Part shown: in pieces, positions 1 to 55,130 of the stretch
Layout: every line of letters begins with the position of its first letter
Numbering within the stretch: position 1 is the first letter of the stretch
From: an uncultured Clostridia bacterium
GTDB taxonomy: Bacteria; Bacillota; Clostridia; Christensenellales; Pumilibacteraceae
Assembly: GCA_947066105.1 (NCBI GenBank)
Contig: CAMSYM010000016.1
Location: 1 to 55,130, forward strand
Reading direction: 5' to 3'
DNA length: 55,130 nucleotides
Translations under genes and position numbers: made by a program
Notes under the pieces: generated by a model
Told to the model about the DNA's origin: nothing
Databases searched by the model: none
What the model saw: only the letters and a program-made list of their open reading frames with translations

Positions 1-43
1 GCCTATTATTATATATGGTATAGGAAATCCTGCTTCCCGTTAG

Positions 44-64
44 ACAAGGGGACGCTTGTTTTTT
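44..64 (+). terminator. weak terminator-like hairpin at left edge
   Basis: ACAAG and CTTGT can form a 5-bp stem around GGGACG and are followed by six T. It could end a transcript entering from outside the window. The stem is short and no upstream gene is visible, so this is tentative. I see no gene in positions 1-285. Confidence 0.25.
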
Positions 65-232
65 CGGATAAGCGTCGTAATAGGTTATTTTCTCGTTCGG
101 TCGATTTGTATGTTTGAATTTTCGTTGCGCGGCATAGCGGGATAAGTGAAGCGGCGTATTTGACCGTTAGCGTTTGTTCGCAATGCCGACGTTATGCGCG
201 CGGGCGCGTTTTGTAAGTATGTAAAATTTGTA

Positions 233-261
233 TTGACAAAACCGCAATTTTGCTTTATAAT
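233..261 (+). promoter_or_regulatory. sigma-A-type promoter of the first regulator/kinase pair
   Basis: TTGACA at 233-238 and TATAAT at 256-261 are separated by exactly 17 bp, a full consensus match on both boxes. The regulator start codon follows about 25 nt after the -10 box. Confidence 0.85.
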
Positions 262-285
262 TAACGCAAAATATATTACGGAGCG

Positions 286-999
286 ATGATGATCACGCGA
301 ATAGCGATAGTAGAGGACGACAATAGCGCGGCGGAATTGCTTTCGGGGTATCTCGATAAGTACTCTTCCGAAAACGGACGCAAGTTCGATGTGACCGTAT
401 TTTGCAATGCGGGAACATTTTTGACGGCGCGCGGATCGTTCGATATCGTTTTTATGGATATAGAATTGCCCGATCTCAACGGTTTGGACGCGTCCAAAAA
501 GTTCCGCGAAAAAGACGATGCGGCGCTTATAATTTTCGTAACCAATATGGCGTCGTTGGCGATAAAGGGATACGAAGTGCGGGCTTTCGATTTTGTGGTA
601 AAGCCTGTGTCGTACAAAAATTTCGCAGTCAAATTCAACAGCGCGCTGTCCGCGCTCGAACGCAAGCGCGGCAAGGATATTTGGATATCCAACAAGGACG
701 GAAAAGTAAAGCTCAACACTTGCGAGATCGAGTACGTGGAGATCATGCAACACATATTGATCTACCATACCGAGCGCGGCGAATATCGGGCGACAGGCAC
801 GCTCGCGATGTTGCAAAACGAACTGCGCGACGAGCCTTTTGCGCTGTGCAACCGTTGTTATTTCGTCAATCTCGCGCACGTATCCGCCGTTAAAGGGCAA
901 AACGCGTTGGTCGGCAATGCCGAGCTTATGATCTCGCGGTCTAAGCGCGTGCCGTTTTTGAGCGCGTTGAACAATTACATTGCCATGAGCGGGGATTGA
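286..999 (+). CDS. LytTR-family response regulator, module 1
   Basis: 237-residue two-component response regulator. The receiver domain (about 1-125) shows the acidic pocket E10-D11-D12, phosphoacceptor D58 in FMDIELP, T86 and K106 before Pro. The C-terminal LytTR DNA-binding domain (about 130-232) ends in the LCNR-C-FVNL type of sequence seen in AgrA/LytR relatives. Two in-frame ATG codons occur at 286 and 289; GGAG at 280-283 is better spaced for the second, so the true start may be 289. The kinase gene begins 1 nt after the stop, so the two are co-transcribed and presumably partners. Its likely targets include its own operon or the small membrane protein/GH3 operon next door, which has a LytTR-like direct repeat in front of its promoter. 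It is paralogous to the regulators at 16367 and 25734; target assignment is inference from position. Confidence 0.9.
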   Translation: MMITRIAIVEDDNSAAELLSGYLDKYSSENGRKFDVTVFCNAGTFLTARGSFDIVFMDIELPDLNGLDASKKFREKDDAALIIFVTNMASLAIKGYEVRAFDFVVKPVSYKNFAVKFNSALSALERKRGKDIWISNKDGKVKLNTCEIEYVEIMQHILIYHTERGEYRATGTLAMLQNELRDEPFALCNRCYFVNLAHVSAVKGQNALVGNAELMISRSKRVPFLSALNNYIAMSGD

Positions 1000-1000
1000 C

Positions 1001-2332
1001 ATGCTCACTTACATAGCGTTTTACAAATTGCTTTTTACGTTGGAGCTTGTAGTTGCGGAATTTTTGTTTTCGTTCCGATTGAAAAAGCGGTCGTACTATC
1101 CGTTGCGTTTGGCGGCGAGCGCGGCGGCGCTGTTGGGCATAGCCGCTATACCCATACCGATCGATATGTTTTGGCAAACGTCGTTGGTGTTTTTCATGCT
1201 GTTCGGTCTTTCCTTTCTCGCGCTGTGGTTTTGTTGCGACGAGCCTGTGTTCAACGTGTTTTTTTGCGCTATGGCGTCGTATACCGTACAGCATTTCGCT
1301 TATGAGTTTGCGGGCGTTTCGATGTCGCTGTTGGAATGGGGATCAAGCCCGTTGCGCGGCATGTACAGCAACGAGATAATGGATCTGTCCAAGTTCGACG
1401 AAATGACGGTATTGATCGTAACGCTGTATTTGATGTGCTATTTGCTGTCGTACTGGCTGTTGTTCATATCGTTCGGCAAAAAGATAAAAAAAGGCTCGGA
1501 CATGCACATCAAAAGCCCCGTGCTTTTCGGGCTTATCGCGGCGGGACTTCTTGCGGACGTTCTTATAAGCTCGATCGTAACTTATTACATGAGCGATCAC
1601 GCGCTCGGCTCGGCTGTCGCCAATGTGACTAACATGCTGTGTTGCGTGCTTTTGATGGGCTGTCAGTTCAATCAGTTGTCCACCAACGAAATAAGGGGCG
1701 AGCTGGATTTCGTCAAACGCCTGTGGCAACAGGAAAAAGAGCAGTTCGAAGTTTCGCGCGACAACATCGACATAATAAACATCAAGTGTCACGATATGCG
1801 ACACCGTATACGCGAGTTCGCGCAGAGCAAAAGCTTTTCGGACGAAGAGATACGCGAGATCGAACGATCTATCTCCATATACGACAGCGCGGTAAAAACG
1901 GGCAACGAGGCGCTCGACGTGATACTTACCGAAAAGAGCCTGCGCTGTAACGGTAACGACATAGCGTTCACGTGCGTCGCGGACGGCAAGCTGTTGAGCT
2001 TTATGACCGAGTCGGATATATATTCGCTGTTCGGCAACATCATGGACAACGCGATCGAAGCCGTGCTGAAAATCGAAGAACACGAAGGGCGCACGATAGG
2101 GCTTAAAATCAGAAGATCGGGCGGATTCGTTTCGGTCAACGCCAAAAACACGTATGTCGGCGATATAGAGCTTGACGCGCAGGGCTTGCCTATAACGACC
2201 AAAGCCGACAAAAACTCGCACGGATTCGGTATAAAAAGCATATCTTTTCTCGCCGCAAAATACGGCGGCAACCTGTCGCTGGTAGCGGAAAGCGGCGTAT
2301 TCAATCTGAATATCTTGTTCCCCGTGATATGA
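1001..2332 (+). CDS. AgrC-like GHKL sensor histidine kinase, module 1
   Basis: 443-residue membrane kinase. About seven hydrophobic segments fill residues 5-222 with little extracytoplasmic loop. A linker of about 30 residues leads to the H-box KCHDMRH with candidate phospho-His H264, then the ATPase N-box (GNIMDNAIEAV, N346-N350) and the G-box GFGIKS (about 408-413). This is the architecture of peptide-sensing AgrC/ComD kinases, but no AgrD/AgrB-like genes lie in the window, so the signal is unknown. It is the partner of the regulator 1 nt upstream by arrangement. Paralogues lie at 17087 and 26446; the H-box region and the C-terminal ...LPITTKADKNSHGFG... stretch are recognisably shared. A terminator follows, separating this pair from the GH3 operon. 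Confidence 0.88.
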   Translation: MLTYIAFYKLLFTLELVVAEFLFSFRLKKRSYYPLRLAASAAALLGIAAIPIPIDMFWQTSLVFFMLFGLSFLALWFCCDEPVFNVFFCAMASYTVQHFAYEFAGVSMSLLEWGSSPLRGMYSNEIMDLSKFDEMTVLIVTLYLMCYLLSYWLLFISFGKKIKKGSDMHIKSPVLFGLIAAGLLADVLISSIVTYYMSDHALGSAVANVTNMLCCVLLMGCQFNQLSTNEIRGELDFVKRLWQQEKEQFEVSRDNIDIINIKCHDMRHRIREFAQSKSFSDEEIREIERSISIYDSAVKTGNEALDVILTEKSLRCNGNDIAFTCVADGKLLSFMTESDIYSLFGNIMDNAIEAVLKIEEHEGRTIGLKIRRSGGFVSVNAKNTYVGDIELDAQGLPITTKADKNSHGFGIKSISFLAAKYGGNLSLVAESGVFNLNILFPVI

Positions 2333-2336
2333 TTTG

Positions 2337-2374
2337 ACGCGCCTGTACGGCAAAGCCCGAACGGCGCGTTTTTT
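2337..2374 (+). terminator. Rho-independent terminator after kinase 1
   Basis: ACGCGCC (2337-2343) pairs with GGCGCGT (2363-2369), followed by a run of six T. It separates the regulator/kinase transcript from the GH3 operon. Confidence 0.8.
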
Positions 2375-2409
2375 CGTGCGCGAAATTTCCGTATTCGCGT
2401 CGCGCCGTG

Positions 2410-2439
2410 CCGAATAAGAATTTCGCATGACCGAATAAG
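2410..2439 (+). promoter_or_regulatory. 9-bp direct repeat, candidate LytTR operator
   Basis: CCGAATAAG occurs exactly at 2410-2418 and again at 2431-2439, 21 bp start to start (12-bp gap), ending 9 bp before the -35 box of the GH3 operon. LytTR regulators typically bind two 9-bp direct repeats about 12 bp apart just upstream of the -35. The second copy also forms half of a perfect inverted repeat, GACCGAATA (2429-2437) and TATTCGGTC (2454-2462), that overlaps the -35. Binding by the regulator at 286 is inferred. Confidence 0.5.
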
Positions 2440-2448
2440 TATTGCATA

Positions 2449-2478
2449 TTGACTATTCGGTCAACTTTATTATATACT
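2449..2478 (+). promoter_or_regulatory. promoter of small membrane protein/GH3 operon 1
   Basis: TTGACT at 2449-2454 with TATATA at 2471-2476 (16-bp spacer) or TATACT at 2473-2478 (18-bp spacer). It lies directly downstream of the CCGAATAAG repeats. Confidence 0.65.
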
Positions 2479-2529
2479 CCGACAGAACGGTGCGCGATGC
2501 GTGCCGAAATCGTATCGGAGGTGAAAACG

Positions 2530-3060
2530 ATGACAGGGAAAGCTCGGGAGTTTTTCCTAAAAACCAAAAGGTTTCCGTTCGGGATCATTTGCGGCTCTTG
2601 CGGCATGGCGGTATTTTTCGCCACAATAGGGCTTGTTTTGGGCTACGCCGTTACGGCGGGCATAGCCGCGCAAACAAACAAAACGGTCTCGTTCCTGGAA
2701 AATTGGTGGCAGGTATTGCTTTTTATCGTTGTGATACTTGCCGCAACCGTAGCGGCGGCGTCGCTCGTGATGTACATACTCAAAAAGTTGACGCTTATCG
2801 CCGAGCAGGACGATAAGTATTTCGAGGAAGTGAGCGACGAAGAATATGCGCGCACCAACGTCGATATCGATTCGATAAAGGCGGAGCTTGCGCAAATGAC
2901 AGCTTACAATGCGGAGCTTAGGGCGGAGCTTGCGCGCTCGGAAGAGCGCAACGCCGCGCTCCAAACCGAACTCGAAACGGCAAAGGCGCAAAACGCCGAG
3001 CTTCTCGCGGAGTTGGAAGGCTTGCGCGCCGCTCAAAGCGCAAAACGGAGGAAAGCATGA
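2530..3060 (+). CDS. small two-helix membrane protein with coiled-coil tail
   Basis: 176 residues when started at the ATG at 2530, which is preceded by GGAGG at 2517-2521; an upstream in-frame ATG at 2449 lies inside the promoter and is rejected. Two transmembrane helices (about 17-42 and 58-85) flank the segment AAQTNKTVSFLENWW. The tail from about residue 105 is a long heptad-like region rich in Ala, Glu and Leu ending in KRRKA, probably a cytoplasmic coiled coil. The membrane part matches the 84-residue protein encoded at 28467 (same GII-G-C-M-VFF start and QTN-S--FL--W centre), which also sits directly before a GH3 gene. The stop overlaps the GH3 start by 4 nt (ATGA), so translation is coupled. 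I do not recognise the family; a chaperone, anchor or complex partner of the GH3 protein is a guess from context. Confidence 0.75.
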   Translation: MTGKAREFFLKTKRFPFGIICGSCGMAVFFATIGLVLGYAVTAGIAAQTNKTVSFLENWWQVLLFIVVILAATVAAASLVMYILKKLTLIAEQDDKYFEEVSDEEYARTNVDIDSIKAELAQMTAYNAELRAELARSEERNAALQTELETAKAQNAELLAELEGLRAAQSAKRRKA

Positions 3061-6000
3061 AAAAACGCAGACGTAAAATGACGGTATTCGTAAGATCGGT
3101 ATGGGTCATGCTCACGGTATTTTTCTCGTTGTTGCTCGTGTTCTTTTGCGTGGGTACGAGCGTGGCGACGAAAAATTCCGCGCCTATCAACTCAATGTTC
3201 GGCATAAGTACGAGCAAAAAGGTCCAGCTTACCGACGAGGTCGAGGATCTCGATCATTACAAATCGGACTATATCGAAAGAGAAGCCTCGGGCGAGCCTG
3301 TATATATAGAAAAGGACGGGTATAAGCAAACCGTTCTCGACGACGAGGCGATGCGTGAAAACTCGCGGCGCGTCGGCGAACAGACCGCTACGGAAGGCAG
3401 CGTGCTGTTGTGGAACAACGGCGCATTGCCGCTTTCGTCGGGCGCGAAAGTGAGCGTTTTCGGCATAGCGGCGCAAAACTATATGTTCAGCGGCACGGGT
3501 TCGGGCGAAGTCCAACCCAATCCCGTAAAAGGCACGCTCGGCGCGGCGCTCAAAGAAAAGGGATTGAGCGTTAACGACAAGCTCGAAACCAAATACAAGG
3601 AATTAAAAGCCAAGTACGGCGGCTCGTCGGGCTACACCAACAGCGCGGCGGCAAACTATCTGCCGTGGTTCAAGGTGGGCGAAGCGCCGTATTCGGAGAT
3701 CGCGTCGACGGTCGACGGTTCGGTGACGGCAGACGACACCGCGGTCATGATTATCGCGCGCACGGCGGGCGAGGACTTCGATATATCCAACGACGTTCGC
3801 GATTCCATCGTCGACGGAAGCAAGAACTATCTCGAACTCACGGTAGAGGAAGCGGGCATACTCGAAAACCTGCAAGCTCTCAAAGCGGCGAACAAGCTCA
3901 AAAAGATCGTGTTGCTTTTGGATACCGCCAACCCCATGCAGTTCGCCGAAATTTCCAAGGAAAAATACGGCGTGGACGCATGCGTGTGGACGGGGCAAGG
4001 CGGCACTATGAGCTTTGTTCAAGTGGCTAACGTGCTCGCGGGCGACGACGAATTCGTCGTTTCGGGGCATGCGACCGACACGTTGTTGTACAACAACTAT
4101 TCGTCGCCGTCAAACGCCAACTTCGGCGACTTTACCTGGTCGGAATATTCCAAAAACCTGCCCGATCTCGATAAAGAATACGGCTCGTATTACAGAACGC
4201 ACAACATGAAGTATCTTGTGTATCAAGAAGGCGTTTACGTCGGATACAGATACTACGAAACGCGTTACGAGGACTATGTTCTCGGCGGCGCGCAAGCGTC
4301 CGGTACGGTAGGCTCTACCGACGGCAAACAATGGAGCTACGAAAAAGAAGTTGCGTTCCCGTTCGGCTACGGGCTGTCGTACACCACGTTCGCGCGCTCG
4401 GAATTCAACGTGACCGAAACGGAAACGGGCTATGACGTATCGCTTAAAATAGCCAACGTCGGCAATAAATATGCGGGCAAGGACACGTTACAGGTGTATT
4501 TGCAAAAACCGTATACCGATTACGACAAGGCTAACGGCATAGAAAAACCTGCGGTCGAGCTTGTCGGCTTTGCCAAGACTCAAAAGCTCGATCCCAACGG
4601 CTCGTCGCAAACGCTTACCGTGTCGGTAGATAAAGAGAATCTGCGCACATACGACGCGTACGGCAAAAAGACGTACATACTCGAAGCGGGCGATTACTAT
4701 CTCGCCGTCGGCACCGACGCGCACGACGCGCTCAACAACATACTCGAATGCAAAGGCGTTGATGCCGAGCAAAAAGCGCGTATGGTCGGCACGGGCGACG
4801 CGGGCATGGCGTACCGTATAACGGTCGCCGACAACGACTACGAAGTGTTTTCCAAGGCGAAGGAAACGGGCAACGACATAACCAACCGTTTCGACGACGC
4901 CGATCTCAATCTTTACGAAGGCACGAAGGACGATCAAACGGTAACATATCTTACTCGCGACGATTGGGACGGAACGTACCCTACGGCGGCGGTAAGCCTT
5001 AAATGCGTGAACGAAACGATGGTGCGCGATATGCAGTACGGTCACGAAGTACCCGTAAACGACGGCGACAAGGAAAAGATGCCCGTTTACGGCAAGGTCA
5101 CTTCGCCTGACGGCGCGCTCAATCTCGCAATGATGACCGATCTCGACTATGACGATGATATGTGGGATCATTTGTTGAACCAAATGACGCTCGAAGAGCA
5201 GAACTGGATGTGCTCGCTCGGTCTCGGCTTTTTCGCCGCCGCGGAAAGCGTCGGCGCGCCGGGCGGAAAATCGGCGGACGGTCCCGCAGGCATACGCGAT
5301 CCCAACAAGAACCCGCGCGATAACGAATTCGGTTTCCCGTCGCCCGTAGTAATGGCGGCTACCTGGGATATCGAGCTTATGGAAAGAGTGGGCGACGCGA
5401 TGGCGCACGAAGCCATGCACTGGGATCCGAGCGTTTCGCTGATCTACGCGCCCGGCGCGGATATCCACAGATCCCCGTACGGCGGCAGAAACTGGGAATA
5501 TTACAGTGAGGACGGCGTGTTGTCGGGCATGATGCTCGCCGCCGAAGTAAAGGGCATTCAGGACGTAGGCATAATCGTCATGACAAAGCACTTTGCCATC
5601 AACGATCAGGAGCGCAACCGTTACGGCGTGGCGACGTTCTTTAACGAGCAAAGCGCGCGCGACATATATCTGCGCGCATTCGAGATAGCAGTAAGGCAGA
5701 GCAAGATGAACGGCGTCATGAGTTCGTTCAACCGCATAGGCTGCACCTGGGCGGGCGCGCATAAAGGGCTTTTGACCGACGTATTGCGCGGCGAATGGGA
5801 TTTCATAGGCATTGTCGAAACGGACGCTTGTTCGGGCGACACGTTCCACATGCTCGATAAGTATGCGTTGGCAGAAGGCATAGTCGCTGGCAACGACATG
5901 TGGATGGCTAACGGATCTACTTCGTTCTTTAACGACAGCAAAAACAACGCTACGGTAATGCTCGCTCTGCGCGAAGCGTGCCACAGGATACTGTACACGC

Positions 6001-9000
6001 AGTTGCACAGCGCGGCTATGAACGGCGTTTCGATAAATACCAAAATAATCACCATAACCCCGTGGTGGGAAATACTTCTTATCACACTGACGTCGCTCGT
6101 CGGCGTAATGCTGTTGGCGAGCGCGGTCATGTGCGCGCTGTCCTTCGTGTTTGCGACCGAACGCTATAAGGCATATGCCGCTCGGCGTGCGGAAGCAAAA
6201 CTCGCACGGGGGGGGGTATCCGCTTTAAAACCTTGGCAAAAAACTCTGATCATAGTCGGCGCGTGCGTGCTTGGTTTGGCGGCGTTGCTTACGGGTATTT
6301 TGGTGCCGACGTTGGGTAAAGACGACGGAACTACGCCCGTTAAAAAGCCGCACGTTTGCAAAAACATTTGCGTCGTTTGCGGAAAATGCACCGATCTGCA
6401 CTGCGAAGACGAAAAATGCGCCGATAAATGCGGCGGCGAAAAACATTCGTACGCCTTCGAGGCGGAAGACGCATTGTTCGGCGCAGGCATAAACGGCTGG
6501 GTTTGGACGGAGCAGTACGGATCGAGAACGGCTGTCGCGGGCTTGAACAAAAATAAAGACGCGTCGTTGACGTTCATCGTCAGAGCCGAAGCCGCGACCG
6601 TCGCGTCGCTCGTAGTCGACGTATCCAAATTCAAGGATTCACGCCTTGCGAGATTTACCGACTACATCGGCGTTACGGTAAACGACGGGGAGAACTTGAC
6701 GAGTTCTACCATAATATCCAAAACGACGACGGGCGATCAAACGACCGAAAGCTCGTTCCAAAGATTCAATCTCGGTTGCGTCGAGCTTAAAGCGGGCATA
6801 AACCTGATCAAGTTCACGGTGCTTGACAACAGCGAGAACAACGCTTATATCTTCGATAAGATAGAATTGCTCGGCGATTCGGCGTTGACCGCAGGGCATA
6901 TATGCACGAGTGTTTGCCCGTCTTGCGGCAAGTGTACGAACACCGAATGTACGGACGAAGCTTGCGCCGAAAAGTGCGATTGCGTGATAGCCGATTTCGA
7001 AGCCGAGAACGCGATATTCGTAGACGGCAAGCCGAAGTGGGGATATCTCGAAATAGCGAGCAACGACCAAGGTCGTACGTTTGTCAAAAACTTCAACGGC
7101 AATCCCGGCGCGGTGATCACGTTCAAGTTTACGGTCGACGGCGAACCGGGTACCGTTTACGAATCCGATCTCTACGTCACGGTTACGCGTTTTGCGATCG
7201 ATACGACGTTTACCGACGTCTTGGGCGTATCGATAAACGGCGGCGAGTACATCAAGAGCAATGCCGTCGTATCGGCGTTCGGCGGCGAAGCGTGGAGCGA
7301 CGAGTCGTACGGCGAGTTCTTTATCGGCAAGGTCGCGCTCAAAGCGGGCGAAAACAGCATATCGTTCACCGTATTGGGCGAAAACGAGTACAGCGGCTAT
7401 AACTTCGATAAGATAACTTTGCGCAAAGCGCCGCCGCTCGCGCACGAGTGCGGCGACAAATGCGAGATCTGCGGCGGATGCACGACCGACTGCGATAAGC
7501 CGGGCTGTGCCGATAAGTGCGAATGCGATAACATTACCGAAACCGTGACCGTCGAGGCGGAAGACTCTGCTTACGCTGACGGCGAAAATCCCCCGTCCTG
7601 GGGCGGCGTTCATACCGAAACGGACGGCGACGTTACATTCGTCGCGGGCTTTAACGGCAATGTGGGCGCGTGGATAGAATTCACGTACGAATCCGCTGGC
7701 GAGCGCGACGCGCTGTTGTTTGTCACCGTCAACAGGCGCAAAGTGACTACGGTGTTCTCCGATTGGATAACGACGCGTATAACGTATCCCGACGGAACTT
7801 TCGTCGAACCGATAAGCAACGCCGTGCTTGACGGCTATGCGTGGGTCGGCGAGAACGATAACGAATGGAAAGCGGGCGCGTTCGCAAAGATATGTATCGG
7901 CAAGATCGGATTGAAGAACGGCACGAACAAGATACGGTTCACCGTAAAAACTTTCGACAGCGTCAACGATCTCGGCGGATATAACTTCGATAAAGTTACG
8001 CTCGAATTGATAGGCGATGCGGAACCGCCCGTTGCCGTCGAGCATGATATAGTCGTTGCGGACAACATTCAAAACGGCTCTGTAACGGCGAGCGCGACCA
8101 AGGCGACTGCGGGTACGCAGATAACGGTGACGGTAACGCCCGATCAAGGCTACGTGCTTAAAAGCCTTAAATTCAACGGTACCGACTTCACGGAAAGCAA
8201 AACGTTCGTAATGCCGAACGCGGACGTGACGATCACCGCCCAATTCGTCGATGAAAGCGCGCCGCCTGCCGCAAAATACGACCTTACTTTCGAGCTTGAC
8301 GGCGGTAGCGGCGATATAATCGGCATTGAAGAAAGCTATGAGGAGGGCGCGGAGATAACCCTGCCTTCCGGCGACGGTCTTACCAAAGACGGATATGTTT
8401 TCGCGGGCTGGACTTATAACGGAACGGACTATGCGGCGGGCGATAAGTTCACGATGCCTGCGAGCGCGGTAGTCTTTACCGCGAAATGGACGGCTAAAAT
8501 ACCCGACGCCGTTTTCGAGGCGGAGGACGCGGAATACAAAGACGGAGCAAATCCGTCCGAGTGGGGCGGCGTTCATGTGGAAGAGATCAAGGTAGGCGAA
8601 ACCGTTACGCGCAAGGTCGTTGCGGGGCTTAACGAGAATCTCGGCGCGGAAGTTAAGTTTACGGTATTCGTCAACGGCGAAACCGATAAGACGTATTCCG
8701 CAACGCTTGCCGTTACGATTTCGAGAAACTGGTTCGGAAATCTGAAATTTACCGATTACATAGGCGTTAATGTAAATGATAAAGCGTTCACGAGCGACGT
8801 TGTCGTCGACGGCTATTGGGGAGACGGCGTCAATGTGTGGTCGGACGACGCGTCGTATATGGAATTCGTGTTGGGCGATATAGAATTAAAGTCGGGTACA
8901 AACGTAATTTCGTTTACGACGTTGTCCAACGAAAACGGTAAAGCTTGCAACTTCGATAAGATTGCGTTGCGCAATTTATCGGTCGAAGTTTCCGTGCCGC

Positions 9001-9485
9001 AACCGCCGCAACGGGTCGTGCTTCAAGCCGAAGATGCGGTCCGCGTCGACGGCGAAAACCCCGGGCAGTGGTCGGGCGTTAAGATCGAAGAGATCGAGAC
9101 CGAAAGCGGCGATAAAACGGGCGAACATGTTGTAGGCGGTCTTAACGACAATATCGGATCGTACGTCGAATTTACTTATGAGTCGACTGACGATCGCGAA
9201 GCCGTTCTCAAATTAAGGCTCAACAGACGTACCGTGCAAACGACGTTCTCCGATTGGGTGAACACCGTTGTCACCTATGCCGACGGAAGCTCGCAAACCG
9301 TCAGCGGCGACGTCGAGATAGGCGCGTATCACAATCAATGGAAAGCGGAAGCTTATATCGAAATAGATCTCGGCAAAATACAGTTGAAAGCAGGCGAGAA
9401 CAAGATAAGATTTACGATAACGGGCTATGACAGCGAAAAGGATATAGGCGGATATAATTTCGACTATATTTCGCTCGAAATGTGA
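3057..9485 (+). CDS. membrane-anchored, domain-permuted GH3 glycosidase with five CBM6/35-like modules
   Basis: 2142 residues. In order: cytoplasmic basic start and TM1 (about 12-37); GH3 alpha/beta-sandwich domain (about 85-450, VLLWNNGALPL); FnIII-like domain (about 455-570); GH3 TIM-barrel domain (about 690-985) with DGPAGIR, KHFAINDQE and candidate nucleophile D923 in ETDACSG; TM2 (about 1003-1033); a basic loop; TM3 (about 1063-1085); then five EAEDA-type carbohydrate-binding modules (about 1130-1276, 1310-1458, 1493-1652, 1816-1972, 1987-2142). Cys-rich linkers precede the first three, and a bacterial repeat and a Listeria-Bacteroides repeat lie between modules 3 and 4. Sandwich-before-barrel order is known in Ruminococcus albus and Butyrivibrio GH3 beta-glucosidases. 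The positive-inside rule puts both catalytic and binding halves outside the cell. A G9 tract lies in the inner loop at residues 1051-1053. Exact substrate is unknown; beta-glucoside is the family default. Confidence 0.88.
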   Translation: MKKRRRKMTVFVRSVWVMLTVFFSLLLVFFCVGTSVATKNSAPINSMFGISTSKKVQLTDEVEDLDHYKSDYIEREASGEPVYIEKDGYKQTVLDDEAMRENSRRVGEQTATEGSVLLWNNGALPLSSGAKVSVFGIAAQNYMFSGTGSGEVQPNPVKGTLGAALKEKGLSVNDKLETKYKELKAKYGGSSGYTNSAAANYLPWFKVGEAPYSEIASTVDGSVTADDTAVMIIARTAGEDFDISNDVRDSIVDGSKNYLELTVEEAGILENLQALKAANKLKKIVLLLDTANPMQFAEISKEKYGVDACVWTGQGGTMSFVQVANVLAGDDEFVVSGHATDTLLYNNYSSPSNANFGDFTWSEYSKNLPDLDKEYGSYYRTHNMKYLVYQEGVYVGYRYYETRYEDYVLGGAQASGTVGSTDGKQWSYEKEVAFPFGYGLSYTTFARSEFNVTETETGYDVSLKIANVGNKYAGKDTLQVYLQKPYTDYDKANGIEKPAVELVGFAKTQKLDPNGSSQTLTVSVDKENLRTYDAYGKKTYILEAGDYYLAVGTDAHDALNNILECKGVDAEQKARMVGTGDAGMAYRITVADNDYEVFSKAKETGNDITNRFDDADLNLYEGTKDDQTVTYLTRDDWDGTYPTAAVSLKCVNETMVRDMQYGHEVPVNDGDKEKMPVYGKVTSPDGALNLAMMTDLDYDDDMWDHLLNQMTLEEQNWMCSLGLGFFAAAESVGAPGGKSADGPAGIRDPNKNPRDNEFGFPSPVVMAATWDIELMERVGDAMAHEAMHWDPSVSLIYAPGADIHRSPYGGRNWEYYSEDGVLSGMMLAAEVKGIQDVGIIVMTKHFAINDQERNRYGVATFFNEQSARDIYLRAFEIAVRQSKMNGVMSSFNRIGCTWAGAHKGLLTDVLRGEWDFIGIVETDACSGDTFHMLDKYALAEGIVAGNDMWMANGSTSFFNDSKNNATVMLALREACHRILYTQLHSAAMNGVSINTKIITITPWWEILLITLTSLVGVMLLASAVMCALSFVFATERYKAYAARRAEAKLARGGVSALKPWQKTLIIVGACVLGLAALLTGILVPTLGKDDGTTPVKKPHVCKNICVVCGKCTDLHCEDEKCADKCGGEKHSYAFEAEDALFGAGINGWVWTEQYGSRTAVAGLNKNKDASLTFIVRAEAATVASLVVDVSKFKDSRLARFTDYIGVTVNDGENLTSSTIISKTTTGDQTTESSFQRFNLGCVELKAGINLIKFTVLDNSENNAYIFDKIELLGDSALTAGHICTSVCPSCGKCTNTECTDEACAEKCDCVIADFEAENAIFVDGKPKWGYLEIASNDQGRTFVKNFNGNPGAVITFKFTVDGEPGTVYESDLYVTVTRFAIDTTFTDVLGVSINGGEYIKSNAVVSAFGGEAWSDESYGEFFIGKVALKAGENSISFTVLGENEYSGYNFDKITLRKAPPLAHECGDKCEICGGCTTDCDKPGCADKCECDNITETVTVEAEDSAYADGENPPSWGGVHTETDGDVTFVAGFNGNVGAWIEFTYESAGERDALLFVTVNRRKVTTVFSDWITTRITYPDGTFVEPISNAVLDGYAWVGENDNEWKAGAFAKICIGKIGLKNGTNKIRFTVKTFDSVNDLGGYNFDKVTLELIGDAEPPVAVEHDIVVADNIQNGSVTASATKATAGTQITVTVTPDQGYVLKSLKFNGTDFTESKTFVMPNADVTITAQFVDESAPPAAKYDLTFELDGGSGDIIGIEESYEEGAEITLPSGDGLTKDGYVFAGWTYNGTDYAAGDKFTMPASAVVFTAKWTAKIPDAVFEAEDAEYKDGANPSEWGGVHVEEIKVGETVTRKVVAGLNENLGAEVKFTVFVNGETDKTYSATLAVTISRNWFGNLKFTDYIGVNVNDKAFTSDVVVDGYWGDGVNVWSDDASYMEFVLGDIELKSGTNVISFTTLSNENGKACNFDKIALRNLSVEVSVPQPPQRVVLQAEDAVRVDGENPGQWSGVKIEEIETESGDKTGEHVVGGLNDNIGSYVEFTYESTDDREAVLKLRLNRRTVQTTFSDWVNTVVTYADGSSQTVSGDVEIGAYHNQWKAEAYIEIDLGKIQLKAGENKIRFTITGYDSEKDIGGYNFDYISLEM
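6208..6216 (+). repeat. G9 homopolymer inside the GH3-1 coding sequence
   Basis: Nine consecutive G read in frame as R1051-G-G-V. It lies in the cytoplasmic loop between TM2 and TM3. Loss of one G gives TAT CCG CTT TAA, an immediate stop; gain of one G gives a stop at 6317-6319. Either change would keep the catalytic half with TM1 and TM2 but remove TM3 and all carbohydrate-binding modules. Confidence 0.9.
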
Positions 9486-9531
9486 TAACGCGTTTAATGC
9501 GGCGATCGGAATAATTTAAGAAATCGGATAA

Positions 9532-11464
<1,933 letters not shown>

Positions 11465-11470
11465 GAAATT

Positions 11471-11968
11471 ATGCGAATTTTGGGCATCGATCCGGGCTAT
11501 GCGATCGTCGGCTACGGTCTGTTGGAAAACGATAACGGCAAACTGCGTCCGCTCGATTACGGCGCGGTGGAAACGCCGAGCAAGCTGTCTACGACGGAGC
11601 GGCTCGCCATGATCGAAAAACAAATGACCGAGCTTGTTAACGACTTTGCGCCCGACGAGATCGCGGTGGAAGAATTGTTTTTCAACACCAACATCACGAC
11701 GGGGATCAAGGTCGCGCAAGCGCGCGGCGTGATACTGCTGTCGTGCGCCAAAGCGTGCGGCAAGGACAAGCTGTTCGAGTACACGCCGTTGCAGATAAAG
11801 TCGACTGTCACGGGCAACGGCACTGCGGCGAAAACGCAGGTGCAATTTATGGTACGCTCGCTTTTACGGCTCAAAGAAACTCCCAAGCCCGACGACGCCG
11901 CAGACGCGCTCGCCACCGCTATATGTCACGCGCTGTCGGCGCAAGGCGTAAAGCGCGCGCTGAAATAA
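11471..11968 (+). CDS. ruvC: Holliday junction resolvase RuvC
   Basis: 165 residues, normal length. Cuts four-way junctions during recombinational repair. The four acidic active-site residues of the RNase H-like fold are visible: D7 in GIDPG, E67 in VEELFF, and D142 and D145 in PDDAADALA. It begins 6 nt after the YgjP-type gene and has only a weak ribosome-binding site (GGTAAG), consistent with coupling in the tgt operon. ruvA and ruvB are not in the window. Confidence 0.95.
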   Translation: MRILGIDPGYAIVGYGLLENDNGKLRPLDYGAVETPSKLSTTERLAMIEKQMTELVNDFAPDEIAVEELFFNTNITTGIKVAQARGVILLSCAKACGKDKLFEYTPLQIKSTVTGNGTAAKTQVQFMVRSLLRLKETPKPDDAADALATAICHALSAQGVKRALK

Positions 11969-12017
11969 TTCGTGATTGTTGATTCGCTATGCGCTATCGA
12001 CGTCAAATCGAAATTTG

Positions 12018-12128
12018 CGGCGCATGCTCGTTGTACTCCCAAAAAGGTAGGCAAACCGACGCGACTGCCCGCGGGACTCGCGGGCGACCTTTGCGCCTGT
12101 GGCGCAAGCGGTTAGCGAACATGCGCCG
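12018..12128. repeat. structured palindromic intergenic element
   Basis: CGGCGCATGCTCG near 12018-12030 is matched by CGAACATGCGCCG near 12116-12128 as an outer inverted repeat with one mismatch. Inside are two tight hairpins, GCCCGCG/CGCGGGC (about 12067-12085) and TTGCGCC/GGCGCAA (about 12091-12107). The left end, GGCGCATGCTCGTTG plus CTCCC, recurs at 12195-12216. It looks like a REP-type element or a structured RNA. No gene is seen in 11969-12254. Confidence 0.45.
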
Positions 12129-12211
12129 AAATGTCGAGCGGTAGGCGATATATGAAATTTTTTAAAGAGTTATAAGTCGGTAGTGCAATACAACGGCGCA
12201 TGCTCGTTGCG

Positions 12212-12265
12212 CTCCCCTGCCAATCAAAAACCCGCCTAAACGGGCGGGTTTGATTGGCAGGGGAG
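12212..12265 (-). terminator. tRNA-Trp terminator within a longer inverted repeat
   Basis: On the minus strand, CCCGCC and GGCGGG form a stem followed by TTTTTG just after the tRNA. The dyad extends outward: CTCCCCTGCCAATCAAA at 12212-12228 is the inverse of 12249-12265, so the outer arm is complementary to the 3' strand of the tRNA acceptor stem and its CCA. Confidence 0.65.
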
Positions 12266-12330
12266 ACGCGACTCGAACACGCGACCAACGGTTTTGGAGA
12301 CCGCGACTCTACCAACTGAGCTACTCCCCT
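12255..12330 (-). tRNA. tRNA-Trp (anticodon CCA)
   Basis: A 76-nt cloverleaf on the minus strand. The acceptor AGGGGAG pairs fully with CTCCCCT, followed by discriminator G73 and an encoded CCA. The anticodon stem is CGGT/ACCG with loop CTCCAAA, giving anticodon CCA for Trp; the D-arm AGCTCAGTTGGTAGAG and T-loop GTTCGAGTC are canonical. G73 is the expected discriminator for bacterial tRNA-Trp. Confidence 0.95.
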
Positions 12331-12341
12331 GTACGACATAT

Positions 12342-12370
12342 ATATTACCATTATTGTTCGGTAAAGTCAA
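12342..12370 (-). promoter_or_regulatory. promoter of tRNA-Trp
   Basis: On the minus strand TTGACT (12365-12370) and TAATAT (12342-12347) are 17 bp apart. The -10 box ends 11 bp before the tRNA 5' end. Confidence 0.65.
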
Positions 12371-12442
12371 TAATTTTCGGGCGGTTTTTTGAAAATCGGA
12401 TATTTCGAATACAACGTGAGATCGTAACGGAGGTCTGCATTT

Positions 12443-12880
12443 ATGAAAAGCGTGGATATTTATACCGACGGCGCGTGTAGCGGCAATCCCGGCAAGGGCG
12501 GATGGTGCGCCATCCTTTTGTACGGCGGGAGCGAGCGCGTGCTTTCGGGCGGCGATCCCGATACTACCAATAACCGCATGGAAGTTTATGCGGCGATCGC
12601 GGGACTGTCGGCGCTTAAAGAAAAATGCGCGGTCAGGCTGTTTTCGGATTCCGCGTATCTCGTCAATGCGATAGAACAGCATTGGCTCGATAATTGGCGC
12701 AAAAAGGGTTGGAGAACAGCCGACAACAAGCCGGTAAAAAACAAAGAGCTGTGGGAACTGTTGTATGCTCGGCTTTGCGAGCATGACGTCGTTTTCGTCA
12801 AGGTCAAGGGACACGCCGACAACGAGTACAACAACCGTTGCGATAAGATAGCACGCGGCGAGATAGATAAACTTGTTTAA
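12443..12880 (+). CDS. rnhA: ribonuclease HI
   Basis: 145 residues, normal length. Degrades the RNA strand of RNA-DNA hybrids. The catalytic set is complete: D9 in YTDGACSGNPG, E47 in NRMEVYA, D69 in FSDSAYL, H124 in KGHADN and D134 in NNRCDKIA. The basic handle region WRKKGWRTADNKPVKN is present. A good GGAGGT ribosome-binding site stands before the ATG. It is monocistronic between tRNA-Trp (opposite strand) and the VTT-domain gene. Confidence 0.95.
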   Translation: MKSVDIYTDGACSGNPGKGGWCAILLYGGSERVLSGGDPDTTNNRMEVYAAIAGLSALKEKCAVRLFSDSAYLVNAIEQHWLDNWRKKGWRTADNKPVKNKELWELLYARLCEHDVVFVKVKGHADNEYNNRCDKIARGEIDKLV

Positions 12881-13013
12881 CGGCTCGATCGGTCGCGGTC
12901 ATAAAAGCAAACGCTCGATCGAACGGTCGAAAATCGCGTAGACGTTAGATATTTTCTATTCGTTTGCCGATATTATATTTTACGGTCAAAACTATAAATC
13001 GCGCGAAATAACA

Positions 13014-13019
13014 TATAAT
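13014..13019 (+). promoter_or_regulatory. -10 box six bases before a GTG start
   Basis: A perfect TATAAT ends at 13019 and the GTG start of the membrane-protein gene is at 13026, with no Shine-Dalgarno sequence between. I see no good -35 at 16-18 bp, so the promoter is less certain than that of tgt, but the geometry is the same and suggests a second leaderless transcript. Confidence 0.5.
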
Positions 13020-13025
13020 ATATAC

Positions 13026-13880
13026 GTGAAAGAGCAAACCAAAAACGCTTTGTCAAAGCTGAGCGTATGCGCGATAGCGGTACTGACGGCGGCGCTCGGC
13101 GCAATGTACGTGGCGCGGCGCAACACCGTTATATATTGCGTGTTCGTTGTACTGGGCGCGCTGTTTGCGGCTGTGTATTGCGCGGTAGACGCCGAAAAAC
13201 ACAAGCATGCGTCGCGCACTGTGTTCGTTTGCGCGGCTATACTTGCGATCGTCGTGGCGGGTTACGTGTTGTATTACGAAACGGGACTGTCGGAGCGGTT
13301 CGATAATTTCGACGCGCTTAAAAGCTTCATTTTGGACAGCGGATTTTGGGGCGTATTGATATTTATTGCGCTTACCGTATTTCAAGTAGTCGTATTGCCC
13401 ATACCCGAAGCGGTGACTATACTTTTGGGCGTAGCCATATACGGCGCGACGTGGAGCTTCGTGCTGTCGGTAATAGGCACGATAATAGGCTCGCTCATTT
13501 CGTTCATGCTCGGAAAGGTGTTCGGGCGACGGTTGTGTAATTGGATGTTCGGCGAGGAAAACACCGAGAAGTACGCTAAGATTTTGAGCGAAAAGGGCAG
13601 GTTTTTGTTTATAATCATGCTGTTGTTCCCCGCGTTCCCCGACGATATGCTGTGCATGATAGCGGGGATCACGTCCATGTCGTACGGATATTTTACTCTC
13701 GTATGCTTGCTCACGCGCCCCGTCATGATAGGGCTTACCGCATATCTCGGCAGCGGCGTCATTCCGCTCACCGGCTGGGGCATACCCATATGGATAGCGA
13801 TCGCATGCTTGATGTTCGTAATGTTCGTCGTTATCGGCAAGATAAAAACAAAGATCGAGAACCGAAAAAAAGAGCGTTGA
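13026..13880 (+). CDS. VTT-domain (TVP38/DedA-like) membrane protein
   Basis: 284 residues with about seven hydrophobic segments. The VTT core runs from about residue 105 to 245, with PIPEAVTILLGVAIYG, the GSLISFMLGKVFGRR segment and FPAFPDDMLCMIAGI, the Phe-Pro-Pro-Asp/Ala-Gly pattern of TVP38/TMEM64 proteins. Related proteins act in lipid scrambling or envelope homeostasis; the substrate here is unknown. The first two hydrophobic segments are an N-terminal addition. The start is GTG at 13026, immediately after a -10 box. It ends 42 bp before the thrS promoter. Confidence 0.82.
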   Translation: MKEQTKNALSKLSVCAIAVLTAALGAMYVARRNTVIYCVFVVLGALFAAVYCAVDAEKHKHASRTVFVCAAILAIVVAGYVLYYETGLSERFDNFDALKSFILDSGFWGVLIFIALTVFQVVVLPIPEAVTILLGVAIYGATWSFVLSVIGTIIGSLISFMLGKVFGRRLCNWMFGEENTEKYAKILSEKGRFLFIIMLLFPAFPDDMLCMIAGITSMSYGYFTLVCLLTRPVMIGLTAYLGSGVIPLTGWGIPIWIAIACLMFVMFVVIGKIKTKIENRKKER

Positions 13881-13922
13881 CGCAAATATTTTGCGGCGTA
13901 TGCAAAACCGACGCGCAATCGC

Positions 13923-13952
13923 TTGACAACCGACGTATAATAGTGATATAGT
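13923..13952 (+). promoter_or_regulatory. promoter of thrS T-box leader
   Basis: TTGACA (13923-13928) and TATAGT (13947-13952), 18-bp spacer. A TATAAT at 13936-13941 is too close to the -35 to be used with it. Confidence 0.65.
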
Positions 13953-13958
13953 AATCAA

Positions 13959-14199
13959 ACCATGAAAATATCTTGTCGACGGACAAGTAGCCGCGCAGGG
14001 GCTTTGCAGAGAGCAAGGGGCAGCTGGAAACCTTGTATGGACCGCGCCAAGCGAAACCACCGTCATAGAGCAAGAGCGACTTGCCGCACAGCAAGCAACG
14101 AGGCGCATTATCCGTATATAAATACGTGATCTGCGCGAAGTAAGGTGGAATCACGGTCACACACACCGTCCTTATATAAGGGCGGCGTTTTGTTTTTTT
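13959..14199 (+). ncRNA. threonine T-box riboswitch
   Basis: The leader of about 240 nt before thrS carries the T-box sequence AAGGTGGAATCACG at 14142-14155, whose TGGA can pair with an uncharged tRNA 3' end UCCA. The specifier candidate is ACC (Thr) at 14056-14058 in the typical GAA-codon-A context. The intrinsic terminator CCGTCCTTA/TAAGGGCGG at 14166-14185 is followed by a T-rich run to 14199. Uncharged tRNA-Thr would stabilise the antiterminator and switch thrS on. Confidence 0.9.
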
Positions 14200-14217
14200 A
14201 CGGAGGGTAAGCTCATT

Positions 14218-16152
14218 ATGAAAATCACACTCAAAGACGGCAGTATCAAGGAATATGCCGCAGGCATGACAGCCGAGCAGATCGCCAAGGACATAAGCGA
14301 AAATTTATGGCGCGCCGCGCTTATAGCGCGAGTCAATGGCGAGCTTGTCGATCTTAAAACGCAGATAAGCGGCGATTCGACGTTGGAAATTTTGACGTAC
14401 CGCGACGAAGAAGGGCGCGAAGCGTATAAGCATACCGCGTCGCATATACTTGCGCAGGCGATAAAAAACGTATATCCCGCCGCACAGCTCGCGATAGGTC
14501 CCGCTACGGCTACGGGGTTTTATTACGACGTCGATCTGCCGTTCCCCATCACCATGGACGATCTTACCGCCGTCGAGAACGAGATGAACGAGATAATAGC
14601 GGCGGATCTGCCCATCGAACGCGTGCCAGTTACCAAAAAGGCGGCGCTCGCGCAAATGCAGGGTTTTAACGAAGTGTATAAAATGCAGCTAATAGAGGAG
14701 CTGCCCGCGCGCTCCAAGATCACGTTCTACCGCCAAGGCAATTTCGTCGATCTTTGCCGCGGTCCGCACCTGCCGAGTACGGGCAAGGTCAAGCATATAA
14801 AGCTCGTTCAGCTCGCCGGCGCGTATTGGAAGGGCGACGAACACAACAAAATGCTCACGCGTATTTACGGCGTGGCGTTTGAAAAGAAGTCCGAAGTCGA
14901 AGAATATCTGCAAAAGCTCGCCGAAGCAAAAAAACGCGATCACAACAAGCTCGGTCGCGATATGGAATTGTTCATGACCGAAGAGCGCGTCGGACAGGGC
15001 TTGCCGTTGTTCATGCCCAAGGGCGCGAAAATGATGCAGATAATGCAACGATTCGTCGAGGACGAGGAAGAACGGCGCGGCTATATGCTCACCAAAACGC
15101 CGTATATGGCAAAGAGCGATCTTTACAAGCTTTCGGGGCATTGGGATCACTACCGCGACGGCATGTTCATCATCGGCGACGAAGTGATGGACGACGAAGT
15201 GCTTGCTCTGCGACCGATGACTTGCCCGTTCCAGTACATGATATATAAAAACGGACTCAAAAGCTATCGCGATCTTCCGTGCCGTTACGCCGAAACGAGC
15301 ACGCTGTTCCGCAACGAAGCGAGCGGCGAAATGCACGGGCTTACGCGCGTGCGGCAGTTCACGCTTGCCGACGGGCATATTATATGCACGCCCGAACAGC
15401 TCGAAGACGAGTTTAAGGGTTGCTTGGATCTTTGCGAATACATGCTCAAAATTTTCGGGTTGCGCGACGATATTTTTTATCGGTTCTCGCGCTGGGATCC
15501 CAAGGACAAGGAAAAGTATATCAACGAGCCTAAAAAGTGGAAAGCGGCGGAAGACACGATGAAGACCATACTCGACGATCTCGGCGTCGAGTACGTGGAA
15601 GGCATAGGCGAGGCGGCGTTCTACGGACCCAAGCTCGACATACAGTCGCGCAATGTTTACGGCAAGGTCGACACGCTTTTGACCATACAGGTCGACATGT
15701 TCCTTGCCGAACGGTTCGACATGACGTACGTCGACGAGAACGGCGAAAAGAAAACACCGTATATAATCCACCGCAGTTCGATCGGCTGTTACGAGCGCAC
15801 GCTCGCTCTGCTCATAGAAAAATTCGGCGGCGCGTTCCCGCTGTGGATATCGCCCGAACAGGTGCGCGTGCTTTCGCTCACCGAGCGCACAGCCGATAAA
15901 TGCGCGGAAATAACGGAAGTGTTGAAACGGCGCGGCATACTCGCTACGGTCGACAACCGCAACGAAAAGATAGGCTACAAGATCCGCGAGGCGCAGGTCG
16001 ACAAAGTGCCGTACATGCTGATAATAGGCGATAAGGAAGCGGCGCAAAACGTAGTGTCGGTGCGTCACCGCAACGACGATCTGGGCGTAATGAGTTTTGA
16101 CGACTTTTACGGGAAGATACGCGCCGAGATCGACGATAAGGTTTTGGGCTGA
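14218..16152 (+). CDS. thrS: threonyl-tRNA synthetase
   Basis: 644 residues, full length. In order: TGS domain (1-61), editing/SAD domain (about 62-215, with HTASH at 72-76 and the CRGPHLPSTG block), class II catalytic core with motif 1 (KMMQIMQRFVEDEEERRGY), the zinc-ligand region MTCPFQ, motif 2 (TLFRNEASGEMHGLTRVRQF) and motif 3 (HRSSIGCYERTLALLIEKFGG), then the anticodon-binding domain from about 540. Attaches threonine to tRNA-Thr in the cytoplasm. A strong GGAGG ribosome-binding site precedes the ATG. It is controlled by the Thr T-box directly upstream. Confidence 0.97.
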   Translation: MKITLKDGSIKEYAAGMTAEQIAKDISENLWRAALIARVNGELVDLKTQISGDSTLEILTYRDEEGREAYKHTASHILAQAIKNVYPAAQLAIGPATATGFYYDVDLPFPITMDDLTAVENEMNEIIAADLPIERVPVTKKAALAQMQGFNEVYKMQLIEELPARSKITFYRQGNFVDLCRGPHLPSTGKVKHIKLVQLAGAYWKGDEHNKMLTRIYGVAFEKKSEVEEYLQKLAEAKKRDHNKLGRDMELFMTEERVGQGLPLFMPKGAKMMQIMQRFVEDEEERRGYMLTKTPYMAKSDLYKLSGHWDHYRDGMFIIGDEVMDDEVLALRPMTCPFQYMIYKNGLKSYRDLPCRYAETSTLFRNEASGEMHGLTRVRQFTLADGHIICTPEQLEDEFKGCLDLCEYMLKIFGLRDDIFYRFSRWDPKDKEKYINEPKKWKAAEDTMKTILDDLGVEYVEGIGEAAFYGPKLDIQSRNVYGKVDTLLTIQVDMFLAERFDMTYVDENGEKKTPYIIHRSSIGCYERTLALLIEKFGGAFPLWISPEQVRVLSLTERTADKCAEITEVLKRRGILATVDNRNEKIGYKIREAQVDKVPYMLIIGDKEAAQNVVSVRHRNDDLGVMSFDDFYGKIRAEIDDKVLG

Positions 16153-16177
16153 TAAAAAGCATTTAAACATTTTCACG

Positions 16178-16213
16178 CACACGGCGGGCATTGCGCCTTG
16201 CCGTGTGTTTTGT
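16178..16213 (+). terminator. terminator after thrS
   Basis: CACACGGC (16178-16185) pairs with GCCGTGTG (16200-16207), followed by TTTTGTTT. Confidence 0.75.
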
Positions 16214-16309
16214 TTGGAAAATTTTTTGCGCGGTTCGGCGTGCGAAAGAAAATTAACCGAAAAAAGCCCGTCGGGCATATTTTTAGGGCGTTAAATTATA
16301 AAAATAGTC

Positions 16310-16338
16310 TTGACGGGCGGCTTTTGCGGTGTTACACT
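16310..16338 (+). promoter_or_regulatory. promoter of the second regulator/kinase pair
   Basis: TTGACG (16310-16315) and TACACT (16333-16338), 17-bp spacer. It is weaker than the promoters of the other two pairs. Confidence 0.55.
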
Positions 16339-16366
16339 GTGTACGGGACGAATGATAAGGAGAAAT

Positions 16367-17080
16367 ATGATAAACGTTACGATAGTGGAAGACAGCGCGG
16401 ACGCGGCAAAAGCGCTCGCGGAAAACATAGAGCGGTACGGAAAAGAAAACGCGTGCGAGTTCGACATTACCGTATGTCCGACGGCGGCGAAGTTCCTGTC
16501 GGCGGACGTCGCGCGGGGGGGGGGCTTTGATATCGTTTTTATGGATATCGAGTTGCCCGACGGGAACGGCATGGACGTCGTTAGGCGTTTGCGCGAAAAC
16601 GGCAACGACGCGGCGGTCGTTTTCGTCACCAATCTCGCTCGGTATGCGGTGGGCGGGTACGAGGTCGACGCAGTCGACTTTATAGTAAAACCCGTCAATT
16701 ACGTTACGTTCAAACCCAAGTTCAAGCGCATACTCCAAAAGTTGAAGCGCGGCGGCGGCACGCGTATAGAGATCAAGGACAAGCAGGGCGTTCGTTATAT
16801 TTATTCGGACGACGTAGAGTATATAGAAGTGATGAATCATACGCTCGTATACCATTTGACCGGCGGGCAAACGGTCAAATGCACGGGCATACTTAAAAAC
16901 GTGACCGATCTTTTGCGCGACGAGCCGTTCGCGCTTTGCAACCGCTGTTTTGCGGTCAATCTCAAATACGTGCGCGGCTTCGACAATGCGTCGGTCAAGG
17001 TCGGAGACGGCGAGCTTGCGATTTCGCAACCCAAGCGCAAGGAATTTTTGCGCGCGGTGACGCTGTATTTCAACAGGTGA
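16367..17080 (+). CDS. LytTR-family response regulator, module 2, with G10 tract
   Basis: 237 residues from the ATG at 16367, chosen for the GGAG at 16359-16362 and because it gives the same length as the paralogue at 286. The receiver domain shows E8-D9, phosphoacceptor D60 in FMDIELP, T88 and K108; the LytTR domain fills about 133-237. Ten consecutive G encode R50-G-G-G, replacing ARGSF of paralogue 1 and FCGNY of paralogue 3. The tract lies before D60, so any change not divisible by three would abolish both phosphorylation and DNA binding. At ten G the gene is in frame (ON). The kinase follows after 6 nt. It likely controls the lipoprotein/GH3 operon downstream, by position. Confidence 0.88.
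   Translation: MINVTIVEDSADAAKALAENIERYGKENACEFDITVCPTAAKFLSADVARGGGFDIVFMDIELPDGNGMDVVRRLRENGNDAAVVFVTNLARYAVGGYEVDAVDFIVKPVNYVTFKPKFKRILQKLKRGGGTRIEIKDKQGVRYIYSDDVEYIEVMNHTLVYHLTGGQTVKCTGILKNVTDLLRDEPFALCNRCFAVNLKYVRGFDNASVKVGDGELAISQPKRKEFLRAVTLYFNR
16515..16524 (+). repeat. G10 homopolymer inside response regulator 2
   Basis: Ten consecutive G at codons 50-53 of the receiver domain. The reading frame is intact only at 7, 10 or 13 G. The equivalent position in the two paralogous regulators has no homopolymer. Confidence 0.9.
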
Positions 17081-17086
17081 CCGCGT

Positions 17087-18451
17087 ATGTTCGTCAATAA
17101 TCTTTCGGTATACAAAATAGTATTCATAATAGAATTGCTCGTCGCCGAGCTGTTGTTTACGTTCAGACTGGAACGGCGTAAGCATTACTTATGGCGCGAG
17201 ATCGCGTGCTGGGCGGTTTCGATAGCCGTCGCGGTCGTGTTCCCGATATTCGATTACGGCGCGATGTATTCGTCGTTTTTGTTCTTGGCGTTATTCGCGG
17301 TGACGGTCGGCGGACAGCTGTTTTGTTATAAGGAAAAACCGTTCAACATAGTGTACTGTGCCGTGGCGGCGTACACCGTGCGGCACTTGGCTTTTCAGTT
17401 GTTCAGCCTGTACATGACCGTGATCGACAGGAGCAATGCGGGCGTGAGCGGGGTGTACGGCGATTCGGCTGTCGCGCCGACATTCGACGGGGCGTTTTTC
17501 TTTTCGCTGTTCTCTTTTCTCGCGATATATTTTATAGTGTACGTGTTGTTTTTTACGTTGTTCGGCAAAAAACTCGGAGCGGAGCGCAAGCTCGAACTCA
17601 AAAACCCGTATATGTTCATAGCCGTGCTGTTGGCGTTGTTTTTGGACATAGGCGTAAATGCCGCGGTCGTTTACAACGAATCGGAATCAAATTTTCTCAA
17701 CGCGACGGTGTTTTTCATAAACACGCTTATACTGTATGTGTACAACGTTCTGTGTTGCGTGTTCACGCTATACATGCAGTTGGGCATGATCGCGCAGGAT
17801 AGACTCAAAACCGATCTTAGGATCATGAAGCATTTGTGGGAACAGGACAAAGAGCAGTACAGGATAAGCAAGGAGAATATCGAGCTCATCAATCTGAAAT
17901 GTCACGACCTGAAACATCAGATCCGCCAAATTTTGGAAGGCGGCGTTGACGCGAAAGCGGTCAAGGAAGTGGAAAACGTGATTTCGATATACGGCTCGAT
18001 AATAAATACAGGCAATGAAACGATAGACGTTATATTCACCGAAAAAAGCCTCGTATGCCAAAAGAACAACATCGTGCTCAACTGTATGGCGGACGGAAAA
18101 ATAATGTCGTTTATGGATACGGCGGACGTTTACATATTATTCGGCAATCTTATGGACAACGCGATAGAAGCGGTGCAAAAGCTCGCCGACGTGGAAAGGC
18201 GGGTGATATTTATCAATATCCACGCCGAAAACTCCATGCTCATAGCAAACATAAGCAATTTTTACGACGGGGAAATAACGCTCGGTGCGGACGGCTTGCC
18301 CGTTACCACAAAGCGCGAAAGGGATTTTCACGGCATGGGCGCGAAAAGCGCCGATCTCATAGTGCGCAAGTACGGCGGCAATCTGGAATTCACCGCCGAC
18401 GACGGGATGTTCGCCGCGAATATGATAATACCCATGCCGCAAAACGATTGA
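17087..18451 (+). CDS. AgrC-like GHKL sensor histidine kinase, module 2
   Basis: 454 residues. About seven hydrophobic segments occupy residues 6-230; the H-box LKCHDLKHQIR gives candidate phospho-His H273; the N-box FGNLMDNAIEAVQK and a C-terminal GMGAKSADLI G-box follow. Its topology and lengths match the kinases at 1001 and 26446. The ribosome-binding sequence AGGTG overlaps the regulator stop codon, so expression is coupled to the regulator. If the G10 tract in that gene slips out of frame, early termination could also reduce kinase translation through polarity. The signal is unknown. Confidence 0.88.
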   Translation: MFVNNLSVYKIVFIIELLVAELLFTFRLERRKHYLWREIACWAVSIAVAVVFPIFDYGAMYSSFLFLALFAVTVGGQLFCYKEKPFNIVYCAVAAYTVRHLAFQLFSLYMTVIDRSNAGVSGVYGDSAVAPTFDGAFFFSLFSFLAIYFIVYVLFFTLFGKKLGAERKLELKNPYMFIAVLLALFLDIGVNAAVVYNESESNFLNATVFFINTLILYVYNVLCCVFTLYMQLGMIAQDRLKTDLRIMKHLWEQDKEQYRISKENIELINLKCHDLKHQIRQILEGGVDAKAVKEVENVISIYGSIINTGNETIDVIFTEKSLVCQKNNIVLNCMADGKIMSFMDTADVYILFGNLMDNAIEAVQKLADVERRVIFINIHAENSMLIANISNFYDGEITLGADGLPVTTKRERDFHGMGAKSADLIVRKYGGNLEFTADDGMFAANMIIPMPQND

Positions 18452-18547
18452 TACGGCTTTTCGTTGCGCTAACGTCTACGGTTCGCGCGCTCAAAACATT
18501 GATTTTTCGAGAATACGAACCTGCGGTTTGAGTTTACGCATTTCGGG

Positions 18548-18575
18548 TTGTAATATTTTTATGACGGTTTATAAT
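18548..18575 (+). promoter_or_regulatory. promoter of lipoprotein/GH3 operon 2
   Basis: TTGTAA (18548-18553) and a perfect TATAAT (18570-18575), 16-bp spacer. Two GGTT-containing segments (18525 and 18546, 21 bp apart) might be a degenerate LytTR site that overlaps the -35; this is weak. Confidence 0.5.
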
Positions 18576-18640
18576 GCTGTTACACACGAATACGTGCAAA
18601 CGGCGCGTTTGTCGTATGTGAATTTATTCGGGAGGAGAAT

Positions 18641-21600
18641 ATGAAAACACTTAGCTCGGCAAAGAAATTATGTATGCTCATGCTCGTCGCACTGCTTGCA
18701 TTTTGTACGTTTGCCGTTTGTGCTTGCGGCGGGAACAACGAACCGCCCGACGCTACGGGGCAATTGGAAAGCATTGCCGTCACAAAACAACCCAACAAAA
18801 CGGAGTACGAGGTCGGCGACAAGTTCAGTCGTTCGGGTATGCGTGTTACCGCATACTTCGTAGGCGGAACGAGCAAAACGATACTCGGCTACAAGATCGA
18901 CAAGGACGGTCCGCTTACGCTCGACGATACGGTGATAACAGTCACGTATCAGGACAAATCGACGACCGTGACCATCTCCGTCAAGGAAAAGGTGATACCT
19001 ACTCAGCTTCAAATCACGACCGCCGATTTTTATACGTATAAAGTGGAAGCGGAAGATTGCGAACTCGGTTCGGAAACGGCGGGCGTCGCCAAGGAAGAAT
19101 ACTTTGAGTATCACAACGACGGTAAAAACAATCCCAATACGAGCGGCGGCGTGTCGCTCGGCAAACTCAACCACTCGAAGAATACAATAACGTTAAAGAT
19201 CAAAAGCGACGTCGAGACCGACATGGATCTTATAGCGTCGCTCGCATACAATCCGACGATGGATTTCGATGCCGAAAACGAAACTTATTGGAACGGCGAA
19301 ACGGTAAAGACGGGTTGGACGGTCGCAGTGCGTCCGGGCGCGGAATACGCATGGTTCGATTGGCAGGAGTATACGCTTAAAGGTCTTAAACTCAAAGTCG
19401 GTATAAACGAGCTGGTATTCAAGATAATCGGCTTGTCGTGCAATTACGACTACTTTAAGGTGACAGTCAGCCCCATAAATTCGGAGCCCGTATCGATAGC
19501 GGTCACCACGCCGCCGAACAAAACGGAATACTTGGAGGGCGAGCGATTCGACCCGACGGGAATGGTAGTCACAGCCACGTTCGAGAACGGGCAGACCGCG
19601 CCGATCAACGATTACATTTATTATTCCGAGCCGTTGGCGCTCGGCAACGATTGCGTGGACATATTCTTCGGCGATCTGTCCGCGAGTCAGGAAATAACGG
19701 TAAAAGCGCGCGACATGACTCTGACGTCGATAGAGATCGATCTCGCGCCGTACACCAAGTATCATGTCGGCGACATCTTCCATACCGAAGGCATGGCGGT
19801 GATAGCGGAGTACGTCGACGGCTTCCGCGAGTACGTGATCGGTTGGACGGTCGACAAAACGGATCCGCTCACCGAAAGCGATAACACCGTCACCGTAACG
19901 TACGAAGGCAAAACGGCTACGCTCGATATAACGGTAGAACCCGTGCAGGCGCACGTGAATATCGAAAACGGCAGTCCTCGTACCTACCGCGCGGAAGCGG
20001 AAAACGCGGTCATAGTTTACAACGCCGAAAGCGATACGCACGGCGTCGAGAACGACGAGCGCGCGAGCGGCGGCAAGTGTATAGGCAACATGCGCGGCAC
20101 GAAGGCGGCGGTCAAGTATTACATCGACAGCGATGTCGATACCGTTGCGGATATAGTGTTCGGCATGGCGCAACCGTGGCTGGGCTTTAATCAGCAGGCG
20201 GCGCTGTACGTAAACGGCGTGCGCGACGATGCGATCACGTTGCCGTGGATGATAACGAGCGACGTTTCGGGCGAGTGGTTCGACTTTAAGCGGTTCACGG
20301 CGCGCGGCGTGACTTTACACCGCGGCAGGAACGTAGTGGAAATACTCATGCTCGGCGGCGATCGCGGCGACGGCGGCATACAGTTCGACTATATAGACGT
20401 GGCTGTCAATCCCTTGCGGGCGATAACCGTATCGCACGCGCCCGATAAGGTCGAGTATATCTTGGGCGAAAGCTTCGACGCAACGGGCATGGAGATAACC
20501 GTGGAGTACGCGGACGGCACGACCGAAACGGTGACCGACTACACGGTGTCGCCGAGCGGCGCGCTTGCGCTCACCGACACGTTTGTCACGGTAAGCTACG
20601 GCGGAACGAGCGTCAACGTGGATATAACTGTTACCGTCGCGGCGGAGCTCACGCATATAGAAGTCACCGCACAACCGACGAAAACTTCTTATCGCAATGG
20701 CGAGTATTTCGACGGGACCGGCATGGTCGTTACGGCGTTCTACGACGACGGCAGTTCGTCGGCGATAAGCGACTATACCGTCGACGAGTTTGTTACGGGC
20801 AACACCGTAACGGTGAGTTACAACGGCAAAACGGCGGCTGTATCCGTTACCGCGACCGATCCCGAAAAGGCGCACGTGACTGCCGACAAAAATCATGCCG
20901 AGTACGTGCTCGAATTTGAAGACGCGGATTATTCGGGCACAGGCTACACGCTCGAAAACGCAACAGGCAACAATCCCAATGCGTCGGGCGGCAAGTGGTT
21001 GGACGGCTTCGACGGCAAGCCCGAAGCCAAGTTCTCGATAGTAATAAGCAGCGAAGTGGACGGCACGGTCGCGATATCTCTTTCGATAGCGAGCGGCAAA
21101 ACACCTGCGCTCGACGATATGTGGGACTTCGCTTGGAACGGGCGCGACTTTGAATCGGGCGTGCAATTGTCGTCGTTAGGCTGGTATCCCGACGGTGCGA
21201 ATAGCTACGTAACGTCTGCGGCTCTCGGCGCGCTCGAACTGCATAAAGGCTATAACTACTTCGAGATAAGCATCAAAGCGGGCTCAAACGTCAATATGGA
21301 TTGCGTCGAATTTGCGGTAACAAGCGACGAGATAGTGCTGTTGAGTTCCGTCGCCGTCACGACGCCGCCGAGCAATACGGAATACATTCAGGGCGAAAGC
21401 TTCGATCCCCAAGGTATGGTCGTGACCGCGACTTACGACGACGGCTCGACTAAGGTAATAACCGATTATGTCTACTCGCCGCGCGGCGAGCTTACTACCG
21501 AACACGACGAAATAACGGTGAGCTACGACGGCTTTACTGCGACTACGCCCATAACCGTCACCGCGCCCGCCGCTCTTTCCGAAATAGTCGTCGTCACGCA

Positions 21601-22369
21601 ACCGACCAAAACTGCGTATCTCGCGGGCGAGCCGTTCGACCCGACCGGCATGACCGTAAAAGCGGTGTTCGACGACGGTAGCGAAATAACGATCTCCGCA
21701 TATACGTACAAGGAATATGTCGAAGCGGGCGACGCGTTCGTGACGCTCGGCTACGACGGAAAAACGGTCAATGTTCAGATAACGGTCACCGAGCCGACAA
21801 CGCGGCATATCACCGTTACGTCGGACGGCATGACGGAAAACAACGGCGTATACGTATTGGAATTCGAGGACGCGGATTATACGCCTGGCGACGGGAACAG
21901 CGAGGACAGACGAGTGTTGTATCCGACCGATAACGCCAATTCGTCGGGCGGTAAATTTCTCGATAAAATGGATTGGCGCGCGGGTACGACATTCGAGATA
22001 CGCATTTACAGCGAAACGGAGAGTACGGTGCGGATATCCTTTTCGATCGCAACCGGTGCGGAAGCGGCGCTCGACGACTTTTGGATATTAGAATGGAATT
22101 TCAAAGCGATAAATACGGGTGTGACCGTTCCGGGCGGGTGGGTGCCGAAAGGATCGGCTACCGAAGTAAGTTCCGATATGCTCGGTTCATTGTCATTGCG
22201 CAAGGGCTGGAACTATATTAAAATAACGCTTAAAAACAGTTCCAATATAAACATGGACTATATCAAGATCGCCGTTGCGCCCGCGGCGGAAAATACGCCC
22301 GAAGCAGGCGGCGATGCGCAGGCGTCGCCCGAAGCCGTGCTTACCGAAAACAAAGGAGATGACCGATAA
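18641..22369 (+). CDS. surface lipoprotein with Ig-like and CBM6/35-like repeats
   Basis: 1242 residues. A lipoprotein signal peptide ends at VCAC with the lipid-bearing Cys near residue 29. Then come seven bacterial Ig-like repeats of the I-V-T-PTKTEY-GE-FDPTGM-V-A-Y-DG type and four carbohydrate-binding modules that begin with EAED/EFEDAD and end with D-I-VAV. The order is Ig-CBM, then three times Ig-Ig-CBM (CBMs at about 129-278, 445-588, 750-895 and 1070-1215). It most likely holds polysaccharide at the cell surface for the GH3 enzyme, whose start codon overlaps this stop (TAATG). The CBM folds resemble the ones fused to GH3-1, so this is the separate-gene version of the same job. A GGAGGAG ribosome-binding site stands before the ATG. 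Confidence 0.82.
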   Translation: MKTLSSAKKLCMLMLVALLAFCTFAVCACGGNNEPPDATGQLESIAVTKQPNKTEYEVGDKFSRSGMRVTAYFVGGTSKTILGYKIDKDGPLTLDDTVITVTYQDKSTTVTISVKEKVIPTQLQITTADFYTYKVEAEDCELGSETAGVAKEEYFEYHNDGKNNPNTSGGVSLGKLNHSKNTITLKIKSDVETDMDLIASLAYNPTMDFDAENETYWNGETVKTGWTVAVRPGAEYAWFDWQEYTLKGLKLKVGINELVFKIIGLSCNYDYFKVTVSPINSEPVSIAVTTPPNKTEYLEGERFDPTGMVVTATFENGQTAPINDYIYYSEPLALGNDCVDIFFGDLSASQEITVKARDMTLTSIEIDLAPYTKYHVGDIFHTEGMAVIAEYVDGFREYVIGWTVDKTDPLTESDNTVTVTYEGKTATLDITVEPVQAHVNIENGSPRTYRAEAENAVIVYNAESDTHGVENDERASGGKCIGNMRGTKAAVKYYIDSDVDTVADIVFGMAQPWLGFNQQAALYVNGVRDDAITLPWMITSDVSGEWFDFKRFTARGVTLHRGRNVVEILMLGGDRGDGGIQFDYIDVAVNPLRAITVSHAPDKVEYILGESFDATGMEITVEYADGTTETVTDYTVSPSGALALTDTFVTVSYGGTSVNVDITVTVAAELTHIEVTAQPTKTSYRNGEYFDGTGMVVTAFYDDGSSSAISDYTVDEFVTGNTVTVSYNGKTAAVSVTATDPEKAHVTADKNHAEYVLEFEDADYSGTGYTLENATGNNPNASGGKWLDGFDGKPEAKFSIVISSEVDGTVAISLSIASGKTPALDDMWDFAWNGRDFESGVQLSSLGWYPDGANSYVTSAALGALELHKGYNYFEISIKAGSNVNMDCVEFAVTSDEIVLLSSVAVTTPPSNTEYIQGESFDPQGMVVTATYDDGSTKVITDYVYSPRGELTTEHDEITVSYDGFTATTPITVTAPAALSEIVVVTQPTKTAYLAGEPFDPTGMTVKAVFDDGSEITISAYTYKEYVEAGDAFVTLGYDGKTVNVQITVTEPTTRHITVTSDGMTENNGVYVLEFEDADYTPGDGNSEDRRVLYPTDNANSSGGKFLDKMDWRAGTTFEIRIYSETESTVRISFSIATGAEAALDDFWILEWNFKAINTGVTVPGGWVPKGSATEVSSDMLGSLSLRKGWNYIKITLKNSSNINMDYIKIAVAPAAENTPEAGGDAQASPEAVLTENKGDDR

Positions 22370-25359
22370 TGACTGCGGACAAGAAAATGAAAAAATCGAT
22401 AGCGATAATCAACTACATAGCTATATTTTTGCTCATAGTGCTGTTTGTCGTTGCCGACTGCGTAGCGGGGCATTATGCCGACCACATTACGATATTTCTT
22501 TGCGGACAGGGCATAGACTATTCGTCGGAAGAATATCAGCAGAGCAAGGCGCAGGCGGAAGATCTTGCGATCGAGATAGCCGAAGAAGGCGCGGTGCTTT
22601 TGAAAAACAACAACGAAGCGTTGCCGCTCAGCAATCCATGTCTTAACGTGTTCGGTTGGGGCGGTTGCGACAACGGGTACATATACATGGGCTTCGGCTC
22701 GGGCACGGCGTCCACATACGGACAGCGCAGTCTTTACGACGGCTTGCGCGAAGCGGGGTTCGAGCTTAACGAAACGCTCGTAAACGCATACAACGGCAAA
22801 AAGTTCCGCCGCGACAGCGGTTGGGAAGCCGCAAGCTGGAAGCTTTACGAGCCGCTCGACGTGCTGTCCGACGCGAACATAAAAGAAGCCGTGGAATTTT
22901 CCGATACCGCGCTCGTTGTCATTTCACGGTTCGGCATGGAGGGGTACGATCTTCCCAAATACCAAAACAATTCGCAGGGCGTGAATATGAACAACGGCAG
23001 GACGTACTTACAGCTCACGCCCGACGAAGAGAGCATGATAAAGACGGTCACCGATAATTTCGACAACGTGATAGTTCTAATCAACAGTGCGAACGCAATG
23101 GAACTCGGTTTTTTGGACGACGATAAGATCGATGCGGCGATAGACGTGTTTTTTTCCGGTAACGTCGGCTCGCTCGGAATAGGCAAGCTTTTGACGGGCG
23201 AGATCACGCCGAGCGGACATTTGTCGGATACGTTCGCTTACGACCATACCACTTCGGCGGCTTATGCCAACATCGCCAACGGCATTACGGATTACACGGC
23301 GGTCGGCGGGCATTACATCGACTATACCGAAAACATCTATACGGGCTATTATTGGTACGAAACGGCGGATGCCGACGGGTTTTGGGACACCGATTTCGCA
23401 AAAAATAAGTGGGGCATAAAAAACGGCTATGCCGACGTGGTACAGTATCCGTTCGGCTACGGGCTGTCTTATGCGGACGATTTTATCTGGACGGTGGACG
23501 AAGTGTCCGTCCCCAACGGCAGTGCGCTCGATGCCGATTCGGAGATAGAGCTTACGCTTTCTGTGACGAACAACAGTCAATATTGGTCGGGTAAGGATGT
23601 AGTACAGCTGTATTTTTCGGCGCCTTATGTAAAGGGCGGGATAGAAAAGCCGTCTATCAAGCTCGGCGCGTTTGAAAAGACGGTCGAGCTCGCGCCCGGC
23701 AAGACGCAAAGCGACATCAAACTTTCGGTGCGCTTGCGCGATATGGCGAGCTACGATTGCTACGACAAAAACGATAACGGTTTTATCGGTTACGAAGCGG
23801 AATCGGGCGAATACGTGCTTTCGTTGCGTACCGACGCTCATACATTAAAGGATGGCGTACCCGTATTTAAGTTCAAACTCGACAGCAACGTGCGTTACGA
23901 AACGAGCGACGTGAACGATACGGTCGTCACCAACAAATTCACTACGTTCGAGCATTCGACGAGCGGCGCGAAAAGCACGTATTACGAGAAAAGCCTTTCG
24001 GCGGACAATAAAGCGTGGTCGATAGACGGCGGCGACAGCGAGCAGAACATAGCATACATGACGCGCGAGAATTTTGTTGCGTCGTTCCCGACCGAGCGCA
24101 TTCAGCGCACTGTTTCCAAAGAGTTCAAGGAAACGAGCTACATGCCCAATACGCCCAAAAAAGACGATGCCGACGTCGCGCCCGAATGGAATTCCAAAAA
24201 TACGAACTATAAACTTAACGACATGTACATACTCGACGCGTCGGGCAAGATTATCGGGCTCGTCGATTACAACGACAAAAAATGGGACGATCTGGTAAGT
24301 CAGCTCGACGTGGAAACCGTCGCGGAATTTTTGGCGGACGGCGGACTCGCTACCAACGCTATACCGTCCATAGGCAAACCCGCTTGCGTTGACAGCGACG
24401 GTCCCGCGGGCTTCAACACCACCATATTCGGCTCCGATCAGTTCGGCGGATATGCGGCGGGATATCCGTGCGAGGTCATGATAGCTTCCACATGGAACTG
24501 GCGCATGGCGTATCGCATGGGACAGTCCGTCGGTGCGGAAGGCGAGGCGGCGGGCATAGACGGTTGGTACGGTCCGGCGTGCAATCTTCACCGCGCTCCG
24601 TACGGCGGACGCAACTTCGAATATTACAGCGAAGACCCGTATCTATCGGGCGTGATGTGCAAGTATGCCGTGATAGGCGCAAAGGAGGAGGGTTTGTACG
24701 CGTATGTCAAGCATTTCGTAGCCAACGAGTCGGAAGCCAACCGTTCGGGCGGATACACCTGGCTCACAGAGCAGGCTCTCCGCGAAAACTATTTAAAGCC
24801 GTTCGAGATCGCCGTCAAGGAAGGCAAAACGCTTGCGATAATGTCGTCGTATAACCGTATCGGCGCGACGCGCACTTCGGGCAGCTACAATCTCTTGACC
24901 GAAGTGTTGCGCAACGAGTGGGGATTCCAAGGTAGCGTAATAAGCGATTACAACAACGGTATCCCCGTTCTGTGTCCCGACGAGGCTATACGCGCGGGCA
25001 ACGATCTTATGATGGAAGCGAGCGGAAATAAGTCCATGTTTACCGACCGGACGTCCGCTACCGCGCAAAAATGGTTGCACAACGGTGCGAAAAACGTTCT
25101 GTATACTTACTGCGCCGCACAATACCATATGGCGACGTCGACTGGACTCGATCTCGACGCGATGCTCGGCTCGCGCAAAACGCTGGACGTGTTCCGTTGG
25201 TGGATACCGCTTTTGGTGTCGGTAAACGTGCTTGTTTTGCTCGGCGCGGCGTTCTGGTCCGTAATGATATTCTGCTCGATGACGGGCAAGCGGTTGTTCA
25301 AGCGCAAGCGCGTCGCGGAAGGACCGCAGGACGAAAGCCCCGATAACGGCAACGAATAG
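22369..25359 (+). CDS. membrane-anchored, domain-permuted GH3 glycosidase, module 2
   Basis: 996 residues. TM1 about 11-33; GH3 sandwich domain (about 60-390, AVLLKNNNEALPL); FnIII-like domain (about 400-510); GH3 barrel domain (about 650-925) with DSDGPAGFN, YVKHFVANESEANR, MSSYNRIGATRT and candidate nucleophile D860 in VISDYNNG; C-terminal TM about 943-970 with a basic KRLFKRKR cytoplasmic end. The enzyme therefore loops out of the cell between two anchors. It carries no binding module of its own; those are on the lipoprotein encoded just upstream. The ISDY motif is closer to classical GH3 SDW than the TDA of the other two enzymes, so its specificity may differ. Hydrolysis of beta-linked glycosides is the family expectation. 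Confidence 0.88.
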   Translation: MTADKKMKKSIAIINYIAIFLLIVLFVVADCVAGHYADHITIFLCGQGIDYSSEEYQQSKAQAEDLAIEIAEEGAVLLKNNNEALPLSNPCLNVFGWGGCDNGYIYMGFGSGTASTYGQRSLYDGLREAGFELNETLVNAYNGKKFRRDSGWEAASWKLYEPLDVLSDANIKEAVEFSDTALVVISRFGMEGYDLPKYQNNSQGVNMNNGRTYLQLTPDEESMIKTVTDNFDNVIVLINSANAMELGFLDDDKIDAAIDVFFSGNVGSLGIGKLLTGEITPSGHLSDTFAYDHTTSAAYANIANGITDYTAVGGHYIDYTENIYTGYYWYETADADGFWDTDFAKNKWGIKNGYADVVQYPFGYGLSYADDFIWTVDEVSVPNGSALDADSEIELTLSVTNNSQYWSGKDVVQLYFSAPYVKGGIEKPSIKLGAFEKTVELAPGKTQSDIKLSVRLRDMASYDCYDKNDNGFIGYEAESGEYVLSLRTDAHTLKDGVPVFKFKLDSNVRYETSDVNDTVVTNKFTTFEHSTSGAKSTYYEKSLSADNKAWSIDGGDSEQNIAYMTRENFVASFPTERIQRTVSKEFKETSYMPNTPKKDDADVAPEWNSKNTNYKLNDMYILDASGKIIGLVDYNDKKWDDLVSQLDVETVAEFLADGGLATNAIPSIGKPACVDSDGPAGFNTTIFGSDQFGGYAAGYPCEVMIASTWNWRMAYRMGQSVGAEGEAAGIDGWYGPACNLHRAPYGGRNFEYYSEDPYLSGVMCKYAVIGAKEEGLYAYVKHFVANESEANRSGGYTWLTEQALRENYLKPFEIAVKEGKTLAIMSSYNRIGATRTSGSYNLLTEVLRNEWGFQGSVISDYNNGIPVLCPDEAIRAGNDLMMEASGNKSMFTDRTSATAQKWLHNGAKNVLYTYCAAQYHMATSTGLDLDAMLGSRKTLDVFRWWIPLLVSVNVLVLLGAAFWSVMIFCSMTGKRLFKRKRVAEGPQDESPDNGNE

Positions 25360-25403
25360 CGTATAAGCGGTTCGGAAAAATAAAAACGACGATCGTAAAA
25401 GCA

Positions 25404-25447
25404 ACGACCGTCCGTGCGGAAAACATGTTCCGTGCGGGCGGTCGTTT
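25404..25447 (+). terminator. long hairpin terminator after GH3-2
   Basis: ACGACCGTCCGTGCGGAA (25404-25421) pairs along 18 positions with 25428-25445 (three G-U pairs) around a six-base loop, followed by a short T run. Confidence 0.75.
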
Positions 25448-25484
25448 GTCGTGATGTGCATAAACGGGCATTATAGCGCCACAA

Positions 25485-25516
25485 ATATCTACAAATTATA
25501 ATAATTTTGTCGATAT
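25485..25516. promoter_or_regulatory. imperfect palindrome just upstream of the G11 promoter
   Basis: ATATCTACAAATTAT (25485-25499) is nearly the inverse of the sequence ending at 25516 (ATATCGACAAAATTAT on the other strand), with one mismatch and one extra base. It ends 3 bp before the -35 box, the place for an activator or repressor site. The protein that binds it is unknown. Confidence 0.45.
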
Positions 25517-25519
25517 GGC

Positions 25520-25546
25520 TTGACATTTCGGGGGGGGGGGTATAAT
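25520..25546 (+). promoter_or_regulatory. promoter with G11 spacer for the third regulator/kinase pair
   Basis: Perfect TTGACA (25520-25525) and perfect TATAAT (25541-25546) are separated by 15 bp, of which the last eleven are G. Two more G would give the optimal 17-bp spacing. Promoters with a homopolymer in the spacer are the classical phase-variable design of Neisseria porA and opc. As sequenced the spacing is short, so a weak state is predicted. Confidence 0.85.
25530..25540 (+). repeat. G11 homopolymer in promoter spacer
   Basis: Eleven consecutive G directly abut the -10 box TATAAT. It is the longest homopolymer I see in the window. Confidence 0.9.
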
Positions 25547-25552
25547 ATATAC

Positions 25553-25733
25553 TATGCAGTCTATTGTTTATAATTTATTCGATATCGATAGATAAAATAA
25601 ACAGACGGATAGCGGATTTTGTAAGTCGAACTTTGTTCGGCGCGCAAGATCCGACGGCAAGTCAAACGGCATGGATCGGATATATCCGTCGTGCCGTATC
25701 GGTCGAGTCGAATGACCGATAGGGGAGGAAATC
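25553..25733 (+). promoter_or_regulatory. structured 5' leader of regulator 3
   Basis: About 180 nt without a gene. ACGGCA/TGCCGT encloses the palindrome CGGATATATCCG (about 25667-25698). A second hairpin, ATCGGTC (25698-25704) and GACCGAT (25714-25720), abuts the AGGGGAGG ribosome-binding site and could affect its access. Confidence 0.4.
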
Positions 25734-26444
25734 ATGATATTAAGAGCGTGCGTCGTCGAGGACAATAAGGAGTCGAGCGATTTCATATGCTCGTGTTTGG
25801 AGAAATACGCGAAGTCGCGCGACGGGTACGAGTTTAACATTGCGCGTTACGGCGACGCGCTGTCGTTTTTGGACGAGTTTTGCGGCAACTACGATATAAT
25901 TTTCATGGATATAGAATTGCCGCACATGAACGGAATGGACGCGGTGCGTCGTATCCGCGAAAAGGATCAAAACGTTATAGTCATTTTCGTTACCAACATG
26001 GCGCAGTACGCCGTAAAGGGTTACGAAGTCGATGCGTTCGACTTTATAGTAAAACCCGTAAAATACGATAACTTCGCGATGAAAATGGACAGGGCGATAA
26101 GCAAGTACGATCAATCGCGAAGCAAGGATATTTGGATATCCGAGCGCAATAACAAACGGCGGTTGCGCGTATCGGATATCAAGTATGTGGAGGTCGCGCA
26201 TCATTGCGTCGTATATCATACGGTCGACGGGGATTTTGCGACGTACGATCAGTTGTACAACGTATGCGAGACTTTAAAGGATGCGCCGTTCGAGCTGTGT
26301 AACCGTTGTTTTTTGGTCAATCTCAAATATGTGACGGCTATCGAAGAATTTTCGGTCACGGTCGCCGGCGAAAAGTTGCAGATATCGCGCAATAAGAAAA
26401 AAAGTTTTTTGCAAAGCCTTAACGAGTATCTCGGGGGAAAATAG
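25734..26444 (+). CDS. LytTR-family response regulator, module 3
   Basis: 236 residues. Receiver domain with E9-D10, phosphoacceptor D59 in FMDIELP, T87 and K107; LytTR domain about 132-236 with the LCNRCFLVNLKYV core. Start ATG follows AGGGGAGG. Transcribed from the promoter whose spacer is a G11 tract, so expression of the whole pair is predicted to vary with tract length. The kinase starts 1 nt after the stop. Likely targets are its own promoter or the GH3 operon at 28467, by analogy to the other two modules. Confidence 0.9.
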   Translation: MILRACVVEDNKESSDFICSCLEKYAKSRDGYEFNIARYGDALSFLDEFCGNYDIIFMDIELPHMNGMDAVRRIREKDQNVIVIFVTNMAQYAVKGYEVDAFDFIVKPVKYDNFAMKMDRAISKYDQSRSKDIWISERNNKRRLRVSDIKYVEVAHHCVVYHTVDGDFATYDQLYNVCETLKDAPFELCNRCFLVNLKYVTAIEEFSVTVAGEKLQISRNKKKSFLQSLNEYLGGK

Positions 26445-26445
26445 T

Positions 26446-27783
26446 ATGCCGATGCTCCTGTTTTACCGTTTGCTCGTAATGTTCGAGCTGTTTACGGCGG
26501 AGTTTTTATTTGCGTTGCGACTGCGCAAGCGCAGACTGTTTTGGCTGAGATTTATCGGTTGCGTTATCGTAGGCGAAGGCATAGCCGCCGCGTTGCCGCT
26601 TTTGTACAATGCGTTTTATACGTCGTTCACGTTTTTGCTGTTGTTCATCATCACGGTGCCTATGCTCGAATTTTGTTGCGACGAGAGCTGGAAAAACGTC
26701 ATATTTTGCGGCATCGCGGCGTACACCATGCAGCATCTCGCTTACGGTGTCGCCAACTTTTTGATATCGGCGATAGCGGGCGATCAAAGCTTGATATTCG
26801 GCATGTATTTCGAGGGCGCGTTCGATTTTTCCAAAATGGACTATGTTACGCTTCTTGCGATATTCTTGTATGCGTTAGCATATTTTTGCGCGTACACTCT
26901 GTTTTACTATTTATTCATACGCAAAATTAAGCGCAACGAGGAATTCCGCATAAGGCGAACGAGCGTTCTCATAGTTATCGGTTTTGCGCTGTTGATCGAT
27001 ATATTGCTAAACTCGATCATCGTCTATTACGTCGGCGACCGCAGTCTGTTATCGATGTTGATGGATATCGTTTACGAAAGCCTGTGTTGCGGATTTTTGC
27101 TGTACATACAGTTCGGACTGGTAGAAACGGGCGAGCTTAAAAACGAGCTTGACGCCACGCATTATCTTTTGCGCGAAAAAGAGAGACAATACAACATTTC
27201 CAAAGCGAATATCGAGCTTATCAATCTCAAATGCCACGATCTGCGTCATCAAATACGCTCGATAGGCGAGCAAAAATCGTTGGCGGCGGACGCCATCAAA
27301 GAGATCGAGCAGTCGATCAACATTTACGATGCGGCGGTGCGCACGGATAACGAAGTGCTGGATACCATACTCACCGAAAAAAGCTTGCTGTGCGCGCGCG
27401 ACGGCATTTCGCTCACGTGCATGGTCGACGGGCATTCGCTCGACTTCATGACAGCGGCGGACGTGTATTCGCTGTTCGGCAACGCGTTGGAAAACGCAAT
27501 GGACGCGGTCATGCGGCTCGACGAGCAAAAACGCAACATCAGCGTTGCGGTGCATAAAGTGGGCGACATGGTGTCCGTCAATATAACCAATCAATTCGAC
27601 GGCAATGTGGAACTCGATGCGGACGGATTGCCCGTTACCAAAAAAGACGATCGCGATTTCCACGGTATTGGCATAAAATCGATACGCAATATCGCCGAAA
27701 AGTACAACGGCATTTGTTCTGTCGCAACCGAAAACAATAAGTTCGTGCTTAACGTGCTGATGTCGTGCTTGACGAATAAGTAA
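26446..27783 (+). CDS. AgrC-like GHKL sensor histidine kinase, module 3
   Basis: 445 residues with about seven hydrophobic segments in residues 5-225, H-box LKCHDLRHQIR with candidate H264, N-box FGNALENAMDAVMR and G-box GIGIKSIRNI. The second Asn-box position reads Glu-Asn (LENAMDA) where kinases 1 and 2 have MDNAIEA, a mild variation. It is most similar in length and layout to kinase 1. The gene closes the regulator/kinase transcript; no obvious terminator follows directly, and the next gene begins 683 bp later. Confidence 0.88.
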   Translation: MPMLLFYRLLVMFELFTAEFLFALRLRKRRLFWLRFIGCVIVGEGIAAALPLLYNAFYTSFTFLLLFIITVPMLEFCCDESWKNVIFCGIAAYTMQHLAYGVANFLISAIAGDQSLIFGMYFEGAFDFSKMDYVTLLAIFLYALAYFCAYTLFYYLFIRKIKRNEEFRIRRTSVLIVIGFALLIDILLNSIIVYYVGDRSLLSMLMDIVYESLCCGFLLYIQFGLVETGELKNELDATHYLLREKERQYNISKANIELINLKCHDLRHQIRSIGEQKSLAADAIKEIEQSINIYDAAVRTDNEVLDTILTEKSLLCARDGISLTCMVDGHSLDFMTAADVYSLFGNALENAMDAVMRLDEQKRNISVAVHKVGDMVSVNITNQFDGNVELDADGLPVTKKDDRDFHGIGIKSIRNIAEKYNGICSVATENNKFVLNVLMSCLTNK

Positions 27784-27924
27784 TTCGGAATGCGTAATTG
27801 ATGACCGCTACGCGGTGAAATAAATTCGGAATTCGGAAAGCGGATCGGAATGGCGGACGACTGAATAATGCGCAGTGCGTGCTATGGCAACGCCATACTT
27901 TTTGTCCTACGTAGCGAGGTGTAG

Positions 27925-28190
27925 CCTTATTTCGAGCGGAGCGAGAAATCTCATCGTTATTAAAATAGGTTGAGATTGCCCACTGCGCTACGCTTGTCCG
28001 GAATGACAAGAAAGGCAGTAGTGCGTTACGCTTGTTCGGAACGACAAGAACAAAGTATACACATGTACGAAAACATCAATCAATACCCCATCATTTCGAG
28101 CGGAGCGTAAGCGCAGTCGAGAAATCAAGGCGATCCGCCGCAAATATGAGATTCTTCACTTCGCTACGCGCTTGTTCGGAATAGTCGCGG
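27925..28190. repeat. cluster of short dispersed intergenic repeats
   Basis: The 683-bp gap 27784-28466 has no credible gene. It holds two palindromic units of the ATTTCGAGCGGAGC...GAGAAAT type (27929-27949 and 28093-28125) and three copies of a TACGCTTGTTCGGAATGAC-like unit (27989-28012, 28027-28050 and, degenerate, 28165-28186). The first type resembles palindromes scattered between genes in many Bacillota genomes. Confidence 0.6.
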
Positions 28191-28282
28191 ATGTTGCGTA
28201 TGGCAAGTAAAGCAATATGCAATGGAGAGTTTCGCGTTATTTTAACTTGTTTTTACAGAATAGGGTGATTTTATGGGCGTTT

Positions 28283-28315
28283 AGGCTGTTTGTAAAACAA
28301 GCAGTCTGTTTTTTT
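28283..28315 (+). terminator. hairpin with T7 run before module 3 operon
   Basis: AGGCTGTTTG (28283-28292) pairs with CAAGCAGTCT (28298-28307), two G-U pairs, loop TAAAA, then a run of seven T. It lies 500 bp after kinase 3 and 150 bp before the next gene, so it is either a late terminator or an attenuator of the GH3 operon. A TATACT at 28317-28322 directly follows and may be a -10 box without a clear -35. Confidence 0.5.
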
Positions 28316-28466
28316 GTATACTCCCAAGTAGATAAAGCGGAAATTCTCAAAGGAAAACGATGGGATTAAAGCGCGTATCGAGAGGATCGGATTGCGCAGT
28401 CCGACTCGCCCGACTTTCGCATTTTGCATGTGGTGCGGGAGCAAAAATAAAAATAAGGAGAAATTT

Positions 28467-28721
28467 ATGAAGAAAGTGCCTTGGGGCATTATCATGGGAA
28501 TATGCGCCATGTTCGTCTTTTTTTTGACGGTGGGGCTTGTTGCCGTTCATTTGGGGCTTAACGGCATAGCCGAGCAAACAAACGAATCCATAGCGTTTTT
28601 GGGCGTATGGTACGAAGTGTTGATGTTTGTCTTCGATATCGTATTTGTTTTGGGCTTCGCCGGTTCTTTGACTATGTACATATTCAAGGAAAAAGGCAGA
28701 TTCGGGGAGGTGAACGCATAA
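28467..28721 (+). CDS. small two-helix membrane protein, module 3
   Basis: 84 residues from the ATG at 28467 (ribosome-binding site AAGGAG). Two transmembrane helices (about 5-30 and 47-72) flank GIAEQTNESIAFLGVWYEV. It is a shorter homologue of the protein at 2530: the membrane part is shared and the coiled-coil tail is absent. In both modules it stands directly before a GH3 gene of the TDA type; here the stop and the GH3 start overlap (TAATG). Family not recognised. The repeated pairing suggests a subunit, anchor or assembly factor for the GH3 protein. Confidence 0.75.
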   Translation: MKKVPWGIIMGICAMFVFFLTVGLVAVHLGLNGIAEQTNESIAFLGVWYEVLMFVFDIVFVLGFAGSLTMYIFKEKGRFGEVNA

Positions 28722-31700
28722 TGAACGATTTTGTTAAAAACAGAGTGTTTAAGCGTTCCATGTGGACGCTGTTGGCTGTATTTTTTGCGTTGATATTTAT
28801 AATTTTTCTTGTTGCAACGCCTATAACTCAACAGTATCAAATGTTCGTCGATCAGTTTTTCGGCGTGACTACGCGCAAACAACAGGTAAAGAGCGAAAGC
28901 TCCGATCCCGCGGATTATCAATACTACACGTCCGAATTTGCCAAAAAGGACGAAAACGGCAAATATTTGGTCGAAGAAAACAGGGGAGTCATGACGCAGG
29001 TATTGGATACCGACGCCATGCGCAAACATTCGGAGGACGTTGCGCGCCAAGCGGTAAGCGAAGGTACGGTCGTGCTTTGGAACAACGAGATCGACGCGGC
29101 TGCTCACACGAAAGCGTTGCCGCTCGCCAAGGGCAGTAAAATAAGTCCGTTCGGTATCGGCGTGACGAATTATCAATATCACGGAATAGGTAGCGGCAAG
29201 GTCGAACCGAGTAGCGAAGACAGACTCGACGTCGAAAAGGCGCTTACGCGCGACGGCGTCGGACTTAAACTCAATCCCGCGACTATGAGCGCCATACGCG
29301 CGGGCGAAAAGCAAGGGTATACGGTGTCCATGGGCGGCGTAAGCGATATTCCGTGGGATAAATACACGAGTACGGAAAAGAACAGCGTTGTAGCGTATAA
29401 GGACGCCGCGGTGTATATGATATGCCGTTATTTCGGCGAAGGTAGCGCCAATAAGGACGATCAGTGGAAAACGTCTTACGACGGCGACGGAAATATGTTT
29501 ACTTTGACCAAAGCCGAGTATTCCACGCTTACAGGATTGACGGAGCTGAGAAAGAGCGGCAAGATCAACAGGTTGATCGTAACGATCAATTCGCCTACGC
29601 CGTTCAATCTTAAAGGCTTCGATCAAAGCGGTATAGACGCGTGTCTTTGGATAGGATTCGGCGGCGAGATGGGTCCCGAATCGCTCGGCGACGTGCTTGT
29701 AGGCAATGTCGAGCCGTCCGGGCATCTTACCGATTCGTGGGCTTACGATATGTATTCCGCGCCCGCGGCATGGAACTTCGGCAATTTCAAATATTCGTCG
29801 TTGCCAGGCAACGCGCCCAAAGACCACAATGCGTATGTAATATATCAAGAGGGTATTTATGTCGGATACAAATACTACGAGACTCGTTACGAGGACGTCG
29901 TGCTGAAACGCGGCAATGCGGATAACGGCGTAGGCGGTATAATGAAAACCGACAAATGGGATTATAACAGCGAGCTTGCTTATTCCTTCGGATACGGCGC
30001 GGGCTACAACGACTACGAGTACAGTAACGTCAAGTTCGATAAAGACGGCGACGATTACAAGGTGAGCGTAACGGTCACGAATAAGGGAACTATGCCGGGC
30101 AAGGACGCGGTGCAGGTCTATTTGCAAAAGCCGTATACGAAATACGATATAGATAACGGCATCGAAAAGGCGGCTGTCGAACTTGTGGGCTTTGCAAAGA
30201 CCGAAGAGATAGCGCCCGGCGCTACCGACACCGTTACTATCACCGTACCCGAATACGAGTTCAAAAGCTACGACGCAAACGGTTACAAGACGTATATTTT
30301 GGAAGGCGGCGACTACTATCTTGCCGTAGGGCAGAGTTCGCACGACGCGCTCAACAACATACTCGCTCAAAAGGGCAAGAGTACCGTAGACGGCATGGAT
30401 TACAACGGTAAAGCGGAGTTCGTCAAAAAGTACAATTACGCCAAGACCGACGCCGTAAAATACAGCAAGGGCGTTAAAGCCGATATAACCAATCAATTCG
30501 ACGACGCAGATCTTTTGCGTAACGAAGAAATGAAAGAGTCGGTCGCGGCGCGCGGCTTTAAGTACTTGTCGCGCAACAACTGGCTCGGCACATGGTCGGG
30601 CGGTATATACGATCTTGCGCTCGTCGGCGAAAAGAACGAACAGCAGCTTATTTTCCAAAAAGATATTCCCAACGATCCGGAAGATGAAATGCCTATTTAC
30701 GGTACGGATACTTCCGAATTCGGACACTTGATGCTTGTACAGCTCAGAGGACTCGATTACGAGGATCCGCTGTGGGAAGATCTTCTCAATCAAATGACGT
30801 TCGAGCAACAGCAAAAGCTTATGCAAAGTTGCGCGGTAGCCGCTATCACCGATAAAGACGAAAACAGCATAATGTCGCCCGGCATCAATCAGCAAGACGG
30901 ACCGATGGGCGTTCGCAATACGCGTTTCGCGTTGCCGTCCAATCCCGTCAATGCCTGCACGTTCAACGTAGAACTTATGCACGAGCTCGGCGTCGTTTTC
31001 GGCACGGAAATGCTTGCAAAAGGCTGGGGCGGCGTTTACGGGCTTGCTTGCAACACGCATCGCACGCCTTGGGGCGGAAGAGCTTACGAGTATTACAGTG
31101 AGGACGGTTTCCTTACGGGCAGGATAAGCAGCGCCGAAACAAAGGGCATGCGCGAGATGGGCGTTATACTGTATACCAAACACTTCGCGCTCAACGATCA
31201 AGAGATGAACCGCGGGATAGGCGTAAATACTTGGTCCAACGAGCAAGCTATCCGCGAGCTCTATCTCAAAGCTTTTGAAACGTCTATTTTGGAAGGCGGT
31301 TGCAACGGACTTATGACTTCGTATAACGCGATAGGCACGACGTGGGCAGGCTCGCACGAAGGACTGTTGACTAACGTTTTGCGCAAGGAATGGGGCTTTA
31401 ACGGCATTACCATCACCGATGCTTGCGGAACCAACGCTTATATGGGCGGCGCACCGAGCGTATTGGCGTATGCCAATCTCGCAGGGCAGGACGCTTGGAT
31501 GGGCAATTTCCCCGTCGGCGCGCTCGATTCGTATTATAACAATAATAATGCTACGGTATGTTTGGCTGTACGCGAATCGGCGCACAGAATACTTTATACC
31601 CAACTCCATTCGCTCATGATGAACGGCATTTCCGCCGACACGAGATTTATAGAAGTCGTTCCCGGTTGGGAAACGGGATTGCTTGCGATAAAAATAGTAT

Positions 31701-31801
31701 CCGGCATTTTGATGGGTTTGTGTCTCGGCATGGTCGCCGCGTCTTGGGCGATCTGGTACCTTGGCAAAAAACAAGAAGGCAATCAACCTAAGGAGGGTTA
31801 A
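28721..31801 (+). CDS. membrane-anchored, domain-permuted GH3 glycosidase, module 3
   Basis: 1026 residues when started at the ATG 28721, which follows GGGGAGG at 28704-28710 and overlaps the previous stop; the frame is open further upstream but only as a shadow of the small membrane-protein gene. TM1 about 12-35; GH3 sandwich domain (about 100-430, TVVLWNNE); FnIII-like domain (about 440-550); GH3 barrel (about 690-960) with QQDGPMGVRN, YTKHFALNDQEMNR and candidate nucleophile D900 in TITDACG; C-terminal TM about 987-1012. It is closest to GH3-1 (shared YQEGIYVGYKYYETRYEDV stretch), but ends where GH3-1 continues into its binding modules. The binding function appears to sit on the lipoprotein encoded next. 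Confidence 0.88.
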   Translation: MNDFVKNRVFKRSMWTLLAVFFALIFIIFLVATPITQQYQMFVDQFFGVTTRKQQVKSESSDPADYQYYTSEFAKKDENGKYLVEENRGVMTQVLDTDAMRKHSEDVARQAVSEGTVVLWNNEIDAAAHTKALPLAKGSKISPFGIGVTNYQYHGIGSGKVEPSSEDRLDVEKALTRDGVGLKLNPATMSAIRAGEKQGYTVSMGGVSDIPWDKYTSTEKNSVVAYKDAAVYMICRYFGEGSANKDDQWKTSYDGDGNMFTLTKAEYSTLTGLTELRKSGKINRLIVTINSPTPFNLKGFDQSGIDACLWIGFGGEMGPESLGDVLVGNVEPSGHLTDSWAYDMYSAPAAWNFGNFKYSSLPGNAPKDHNAYVIYQEGIYVGYKYYETRYEDVVLKRGNADNGVGGIMKTDKWDYNSELAYSFGYGAGYNDYEYSNVKFDKDGDDYKVSVTVTNKGTMPGKDAVQVYLQKPYTKYDIDNGIEKAAVELVGFAKTEEIAPGATDTVTITVPEYEFKSYDANGYKTYILEGGDYYLAVGQSSHDALNNILAQKGKSTVDGMDYNGKAEFVKKYNYAKTDAVKYSKGVKADITNQFDDADLLRNEEMKESVAARGFKYLSRNNWLGTWSGGIYDLALVGEKNEQQLIFQKDIPNDPEDEMPIYGTDTSEFGHLMLVQLRGLDYEDPLWEDLLNQMTFEQQQKLMQSCAVAAITDKDENSIMSPGINQQDGPMGVRNTRFALPSNPVNACTFNVELMHELGVVFGTEMLAKGWGGVYGLACNTHRTPWGGRAYEYYSEDGFLTGRISSAETKGMREMGVILYTKHFALNDQEMNRGIGVNTWSNEQAIRELYLKAFETSILEGGCNGLMTSYNAIGTTWAGSHEGLLTNVLRKEWGFNGITITDACGTNAYMGGAPSVLAYANLAGQDAWMGNFPVGALDSYYNNNNATVCLAVRESAHRILYTQLHSLMMNGISADTRFIEVVPGWETGLLAIKIVSGILMGLCLGMVAASWAIWYLGKKQEGNQPKEG

Positions 31802-33433
31802 ATGATGAAAAAAAGTGCAAAAATAATGAGCGTTATACTTTCGCTCGCCATGGGCATGTCGGTATTTTCGCTGACCGCGTGCGGCGAAACCGAGCCTAAG
31901 CCCGAACCGCCGAATCCGCCCGAGCCGCCCGCGCATACGCATACATTCGATATGAATAAGTGGGAGAGCGACGAGAGCGAGCATTGGCACCCTGCTACTT
32001 GCGAACACAAGACCGAAAAGAACGGCGTCGAGGAACATGATACGGAAGGAACCGACAGCGGCTGTTCGGTATGTGAACGTCCGCATGTTCACACCTTTGC
32101 GGAAGAATGGACATACGACGAGGCTGAAAGACCGGGCAAACATTGGCACGCCGCCACGTGCATTCACTTCGCTCTCATAGACGGCGAAGCCGATCACGTA
32201 ATGGAAAATCACGCGTGTACCGTTTGCGGTTACGAGGAACACGTACATACCTTTGCTTCCGAATGGTCTACAAGCTCGTACGCGCATTGGAAAGCGGCGA
32301 CGTGCGCCGGCGATAAAGCGGACGACGTAAATATATATGCCGATGATTCCGGAAGACATACGTATGATGCAGACAATAAATGTACCGTTTGCGACTATCG
32401 GCATACACACTCCAAAGATACCGATTATTGGATGGTCGACGAAACTTCGCATTGGCACGGGTACAATTGCGAACATGCGAATACTTTGACGGATAAACCC
32501 GATTTGGCAAATCACGATACTAACGGAAAGAACGGCGCATGTACTGTCTGCGGTTGGTTACCGATAGTTGAGACTCCGGAAAAGGATGCGGAAAATAACG
32601 TGATCAACGGTCATGTCCATTCGTTCAAATGGGAAGCAAGCCCCGATTATCATTGGAAGCGTATAGTTTGCGACTGGATGAAAAGCAACGGTTGCAAGTC
32701 GTGCGACAAAGGATATTACGCTCACACTCCGAAAGTTTACGATTTGACAGAGCATGTATTCAACGAAAAAGGCGCGTGTGAGTGCGGCTATCAATACAGT
32801 TCGTGGACTTACGCTACCGCCGATTGCATCGAGTGCGAAACGTGCGGCGGCTGCATAAAAACCGTTTGCGATCACGAAAACGAAGCCGAACATAAAAAGT
32901 GCGGGCATAAACACGGCGCCGACGCAAAGACGGTAACTCTCGAAGCCGAAAACGGCTTTTTGTGGAAAACCGATAATAGCAAACCGGGAATTTCCGATTA
33001 TACCGGCGGTAAGCGTGACGGCATAGCGATAGATAATAAAGTAAACGTCAGTTGGACTATAACCGTAAACAAAGCGACTACCGTTACGCTCAGACTGCGT
33101 TGCACGCGAAGAGAGGGCGGCGCGTTTGAAAACAGCGGTACGGTAACGGTCAACGGTGTCGAGCTTACAACAAAAACCACGATGGCTCAACCGACAGCTA
33201 AGATGGAAGATGCTAAGTGCAATCCCGCATGGCTTACGTTCGGGTGTATAGAGCTTAAAGCGGGTGAGAACGTTATAGAGATAACCCAAACCGGCGAAGG
33301 GTTCAATCTCGACAAGATAGAGCTTATAACCGCCGCAGACGTGACGATCGATCATACTCCGATCGATAACGCATGGCTTACCGTGCTCAAACAAAACGTT
33401 CCGATCCCCCGCGAGATAAAGCCGCAGGAATAA
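31802..33433 (+). CDS. His/Cys-rich repeat lipoprotein with C-terminal CBM-like domain
   Basis: 543 residues. A lipoprotein signal ends at SLTAC (Cys about 27), followed by a Pro/Glu linker. Five to six repeats of about 50-60 residues follow, each with HxHxF, a Trp, HWHxATC and CxVCGx (about 38-330); the four Cys/His positions suggest metal binding, probably zinc, which is inference. A Cys-rich spacer CIECETCGGC resembles those between the binding modules of GH3-1. Residues about 375-515 form an EAENGF...FNLDKIELI carbohydrate-binding-like domain. ATG codons at 31802 and 31805 are both possible; the second is better spaced from AGGAGG at 31791-31796. Last gene of the module 3 operon. Confidence 0.8.
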   Translation: MMKKSAKIMSVILSLAMGMSVFSLTACGETEPKPEPPNPPEPPAHTHTFDMNKWESDESEHWHPATCEHKTEKNGVEEHDTEGTDSGCSVCERPHVHTFAEEWTYDEAERPGKHWHAATCIHFALIDGEADHVMENHACTVCGYEEHVHTFASEWSTSSYAHWKAATCAGDKADDVNIYADDSGRHTYDADNKCTVCDYRHTHSKDTDYWMVDETSHWHGYNCEHANTLTDKPDLANHDTNGKNGACTVCGWLPIVETPEKDAENNVINGHVHSFKWEASPDYHWKRIVCDWMKSNGCKSCDKGYYAHTPKVYDLTEHVFNEKGACECGYQYSSWTYATADCIECETCGGCIKTVCDHENEAEHKKCGHKHGADAKTVTLEAENGFLWKTDNSKPGISDYTGGKRDGIAIDNKVNVSWTITVNKATTVTLRLRCTRREGGAFENSGTVTVNGVELTTKTTMAQPTAKMEDAKCNPAWLTFGCIELKAGENVIEITQTGEGFNLDKIELITAADVTIDHTPIDNAWLTVLKQNVPIPREIKPQE

Positions 33434-33477
33434 CGATCCGATCGTATAGATCGACATAACAGACAAAAACACAAAAC

Positions 33478-33508
33478 AAGGACTCGAAAAAATCGGGTCC
33501 TTTGTTTG
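33478..33508 (+). terminator. terminator after module 3
   Basis: AAGGACTCGA (33478-33487) pairs with TCGGGTCCTT (33493-33502), followed by a T-rich stretch. It lies between convergent genes. Confidence 0.75.
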
Positions 33509-33529
33509 TTGCATGAAAATGCGCGGATA

Positions 33530-33964
33530 TCATATCGTATGCTTATCGCGTTTGCCGCCGTAGTCGGACGCCGTAATGTACAAGAACACCGTGCCGAGAA
33601 AAAGCACTGTGTCATCGGGCTTGTCGTGATGCGGCATTTTAAGCGTCGGCACGGAAACTTGCGAAACGCCGTATCCGTCGTTGAACATTTGTTCGGGCGG
33701 ATGGGGTAAGCCGTTCAACGTATCGCGAACGTCGGTGGATATGCGCTTTGCCGACGTTTGTTCTATGTCGGCAAGAATTTTATACGCATTGCCCGCGCCG
33801 TTTATGCCGCGCGACAGCAGTATCACGCAATTGCGCAGTCGACGGTAGCCGAGCGTTGCGCGGTCAAGCGTAAAGCACGACAAAAACATATCGGCGCGCA
33901 TGTTGGTTTGTGCGTCGTTCAGCATTGCGCAGTATTCGTCGGTCTTATCGGTCGTCATCGTCAT
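33530..33964 (-). CDS. small protein with Spo0A-C-like helical core
   Basis: 144 residues. The segment from about 35 to 100 (LGYRRLRNCVILL, a short linker, AYKILADIEQTSAKRISTDVRDTLN) follows the pattern of the Spo0A DNA-binding domain (GY-YLREAI..., KVLYP-IA, T--RVERAIRHAI), but the match is by eye and weak. There is no receiver domain. Start codons at 33964 and 33958 are both possible, without a Shine-Dalgarno site. The start overlaps the end of the recombinase gene by 20 nt, so it is probably translated by coupling. It could be a small DNA-binding regulator of the recombinase; otherwise hypothetical. Confidence 0.5.
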   Translation of the reverse strand: MTMTTDKTDEYCAMLNDAQTNMRADMFLSCFTLDRATLGYRRLRNCVILLSRGINGAGNAYKILADIEQTSAKRISTDVRDTLNGLPHPPEQMFNDGYGVSQVSVPTLKMPHHDKPDDTVLFLGTVFLYITASDYGGKRDKHTI

Positions 33965-35048
33965 TTTCGGGATCGTCGGTTATCGGCTCGTTCTCGCGGT
34001 CGCGCAGTTTTACTTTGTTTACCACGTCGCGACGTATCTCGTCGGACATGGCGGCGTAATGCTTGCGCGTGGTGTTAACGTCTTTATGTCCCAAAACGTC
34101 CGCAACGACGAATATGTCGTGTGTTTCGCGGTACAGCGTCGTGCCGTAAGTACTGCGAAGCTTGTGCGGCGTTATTTTTTTGAACGGCGCGGCGATCTTG
34201 GCGTATTTTTTGACCATCATTTCGACTGCGCGCGGCGTCATGCGCGTGCCCTTGCTCGATATAAACAGCGCGTTGCGATCCGTCACGCGTTTGCCGAACG
34301 GTGTTTGTTCGAGTATTTGTTCGTCCAACCAATCGAGATAGCGTCGCAGGCTGTCGGCTACTTCGTCCGAAAAATACAGTATGGACGTGCTTCCGCCTTT
34401 GCGCGTTACGACAAAGCTGTTGTCCGAAAAATCTATGTCGTTGCGGTCAAGCCCGACGCACTCGCTTATACGTATGCCCGTACCCAAAAACAGCGACAGC
34501 ATCGCTTCGTCGCGCACCGCCGTTTTTTCGTGAAAGCTTTTTTGTCTGCCTTGCAGTTTGTCGCCGTTTTCGGCTTCGTCGAGAATATCCGCCACTTCGT
34601 TGACGTCCAACCGTATTATCGGTTTTTCGTGGATCTTGGGCGAATCCACCTTTGTCATTACGTCGTTTGCGAGCTTTTCCTTTTTGTAAAAGTATTTGAA
34701 CATCGCGCGGAGCGACGACACCTTGCGCTCCTTGGCGTGTTCTTTGCAGGCGTGTTTTTTTCCGTCGAGCGTGTACGACGACAAATAATCGATAAACGCT
34801 TCCACGTCGGTGGGGGTGACGTCGGCGAGATCGTCGAGAGTGAGTTCGACGGGCTGTTTGCCCCTAAACACTCTGCGCGTCAGATAATCGCAAAAGACCC
34901 GAATATCCCGCAGGTATCCGAGTCTTGTCAGCGGCATCGTTCGCATGGATATTCCTACGTTGAACTGCCGAGCGAAGTCGGGAAGCACGTCCAAAATATC
35001 GTCAATTTGCGACAGCGTTTTTTCGTTTCTTTGGTCGAAGTAATTCAT
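33945..35048 (-). CDS. tyrosine site-specific recombinase
   Basis: 367 residues from the ATG at 35048 (a TTG lies two codons earlier). An N-terminal SAM-like core-binding domain (about 25-140) is followed by the catalytic domain. Visible catalytic residues are the first Arg in GTGIRISECVGL, the His-x-x-Arg box HKLRSTYGT, the His in LGHKDVNTT and the nucleophile Tyr in RKHY. The ending is acidic (DDPENDDDD). It resembles XerC/XerD but the neighbourhood is not that of a housekeeping xer gene; no phage or integrative element genes are nearby. It may be a stand-alone integrase remnant or an invertase. Located 67 nt downstream of padR on the same strand. Confidence 0.85.
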   Translation of the reverse strand: MNYFDQRNEKTLSQIDDILDVLPDFARQFNVGISMRTMPLTRLGYLRDIRVFCDYLTRRVFRGKQPVELTLDDLADVTPTDVEAFIDYLSSYTLDGKKHACKEHAKERKVSSLRAMFKYFYKKEKLANDVMTKVDSPKIHEKPIIRLDVNEVADILDEAENGDKLQGRQKSFHEKTAVRDEAMLSLFLGTGIRISECVGLDRNDIDFSDNSFVVTRKGGSTSILYFSDEVADSLRRYLDWLDEQILEQTPFGKRVTDRNALFISSKGTRMTPRAVEMMVKKYAKIAAPFKKITPHKLRSTYGTTLYRETHDIFVVADVLGHKDVNTTRKHYAAMSDEIRRDVVNKVKLRDRENEPITDDPENDDDDR

Positions 35049-35115
35049 AATCAATGCGCGATCCGTATTGCGGTCGTTTTATAAACAAGCCCCGATCACT
35101 CATCGCGGTAATCGC

Positions 35116-36771
35116 TTATTCCACGGCGTAATTGCCCGATTGCAACAGCGTCATGAAAATTATTTTTCCGATCGGTATGAACATCGCGTAGGCGAGCGGT
35201 ATTATAAGCGACGGCAAGTACGCATACGAGAATCCGACGGGCATGCCCCAAATAAGATTGACGCAGTATATAACGACCGCCACCTGTATCATGATGATAC
35301 AGCGAATGAATATCGAAAAATTAAAATTGATGTTTATGCGTTTGCGTTTGTCGGGTTCGCCCGCATAGCAAATGACGGCTATTATAAACATTACTATCGG
35401 CAAAAGTCCCGCCGCCATGTACAGCAAATAATCGTAAGGCATGCGCATTTTGAGCCCCGTATAGAACGTAAGGAACAACGTAAGACCTATTATGAACATC
35501 GCCGCGCACATGACGGTATAGTGCGTCATCATAAGGCGGTTGCTGTAATAATAATACTTATGCGCGTATTGCTTGGCGGAATTGTTGTGCGCCGATATCT
35601 GCACTTCGTTGCCGAGATCGCGCGCCGACGTTTTTACGCGGACGAACTGCTTGTCCGCTTCGGTCTCGACCGCCGCTTGCTCGGTAACCGGCTGTTGCTC
35701 GGCTATCGGCTCGCGCACGTCGGGCGCGGCAATTTCCAACCGCTCCACAAGATCGGAAAGCACCGTTTTGTATTCGCGTCGCGCGACGCTCTCGTCGGGG
35801 TCGGGGAATCCGATATTGGATACCGTTCCCGCTTGCTGTTTGGGCGCGGGCGGGGGAGCTTGCGTAACGGGCGCGGCTTGTTTGCTCTGCGCGACAGCAG
35901 GCACGGGATCGGGCGCTTTCGCGGGCGCGGGCGGGGAATAACGATGCACGTCGCTCGGCGGCGTCGCTTGTTGCGCGCGCTCGTGCGGCGGCTCGGTAAA
36001 GCCCGTTTTGCCGTGAGCGTCCGAATAGCTTTCGCCGTGTTCCGCTTGATAGTATTTTTCTATGATCGACCGCGGGTCTGTCGGCTCGCGTGCCGACGGC
36101 ACTTCGTAAGCGGGCGTGGCGACCTGTTCCGCCGTATCGGTTTCGTTAAGCACGATCGCTCCCGACAGTGTGTCTTGTTCTTGCTCGTCGTCCGCAAGGC
36201 TTTCGGCGAGCGACACCATATCTTCGAAAAATCCGTCGTCGCGTTCGTCGGTCGCGGCGTGAACGTCGTTTGCCGTTTTGTCGCTTTCCGCAGGCGTTTC
36301 GACGGACTCGATCGAAGTTTGCGCTTGTTGCACGGGCGGGGCTTCCTGTTTTTTGCGTTTGGGGCGGGGCGCTCGGCGCTTGGAAACGGAGTACGTTTCG
36401 TCCTCGACGTCCGAATAATCGTCCTGTTGCAAAAATACGGGATCGCCGCCCGTTATAAGTCCGCCGAACAAAGCGCTCGCGCGCTCGAATTCGTTTTTGT
36501 ATTTTAAAAACACTTCCTTCCCGCTTTCGGTAAGAGTGTAGTACTTGCGTCTGCCGCCGTCCGATTCCGAAGAATCCCAATACGACGAAACAAACCCTTG
36601 TTTTTCCAAGCGTTTGAGACATGCGTAAACGGTGGGTTGCTTTATCTCCCACTGCCCGTCGCCGCGCGAGTTGATCTGTTTTATCAGATCGTAGCCGTAA
36701 CGGTCGCCTTCGTACAATACTTTAAGGATTATAGTATCGACATTTCCGCGAATTAAGTCGCTTTCAGCCAT
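35116..36771 (-). CDS. membrane-tethered PadR-family regulator
   Basis: 551 residues. The N-terminus (1-95) is a PadR winged helix: LIRGNVDTIILKVLYEGDRYGYDL, the Q-PTVYACLKRLEKQGFV recognition region, and the wing GGRRKYYTLTESG. A long Pro/Ala/Glu-rich disordered linker (about 110-400) follows. The C-terminus (about 405-551) has four to five transmembrane helices beginning at MMTHYTVMCAAMFIIG. Typical PadR regulators are 100-180 residues and soluble, so this is an unusual membrane-bound form that could sense an envelope signal. It has a good GAGG ribosome-binding site. It is divergent from the giant surface-protein gene, whose promoter region has a candidate operator, so repression of that gene and autorepression are the likely roles. 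Confidence 0.8.
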   Translation of the reverse strand: MAESDLIRGNVDTIILKVLYEGDRYGYDLIKQINSRGDGQWEIKQPTVYACLKRLEKQGFVSSYWDSSESDGGRRKYYTLTESGKEVFLKYKNEFERASALFGGLITGGDPVFLQQDDYSDVEDETYSVSKRRAPRPKRKKQEAPPVQQAQTSIESVETPAESDKTANDVHAATDERDDGFFEDMVSLAESLADDEQEQDTLSGAIVLNETDTAEQVATPAYEVPSAREPTDPRSIIEKYYQAEHGESYSDAHGKTGFTEPPHERAQQATPPSDVHRYSPPAPAKAPDPVPAVAQSKQAAPVTQAPPPAPKQQAGTVSNIGFPDPDESVARREYKTVLSDLVERLEIAAPDVREPIAEQQPVTEQAAVETEADKQFVRVKTSARDLGNEVQISAHNNSAKQYAHKYYYYSNRLMMTHYTVMCAAMFIIGLTLFLTFYTGLKMRMPYDYLLYMAAGLLPIVMFIIAVICYAGEPDKRKRININFNFSIFIRCIIMIQVAVVIYCVNLIWGMPVGFSYAYLPSLIIPLAYAMFIPIGKIIFMTLLQSGNYAVE

Positions 36772-36786
36772 TCGTAGTTCCTCGCA

Positions 36787-36824
36787 ATTGCATATATTGT
36801 ACTATATAATTGCCGTTATGTCAA
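36787..36824 (-). promoter_or_regulatory. padR promoter with overlapping dyad
   Basis: On the minus strand TTGACA (36819-36824) and TACAAT (36796-36801), 17-bp spacer. An A/T-rich imperfect dyad GCAATT...AATTGC (about 36785-36813) with TTGTACTATA covers the -10, as expected for autoregulation by a PadR protein. Confidence 0.6.
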
Positions 36825-36969
36825 TGTTTTTTTGCGTTTTGCTCCATACAAATTGGCTCGCTCGCCGTCGCATAAGGTATTTTGATGTCGAACGTTCTCT
36901 TTAAAAAGGCGTATCGATGCGTTCGATCGCTAAAATTTTCGTCCGTGTCGATTTTTTGCCTTAAAAGTA

Positions 36970-36998
36970 TTGACAAATTATGAACAAATTGTTAATAT
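36970..36998 (+). promoter_or_regulatory. promoter of the giant surface-protein gene
   Basis: TTGACA (36970-36975) and TAATAT (36993-36998), 17-bp spacer. Confidence 0.65.
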
Positions 36999-37033
36999 TA
37001 TTGTGTATACATATACAATTATGAACAAATTGT
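36976..37033. promoter_or_regulatory. direct repeats and palindrome around the giant-gene promoter
   Basis: AATTATGAACAAATTGT occurs exactly at 36976-36992 and 37017-37033, 41 bp apart (about four helical turns), flanking the -10 and start. Between them lies the near-palindrome TTGTGTATACATATACAA (37001-37018), close to PadR-type ATGT/ACAT operators and sharing TTGT-N-TATA with the padR promoter dyad. Binding by PadR is inference. Confidence 0.45.
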
Positions 37034-37059
37034 AAACAAGGTACTTACTCGCGAGGTAT

Positions 37060-40000
37060 ATGATGAAACGTCATACAAGCAAAGCCGAAAAGAATATTAA
37101 GACAAAAAGCGCGCGCGTGTTCGCACTGATAGCCGCCGTATTCACAGCGATAGCGGTTGCGGTCACTTGCGCCGTGTGCCTGGATAAGCTCGCTCCGCCC
37201 GCGTCGGTCGACGGCGTCGGTTCGGGCGACGTGAGTACGAGTACGACATATACTAATCTTACGGGAGATAAAACAGCGCAAGGCGTTTTGGTCGCGAATG
37301 ATATAATAGATTATTCTTATGCGGCGAATAACGCGTATTCCATAAAATTGCCCAAAGGCACTTATAAACTCGAAGTATGGGGTGCGCAAGGAGGATATTA
37401 TGACAGCTCGCAAGGCGCGGGGGCAAAGGGCGGTTATACTTATGCCACATATGAAGTAACTCCGACAAGCGGGCAATATATATATATTTATGTCGGCGGA
37501 CAGGGCACATCGGGGACCGGTGCCAATAAAACGGGCGGCTATAACGGCGGCGGGACGGTTTATATCGGCAACGGCGGCGGAGCCGGCGGCGGTGCTACTC
37601 ATATGGCTACCGCAAGCGGCTTATTGAACGCGCTTAAAAGCAATCAATCGGCAGTTCTCTTAGTCGGCGGCGGCGGCGGCGGATCGACGACCAATGCGCA
37701 CAGCGGTACGGCGGGTATAGGCGGTGCCGGCGGCGGTGGCAACGCTAACGGCGGAGCGTCGACGGGCGGCTGGATAGATGGGTCGGGTTACCAGGCGAGC
37801 GGCGGTACTCAAACTTCCGGCGGCGGCGGCGGTAAAGGCGCTACTACGTCGTCTTGTTCGTCTGTTATAGGTCAAAACGGTGATTTCGGAAAGGGCGGCG
37901 ACAGTTACGGCGCAACAAATAGTACTGCGGGTTACGAAGCCGGCGGCGGCGGCGGCGGCGGCTGGTGGGGCGGCGGCGGCGGCGGCGGCGATAGTAACAG
38001 CGCAGGCGCCGACGGGCGTACCGGCGGCGGCGGCGGGTCCGGTCATATTAAGTCGGGTCTTTCCGGCGGCGGAACGAGCGGGAATTGGTCGGGTAACGGA
38101 AAGGCGCGTATAACCGTAATTAGCGTCAATCAGCCGCCTAAAACCAAAAATGCGACGGTAAACGCGATGAAACGCGGCGTTTCCGGTTCGGTTGCGGTAA
38201 GTACGAGTACGATAGCTACCGATCCCGAAGGGACTGCCATGTACTTTACAAACGGCACTTCGAGCAATCTCGACACGTTTACGACGACTGCGAACACGGG
38301 CATATTCCTTGACTCGTCATGTTCTACTGTTGCGACAAAGTATTTGACCTGGACGTGGTCGGGGTCTTCGCCTAACGTAAATACTTTTAATATAACGAGC
38401 GTTAAAATGTATCCCCGCGTCGGAACCGACGGTTGTACGGCAAACGGCAGACTGACATTATATGCGCGAGTTCGAGACAGTTTCGGCGCGTCTAATACGC
38501 GCGGATGGGCTGTAATTATGTTTTACGTGCAAGTGCCGGCAAACACCGTTTCTACGAAATCCGCCGCAATAACGGGATCGAGCGGGAATTATGTATTGGG
38601 CAGTTCGACTACAACTACAAAGCCGACGGGTGCATACAATCCGACTACGAGCAATATTTACAATCCCAACGGCACGGGCAGATATACGGCGATATTTTCA
38701 AAACCGCTCAAATATAACGAGCCGTTTACCGTTAAGGCGAGCGAGCTTTTAAGCGGTCTGTGTTCATACGATCAGGTCGTTATTTCGCTCAACAGTACGT
38801 CTAACATCGCGAGCAGTGTAGCCAACCGTAAATATAAGATAAAAGAGTTCGACGAAAATACGAATAAAGTTACGGCGTATAATTTCAGTAAGGCGGCTAT
38901 TGCCAACGCGTTTAGTCAAATATCGTTTGTCTGTTTGAGTCCCGATCCCAATTACCAAGTATTCCCCGTAACGCTTTACGTCGTAGAAAAAAGTACGGCA
39001 TACGGTTCTTCGTATCCAAACGTCGTACCCAATATTACTACATACGCTTTGGATATAGTGTTCGGTATGCAAAATTCCCGTCCCGTAGTCGGAACGGTGA
39101 GCAATATCGTCGACGTTGCGGTAGGCGAAACGCGCAATCTTGCGCTCAGCAGTTATTTTAAAGACGACGACGGCGCTATTTCGAGCGCGACGCATTCCAT
39201 AACGGGCGTTGTAGTTCCGTCCAAAGAATTCGTCCAACTCAACGCAGATGCGGGCGTCGTTGCGCAAACGGGCGTTAACGCGGGCTTCTATAATATAGGC
39301 GCGGGCAGTTATACCGTGTCGTCGCCCGAATACACGACTTCGGCAACGACGGCTGTCGATACGGGCTTTCATGCGGGTATCGCTTACAATTCAACGTCAA
39401 CGGGAAGCAACGGGAGCAATACCACTCGCGAAGCGTTCATGCGGTATACTTACGCCAACGACGTGTTGACGGTAGTCGGCTTGCGGTCGAGTTTTTCGCA
39501 GTATGCGTCCAATCGGTCGAGCAAGCCGGGGCATTTCTATTTATTATTGCACATACAGGATAAACGCGATACGGCGGATAACGGAATATGGTTGCCGCTC
39601 GCTTTCCGCGTGGGATATTCCACATCATATGCTCCCGTCGCTACGGTGACCGCGCCCAATACAGGCACGTCGTCGAGCAATTTGACCGAGCAATCGGCGG
39701 TATCTACGATGCCGACCGCGTCGGGCAGTGTGGGGCAAAGCTTCTATTTTGCGCCTATGGCGGTCAATTACGGCGGTTCGCACGTTTTCGGTCAATATTT
39801 GAAAGACGGCGCGCTCACGTCCGACGGTTTGCAACCGCTTGCGATAGACGGCGACAATTATTCTACGAACAACGGACTTGCGGCGCGCAGCGGCAAGCTA
39901 AACGAATTTTTGCGGTTGTCCGACAGCGTCACCGCGGAAAGCATCGTGCGTAGCGTTAGCGACGTCGGAGTGTCTGTCGCGAACGGCGTAGCCGAAAACA

Positions 40001-43000
40001 GGTTTATCAAAGCCGAAATTATAGATATTTATTTGCCCAAATCGTATTTTGCTACGGGTACGTTCCAAGGCGGGCGCGTCATAGCGGGCAGCGGTACGGC
40101 TGATACAAACGGATTTAAATACGTTTCGCTCGCGGTGAAGAACGTCGGCGGGGTGGATTACTACGTTACGAACGGTATAAAGATAACGTTGAAGTCCGCC
40201 ACCATGAACAGATATTTCTACGCCAATGCGACCGTCGTCGATTCTGCGGGCAAGACGAGCGCGGCGATAGATATAGCTTTGCGCGTCAACAATACCGCGC
40301 CGACGGCGACGGAAAACGAAAGCTCTGTCGCGACGTTCCGCGATCAGTACGGCGAATCGTACAGTACGTATGAATACGATCCCGAAAACGGCGTAACTAC
40401 TCCTACGTTTACGTTTAAAGTTCCGCTCGGCAACAGGTTTATCATCACGCCGTACGATTTCGTATCCGATTACAACATGACCAATTCGGGCGTCGTCGCG
40501 CCTGCGGGCGGGTTTACGCTCAACGGATTGAGCGGCGTTTACGATCCCGCTACGGGTACTTTGTCCGATTCCGATGCCAAGAACGAAAGCAATATGTCGT
40601 TCGACGGTTTGTTCGCGTCCGAATACGGAACGGCGTCGTATGTGGATTCGCTTAAATCGATGCTCGGCATAGTCGACGGCACGACAGCCGTCAAAAAGGT
40701 GAGCGCGACAGCCGCCGGCACTGCGGCAGGCTCGGCGACGGTAGCTGATCAAAACGTATTGAACGATAAGCTGTTTTTTGCGCGTTCGGGCGACGGCAAC
40801 GACGCGTATACGTTTGCGCCGACTTCGTTCGATAATTTTGCGGTTTCGGCTGTCGATACGTCCAATTACTTGACGTATAATATGGGCAATAAAGTCAAGC
40901 TCGGTCAAACGACGTACGGCGTAGACTTTATAATGATAACGGCGGTCAGCCGTTCCACGCGCCCCGCATACTTCGATCTGACCGTGCGCGACCGTTACGG
41001 CAACTCTTCGGACGGTAACGCAAGCTTTGTCGTGCGTATTGCCATAGAAGTCGTCAATACCGCGCCGACGGTCAAGGACGTAAACCGCTATCAGGAGCTT
41101 GCAGTCGCGCCTGTCAACGCGCAAGGCAACGTAACGTTATCATCCGTCACGTTCTCGTCCAACGGTAACGGCGACGCGACAGGATTGATGAAGGATCTCG
41201 ATAACGATATCCCCGAATTTTTGTTGTCGAGCGGCGTTATACTTACCAATTCCGTCGCAAACGTTCAGTCGCTCATAGGACATAACGCGACTTCGTTCGA
41301 CGAAATAATAAACAACCATAAATATCTGCTCACCGACGACGGAACTGTCGGCGGCAGATCGCTCGGCGAATATGTGACGGCGACGCTCGTCAATCCGTAC
41401 GAGCTGTACGTGACCGCCAAAAGCTCGACGAAGGCGATAGCGGGCGGCGTTTACGTTTGCTTTTTGGTTAGCGACGGCAACGGAAGTACCGTCGTCGGCT
41501 ACGTTCGCATAGAGGTCGTGGATTCCGCGCCCGTATTCAATACGTCTACCGAAAACGGTTTCGATCTCAACGATCCGCTGTGGTCGATAAAGACCACGAG
41601 CAACGCCGATATTTCGCGCGATCGTTATATAGTAGGTTCGACGTATGCGGCGGAACAGCTCAAAAGCGTGCGCGGCGCGGTAGACGCAGATATCAAGCTT
41701 ATAGCGACGGACGACGACGCTTTGCACGGCAAGCTGTTGCTTTCTCGGCGTTTGGATACCGATACGGGATTCGATTACGTTAATTTGGCTGTACCCGAAG
41801 ACAAAACGTCGGCTATACCCGCGGAGAGCTACGATCTCGCGGTGCCTAACGTTTCGGTGGCTACCGGGTTCGGTAAAGACGTTAACGCCGCGGCGCTCGT
41901 ATTTACTCGCACGCTCGGCGCGGACGGGTCCGTTACGGACGAAGCGGTCATACCCAACAGGTTTGTCGCCGAAGTAATGTTTTTTGTCGACGGCGATTGG
42001 ATATCGCGCGATACGCTTATAAGCGAACATCTTGCGGGCAATGCGATCGGCGACGTGTCAATGTTTTTCGACAGCGTCGGTCGGTTCGTATATCCCGACT
42101 GGGCGGTGCATATCCACGCTACCGAGGGCTTCGAGAGCAACGTGCGTTTGGGCTTGACTTTGTCTATACGCGACAGAGCGGAGTTCGGCGGCGATACCGC
42201 AGGGCTTAAAACCGCATACGATTCGGACAGACGCAACGGCAACACGACAGTAAGCGGGTATATGGTCGCGACGGTCTATCACTCGATATCCACCACCGGT
42301 ATCCGCACGAAAGACGAGTATGCGGGCAACTATGCTGATAACTACGTAGTGGAATATACTGACGCCGCCAATACTACGGTAGCTTATGTGCCTACCTACG
42401 ACGGCGACGCGAACAGCGTTTATCCCGACGGCAGTTTGGGCAACGTCACTTATAACGTTATAGACGGCAATAATTGGCTTGCGCCCAACGGCGACGGAAC
42501 GCAGATATTAAAGGCTCGCGCGCAAGGTCAGCCCGACAACACGCTTGCGGGCGTAAACGCGGGCGCGCTTTACAACGTCGACAGTGTAGACGCGTTAAGC
42601 GGCGTTTACAACTATCCGTCGGTGATCGAGATCCCGTCTGACGGCTCGGAAGTGTTTGTGCCGATGAGCTATTTCGGATTGTTGCAAAGCCTTGTGGCGA
42701 GCGCGGACGAGGACGGCAGCTTCGACTATCTCAAAGAATATGTCGGGTACGACGTGGGCAATAACGACACGGTGTATTCGCGCGACAATATCGCGCACAT
42801 AGCCGATGCGATAACAATTTCCGACGGCAATATGTCGTGGAGCGGATCGACGCTTAACAACAACCCGTATATAAACGTCGACGCGTTCGATATGTATTCG
42901 GCGGACGGCAGTACGAGCAGTGCGGGCGTGTTTGCAAACGAAAAGAACAAGCCGTACTACAATAACAGGCTTGCGGTCGTTACGATAGATAAGGACGGGC

Positions 43001-46000
43001 AGTTGATAGGTTACGAACGCGATGCCGCCAACCGCGACAGCTTTGTGGGCAACGGTTCGCTCATGTATCTCGAAGAGCAAGCCGTAAAATTGCAAGAGCA
43101 TAATTTCGGGCTTGTGTTTAACAAGACCGAGATGCGTACGGGCGTGCATACGCTCACGCTTACGGTCGATCTTGCCAAATCCGAGGCGGGCAAGAACGCA
43201 GTCGAAGACGCGGAAACCGACCGTCGCTCGGTAACGGTTAATATCCATATCGAAAACTCCAAGATAGACCTTTCCGCCGACGGGAACACCGGCGACGTGA
43301 CGGGAACAAAATACGACGAAGAAAAAGGCACGTATTACGTCGATCTCAAAATGCCGTCGTCTACGTCCAAGTCGTTTGCGCTTTCGCGCCGCGATACCGA
43401 TACGGGCGTTGTGGAAACCATTTCCAACGATTATGCGAATGTCGATAAAATAGCTTACACCGATGCGGACTACCGCGCGGGTACGTCGTATCGCGATAGG
43501 GCGTACTTCTATTCCGATTCGTTCAACGAGCTTTCGGCTTGGTCGACGGGCGCGCCCGCGTATAACAGAGCGCTTGCGCTCAACGGCGACGGCTCGGCGT
43601 TCGAGAACACCGCTTCATCGTCTCGCGCGCAGAATTCCATACTCAATTATTTGGGTATAGAAAATATGACGGAAGTCGCCGCGGTCGATTCTTCGTATCA
43701 GCCCAACGGCGGTAAATACGGCTCCAATATTTACGGCGAGAGCGGTATCGACGGATACAGCAGTTATTTCAACGCGTCGCTTTCGGAAGCGGGACGCGTT
43801 ATCAACATCACTGCGAGCCGCAAAACCGCTATTAACGACGTTGCGCTCAAAGCGGCATTCGGCAATACGCCGCTCACGCAACAAAACGTGACCGAATACT
43901 ATGCCGAACGCGGCTTGGTGGCGGAATACGCCGATGCGACCGTCGACCCCGCAGAGCCGACGCGCGTGTATTATCCGTTCAAAACGCTCGTGTACGACAG
44001 TTGCGGCGCGGGCTGGATGGACGCGTCGTACGTCGCGCTCGAATTCCGTATAGAAATAACCAATGCCGCGCCCGTGCTTAAAAACGTCGGTACGGAAGTT
44101 TTGGATCAAAACGATAAGCTTATCGGACGCGAATACAGACTCAATCTCGCGGTAGGCAACAGCGTTACTATCAATCTGTACGATTTGGTATCCGATTCGG
44201 GCATGTACGTACAGCAAACGGGCAATAACTACGCGCTCGCGACCAAACAGTATTTCGAGAACACCGCGAAAAATCTCGATCTCGAAACGGGCGATTATTT
44301 GGATTCGCCGTTTGCTCATGACATTTATTTGGGCGGAACGCCTTACGACCCTTCTAACTACGTGCAAAAGGACGACGGAACGTATTACCGCAACGGCGGC
44401 GGCTTGACGTTGATGGGTTCGACCGACAGAGACGTTACGATGTGGATCGAAACGGCGTCCGACGTGACGAGCCTGTCCACGTCGACGGTGCCGAGCACCA
44501 ACAATCTGTCATTTACGGTAAATCGCCGCACTACGGCGACCGTCGTCGAAAACGGCGTGAGCAAGAGCGTGTCTATCAACGAGTACCGCTTTACGGTGGT
44601 GTTCTACGACAGCTACGAGTGCGCTACATTGCCGTTTACGTTTATCATAACGATAACCAATCAATCGCCGACGATCACTGCGACCGAACGTCATTTCACC
44701 ATGCATTCGGGCGATGACCTTACTGTTCTCACAACGTATTACGACAACTTTATCGGCGGCGTTGCGGGCGGTTCCGTCGCTTATAATAACTCGCTCACCA
44801 AAAAGCTTTACGATGCGCGCACGTCCGCAGACGGTTACGGCGAAACGCACGGCGACGGAAGCAACAACGAAACGGGTAGCGGCAGATATTGGTCGTTCCG
44901 CGATATAGACAGCTCGCATAAGGATGAGATCGTATATGACAGCACCGTCGGTCAATCTGAAAGCGGCGGAGTCCATCTCGGCTACTTGGGCTTGGCTAAC
45001 GACGATACGCCGTGGAAGTTGCGTATATCTTCGGTGTCGTACTATACGGGCGTCGGCGCGCGACTGTGGGTCGAGCAAAATACGTTCACGCTCGGCGCGG
45101 AAAGCGACCATACGACTCAGGCGATGACGATGTCGCTAAATGTCCGAGCGTTGTCCGCTTGCGTCAACGAGCCAATAACCATAACTTTGACTGACGGCGA
45201 GGACGGCGTAGTAACGTGCACGCTGTATTTCACGGTAATAAGCTCCGCGCCGAACGCGCTCGATTATGCCGATCCGAGCGACCGCAGGCTCATCCAAGCG
45301 GCGGGACTGGAAGGCGAGACCGCGGGCAGCGCCGACGAGTATTTGCACGGCACGTACCGCATGTTCACCGTGCCGTCGGGCGAGATCGAGTGCGAAGTCG
45401 AAGGGTTCGACGGTAAAAAGACGGCAAAGCAAAATTACGTTATCGATATGACGTCGGTAGCAAAAGACCCCGACGGCGATTACGAAACGTCCAATATGAC
45501 GCTGTTCGGCGACGGCAACTTTGCCGTTAACGACGTTGCGCTCGTGCGCGGCTTGGACGGTGTATACAGATCGGAGTATTTCGATATTCGCGTGCTTTCG
45601 GGCGGTCGATCGTTCTCTATAACCGCGACGGGCTTTAATCCGAGTACGTCTAACGGCTACGAAAAACTGACCTTCCGAGTCGCTGACTACGGTAACGGCA
45701 GTTACGAAAATTCGATAGAGATCACCATACACGTTTATACGCTGTACGGAGATATGATCAACGCGTCGGTCGCGGAAAAGACAAATACGCAGTATACAGA
45801 ATACTTGCGCGGCGGCGATAAGGTCCACGTAAAATCGTACGACGAATTTTACGGTGCGGCGACGTCCGTCACGTCCGATTACGCGTTTGTCAAGCAAACG
45901 GGCAACGTCGGCAACGACGGCAATACCGCGTCGCCCATAACCGATAAGGACGTCGACGTGACCGATAAGCAAAGCTATTCCGCGCGGCTGTATGCGTTTA

Positions 46001-48957
46001 TCGACGCAGACGAATCGGGCGAGTGGCACGCTTTGTCCGACGCGACGTTGAAGGAAATGTTCGCCGTCGACCCGACGACTAAATCTTTTGCGCTCAAACC
46101 GAACAGCGCCAACAATGCGTACTTTATCGGCGGCGTGATGTATAACGGCACGGTGCTTCCCGCGAGCGGCGGCGCTACCGACAGACTCAGCGCCGTCAAT
46201 CGCTATGTCAACTTCGAGTTCGTCAACGGCGGGACTGCCGTAAGCTTTGTGCCTAACGCGTCTACGCTCGACAATAAAGAGATCCTGCTGTACGTGGAAG
46301 TCGAAAAGCATGTCGATACGTCGCGCGCGTTCATGCGTAAATATGCCGCGCTGTCGGCAGGTACGCTGTTCAGGCTCGAAGTAGAAGACTCCGCGCCCGC
46401 GCCCGTGACCGACGCAGGCATGGAAGACGGCGTAAACTTCGCGGCAACCGGTTATAAAGGCGACGTGGTTTCGTTCAAGATCCACGATGCCGACAACCCG
46501 TTCGGCGCGTTGTTTACCGACGCAGACTTCGGCGACACCGTCACCATCAAGCCGTTCACCGACGGCGATTACGAAAAGGCGCTCGCATCGGCGTTGCGCG
46601 TCGATCCCGATCTCGATTGGGCGGCTAAGGACGGCAAGCCGCGCGCGTTTACCGTCGACGTCGACGAAGCGACCAATACGCTGTCTATAACGGTCAACAG
46701 ACGAATGGACAGCTTTAAGAACGACAAGTACGCCGAAAGCGTGAGCTTCCCGATAGTGTTCGAAGGCGTCGACCGCGCGGGCAAGACTGCTAAGACGGTG
46801 ATAATGCTCACGATAGGCAACCGCGGTATCTCTTCGCAAAATTATATCGATCCCAAATACGACGCGGAAACGGGTATCGGTTATTCGTATTCTATCGGCG
46901 CGGACGGTAACTACGTCATCGACGCGCAGATACGGTACAGTCACGAACTTATCATAGATCTCAACGACTTCTTGATCGATCCCGACCGTATCTCGACGAG
47001 CGCGGACTGCGATTCGTTTAGGTTCGATACTTCGACAATAACGCATTATCCTTACGAATATTTGACCGACACCACGCAAGAGGTGTATTGGTACGAAACC
47101 TACGAGAACGGCGAGATCAATCCCGACAGACGCAAACTGCTTGCCACCGTTGAGCCTGTCGGCGCCGATAAATGGCACAGAACGGCTATAAAGATATCCG
47201 CCGCGGACACAACGCGTACGCTCAGCGCGAAAACGTATTTGCGCGTACTCGACAGGTCTACCGACAAGAGCGACGTGGATGCGGGCGTGTATATCACGCT
47301 CAATATAGTCGTAATGAACGACGCGCCGTACGTGATTTCGGGCAAAGAAGTTACGTCCGTGACGATGATCGGTTCGGACAGCAAAACTCCCGCGAGCATG
47401 TTGTTCTATATAGGCGACTTCGTTGCGGATAACAACGGATCGGACGTGGTCGGCGACGTTCCGAGCGCGTCGTCCGAAACGTACCTGCGCATATTCTCGC
47501 AACAGCCGTCGGAAGTGGAAGAACTGTATTCCAAGAAGTATTCGACGATACAGGGCATAAAGGACGACGGTTCGGGCGAAGTGGTCACGTCGTCGGCATT
47601 GTTTACGGTAACCATCCCGCAGACAATACCCGACGATCTGTTGCGCGCCCGTGCCGAACAGCGCGCCGAGGCCGGACTCGAACCCGAAAACAAGGATAAT
47701 ACGAACCTGTTCAATCAGTGGTTTATAATCACGCCGAACGAAGGCTATTACGGCGCAGGCTCGATAGAGATCACCGTAGCCGACGGCGATTCCAATACGC
47801 AGCCCGACTCGCTCAGCACGTCGTTCAGAATAAACGTTCGCGTGGTTTACGATCAAAACGAAACCGACGGCGCGTTCAATGCCGTTTCGATAGCGAGCTG
47901 TAAGACAAAGACGATAGATATCGGCACGCTAATGCCGGAGCTTGAAGATAAGCTCGGTTTCGGCAGAGAGATCGGCGTTATACCGAGTGCGGACGGCAAT
48001 ACGTTCGGTCAATCGGAGTTCTATTCGCTCACGTCGATAGCATTGCAAAACAGCGCCGATTCCGCTTACGTCGAGTTCAAGCGTGTCGATAATTCCGACG
48101 TGTGGAACGCAACGGCGTCCAAGCTCGTGACTATCGATCCTATCCGCGTCAACGTTAAGTACGTGCTCAAAGCCGATCCGACTTTCGAGTACAGCCGATA
48201 CTTCATGCTTTCGGTCGTAACAAATCAACCGCCCACGCTCAAATACGACGAGATAACGTTCGTGCGGTACGATCGTACCGACGACCAATTGCGCGATTTG
48301 GACGATTCCAATACGGTAAAGCTCGAAGCGTGGCAATTGTTCGGCGACGCCGACGATCCCGACGGCAAGGCGTTGAGATTTATAAGCGCCAAGTCGCAAG
48401 TCCCGTCGATAGTGTCGGTCGCGCTCACGGATGACAACCGTTATCTCACGATAAGCTTTGCCGCAAAGGGCAGAGCGGACATAACGGTCGAGGTCACCGA
48501 CGAAACGGGCGAACCCGTGTTGCTCACGTTTACAGCTATCAACGAGGATCTGCCCGAAGGCAGTCTGTGGGTGCGGATAATGGCGAGCTTCGAGTCCAAC
48601 ATGCTGCTGTGGATAATTATAGCCGCCGTCGTGCTGTTGCTGTTGATAATAATCATAATCATAATCACGGTCGCGGTCAAGCGCAAGCGCGCGCGTGAAG
48701 AGCTTGAAGCGTTGCTCGTATCCGAGATGGAGATCGAAGAGCAAATGCTCAAACTCGCAGGCGGCGACGTATCGACGCCGGGATATCAGAGCTACGGCTT
48801 CTTGCCGCCCGTCGCGCCGACGGCTACGCAACAAGACCCCGGTATGATGCTCGGAGCGGGCAATCCCGATGCCGCGCCTGCCGACGCTCTCGCGCTCAAT
48901 CCCGCGCAAAATGATACCGCATCAGACGACGCTTTAAACGGCGGCGACGGCGAATAG
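37060..48957 (+). CDS. giant glycine-rich, cadherin-like repeat surface protein
   Basis: 3965 residues. A hydrophobic signal or anchor segment (about 20-45) is followed by a glycine-rich domain (about 75-355) opening with GTYKLEVWGAQGG, the signature of bacterial and ALK/LTK-type glycine-rich domains, and containing long Gly runs. About a dozen repeats of 200-350 residues follow, each opening with an N-x-A/P-P-type motif (VNNTAPT, VVNTAPT, VDSAPVF, ITNQSPT, VTNQPPT), the junction style of cadherin-like and Ig-like adhesins. Near the C-terminus are one TM helix (about 3848-3870), a basic stop-transfer KRKRAREE and a cytoplasmic tail of about 90 residues. It should be an adhesin or surface filament. 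ATG codons occur at 37060 and 37063; the second is better spaced from GAGG at 37053. Single-gene transcript, divergent from padR. Confidence 0.85.
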   Translation: MMKRHTSKAEKNIKTKSARVFALIAAVFTAIAVAVTCAVCLDKLAPPASVDGVGSGDVSTSTTYTNLTGDKTAQGVLVANDIIDYSYAANNAYSIKLPKGTYKLEVWGAQGGYYDSSQGAGAKGGYTYATYEVTPTSGQYIYIYVGGQGTSGTGANKTGGYNGGGTVYIGNGGGAGGGATHMATASGLLNALKSNQSAVLLVGGGGGGSTTNAHSGTAGIGGAGGGGNANGGASTGGWIDGSGYQASGGTQTSGGGGGKGATTSSCSSVIGQNGDFGKGGDSYGATNSTAGYEAGGGGGGGWWGGGGGGGDSNSAGADGRTGGGGGSGHIKSGLSGGGTSGNWSGNGKARITVISVNQPPKTKNATVNAMKRGVSGSVAVSTSTIATDPEGTAMYFTNGTSSNLDTFTTTANTGIFLDSSCSTVATKYLTWTWSGSSPNVNTFNITSVKMYPRVGTDGCTANGRLTLYARVRDSFGASNTRGWAVIMFYVQVPANTVSTKSAAITGSSGNYVLGSSTTTTKPTGAYNPTTSNIYNPNGTGRYTAIFSKPLKYNEPFTVKASELLSGLCSYDQVVISLNSTSNIASSVANRKYKIKEFDENTNKVTAYNFSKAAIANAFSQISFVCLSPDPNYQVFPVTLYVVEKSTAYGSSYPNVVPNITTYALDIVFGMQNSRPVVGTVSNIVDVAVGETRNLALSSYFKDDDGAISSATHSITGVVVPSKEFVQLNADAGVVAQTGVNAGFYNIGAGSYTVSSPEYTTSATTAVDTGFHAGIAYNSTSTGSNGSNTTREAFMRYTYANDVLTVVGLRSSFSQYASNRSSKPGHFYLLLHIQDKRDTADNGIWLPLAFRVGYSTSYAPVATVTAPNTGTSSSNLTEQSAVSTMPTASGSVGQSFYFAPMAVNYGGSHVFGQYLKDGALTSDGLQPLAIDGDNYSTNNGLAARSGKLNEFLRLSDSVTAESIVRSVSDVGVSVANGVAENRFIKAEIIDIYLPKSYFATGTFQGGRVIAGSGTADTNGFKYVSLAVKNVGGVDYYVTNGIKITLKSATMNRYFYANATVVDSAGKTSAAIDIALRVNNTAPTATENESSVATFRDQYGESYSTYEYDPENGVTTPTFTFKVPLGNRFIITPYDFVSDYNMTNSGVVAPAGGFTLNGLSGVYDPATGTLSDSDAKNESNMSFDGLFASEYGTASYVDSLKSMLGIVDGTTAVKKVSATAAGTAAGSATVADQNVLNDKLFFARSGDGNDAYTFAPTSFDNFAVSAVDTSNYLTYNMGNKVKLGQTTYGVDFIMITAVSRSTRPAYFDLTVRDRYGNSSDGNASFVVRIAIEVVNTAPTVKDVNRYQELAVAPVNAQGNVTLSSVTFSSNGNGDATGLMKDLDNDIPEFLLSSGVILTNSVANVQSLIGHNATSFDEIINNHKYLLTDDGTVGGRSLGEYVTATLVNPYELYVTAKSSTKAIAGGVYVCFLVSDGNGSTVVGYVRIEVVDSAPVFNTSTENGFDLNDPLWSIKTTSNADISRDRYIVGSTYAAEQLKSVRGAVDADIKLIATDDDALHGKLLLSRRLDTDTGFDYVNLAVPEDKTSAIPAESYDLAVPNVSVATGFGKDVNAAALVFTRTLGADGSVTDEAVIPNRFVAEVMFFVDGDWISRDTLISEHLAGNAIGDVSMFFDSVGRFVYPDWAVHIHATEGFESNVRLGLTLSIRDRAEFGGDTAGLKTAYDSDRRNGNTTVSGYMVATVYHSISTTGIRTKDEYAGNYADNYVVEYTDAANTTVAYVPTYDGDANSVYPDGSLGNVTYNVIDGNNWLAPNGDGTQILKARAQGQPDNTLAGVNAGALYNVDSVDALSGVYNYPSVIEIPSDGSEVFVPMSYFGLLQSLVASADEDGSFDYLKEYVGYDVGNNDTVYSRDNIAHIADAITISDGNMSWSGSTLNNNPYINVDAFDMYSADGSTSSAGVFANEKNKPYYNNRLAVVTIDKDGQLIGYERDAANRDSFVGNGSLMYLEEQAVKLQEHNFGLVFNKTEMRTGVHTLTLTVDLAKSEAGKNAVEDAETDRRSVTVNIHIENSKIDLSADGNTGDVTGTKYDEEKGTYYVDLKMPSSTSKSFALSRRDTDTGVVETISNDYANVDKIAYTDADYRAGTSYRDRAYFYSDSFNELSAWSTGAPAYNRALALNGDGSAFENTASSSRAQNSILNYLGIENMTEVAAVDSSYQPNGGKYGSNIYGESGIDGYSSYFNASLSEAGRVINITASRKTAINDVALKAAFGNTPLTQQNVTEYYAERGLVAEYADATVDPAEPTRVYYPFKTLVYDSCGAGWMDASYVALEFRIEITNAAPVLKNVGTEVLDQNDKLIGREYRLNLAVGNSVTINLYDLVSDSGMYVQQTGNNYALATKQYFENTAKNLDLETGDYLDSPFAHDIYLGGTPYDPSNYVQKDDGTYYRNGGGLTLMGSTDRDVTMWIETASDVTSLSTSTVPSTNNLSFTVNRRTTATVVENGVSKSVSINEYRFTVVFYDSYECATLPFTFIITITNQSPTITATERHFTMHSGDDLTVLTTYYDNFIGGVAGGSVAYNNSLTKKLYDARTSADGYGETHGDGSNNETGSGRYWSFRDIDSSHKDEIVYDSTVGQSESGGVHLGYLGLANDDTPWKLRISSVSYYTGVGARLWVEQNTFTLGAESDHTTQAMTMSLNVRALSACVNEPITITLTDGEDGVVTCTLYFTVISSAPNALDYADPSDRRLIQAAGLEGETAGSADEYLHGTYRMFTVPSGEIECEVEGFDGKKTAKQNYVIDMTSVAKDPDGDYETSNMTLFGDGNFAVNDVALVRGLDGVYRSEYFDIRVLSGGRSFSITATGFNPSTSNGYEKLTFRVADYGNGSYENSIEITIHVYTLYGDMINASVAEKTNTQYTEYLRGGDKVHVKSYDEFYGAATSVTSDYAFVKQTGNVGNDGNTASPITDKDVDVTDKQSYSARLYAFIDADESGEWHALSDATLKEMFAVDPTTKSFALKPNSANNAYFIGGVMYNGTVLPASGGATDRLSAVNRYVNFEFVNGGTAVSFVPNASTLDNKEILLYVEVEKHVDTSRAFMRKYAALSAGTLFRLEVEDSAPAPVTDAGMEDGVNFAATGYKGDVVSFKIHDADNPFGALFTDADFGDTVTIKPFTDGDYEKALASALRVDPDLDWAAKDGKPRAFTVDVDEATNTLSITVNRRMDSFKNDKYAESVSFPIVFEGVDRAGKTAKTVIMLTIGNRGISSQNYIDPKYDAETGIGYSYSIGADGNYVIDAQIRYSHELIIDLNDFLIDPDRISTSADCDSFRFDTSTITHYPYEYLTDTTQEVYWYETYENGEINPDRRKLLATVEPVGADKWHRTAIKISAADTTRTLSAKTYLRVLDRSTDKSDVDAGVYITLNIVVMNDAPYVISGKEVTSVTMIGSDSKTPASMLFYIGDFVADNNGSDVVGDVPSASSETYLRIFSQQPSEVEELYSKKYSTIQGIKDDGSGEVVTSSALFTVTIPQTIPDDLLRARAEQRAEAGLEPENKDNTNLFNQWFIITPNEGYYGAGSIEITVADGDSNTQPDSLSTSFRINVRVVYDQNETDGAFNAVSIASCKTKTIDIGTLMPELEDKLGFGREIGVIPSADGNTFGQSEFYSLTSIALQNSADSAYVEFKRVDNSDVWNATASKLVTIDPIRVNVKYVLKADPTFEYSRYFMLSVVTNQPPTLKYDEITFVRYDRTDDQLRDLDDSNTVKLEAWQLFGDADDPDGKALRFISAKSQVPSIVSVALTDDNRYLTISFAAKGRADITVEVTDETGEPVLLTFTAINEDLPEGSLWVRIMASFESNMLLWIIIAAVVLLLLIIIIIIITVAVKRKRAREELEALLVSEMEIEEQMLKLAGGDVSTPGYQSYGFLPPVAPTATQQDPGMMLGAGNPDAAPADALALNPAQNDTASDDALNGGDGE
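37665..37990 (+). repeat. in-frame GGC trinucleotide runs coding poly-glycine
   Basis: Runs of GGC occur at about 37665-37682, 37942-37962 and 37971-37990 and encode stretches of six to eight Gly. Gain or loss of units would change length without a frameshift. Confidence 0.7.
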
Positions 48958-48980
48958 CGTAACGTCATATCGATTTTTTG

Positions 48981-49020
48981 AAAGACCTTTATGTGTCGAT
49001 CGGCATGTAAAGGTCTTTTT
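48981..49020 (+). terminator. terminator after the giant gene
   Basis: AAAGACCTTTA (48981-48991) pairs perfectly with TAAAGGTCTTT (49008-49018), followed by TTATTT. Confidence 0.85.
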
Positions 49021-49065
49021 ATTTATGGTGTATAAACTTTTTGCCGTTATGCCTAAACTTTATGC

Positions 49066-49094
49066 TTGAAAAGGAGCGATCGATAGTTTATAAT
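49066..49094 (+). promoter_or_regulatory. promoter of broken subtilase and lipoprotein genes
   Basis: TTGAAA (49066-49071) and TATAAT (49089-49094), 17-bp spacer. It is intact although the first gene is broken, and may still drive the lipoprotein at 49449. Confidence 0.7.
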
Positions 49095-49128
49095 ATAGTA
49101 AAATAAATCGAAATAGGAGGACTCGTAA

Positions 49129-49426
49129 TGAAAGCAGTATATGAAACGAAATCTGTTACTACTGTCTTATCGTTTTGTTCGGCGTTGTTCATCGCCTTGC
49201 TGTCAATATCGTAAGCGGAACTTCTTATGCCGCGCCGTATGTTGCGGGCGTTGCGGCTTTAATGATGTCTGTCAATTCGGATTTAAGGGGTAGACATTTA
49301 AAAAAGCTTATTTCGGAAAACAGCGATACTATAAGTATCAGATACGGTAACGGCGAAACGGCGCAAGTAAAAAAGCTCAACGCATTTAAAGCGGTGTCGG
49401 CGGCTAAATCTTATCGTGTTAACTGA
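49129..49426 (+). pseudogene. subtilisin-like (S8) protease remnant
   Basis: An ATG at 49129 behind AGGAGG opens a 28-codon signal-peptide-like frame (VTTVLSFCSALFIALLSIS) that stops at TAA 49213-49215. A different frame, open from 49175, carries the C-terminal end of an S8 protease with the catalytic Ser block SGTSYAAPYVAGVAALM and about 55 following residues, ending at 49426. The catalytic Asp and His regions are missing. The simplest reading is a large internal deletion that joined the signal peptide to the Ser block out of frame. It is not functional as a protease; a short secreted peptide could still be made. Confidence 0.75.
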
Positions 49427-49448
49427 ATGCTATATGGGAGATTAAACC

Positions 49449-50240
49449 ATGAAAAAATTTATATGTGTAATATTAATCGTCATGATGTTAGGGTGCGTAA
49501 TCGGTTGCGGCAATACGAATGCCGATGTGGAAAAATATGATTTGACGATAATCGGCGGGGAAGACATATTAAAGCCGCTTGCGCCGTCATATAAAGCGGG
49601 AAGAGCTGTGAAATTTCAGCTGTCGCGTGTGGATTTATATGATCCCGACATAACAATGATCGTGTGTTTAGACGGTGTCGCTTTAAAAAGAGATGTAACA
49701 CATATAGGCATGGTGGCGTATTACGAATATAATTTTACTATGCCTGCGCACGACGCAGTTTTGACGATAGAGTATATAGATACTTTTTATGAAAACACAG
49801 CAGGAAAAAAAATCGAATTCGATATTTTATCAGGAGATGCGCATTTAAATTTCGATCCGGACGTTTTTAAAGAGAAAAGAGATATTATTACAACATCGGA
49901 AAAGTGGGATCGATATATCGAAAGTGTAGATAAACGAGCTGTCGAATTTCTACCCGATTTAGCCGATGAGTTCTTTGATACCGATTCATTGATCATTGTA
50001 TCTGGCTCGCATTATTCTTACGGTAATGTCTTGAAAAAAGTCAAAATGGTTAAAACGAGTACTATAAATGAAAAGTTTTGTTTAACGGTAAAAATAAATG
50101 TTATGTCCGGAGGGTTCCAATCGCCTACGTCGGGGTGCATTTTAATTAAAGTCAAAAAGGAAGACGTCGAAAATTGCAACCTATCGGTCAAAATATATCC
50201 CGATTATTTTTGGAACAATGTATTTAATGCGGAGAAATGA
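49449..50240 (+). CDS. small lipoprotein of unknown function
   Basis: 263 residues. The lipoprotein signal ends at CVIGC (Cys about 20). Residues 30-110 (YDLTIIGGEDILKP...YYEYNFTMPAHDAVLTIEYI) resemble the bacterial surface repeats that end in FTMPA-D-. The second half (about 115-263) is not recognised. It has a GGGAG ribosome-binding site and follows the S8 remnant by 22 nt. A truncated tandem copy follows immediately. Base composition looks more A/T-rich than the GH3 modules, which may indicate a different origin. Confidence 0.7.
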   Translation: MKKFICVILIVMMLGCVIGCGNTNADVEKYDLTIIGGEDILKPLAPSYKAGRAVKFQLSRVDLYDPDITMIVCLDGVALKRDVTHIGMVAYYEYNFTMPAHDAVLTIEYIDTFYENTAGKKIEFDILSGDAHLNFDPDVFKEKRDIITTSEKWDRYIESVDKRAVEFLPDLADEFFDTDSLIIVSGSHYSYGNVLKKVKMVKTSTINEKFCLTVKINVMSGGFQSPTSGCILIKVKKEDVENCNLSVKIYPDYFWNNVFNAEK

Positions 50241-50241
50241 T

Positions 50242-50556
50242 ATGAAAAAATTTATATGTATAATATTAAGCGTCATGATGTTAGGGTGCGTAATCGGTTG
50301 CGGCAATACGAATGCCGATGTGGAAAAATATGATTTGACGATAATCGGCGGGGAAGACATATTAAAGCCGCTTGCTTCGTCGTATAAAGCGGGAAGAGCG
50401 GTAAAATTTTATTTGCCGTGTGTGGAATTAGATGTCCCGGACATAGCAATGAGCGTGTGTTTGGACGGCATCGCTTTAAATAGAGACGTGACACATATAG
50501 GTATAGGGGCATATTACGAATATAATTTTACCATGCCCGCATACAACACTGTTTGA
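50242..50556 (+). pseudogene. truncated tandem copy of the small lipoprotein
   Basis: 104 codons starting 2 nt after the stop of the full copy, with a GGAG ribosome-binding site. The signal peptide and first ~50 residues are almost identical at DNA level; similarity then falls. Where the full copy reads GTTTTGACGATAGAG, this copy reads GTTTGACACAATAGA, one T fewer, giving an early TGA, after which homology ends. The N-terminal lipoprotein piece may still be made. Confidence 0.75.
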
Positions 50557-50587
50557 CACAATAGAATCGGATTCTAAACAATAACGT

Positions 50588-50627
50588 AAAAAATAACACG
50601 AACTTTGAAAAGCGATTCGCGTTATTT
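50588..50627 (-). terminator. terminator of the rqcP-ispDF-ktrBA operon
   Basis: On the minus strand AAATAACGCGAA (50616-50627) pairs with TTCGTGTTATTT (50591-50602), one G-U pair, followed by six U (50588-50593). It lies about 100 bp past ktrA and may also work weakly for the plus strand. Confidence 0.75.
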
Positions 50628-50725
50628 TGTCAAGCTTTAATGCTTAAATTAATAATTTGCAGATTAATATCGTGTAAATACTATTTACGAGCTAATGTCG
50701 TTTAGGCAAACCTATAAGCAGTATA

Positions 50726-51409
50726 TCATATTTCCGAAACGGCTTTGCCCGTCGCTTTATTGCTCAAACGTTTGATGTCCGCTATCGCGCCCGCAATTAC
50801 TATAAGGTCGTCGGCGAGAAGCCTGCAATCGCCGGCGGGGGAGGTTATTATCTCGTCGCCGCGTTTTATAACGACGATATTGACGTGTTCGGTATTGCGC
50901 AGATCGAGTTCGATAAGAGTTTTGTCCTGCCAGCGTTTGGGCGTGCGGATCTCTACCATGCGGAAGCTGTCGGCAAGCGTCATTATTTCCACGACGTTCG
51001 GCTTGGCAAGCATGGCGGCAAGTCGCTCGCCCATGGCTTCTTCGGGAATCATTACCGAGTCCGCGCCTATTTTTTCGAGTACGAGCTTATGCCTTTCGTC
51101 GCTCGCTTTCGATATTACTTTCGGTATGCCCAATTGTTTGCACAACAGCGTTATGAATATGCTCGCTTCTATGTTGGACGCTATGCACACTATCGCCACG
51201 TCCATATTGTTTATGCCCAATCTTTCGAGATTGCGCTCGTCGGTCGCGTCGGCGCACACGGCGTGAGTGCAGTACGACGAGATCTCGTTTATTTTTTCTT
51301 CGTCGCTGTCTATGCACAGCACTTCCGCGCCGTACTCGTACAGCGCTTTGGTAAGGGCGACGCCGAACCTGCCCAGTCCGAAAACGACGTATTGATTGTT
51401 CTTTTTCAT
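50726..51409 (-). CDS. ktrA: potassium-uptake regulatory subunit KtrA (RCK)
   Basis: 227 residues, the usual KtrA length. The RCK-N Rossmann domain (1-135) has GLGRFG at 11-16 and the acidic D34-D36 nucleotide-ribose site in LCIDSDEEK. The RCK-C domain (about 140-215) follows. It forms the cytoplasmic ring that gates KtrB in response to ATP/ADP and, in Bacillota, often c-di-AMP. An AAAGGAGC ribosome-binding site stands in the 10-nt gap after ktrB. Last gene of the four-gene minus-strand operon. Confidence 0.92.
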   Translation of the reverse strand: MKKNNQYVVFGLGRFGVALTKALYEYGAEVLCIDSDEEKINEISSYCTHAVCADATDERNLERLGINNMDVAIVCIASNIEASIFITLLCKQLGIPKVISKASDERHKLVLEKIGADSVMIPEEAMGERLAAMLAKPNVVEIMTLADSFRMVEIRTPKRWQDKTLIELDLRNTEHVNIVVIKRGDEIITSPAGDCRLLADDLIVIAGAIADIKRLSNKATGKAVSEI

Positions 51410-51419
51410 AAAAGCTCCT

Positions 51420-52784
51420 TTATCCTATCATTATGTTGGCGGCGGGGAACTTGATGCCCGTGCTTTCGTGTTTGCCGAACATCATTCCGATACTGAGCGG
51501 ACCGAGCCTGCCTATAAACATTACTACGGCGAGTACGTACAATGCCGCGTCGGATAGCGACGGAACGATGCCCATGGAAAGCCCTGTTGTCGTAAATGCC
51601 GATACCGTGTCGTACAGCATGTATCCGACGGGCGAAATGCCGTCCGTTGCGCCGATTATCGATACGCCCGTGAGAATGAGCGCGCTGCCGAGCATCAGCA
51701 CGGCGACGGCGCGAAAGCCTGTTTTAAAGCTTATGCTGTTTTTGCCGACGCATATCTCGTCCTTGCCGCGCAAGCCCGACCAGCCCATAAGCACGAGTAC
51801 GGCAAAAGTGGTGGTTTTAATCCCGCCGCCGGTACTGCACGGCGACGAGCCGATAAACATGATAACTGCGGACATCACCATGCCCGAAGCGGATAGTTTG
51901 GTTTGATCGAGCGACGAATAGCCCGCGGTCGAGCTTGCGGTTACCGATTGGAACAGGCTGTTGAGCAGTTTTTCTCCGCCGTTCATGCCCGACGTGGCGG
52001 CGGATCCAAACTCCGACGCGAGAAAAAAGAATGTGCCGAACGTCATTATAGACAGCGATACGATGAGTACCGCTTTGGTATGAAAGCGATAGCGTTTATA
52101 ATGAAAGCGGCATTTGAGAATGTCGTCTATAACGGGGAAGCCGAACGAGCCGAGTATGGCAATAAGCGCGACTATCAAAATTATTCCCGCATTGCCGTTG
52201 TAATCCGAAAGCGAACCGTAAGGGTTGGCGGGAGTGCCCAAAATATCGAATCCCGCATTGCAGAACGCGGAAACCGACGTGAACAACGCTTGCCATATGC
52301 CTATCGCGCCGTTTTTGACGCAAAAGAACGGTGTGAGCGCCGCCGCTCCGACGATCTCTATTATAAGCGTCATGATGATTATATTGCGCACAAGCCGCAC
52401 AACGCCTTTTATTTGGTCTTGACCGAGCGCTTCCTGTATGGCTATCCTGTCTTTAAGCGTGATGCGCTTGCCGATTATGATAAACACAAAAGTCGCCATC
52501 GTCATAAAGCCGAGTCCGCCGAACTGGATCAATAGAAAAAGTATCGCTTGACCGAAACCGGTATACGTTAACGCAGTCGACGATACGACAAGCCCCGTGC
52601 CGCATACTCCGTTCATCGCCCAAAACACGGCGTGAGTAAACGACATCCATTTCCCGTCGGTATTGGAGATGGGCAGGGCGAGCAAAAATGCGCCGACAAA
52701 CATGACGACGAGAAATCCGAGCAACACCACGACCATAGGACGCAGGCTGAACCGTCTTTTGATTTTTTTACCCGATGCTGTCAT
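51420..52784 (-). CDS. ktrB: potassium transporter membrane subunit KtrB
   Basis: 454 residues, KtrB-sized rather than TrkH-sized. Four pore-loop repeats are visible with their filter glycines: NGVCGTGLVVS, SAFCNAGFD, SSTAGYSS and SAFTTTGLS. The first helices follow a basic KKIKRRFSLRP start. Imports K+ (often Na+-coupled) together with KtrA, encoded 10 nt downstream. The start overlaps the ispDF stop (ATGA). Confidence 0.92.
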   Translation of the reverse strand: MTASGKKIKRRFSLRPMVVVLLGFLVVMFVGAFLLALPISNTDGKWMSFTHAVFWAMNGVCGTGLVVSSTALTYTGFGQAILFLLIQFGGLGFMTMATFVFIIIGKRITLKDRIAIQEALGQDQIKGVVRLVRNIIIMTLIIEIVGAAALTPFFCVKNGAIGIWQALFTSVSAFCNAGFDILGTPANPYGSLSDYNGNAGIILIVALIAILGSFGFPVIDDILKCRFHYKRYRFHTKAVLIVSLSIMTFGTFFFLASEFGSAATSGMNGGEKLLNSLFQSVTASSTAGYSSLDQTKLSASGMVMSAVIMFIGSSPCSTGGGIKTTTFAVLVLMGWSGLRGKDEICVGKNSISFKTGFRAVAVLMLGSALILTGVSIIGATDGISPVGYMLYDTVSAFTTTGLSMGIVPSLSDAALYVLAVVMFIGRLGPLSIGMMFGKHESTGIKFPAANIMIG

Positions 52785-53929
52785 TTTTTAACGCGCTCCG
52801 TCAAAATGCACGACGCGGTCGCCGCAATAGCATTGCCGTCGCCCACGATACCCAAGCCTTCCGTCGTCGTCGCAGATACGTTGACGCGCTCTATGCTTAT
52901 GCAAAGCGCGGCAGCAAGGCTTGCGCGAATATCTTTTATGACGGGGGAGAGCTTTGGCTTTTGCGCTATAACGACCGCCGATACGTTAACGATTTCGAGC
53001 GAGCGTTCGCGCAGTTCGTTTAAAACATTGTCAAGCAGTTTAAGCGACGATATGCCGTTCAAGCTTGCGTCGGTATCCGGAAACAGTACGCCTATGTCGG
53101 GAAGCTCGGCGGCGGACAGCAACGCGTCCATGACCGCGTGTGTCAATACGTCCGCATCGGAATGCCCGAGCAAGCCTTTCTCGTATTCTATATGCATTCC
53201 GCCGAGTATCAGCGGTCTGCCTTCGACAAGCCTGTGAACGTCGTACCCGACGCCTATTTTATTGTTGACGGGCGATATACGGAACAGATCCGCTGTCGTG
53301 GTTATCTTGATGTTTGAGTAATCGCCCTCTACAAGCCGCGGCGAATAGCCCGCACGTTCGTAGGCTTCTGCGTCGTCGGTTATGTTGTCCGTGCCTATCC
53401 GTTCGTATGCGTCCGTTATTTGCGCGCAGTCGAATGCTTGCGGCGTTTGCGTATTGTAAAGCTCAGTGCGCGGCAGGCTGTGTACGTTATTGTTTGCGTC
53501 CATGCGTTTTACCGTATCCACGGTCGGCACCGCCGCGATCCCGCTGCCGTATTCCGTCGCCGATCGCACGGCGCGCGATATTAGCTCTTTATCGACGAAC
53601 GGGCGCGCGCCGTCGTGAATGACGGCAATGTCGCAATCGCAGGCTCTAAGCCCGTTAAGTACGCTTTGCGCCCGCGTATCGCCGCCGTCGGTCACGGATA
53701 CGTTTTCGTAATCGGCGAGCAGTCGGGAAATGTTTTCGCGGTCGGCGGGGGCAACTACCGCTATAATGTGCGAAACGCCGTATTCGGTGAAAGCGTCAAG
53801 CACATGTTCGAGAACTGTCTTTTGTCCGAGCATGTGCAATACCTTGTTGTAGGCAAGTCCCGTGCGCTCGCCCTTGCCGGCGCAAACGATTATCGCGCCG
53901 ACGGTGGGGCGTTCAGTTTTGTATTTCAT
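52781..53929 (-). CDS. ispDF: bifunctional MEP-pathway enzyme IspD-IspF
   Basis: 382 residues. IspD half (about 1-225): nucleotide-binding CAGKGERTGLAYNKVLHMLG, the HDGARPFV block and DTVKR, making CDP-methylerythritol. IspF half (about 228-382): metal ligands GYDVH and LGHSDADVLTHA-DALL, and SATTTEGLG, making the cyclic diphosphate. The fusion of non-consecutive pathway enzymes (IspE acts between them) is known in several bacteria. The start lies 17 nt inside rqcP, with an AAGGAGG about 15 nt upstream. Confidence 0.95.
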   Translation of the reverse strand: MKYKTERPTVGAIIVCAGKGERTGLAYNKVLHMLGQKTVLEHVLDAFTEYGVSHIIAVVAPADRENISRLLADYENVSVTDGGDTRAQSVLNGLRACDCDIAVIHDGARPFVDKELISRAVRSATEYGSGIAAVPTVDTVKRMDANNNVHSLPRTELYNTQTPQAFDCAQITDAYERIGTDNITDDAEAYERAGYSPRLVEGDYSNIKITTTADLFRISPVNNKIGVGYDVHRLVEGRPLILGGMHIEYEKGLLGHSDADVLTHAVMDALLSAAELPDIGVLFPDTDASLNGISSLKLLDNVLNELRERSLEIVNVSAVVIAQKPKLSPVIKDIRASLAAALCISIERVNVSATTTEGLGIVGDGNAIAATASCILTERVKK

Positions 53930-54152
53930 ACAGCGTCTGAGCGTCCTCCTTGCCGACTTTTTCGTTGAGCGCTTTGACGGTGAACTTTATGGGCGTACCC
54001 AAACGTATTTCCACGACGTCGCCTACTTTGAGAACGCAGGCGGGTTTTACCTGTCTGCCGTTAACGTATATTTTGCCTGCGTCGCACGCTTCCGCGGCGA
54101 CCGTCCTGCGTTTTATTATTCGCGATACCTTTAAAAATTTGTCTATGCGCAT
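53913..54152 (-). CDS. rqcP: S4-domain ribosome quality-control protein RqcP
   Basis: 79 residues, matching Bacillus YabO/RqcP. The S4 RNA-binding fold covers the first 60 residues: MRIDKFLKVSRIIKRRTVA, then A-DAGKIYVNGRQVKP, then VGDVVEI. In Bacillota it assists RqcH in C-terminal tailing on stalled 50S subunits. First gene of the operon with ispDF, ktrB and ktrA. No clear Shine-Dalgarno site is seen. Confidence 0.9.
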   Translation of the reverse strand: MRIDKFLKVSRIIKRRTVAAEACDAGKIYVNGRQVKPACVLKVGDVVEIRLGTPIKFTVKALNEKVGKEDAQTLYEIQN

Positions 54153-54177
54153 GAATACGGATCACAAAATTTTATTT

Positions 54178-54211
54178 GCCGATAACGCTACGGGCGTTTT
54201 ATCGGCAACCT
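54178..54211 (-). other. hairpin at the start of the rqcP transcript
   Basis: GCCGATAA-CGC and GCG-TTTTATCGGC form an 11-bp interrupted stem at the expected 5' end of the minus-strand mRNA, 26 nt before rqcP. It may stabilise the transcript or regulate it. Confidence 0.4.
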
Positions 54212-54213
54212 AT

Positions 54214-54242
54214 ATTATATCACCGCATCGAACAAATTGCAA
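54214..54242 (-). promoter_or_regulatory. promoter of the rqcP-ispDF-ktrBA operon
   Basis: On the minus strand TTGCAA (54237-54242) and TATAAT (54214-54219) with 17-bp spacer and an extended -10 (TGaTATAAT). Confidence 0.75.
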
Positions 54243-54370
54243 GTGTTTGATAACACACCGCATTTACGATATGCGGCAGGGCGCACAACGTCTGTCGACG
54301 TGCGAACTGTGCTTTATGTATTTTGCATATCGAATAACGGCGTGTGCGGATAGGCGTTATGGGCGAGCTG

Positions 54371-54406
54371 TTCTCGGTCTTGCGCAGTTCTGTTGCCGAC
54401 CGAGAA
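54371..54406. other. hairpin between divergent rqcP and rrn promoters
   Basis: TTCTCGGTC (54371-54379) pairs with GACCGAGAA (54398-54406). No gene is seen in 54243-54504; a TATATAATATATA tract lies at about 54433-54447 without a clear -35. Confidence 0.35.
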
Positions 54407-54504
54407 ACGGCGGGCGAGCGGGCGATCGCTTTCATATATAATATATACGCATACGCTTTAAATAAGTAAATTTTCGGGTAAATCGCGTTGTTTTTCTGCT
54501 TGAA

Positions 54505-54573
54505 AAAATTTTTTAAAAATTTTTAAAAATATTGTTGAAAACGCTTGACATACATTTAGGGGTTTGATATAAT
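54505..54573 (+). promoter_or_regulatory. rrn promoter with UP-like element
   Basis: TTGACA (54545-54550) and TATAAT (54568-54573), 17-bp spacer, with extended -10 TGa. Just upstream (about 54508-54537) is a phased A/T tract of repeated AAATTTTT-type runs, like an UP element. The leader to 16S is about 170 nt. Confidence 0.88.
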
Positions 54574-54751
54574 GACTAAGCTGTCCGACAGAAGGACGGC
54601 ACGGCACATTGACAAGTGAATAGATTTTAGCGAATTAGACTTTTTTATAAATATACAAAGTCAATTATTTATGTCAGTATGTTTTTGAGAAAGAATCGAT
54701 CAACTTTTTATTTTTAGATAGCTTTATGGGCTTGTCCCATTGGTTATACGA

Positions 54752-55130
<379 letters not shown>

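Follow-up and report, generated by a model that had tools for sequence, protein, structure and literature searches.

The window analysed here, a 55,130-nt stretch of DNA from an uncultured Clostridia bacterium of the Pumilibacteraceae (GCA_947066105.1, contig CAMSYM010000016.1, positions 1 to 55,130), carries three pairs of a LytTR response regulator and a GHKL kinase, each with a GH3 gene downstream. A sequence-only reading had already described these pairs, and Pfam bears it out (LytTR response regulators, HATPase_c_5); it had also called the GH3 enzymes permuted, and all three indeed show the domain order GH3_C, Fn3-like, GH3_N. Copies 1 and 2 are separated by six genes of housekeeping type (tgt, YgjP-like, ruvC, RNase H, VTT and thrS). 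The features are as follows.

233..261, plus strand: cassette 1 promoter, TTGACA-17-TATAAT, tract-free (read from sequence)
286..999, plus strand: RR1, LytTR response regulator (Pfam)
991..994, plus strand: GGGG, 6 nt upstream of the HK1 start; other loci have G9-11 at this place
1001..2332, plus strand: HK1, GHKL kinase (Pfam HATPase_c_5)
3057..9485, plus strand: GH3_1, permuted GH3, 2142 aa, its long tail made up of InlB-type and CBM-like modules (Pfam)
6063..6305, plus strand: two hydrophobic segments (codons 1003-1030 and 1063-1083) on either side of the G9 tract (by eye)
6208..6216, plus strand: G9 in GH3_1 (codon 1051), where the GH3 part meets the tail; frames agree in this genome
16310..16338, plus strand: cassette 2 promoter-like TTGACG-17-TACACT, tract-free (read from sequence)
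16367..17080, plus strand: RR2, LytTR response regulator, ATG start (Pfam)
16515..16524, plus strand: G10 in the RR2 receiver domain (codon 50); frames agree in this genome
17087..18451, plus strand: HK2, GHKL kinase (Pfam)
18641..22369, plus strand: Big_3 (Ig-like) partner protein (Pfam)
22369..25359, plus strand: GH3_2, permuted GH3 (Pfam)
25520..25546, plus strand: cassette 3 promoter, TTGACA-15-TATAAT, upstream of RR3 (-35 at 25520-25525, -10 at 25541-25546)
25530..25540, plus strand: G11 occupying the cassette 3 promoter spacer
25734..26444, plus strand: RR3, LytTR response regulator (Pfam)
26433..26437, plus strand: GGGGG, 8 nt upstream of the HK3 start
26446..27783, plus strand: HK3, GHKL kinase (Pfam)
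28607..31801, plus strand: GH3_3, permuted GH3 (Pfam)
31802..33433, plus strand: partner protein with a lipoprotein-like start (no Pfam match)

The last of these proteins bears, at residues 345-518, a weak likeness to the start of the GH3_1 tail (tblastn, 27%, 8e-9). Counting over all 55,130 bases of the window gives exactly three G/C runs of at least nine, the G9, G10 and G11 listed above and located by the sequence-only reading; the window holds no further G/C run of at least seven, and its longest A/T runs are one T8 and one A8, with none above eight.

Across the 2,047,803 bases (2.05 Mb) of the genome there are 51 such G/C runs, where Markov models (orders 1-5, trained on the fetched DNA minus the tracts) predict 0.03-1.3, so that the excess over chance claimed for the window holds genome-wide. 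The run-length spectrum is bimodal, with 36 runs of 6-8 and 51 of 9-11 among the 87 of at least six. Three tracts per 55 kb is only about twice the genome mean (1.4 per 55 kb), which makes the window no outlier within its genome. The earlier observation is confirmed, and was understated. The 51 tracts occur on both strands and inside contigs, with unique flanks on each side. Many runs are preceded by C and trailed by TA, which was considered as a possible mark of an inserted element. Twelve of the 51 adjoin an intergenic repeat; they show no sign of a switch and probably have no function. Copies of this repeat, found with a search word that also picks up chance matches, end in G3-G4 (58 copies) or G9-G10 (12), with one terminal run of length 8, five of length 5 and none of 6-7. 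Apart from these 12, runs are placed where a change in length would alter the reading frame, or the promoter spacing, of genes with surface or regulatory roles, and some lie inside other genes, such as those for an epimerase and a phage terminase.

The cassettes are not a triplication, as had been proposed, since the three window copies belong to a set of 19 LytTR regulator loci in the genome, 17 of which have a GH3 gene downstream. The arrangement of a receiver-LytTR regulator beside a GHKL kinase, which is that of AgrA/AgrC-type two-component systems, was identified by Pfam for the three window pairs and by tblastn for the others. The proposal that the tracts lie at three levels, those of output structure, of signal transduction and of regulator expression, fares better: the pattern extends to 15 of the 19 cassettes, which carry a tract at differing control points. 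The regulator/kinase zones alone (19 zones, 46 kb) contain 12 of the 51 tracts where 1.16 are expected (p 1.3e-9), and 12 of the 19 paralogous loci have a G tract in this zone.

One recurring place is the promoter spacer. At 25520-25546 the -35 and -10 elements enclose the run in the correct orientation, and the spacer measures 15 nt with G11 as compared with 17 in the tract-free cassettes 1 and 2. Of 396 genomes from the order, 78 contain the pattern TTGAC-polyG-TATNNT, with none for the reversed-pattern control among the matches listed. In this genome TTGAC stands at most 22 nt upstream of the tract in 8 of 51 cases (controls 0 and 2), and in the relative G020 in 12 of 46 (controls 0 and 1). 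The best -10 word after the eight sites of this genome follows at 12, 15, 16, 16, 17, 19, 19 and 20 nt, a spread with which several of these promoters would be weak or misassigned. A 21-base piece of the cassette 3 promoter was not found in viral contigs.

The second recurring place is the junction between regulator and kinase, where tracts stop 5-12 nt upstream of the kinase start. At 12 junctions, from eight loci in two species, the tract sits near the 3' end of one gene and at the ribosome-binding position of the next, and the choice of frame yields alternative ends or a merged frame: at each of the 12, two frames end the regulator between -6 and +13 nt from the kinase start, while the third continues for 46-1344 nt. 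Two such near frames (-13 to +15) are found in just 6 of 15 tract-free junctions. A merged regulator-kinase frame is present at one of the eight loci. We tentatively propose, at somewhat less than even odds, that the G run of this LytTR/GHKL family both serves the kinase as its ribosome-binding site and sets the frame of the regulator. It would form a three-state translational gate, in which one-base slippage shifts the sensor pair among two states that are coupled and a third that is run-on, with full fusion at one locus. Over about 19 cassettes, mostly paired with GH3 genes, this could amount to a heritable combinatorial code for carbohydrate sensing, built on an order-wide poly-G system.

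The sequence-only reading had suggested comparing tract lengths in relatives, and against the sister species G006 5 of the 15 aligned tracts are unequal in length, 8 are equal and 2 are interrupted. At four more tracts, including two window tracts, a sister contig ends, and 32 of the 51 have no sister alignment among the stretches fetched; because those stretches were mostly picked for having a G run, losses of tracts in the sister are under-counted. For two genes, ON and OFF alleles both exist, in this case between species only. One regulator (C21) has its frame split at a G10 in this genome and open in G006, where the run is G9, and a lipoprotein (C9) has its signal peptide and body in different frames with G10 here and in one frame with G9 there. 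The GH3 tract, by contrast, is G9 in both species, and the frame difference is due to an adjoining 4-base indel. The earlier interpretation of the window tracts as phase-variable sites that would switch independently is partly supported: it is strengthened by their placement and by frame states that differ from the sister at several tracts, and a purely functional reading is weakened by the 12 tracts beside the intergenic repeat and by the 8 of 15 aligned tracts of equal length, as it is at the GH3 gene by the indel. In 14 alignments the mismatch frequency near tracts is not raised (0.096 within 10 nt and 0.100 at 101-500 nt), and the gap frequency is (0.082 versus 0.011), partly through the placement of gaps beside unequal runs.

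Among other relatives the poly-G trait is patchy, and five of 61 family-wide relatives have complete genomes with no or few tracts. Near 46 of the 48 tracts of G020, in 40 stretches, the only trace of cassette proteins is one weak receiver-like match (L168, 1e-7). No same-locus length variants within one assembly were found in other families: ten candidate pairs proved to be repeats or partly alike loci, and the likeness between two tract loci of G346 spans only 63 bp. Loss of mismatch repair was considered as a cause of the tracts and rejected, since mutS and mutL both score above the cut-off in this genome.

The best reading, to which we give a probability of roughly 0.8, is that the three window tracts are part of a genome-wide set of poly-G contingency loci subject to phase variation by slippage at several levels. 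The positions, enrichment and frames of the tracts, and the frame differences between the two species, are direct observations, from which we infer slippage as the likely cause. Replication slippage would lengthen or shorten a run by a base or a few, presumably reversibly, and the position of the run would decide the consequence for expression. Between -35 and -10 it would change the promoter spacing and with it the amount of regulator and kinase; inside a receiver or LytTR domain it would keep or break the regulator; at a junction, in the ribosome-binding position of the kinase, it would let the regulator frame end at the kinase start (coupled) or continue beyond or into the kinase; where a GH3 part meets its tail it would give an enzyme with or without that tail; and after a signal peptide it would decide if a surface protein is made. 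Because 15 of 19 paralogous cassettes have a tract, and not always in the same position, one population could contain many combinations of sensors and enzymes, presumably to some benefit.

The strongest alternative, though an unlikely one, is that this lineage lengthens G runs past a threshold anywhere, so that most tracts, the cassette ones included, are a mutational by-product that is tolerated rather than selected. GGG is a glycine codon, tracts do lie in genes like the epimerase and the phage terminase, and the gap at 6-7 between short and long terminal runs of the intergenic repeat would suit such a threshold; but a neutral habit would not be expected to favour regulator/kinase zones, to fill promoter spacers in the correct orientation, or to stop 5-12 nt upstream of kinase starts. 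Still less probable is programmed recoding, in which RNA polymerase or the ribosome slips on the G run and makes both products from one genotype without a heritable switch: the open frames that flank tracts on either side in the two species and the fused regulator-kinase frame at one locus would suit it, but it leaves the promoter-spacer tracts unexplained, and polymerase or ribosome slippage is better known on A/T runs than on G runs. That the poly-G is a sequencing or assembly artefact is scarcely credible, since despite G/C-rich junk beside tracts at sister contig ends, and one sister locus where the ends of two contigs differ, with G9 and G11, the 51 tracts are embedded within contigs in unique sequence, on both strands, are seen again at orthologous sites of a separate assembly, and have counterparts in the promoter spacers of 78 of 396 genomes with no listed match for the reversed control.

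Returning to slippage phase variation, the long G runs of this genome suggest that its surface is varied at random, much like in Campylobacter and Neisseria. If this is true, poly-G variation operates genome-wide in uncultured Clostridia and is aimed at a sensor kinase family and surface enzymes, the behaviour of such bacteria could not be read from a consensus genome, and short-read assemblies may break precisely where the switches lie. With its roughly 19 circuits in parallel, such a genome would lend itself to studying how a bacterium hedges among many sensors. In the open-licence literature, the matches listed include no account of poly-G phase variation in such Clostridia, none of phase-variable LytTR/GHKL systems and no description of an order-wide poly-G system.

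The best-known cases of poly-G phase variation are those of Campylobacter, Helicobacter and Neisseria. In the porA type of Neisseria a poly-G run between -35 and -10 sets the spacing by its length, and the cassette 3 promoter has the same layout, but here it is found across an order of Clostridia, with one copy driving a two-component system. The pili of Bifidobacterium breve reportedly use poly-G slippage as an ON/OFF switch of a surface structure, again in a gut Gram-positive, but in pilus clusters of the Actinobacteria rather than sensor-enzyme cassettes. BvgS of Bordetella is a two-component sensor made phase-variable by homopolymer frameshift. As there and in FlgS/FlgR of C. jejuni, a homopolymer lies in a sensor or regulator gene; those are single systems, whereas here 12 of 19 paralogous loci have one. 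The FlgS/FlgR tracts are short and of A/T, and their frameshifts are called non-reversible in the part of a review that covers them (PMC8355987). Campylobacter genomes have many G/C homopolymers, mostly genic with an intergenic minority, and C. jejuni strains have 18-39 phase-variable genes each (PMC6321876, PMC8355987). The present genome similarly has many, 51, but it belongs to another phylum, its runs are all 9-11 long, and they are focused on a two-component family and surface enzymes, many in promoter spacers. Closest to the junction tracts is Helicobacter canadensis, where poly-G at the 3' end of eight unrelated genes alters the C-terminus, and a frame change could fuse HCAN_0660 and HCAN_0661, which its authors consider perhaps unprecedented (PMC2823697). 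Our tracts would likewise set a C-terminus and may merge neighbours, but they lie at one recurring junction, from regulator to kinase, at eight loci in two species, and occupy the ribosome-binding position of the downstream gene.

Runs of nine or more G or C (here, tracts) occur exactly three times in the window, at the positions that the sequence-only reading had picked out, and all three of its LytTR regulator/GHKL kinase pairs precede a permuted GH3 gene, as that reading held. The cassettes and the side feature downstream of them are:

Copy 1: RR1, HK1, GH3_1, the last extended by a tail that carries InlB-type and CBM-like modules; G9 at 6208
Copy 2: RR2, HK2, a Big_3 protein, GH3_2; G10 at 16515
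Copy 3: RR3, HK3, GH3_3, a partner protein without Pfam match; G11 at 25530
37060 to 48957, plus strand: a 3965-aa open frame with a single Pfam match, to an ALK/LTK glycine-rich domain (residues 93-354)

The description of these copies as a triplication does not hold: copies 1 and 2 are separated by housekeeping-type genes, and all belong to a family with 19 LytTR genes in the genome (20 search matches, one gene being divided at its tract). A GH3 search gave 32 matches, taken as 30 genes, and 17 of the 19 LytTR genes have a same-strand GH3 gene 3.7-7.4 kb downstream; the other two are one at the edge of contig C6 and one on contig C9 in kinase-to-regulator order.

The 2.05 Mb genome holds 51 tracts (27 of length 9, 21 of 10 and 3 of 11). 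The excess over chance claimed earlier is thus real, but the uniform-base estimate behind it was too lenient, since Markov models (order 1-5) put the expected number of such runs genome-wide at 0.03-1.3. There are 87 runs of at least 6, so that 36 have lengths 6-8. The window and the fetched DNA, together 385 kb and enriched for tracts, give counts of 668, 58, 7, 0, 1, 27, 21 and 3 at lengths 4 to 11, and the longest A/T runs are 8. At least one tract is found in 47 of 61 genomes, our own included, with 0-29 per genome in 19 same-genus relatives and 0-48 in other family members; the presence of long G/C runs among relatives is patchy. The same-genus genome G016 has four spacer runs of about 12-14 G, exceeding our 9-11. 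C precedes all but one tract in genome G020 (47 of 48 places), and directly precedes many of ours as well.

Tracts concentrate in the regulator/kinase zones. These 19 zones (46 kb) contain 12 of the 51, against an expectation of 1.16 (p = 1.3e-9). A tract is present in 15 of the 19 cassettes; a second tract in two of the 15 counted stretches adjoins an intergenic repeat in one case and is the next cassette's promoter tract in the other. Six tracts in our genome and six in the sister species (genome G006), covering eight loci, lie at the regulator/kinase junction itself, and a seventh of ours lies at the kinase-to-regulator junction on C9. The junction runs encode glycines at the regulator's end and stop 5-12 nt ahead of the kinase start, the usual position of a ribosome-binding site. 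Some tract-free junctions have G3-G5 at the same position (in the window, those at 991-994 and 26433-26437), and others have none. At all eight tract loci two of the three frames end the regulator at -6 to +13 nt relative to the kinase start, compared with two such near frames (-13 to +15 nt) at 6 of 15 tract-free junctions; the third frame runs on for 46-269 nt, except at one locus, where it traverses the whole kinase. Of the six junctions in each species, two of ours and one of the sister's are in the run-on state. We infer that changes in tract length would gain and lose the coupling of regulator to kinase.

Differences in frame are seen between the species. A regulator on contig C21 is divided exactly at its G10 in our genome and is one open frame with G9 in the sister; in a lipoprotein on C9, the signal peptide and the 1341-aa body are in different frames at our G10 and in one frame at the sister's G9. 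Among the 15 of 51 tracts alignable to fetched sister stretches, five differ in length (10/9, 9/8, 10/9, 9/11, 10/11), eight are equal and two are interrupted in the sister; four more coincide with sister contig ends and 32 have no alignment among those stretches. Tract losses are under-counted because the stretches were mostly picked for having a run of at least 7, and the comparison is of one genome per species, both metagenome assemblies (the sister 88% complete, 6% contamination). In 14 such alignments the gap rate is 0.082 up to 10 nt from the run and 0.011 at a distance of 101-500 nt, partly an alignment effect; mismatches near the run are not raised.

Each window tract lies in a different part of its cassette. 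The first lies at codon 1051 of GH3_1, where the GH3 part meets the tail, flanked by two hydrophobic segments (judged by eye). The frames on either side agree, giving a single 2142-aa frame; the sister likewise has G9, with an adjacent 4-base indel that ends the GH3 frame at once; its tail stays open, in a different frame, as far as the displayed stretch goes. The second lies at codon 50, within the receiver, and our frames agree; in the sister, G9 at one contig end has disagreeing frames and G11 at another adjoins junk. The third fills the 15-nt spacer between TTGACA and TATAAT; in cassettes 1 and 2 the promoters have no tract and their spacers are 17 nt long. At the third site two sister contig ends read G13 and G10, both adjoining junk. 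The sister assembly breaks at the second and third tracts, and its contig C77 therefore spans from one to the other. Length mixtures would produce such breaks, or simply the difficulty of sequencing poly-G. Four sister contig ends (L099, L103, L104, L106) have G/C-rich low-complexity sequence directly adjoining the tracts, which means that switches of this kind may go missing from short-read assemblies.

By our own sorting, 12 of the 51 tracts belong to the regulator/kinase zones and another 12 adjoin the intergenic repeat; 5 more are in other promoter spacers, and the remaining 22 lie elsewhere. Of 30 scanned proteins holding or adjoining tracts, 22 have a Pfam match, including GH3, GH16, BspA-type LRR, Big_3, InlB-type, AraC, HisKA kinase, ABC transporters, tyrosine phosphatase, epimerase, phosphatidylserine decarboxylase and phage terminase; three tracts follow a signal-peptide-like start, at codons 31, 34 and 39.

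The intergenic repeat, whose copies close with CGRRATGAY and a G run (for example L041:3980 and 4438, L015:9065 and 9377), ends in G3-G4 in 58 copies, G5 in five, G8 in one and G9-G10 in 12, with none ending in G6-7 in our genome, by a search word that also picks up chance matches. These endings argue that run growth is in part a mutational habit, and that selection may act on this habit; they also offer a ready-made series for studying how G runs jump in length. Our genome has mismatch-repair genes. Genome G055 (family f20, 97% completeness) gave no match to mutS1 or mutL, and may represent a lineage without mismatch repair, in contrast to that of the window; it has 18 tracts and seven poly-G spacer promoters.

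TTGAC lies within 22 nt upstream of 8 of our 51 tracts (controls: GTCAA before, 0; TTGAC after, 2), with the best -10 word at 12, 15, 16, 16, 17, 19, 19 and 20 nt. In G020, 12 of 46 tracts have TTGAC so placed, against 0 and 1 for the two controls, and the best -10 word is 16-17 nt away in nine of the 12. Across the order, the pattern TTGAC, 1-10 nt, G8, 0-2 nt, TATNNT is present in 78 of 396 genomes, and the reversed pattern counts 0 in each of the rows listed. The only cassette-type protein adjoining a G020 tract is one weak receiver-like hit, and recruitment of poly-G tracts to the LytTR/GHKL sensor family therefore looks like a local development.
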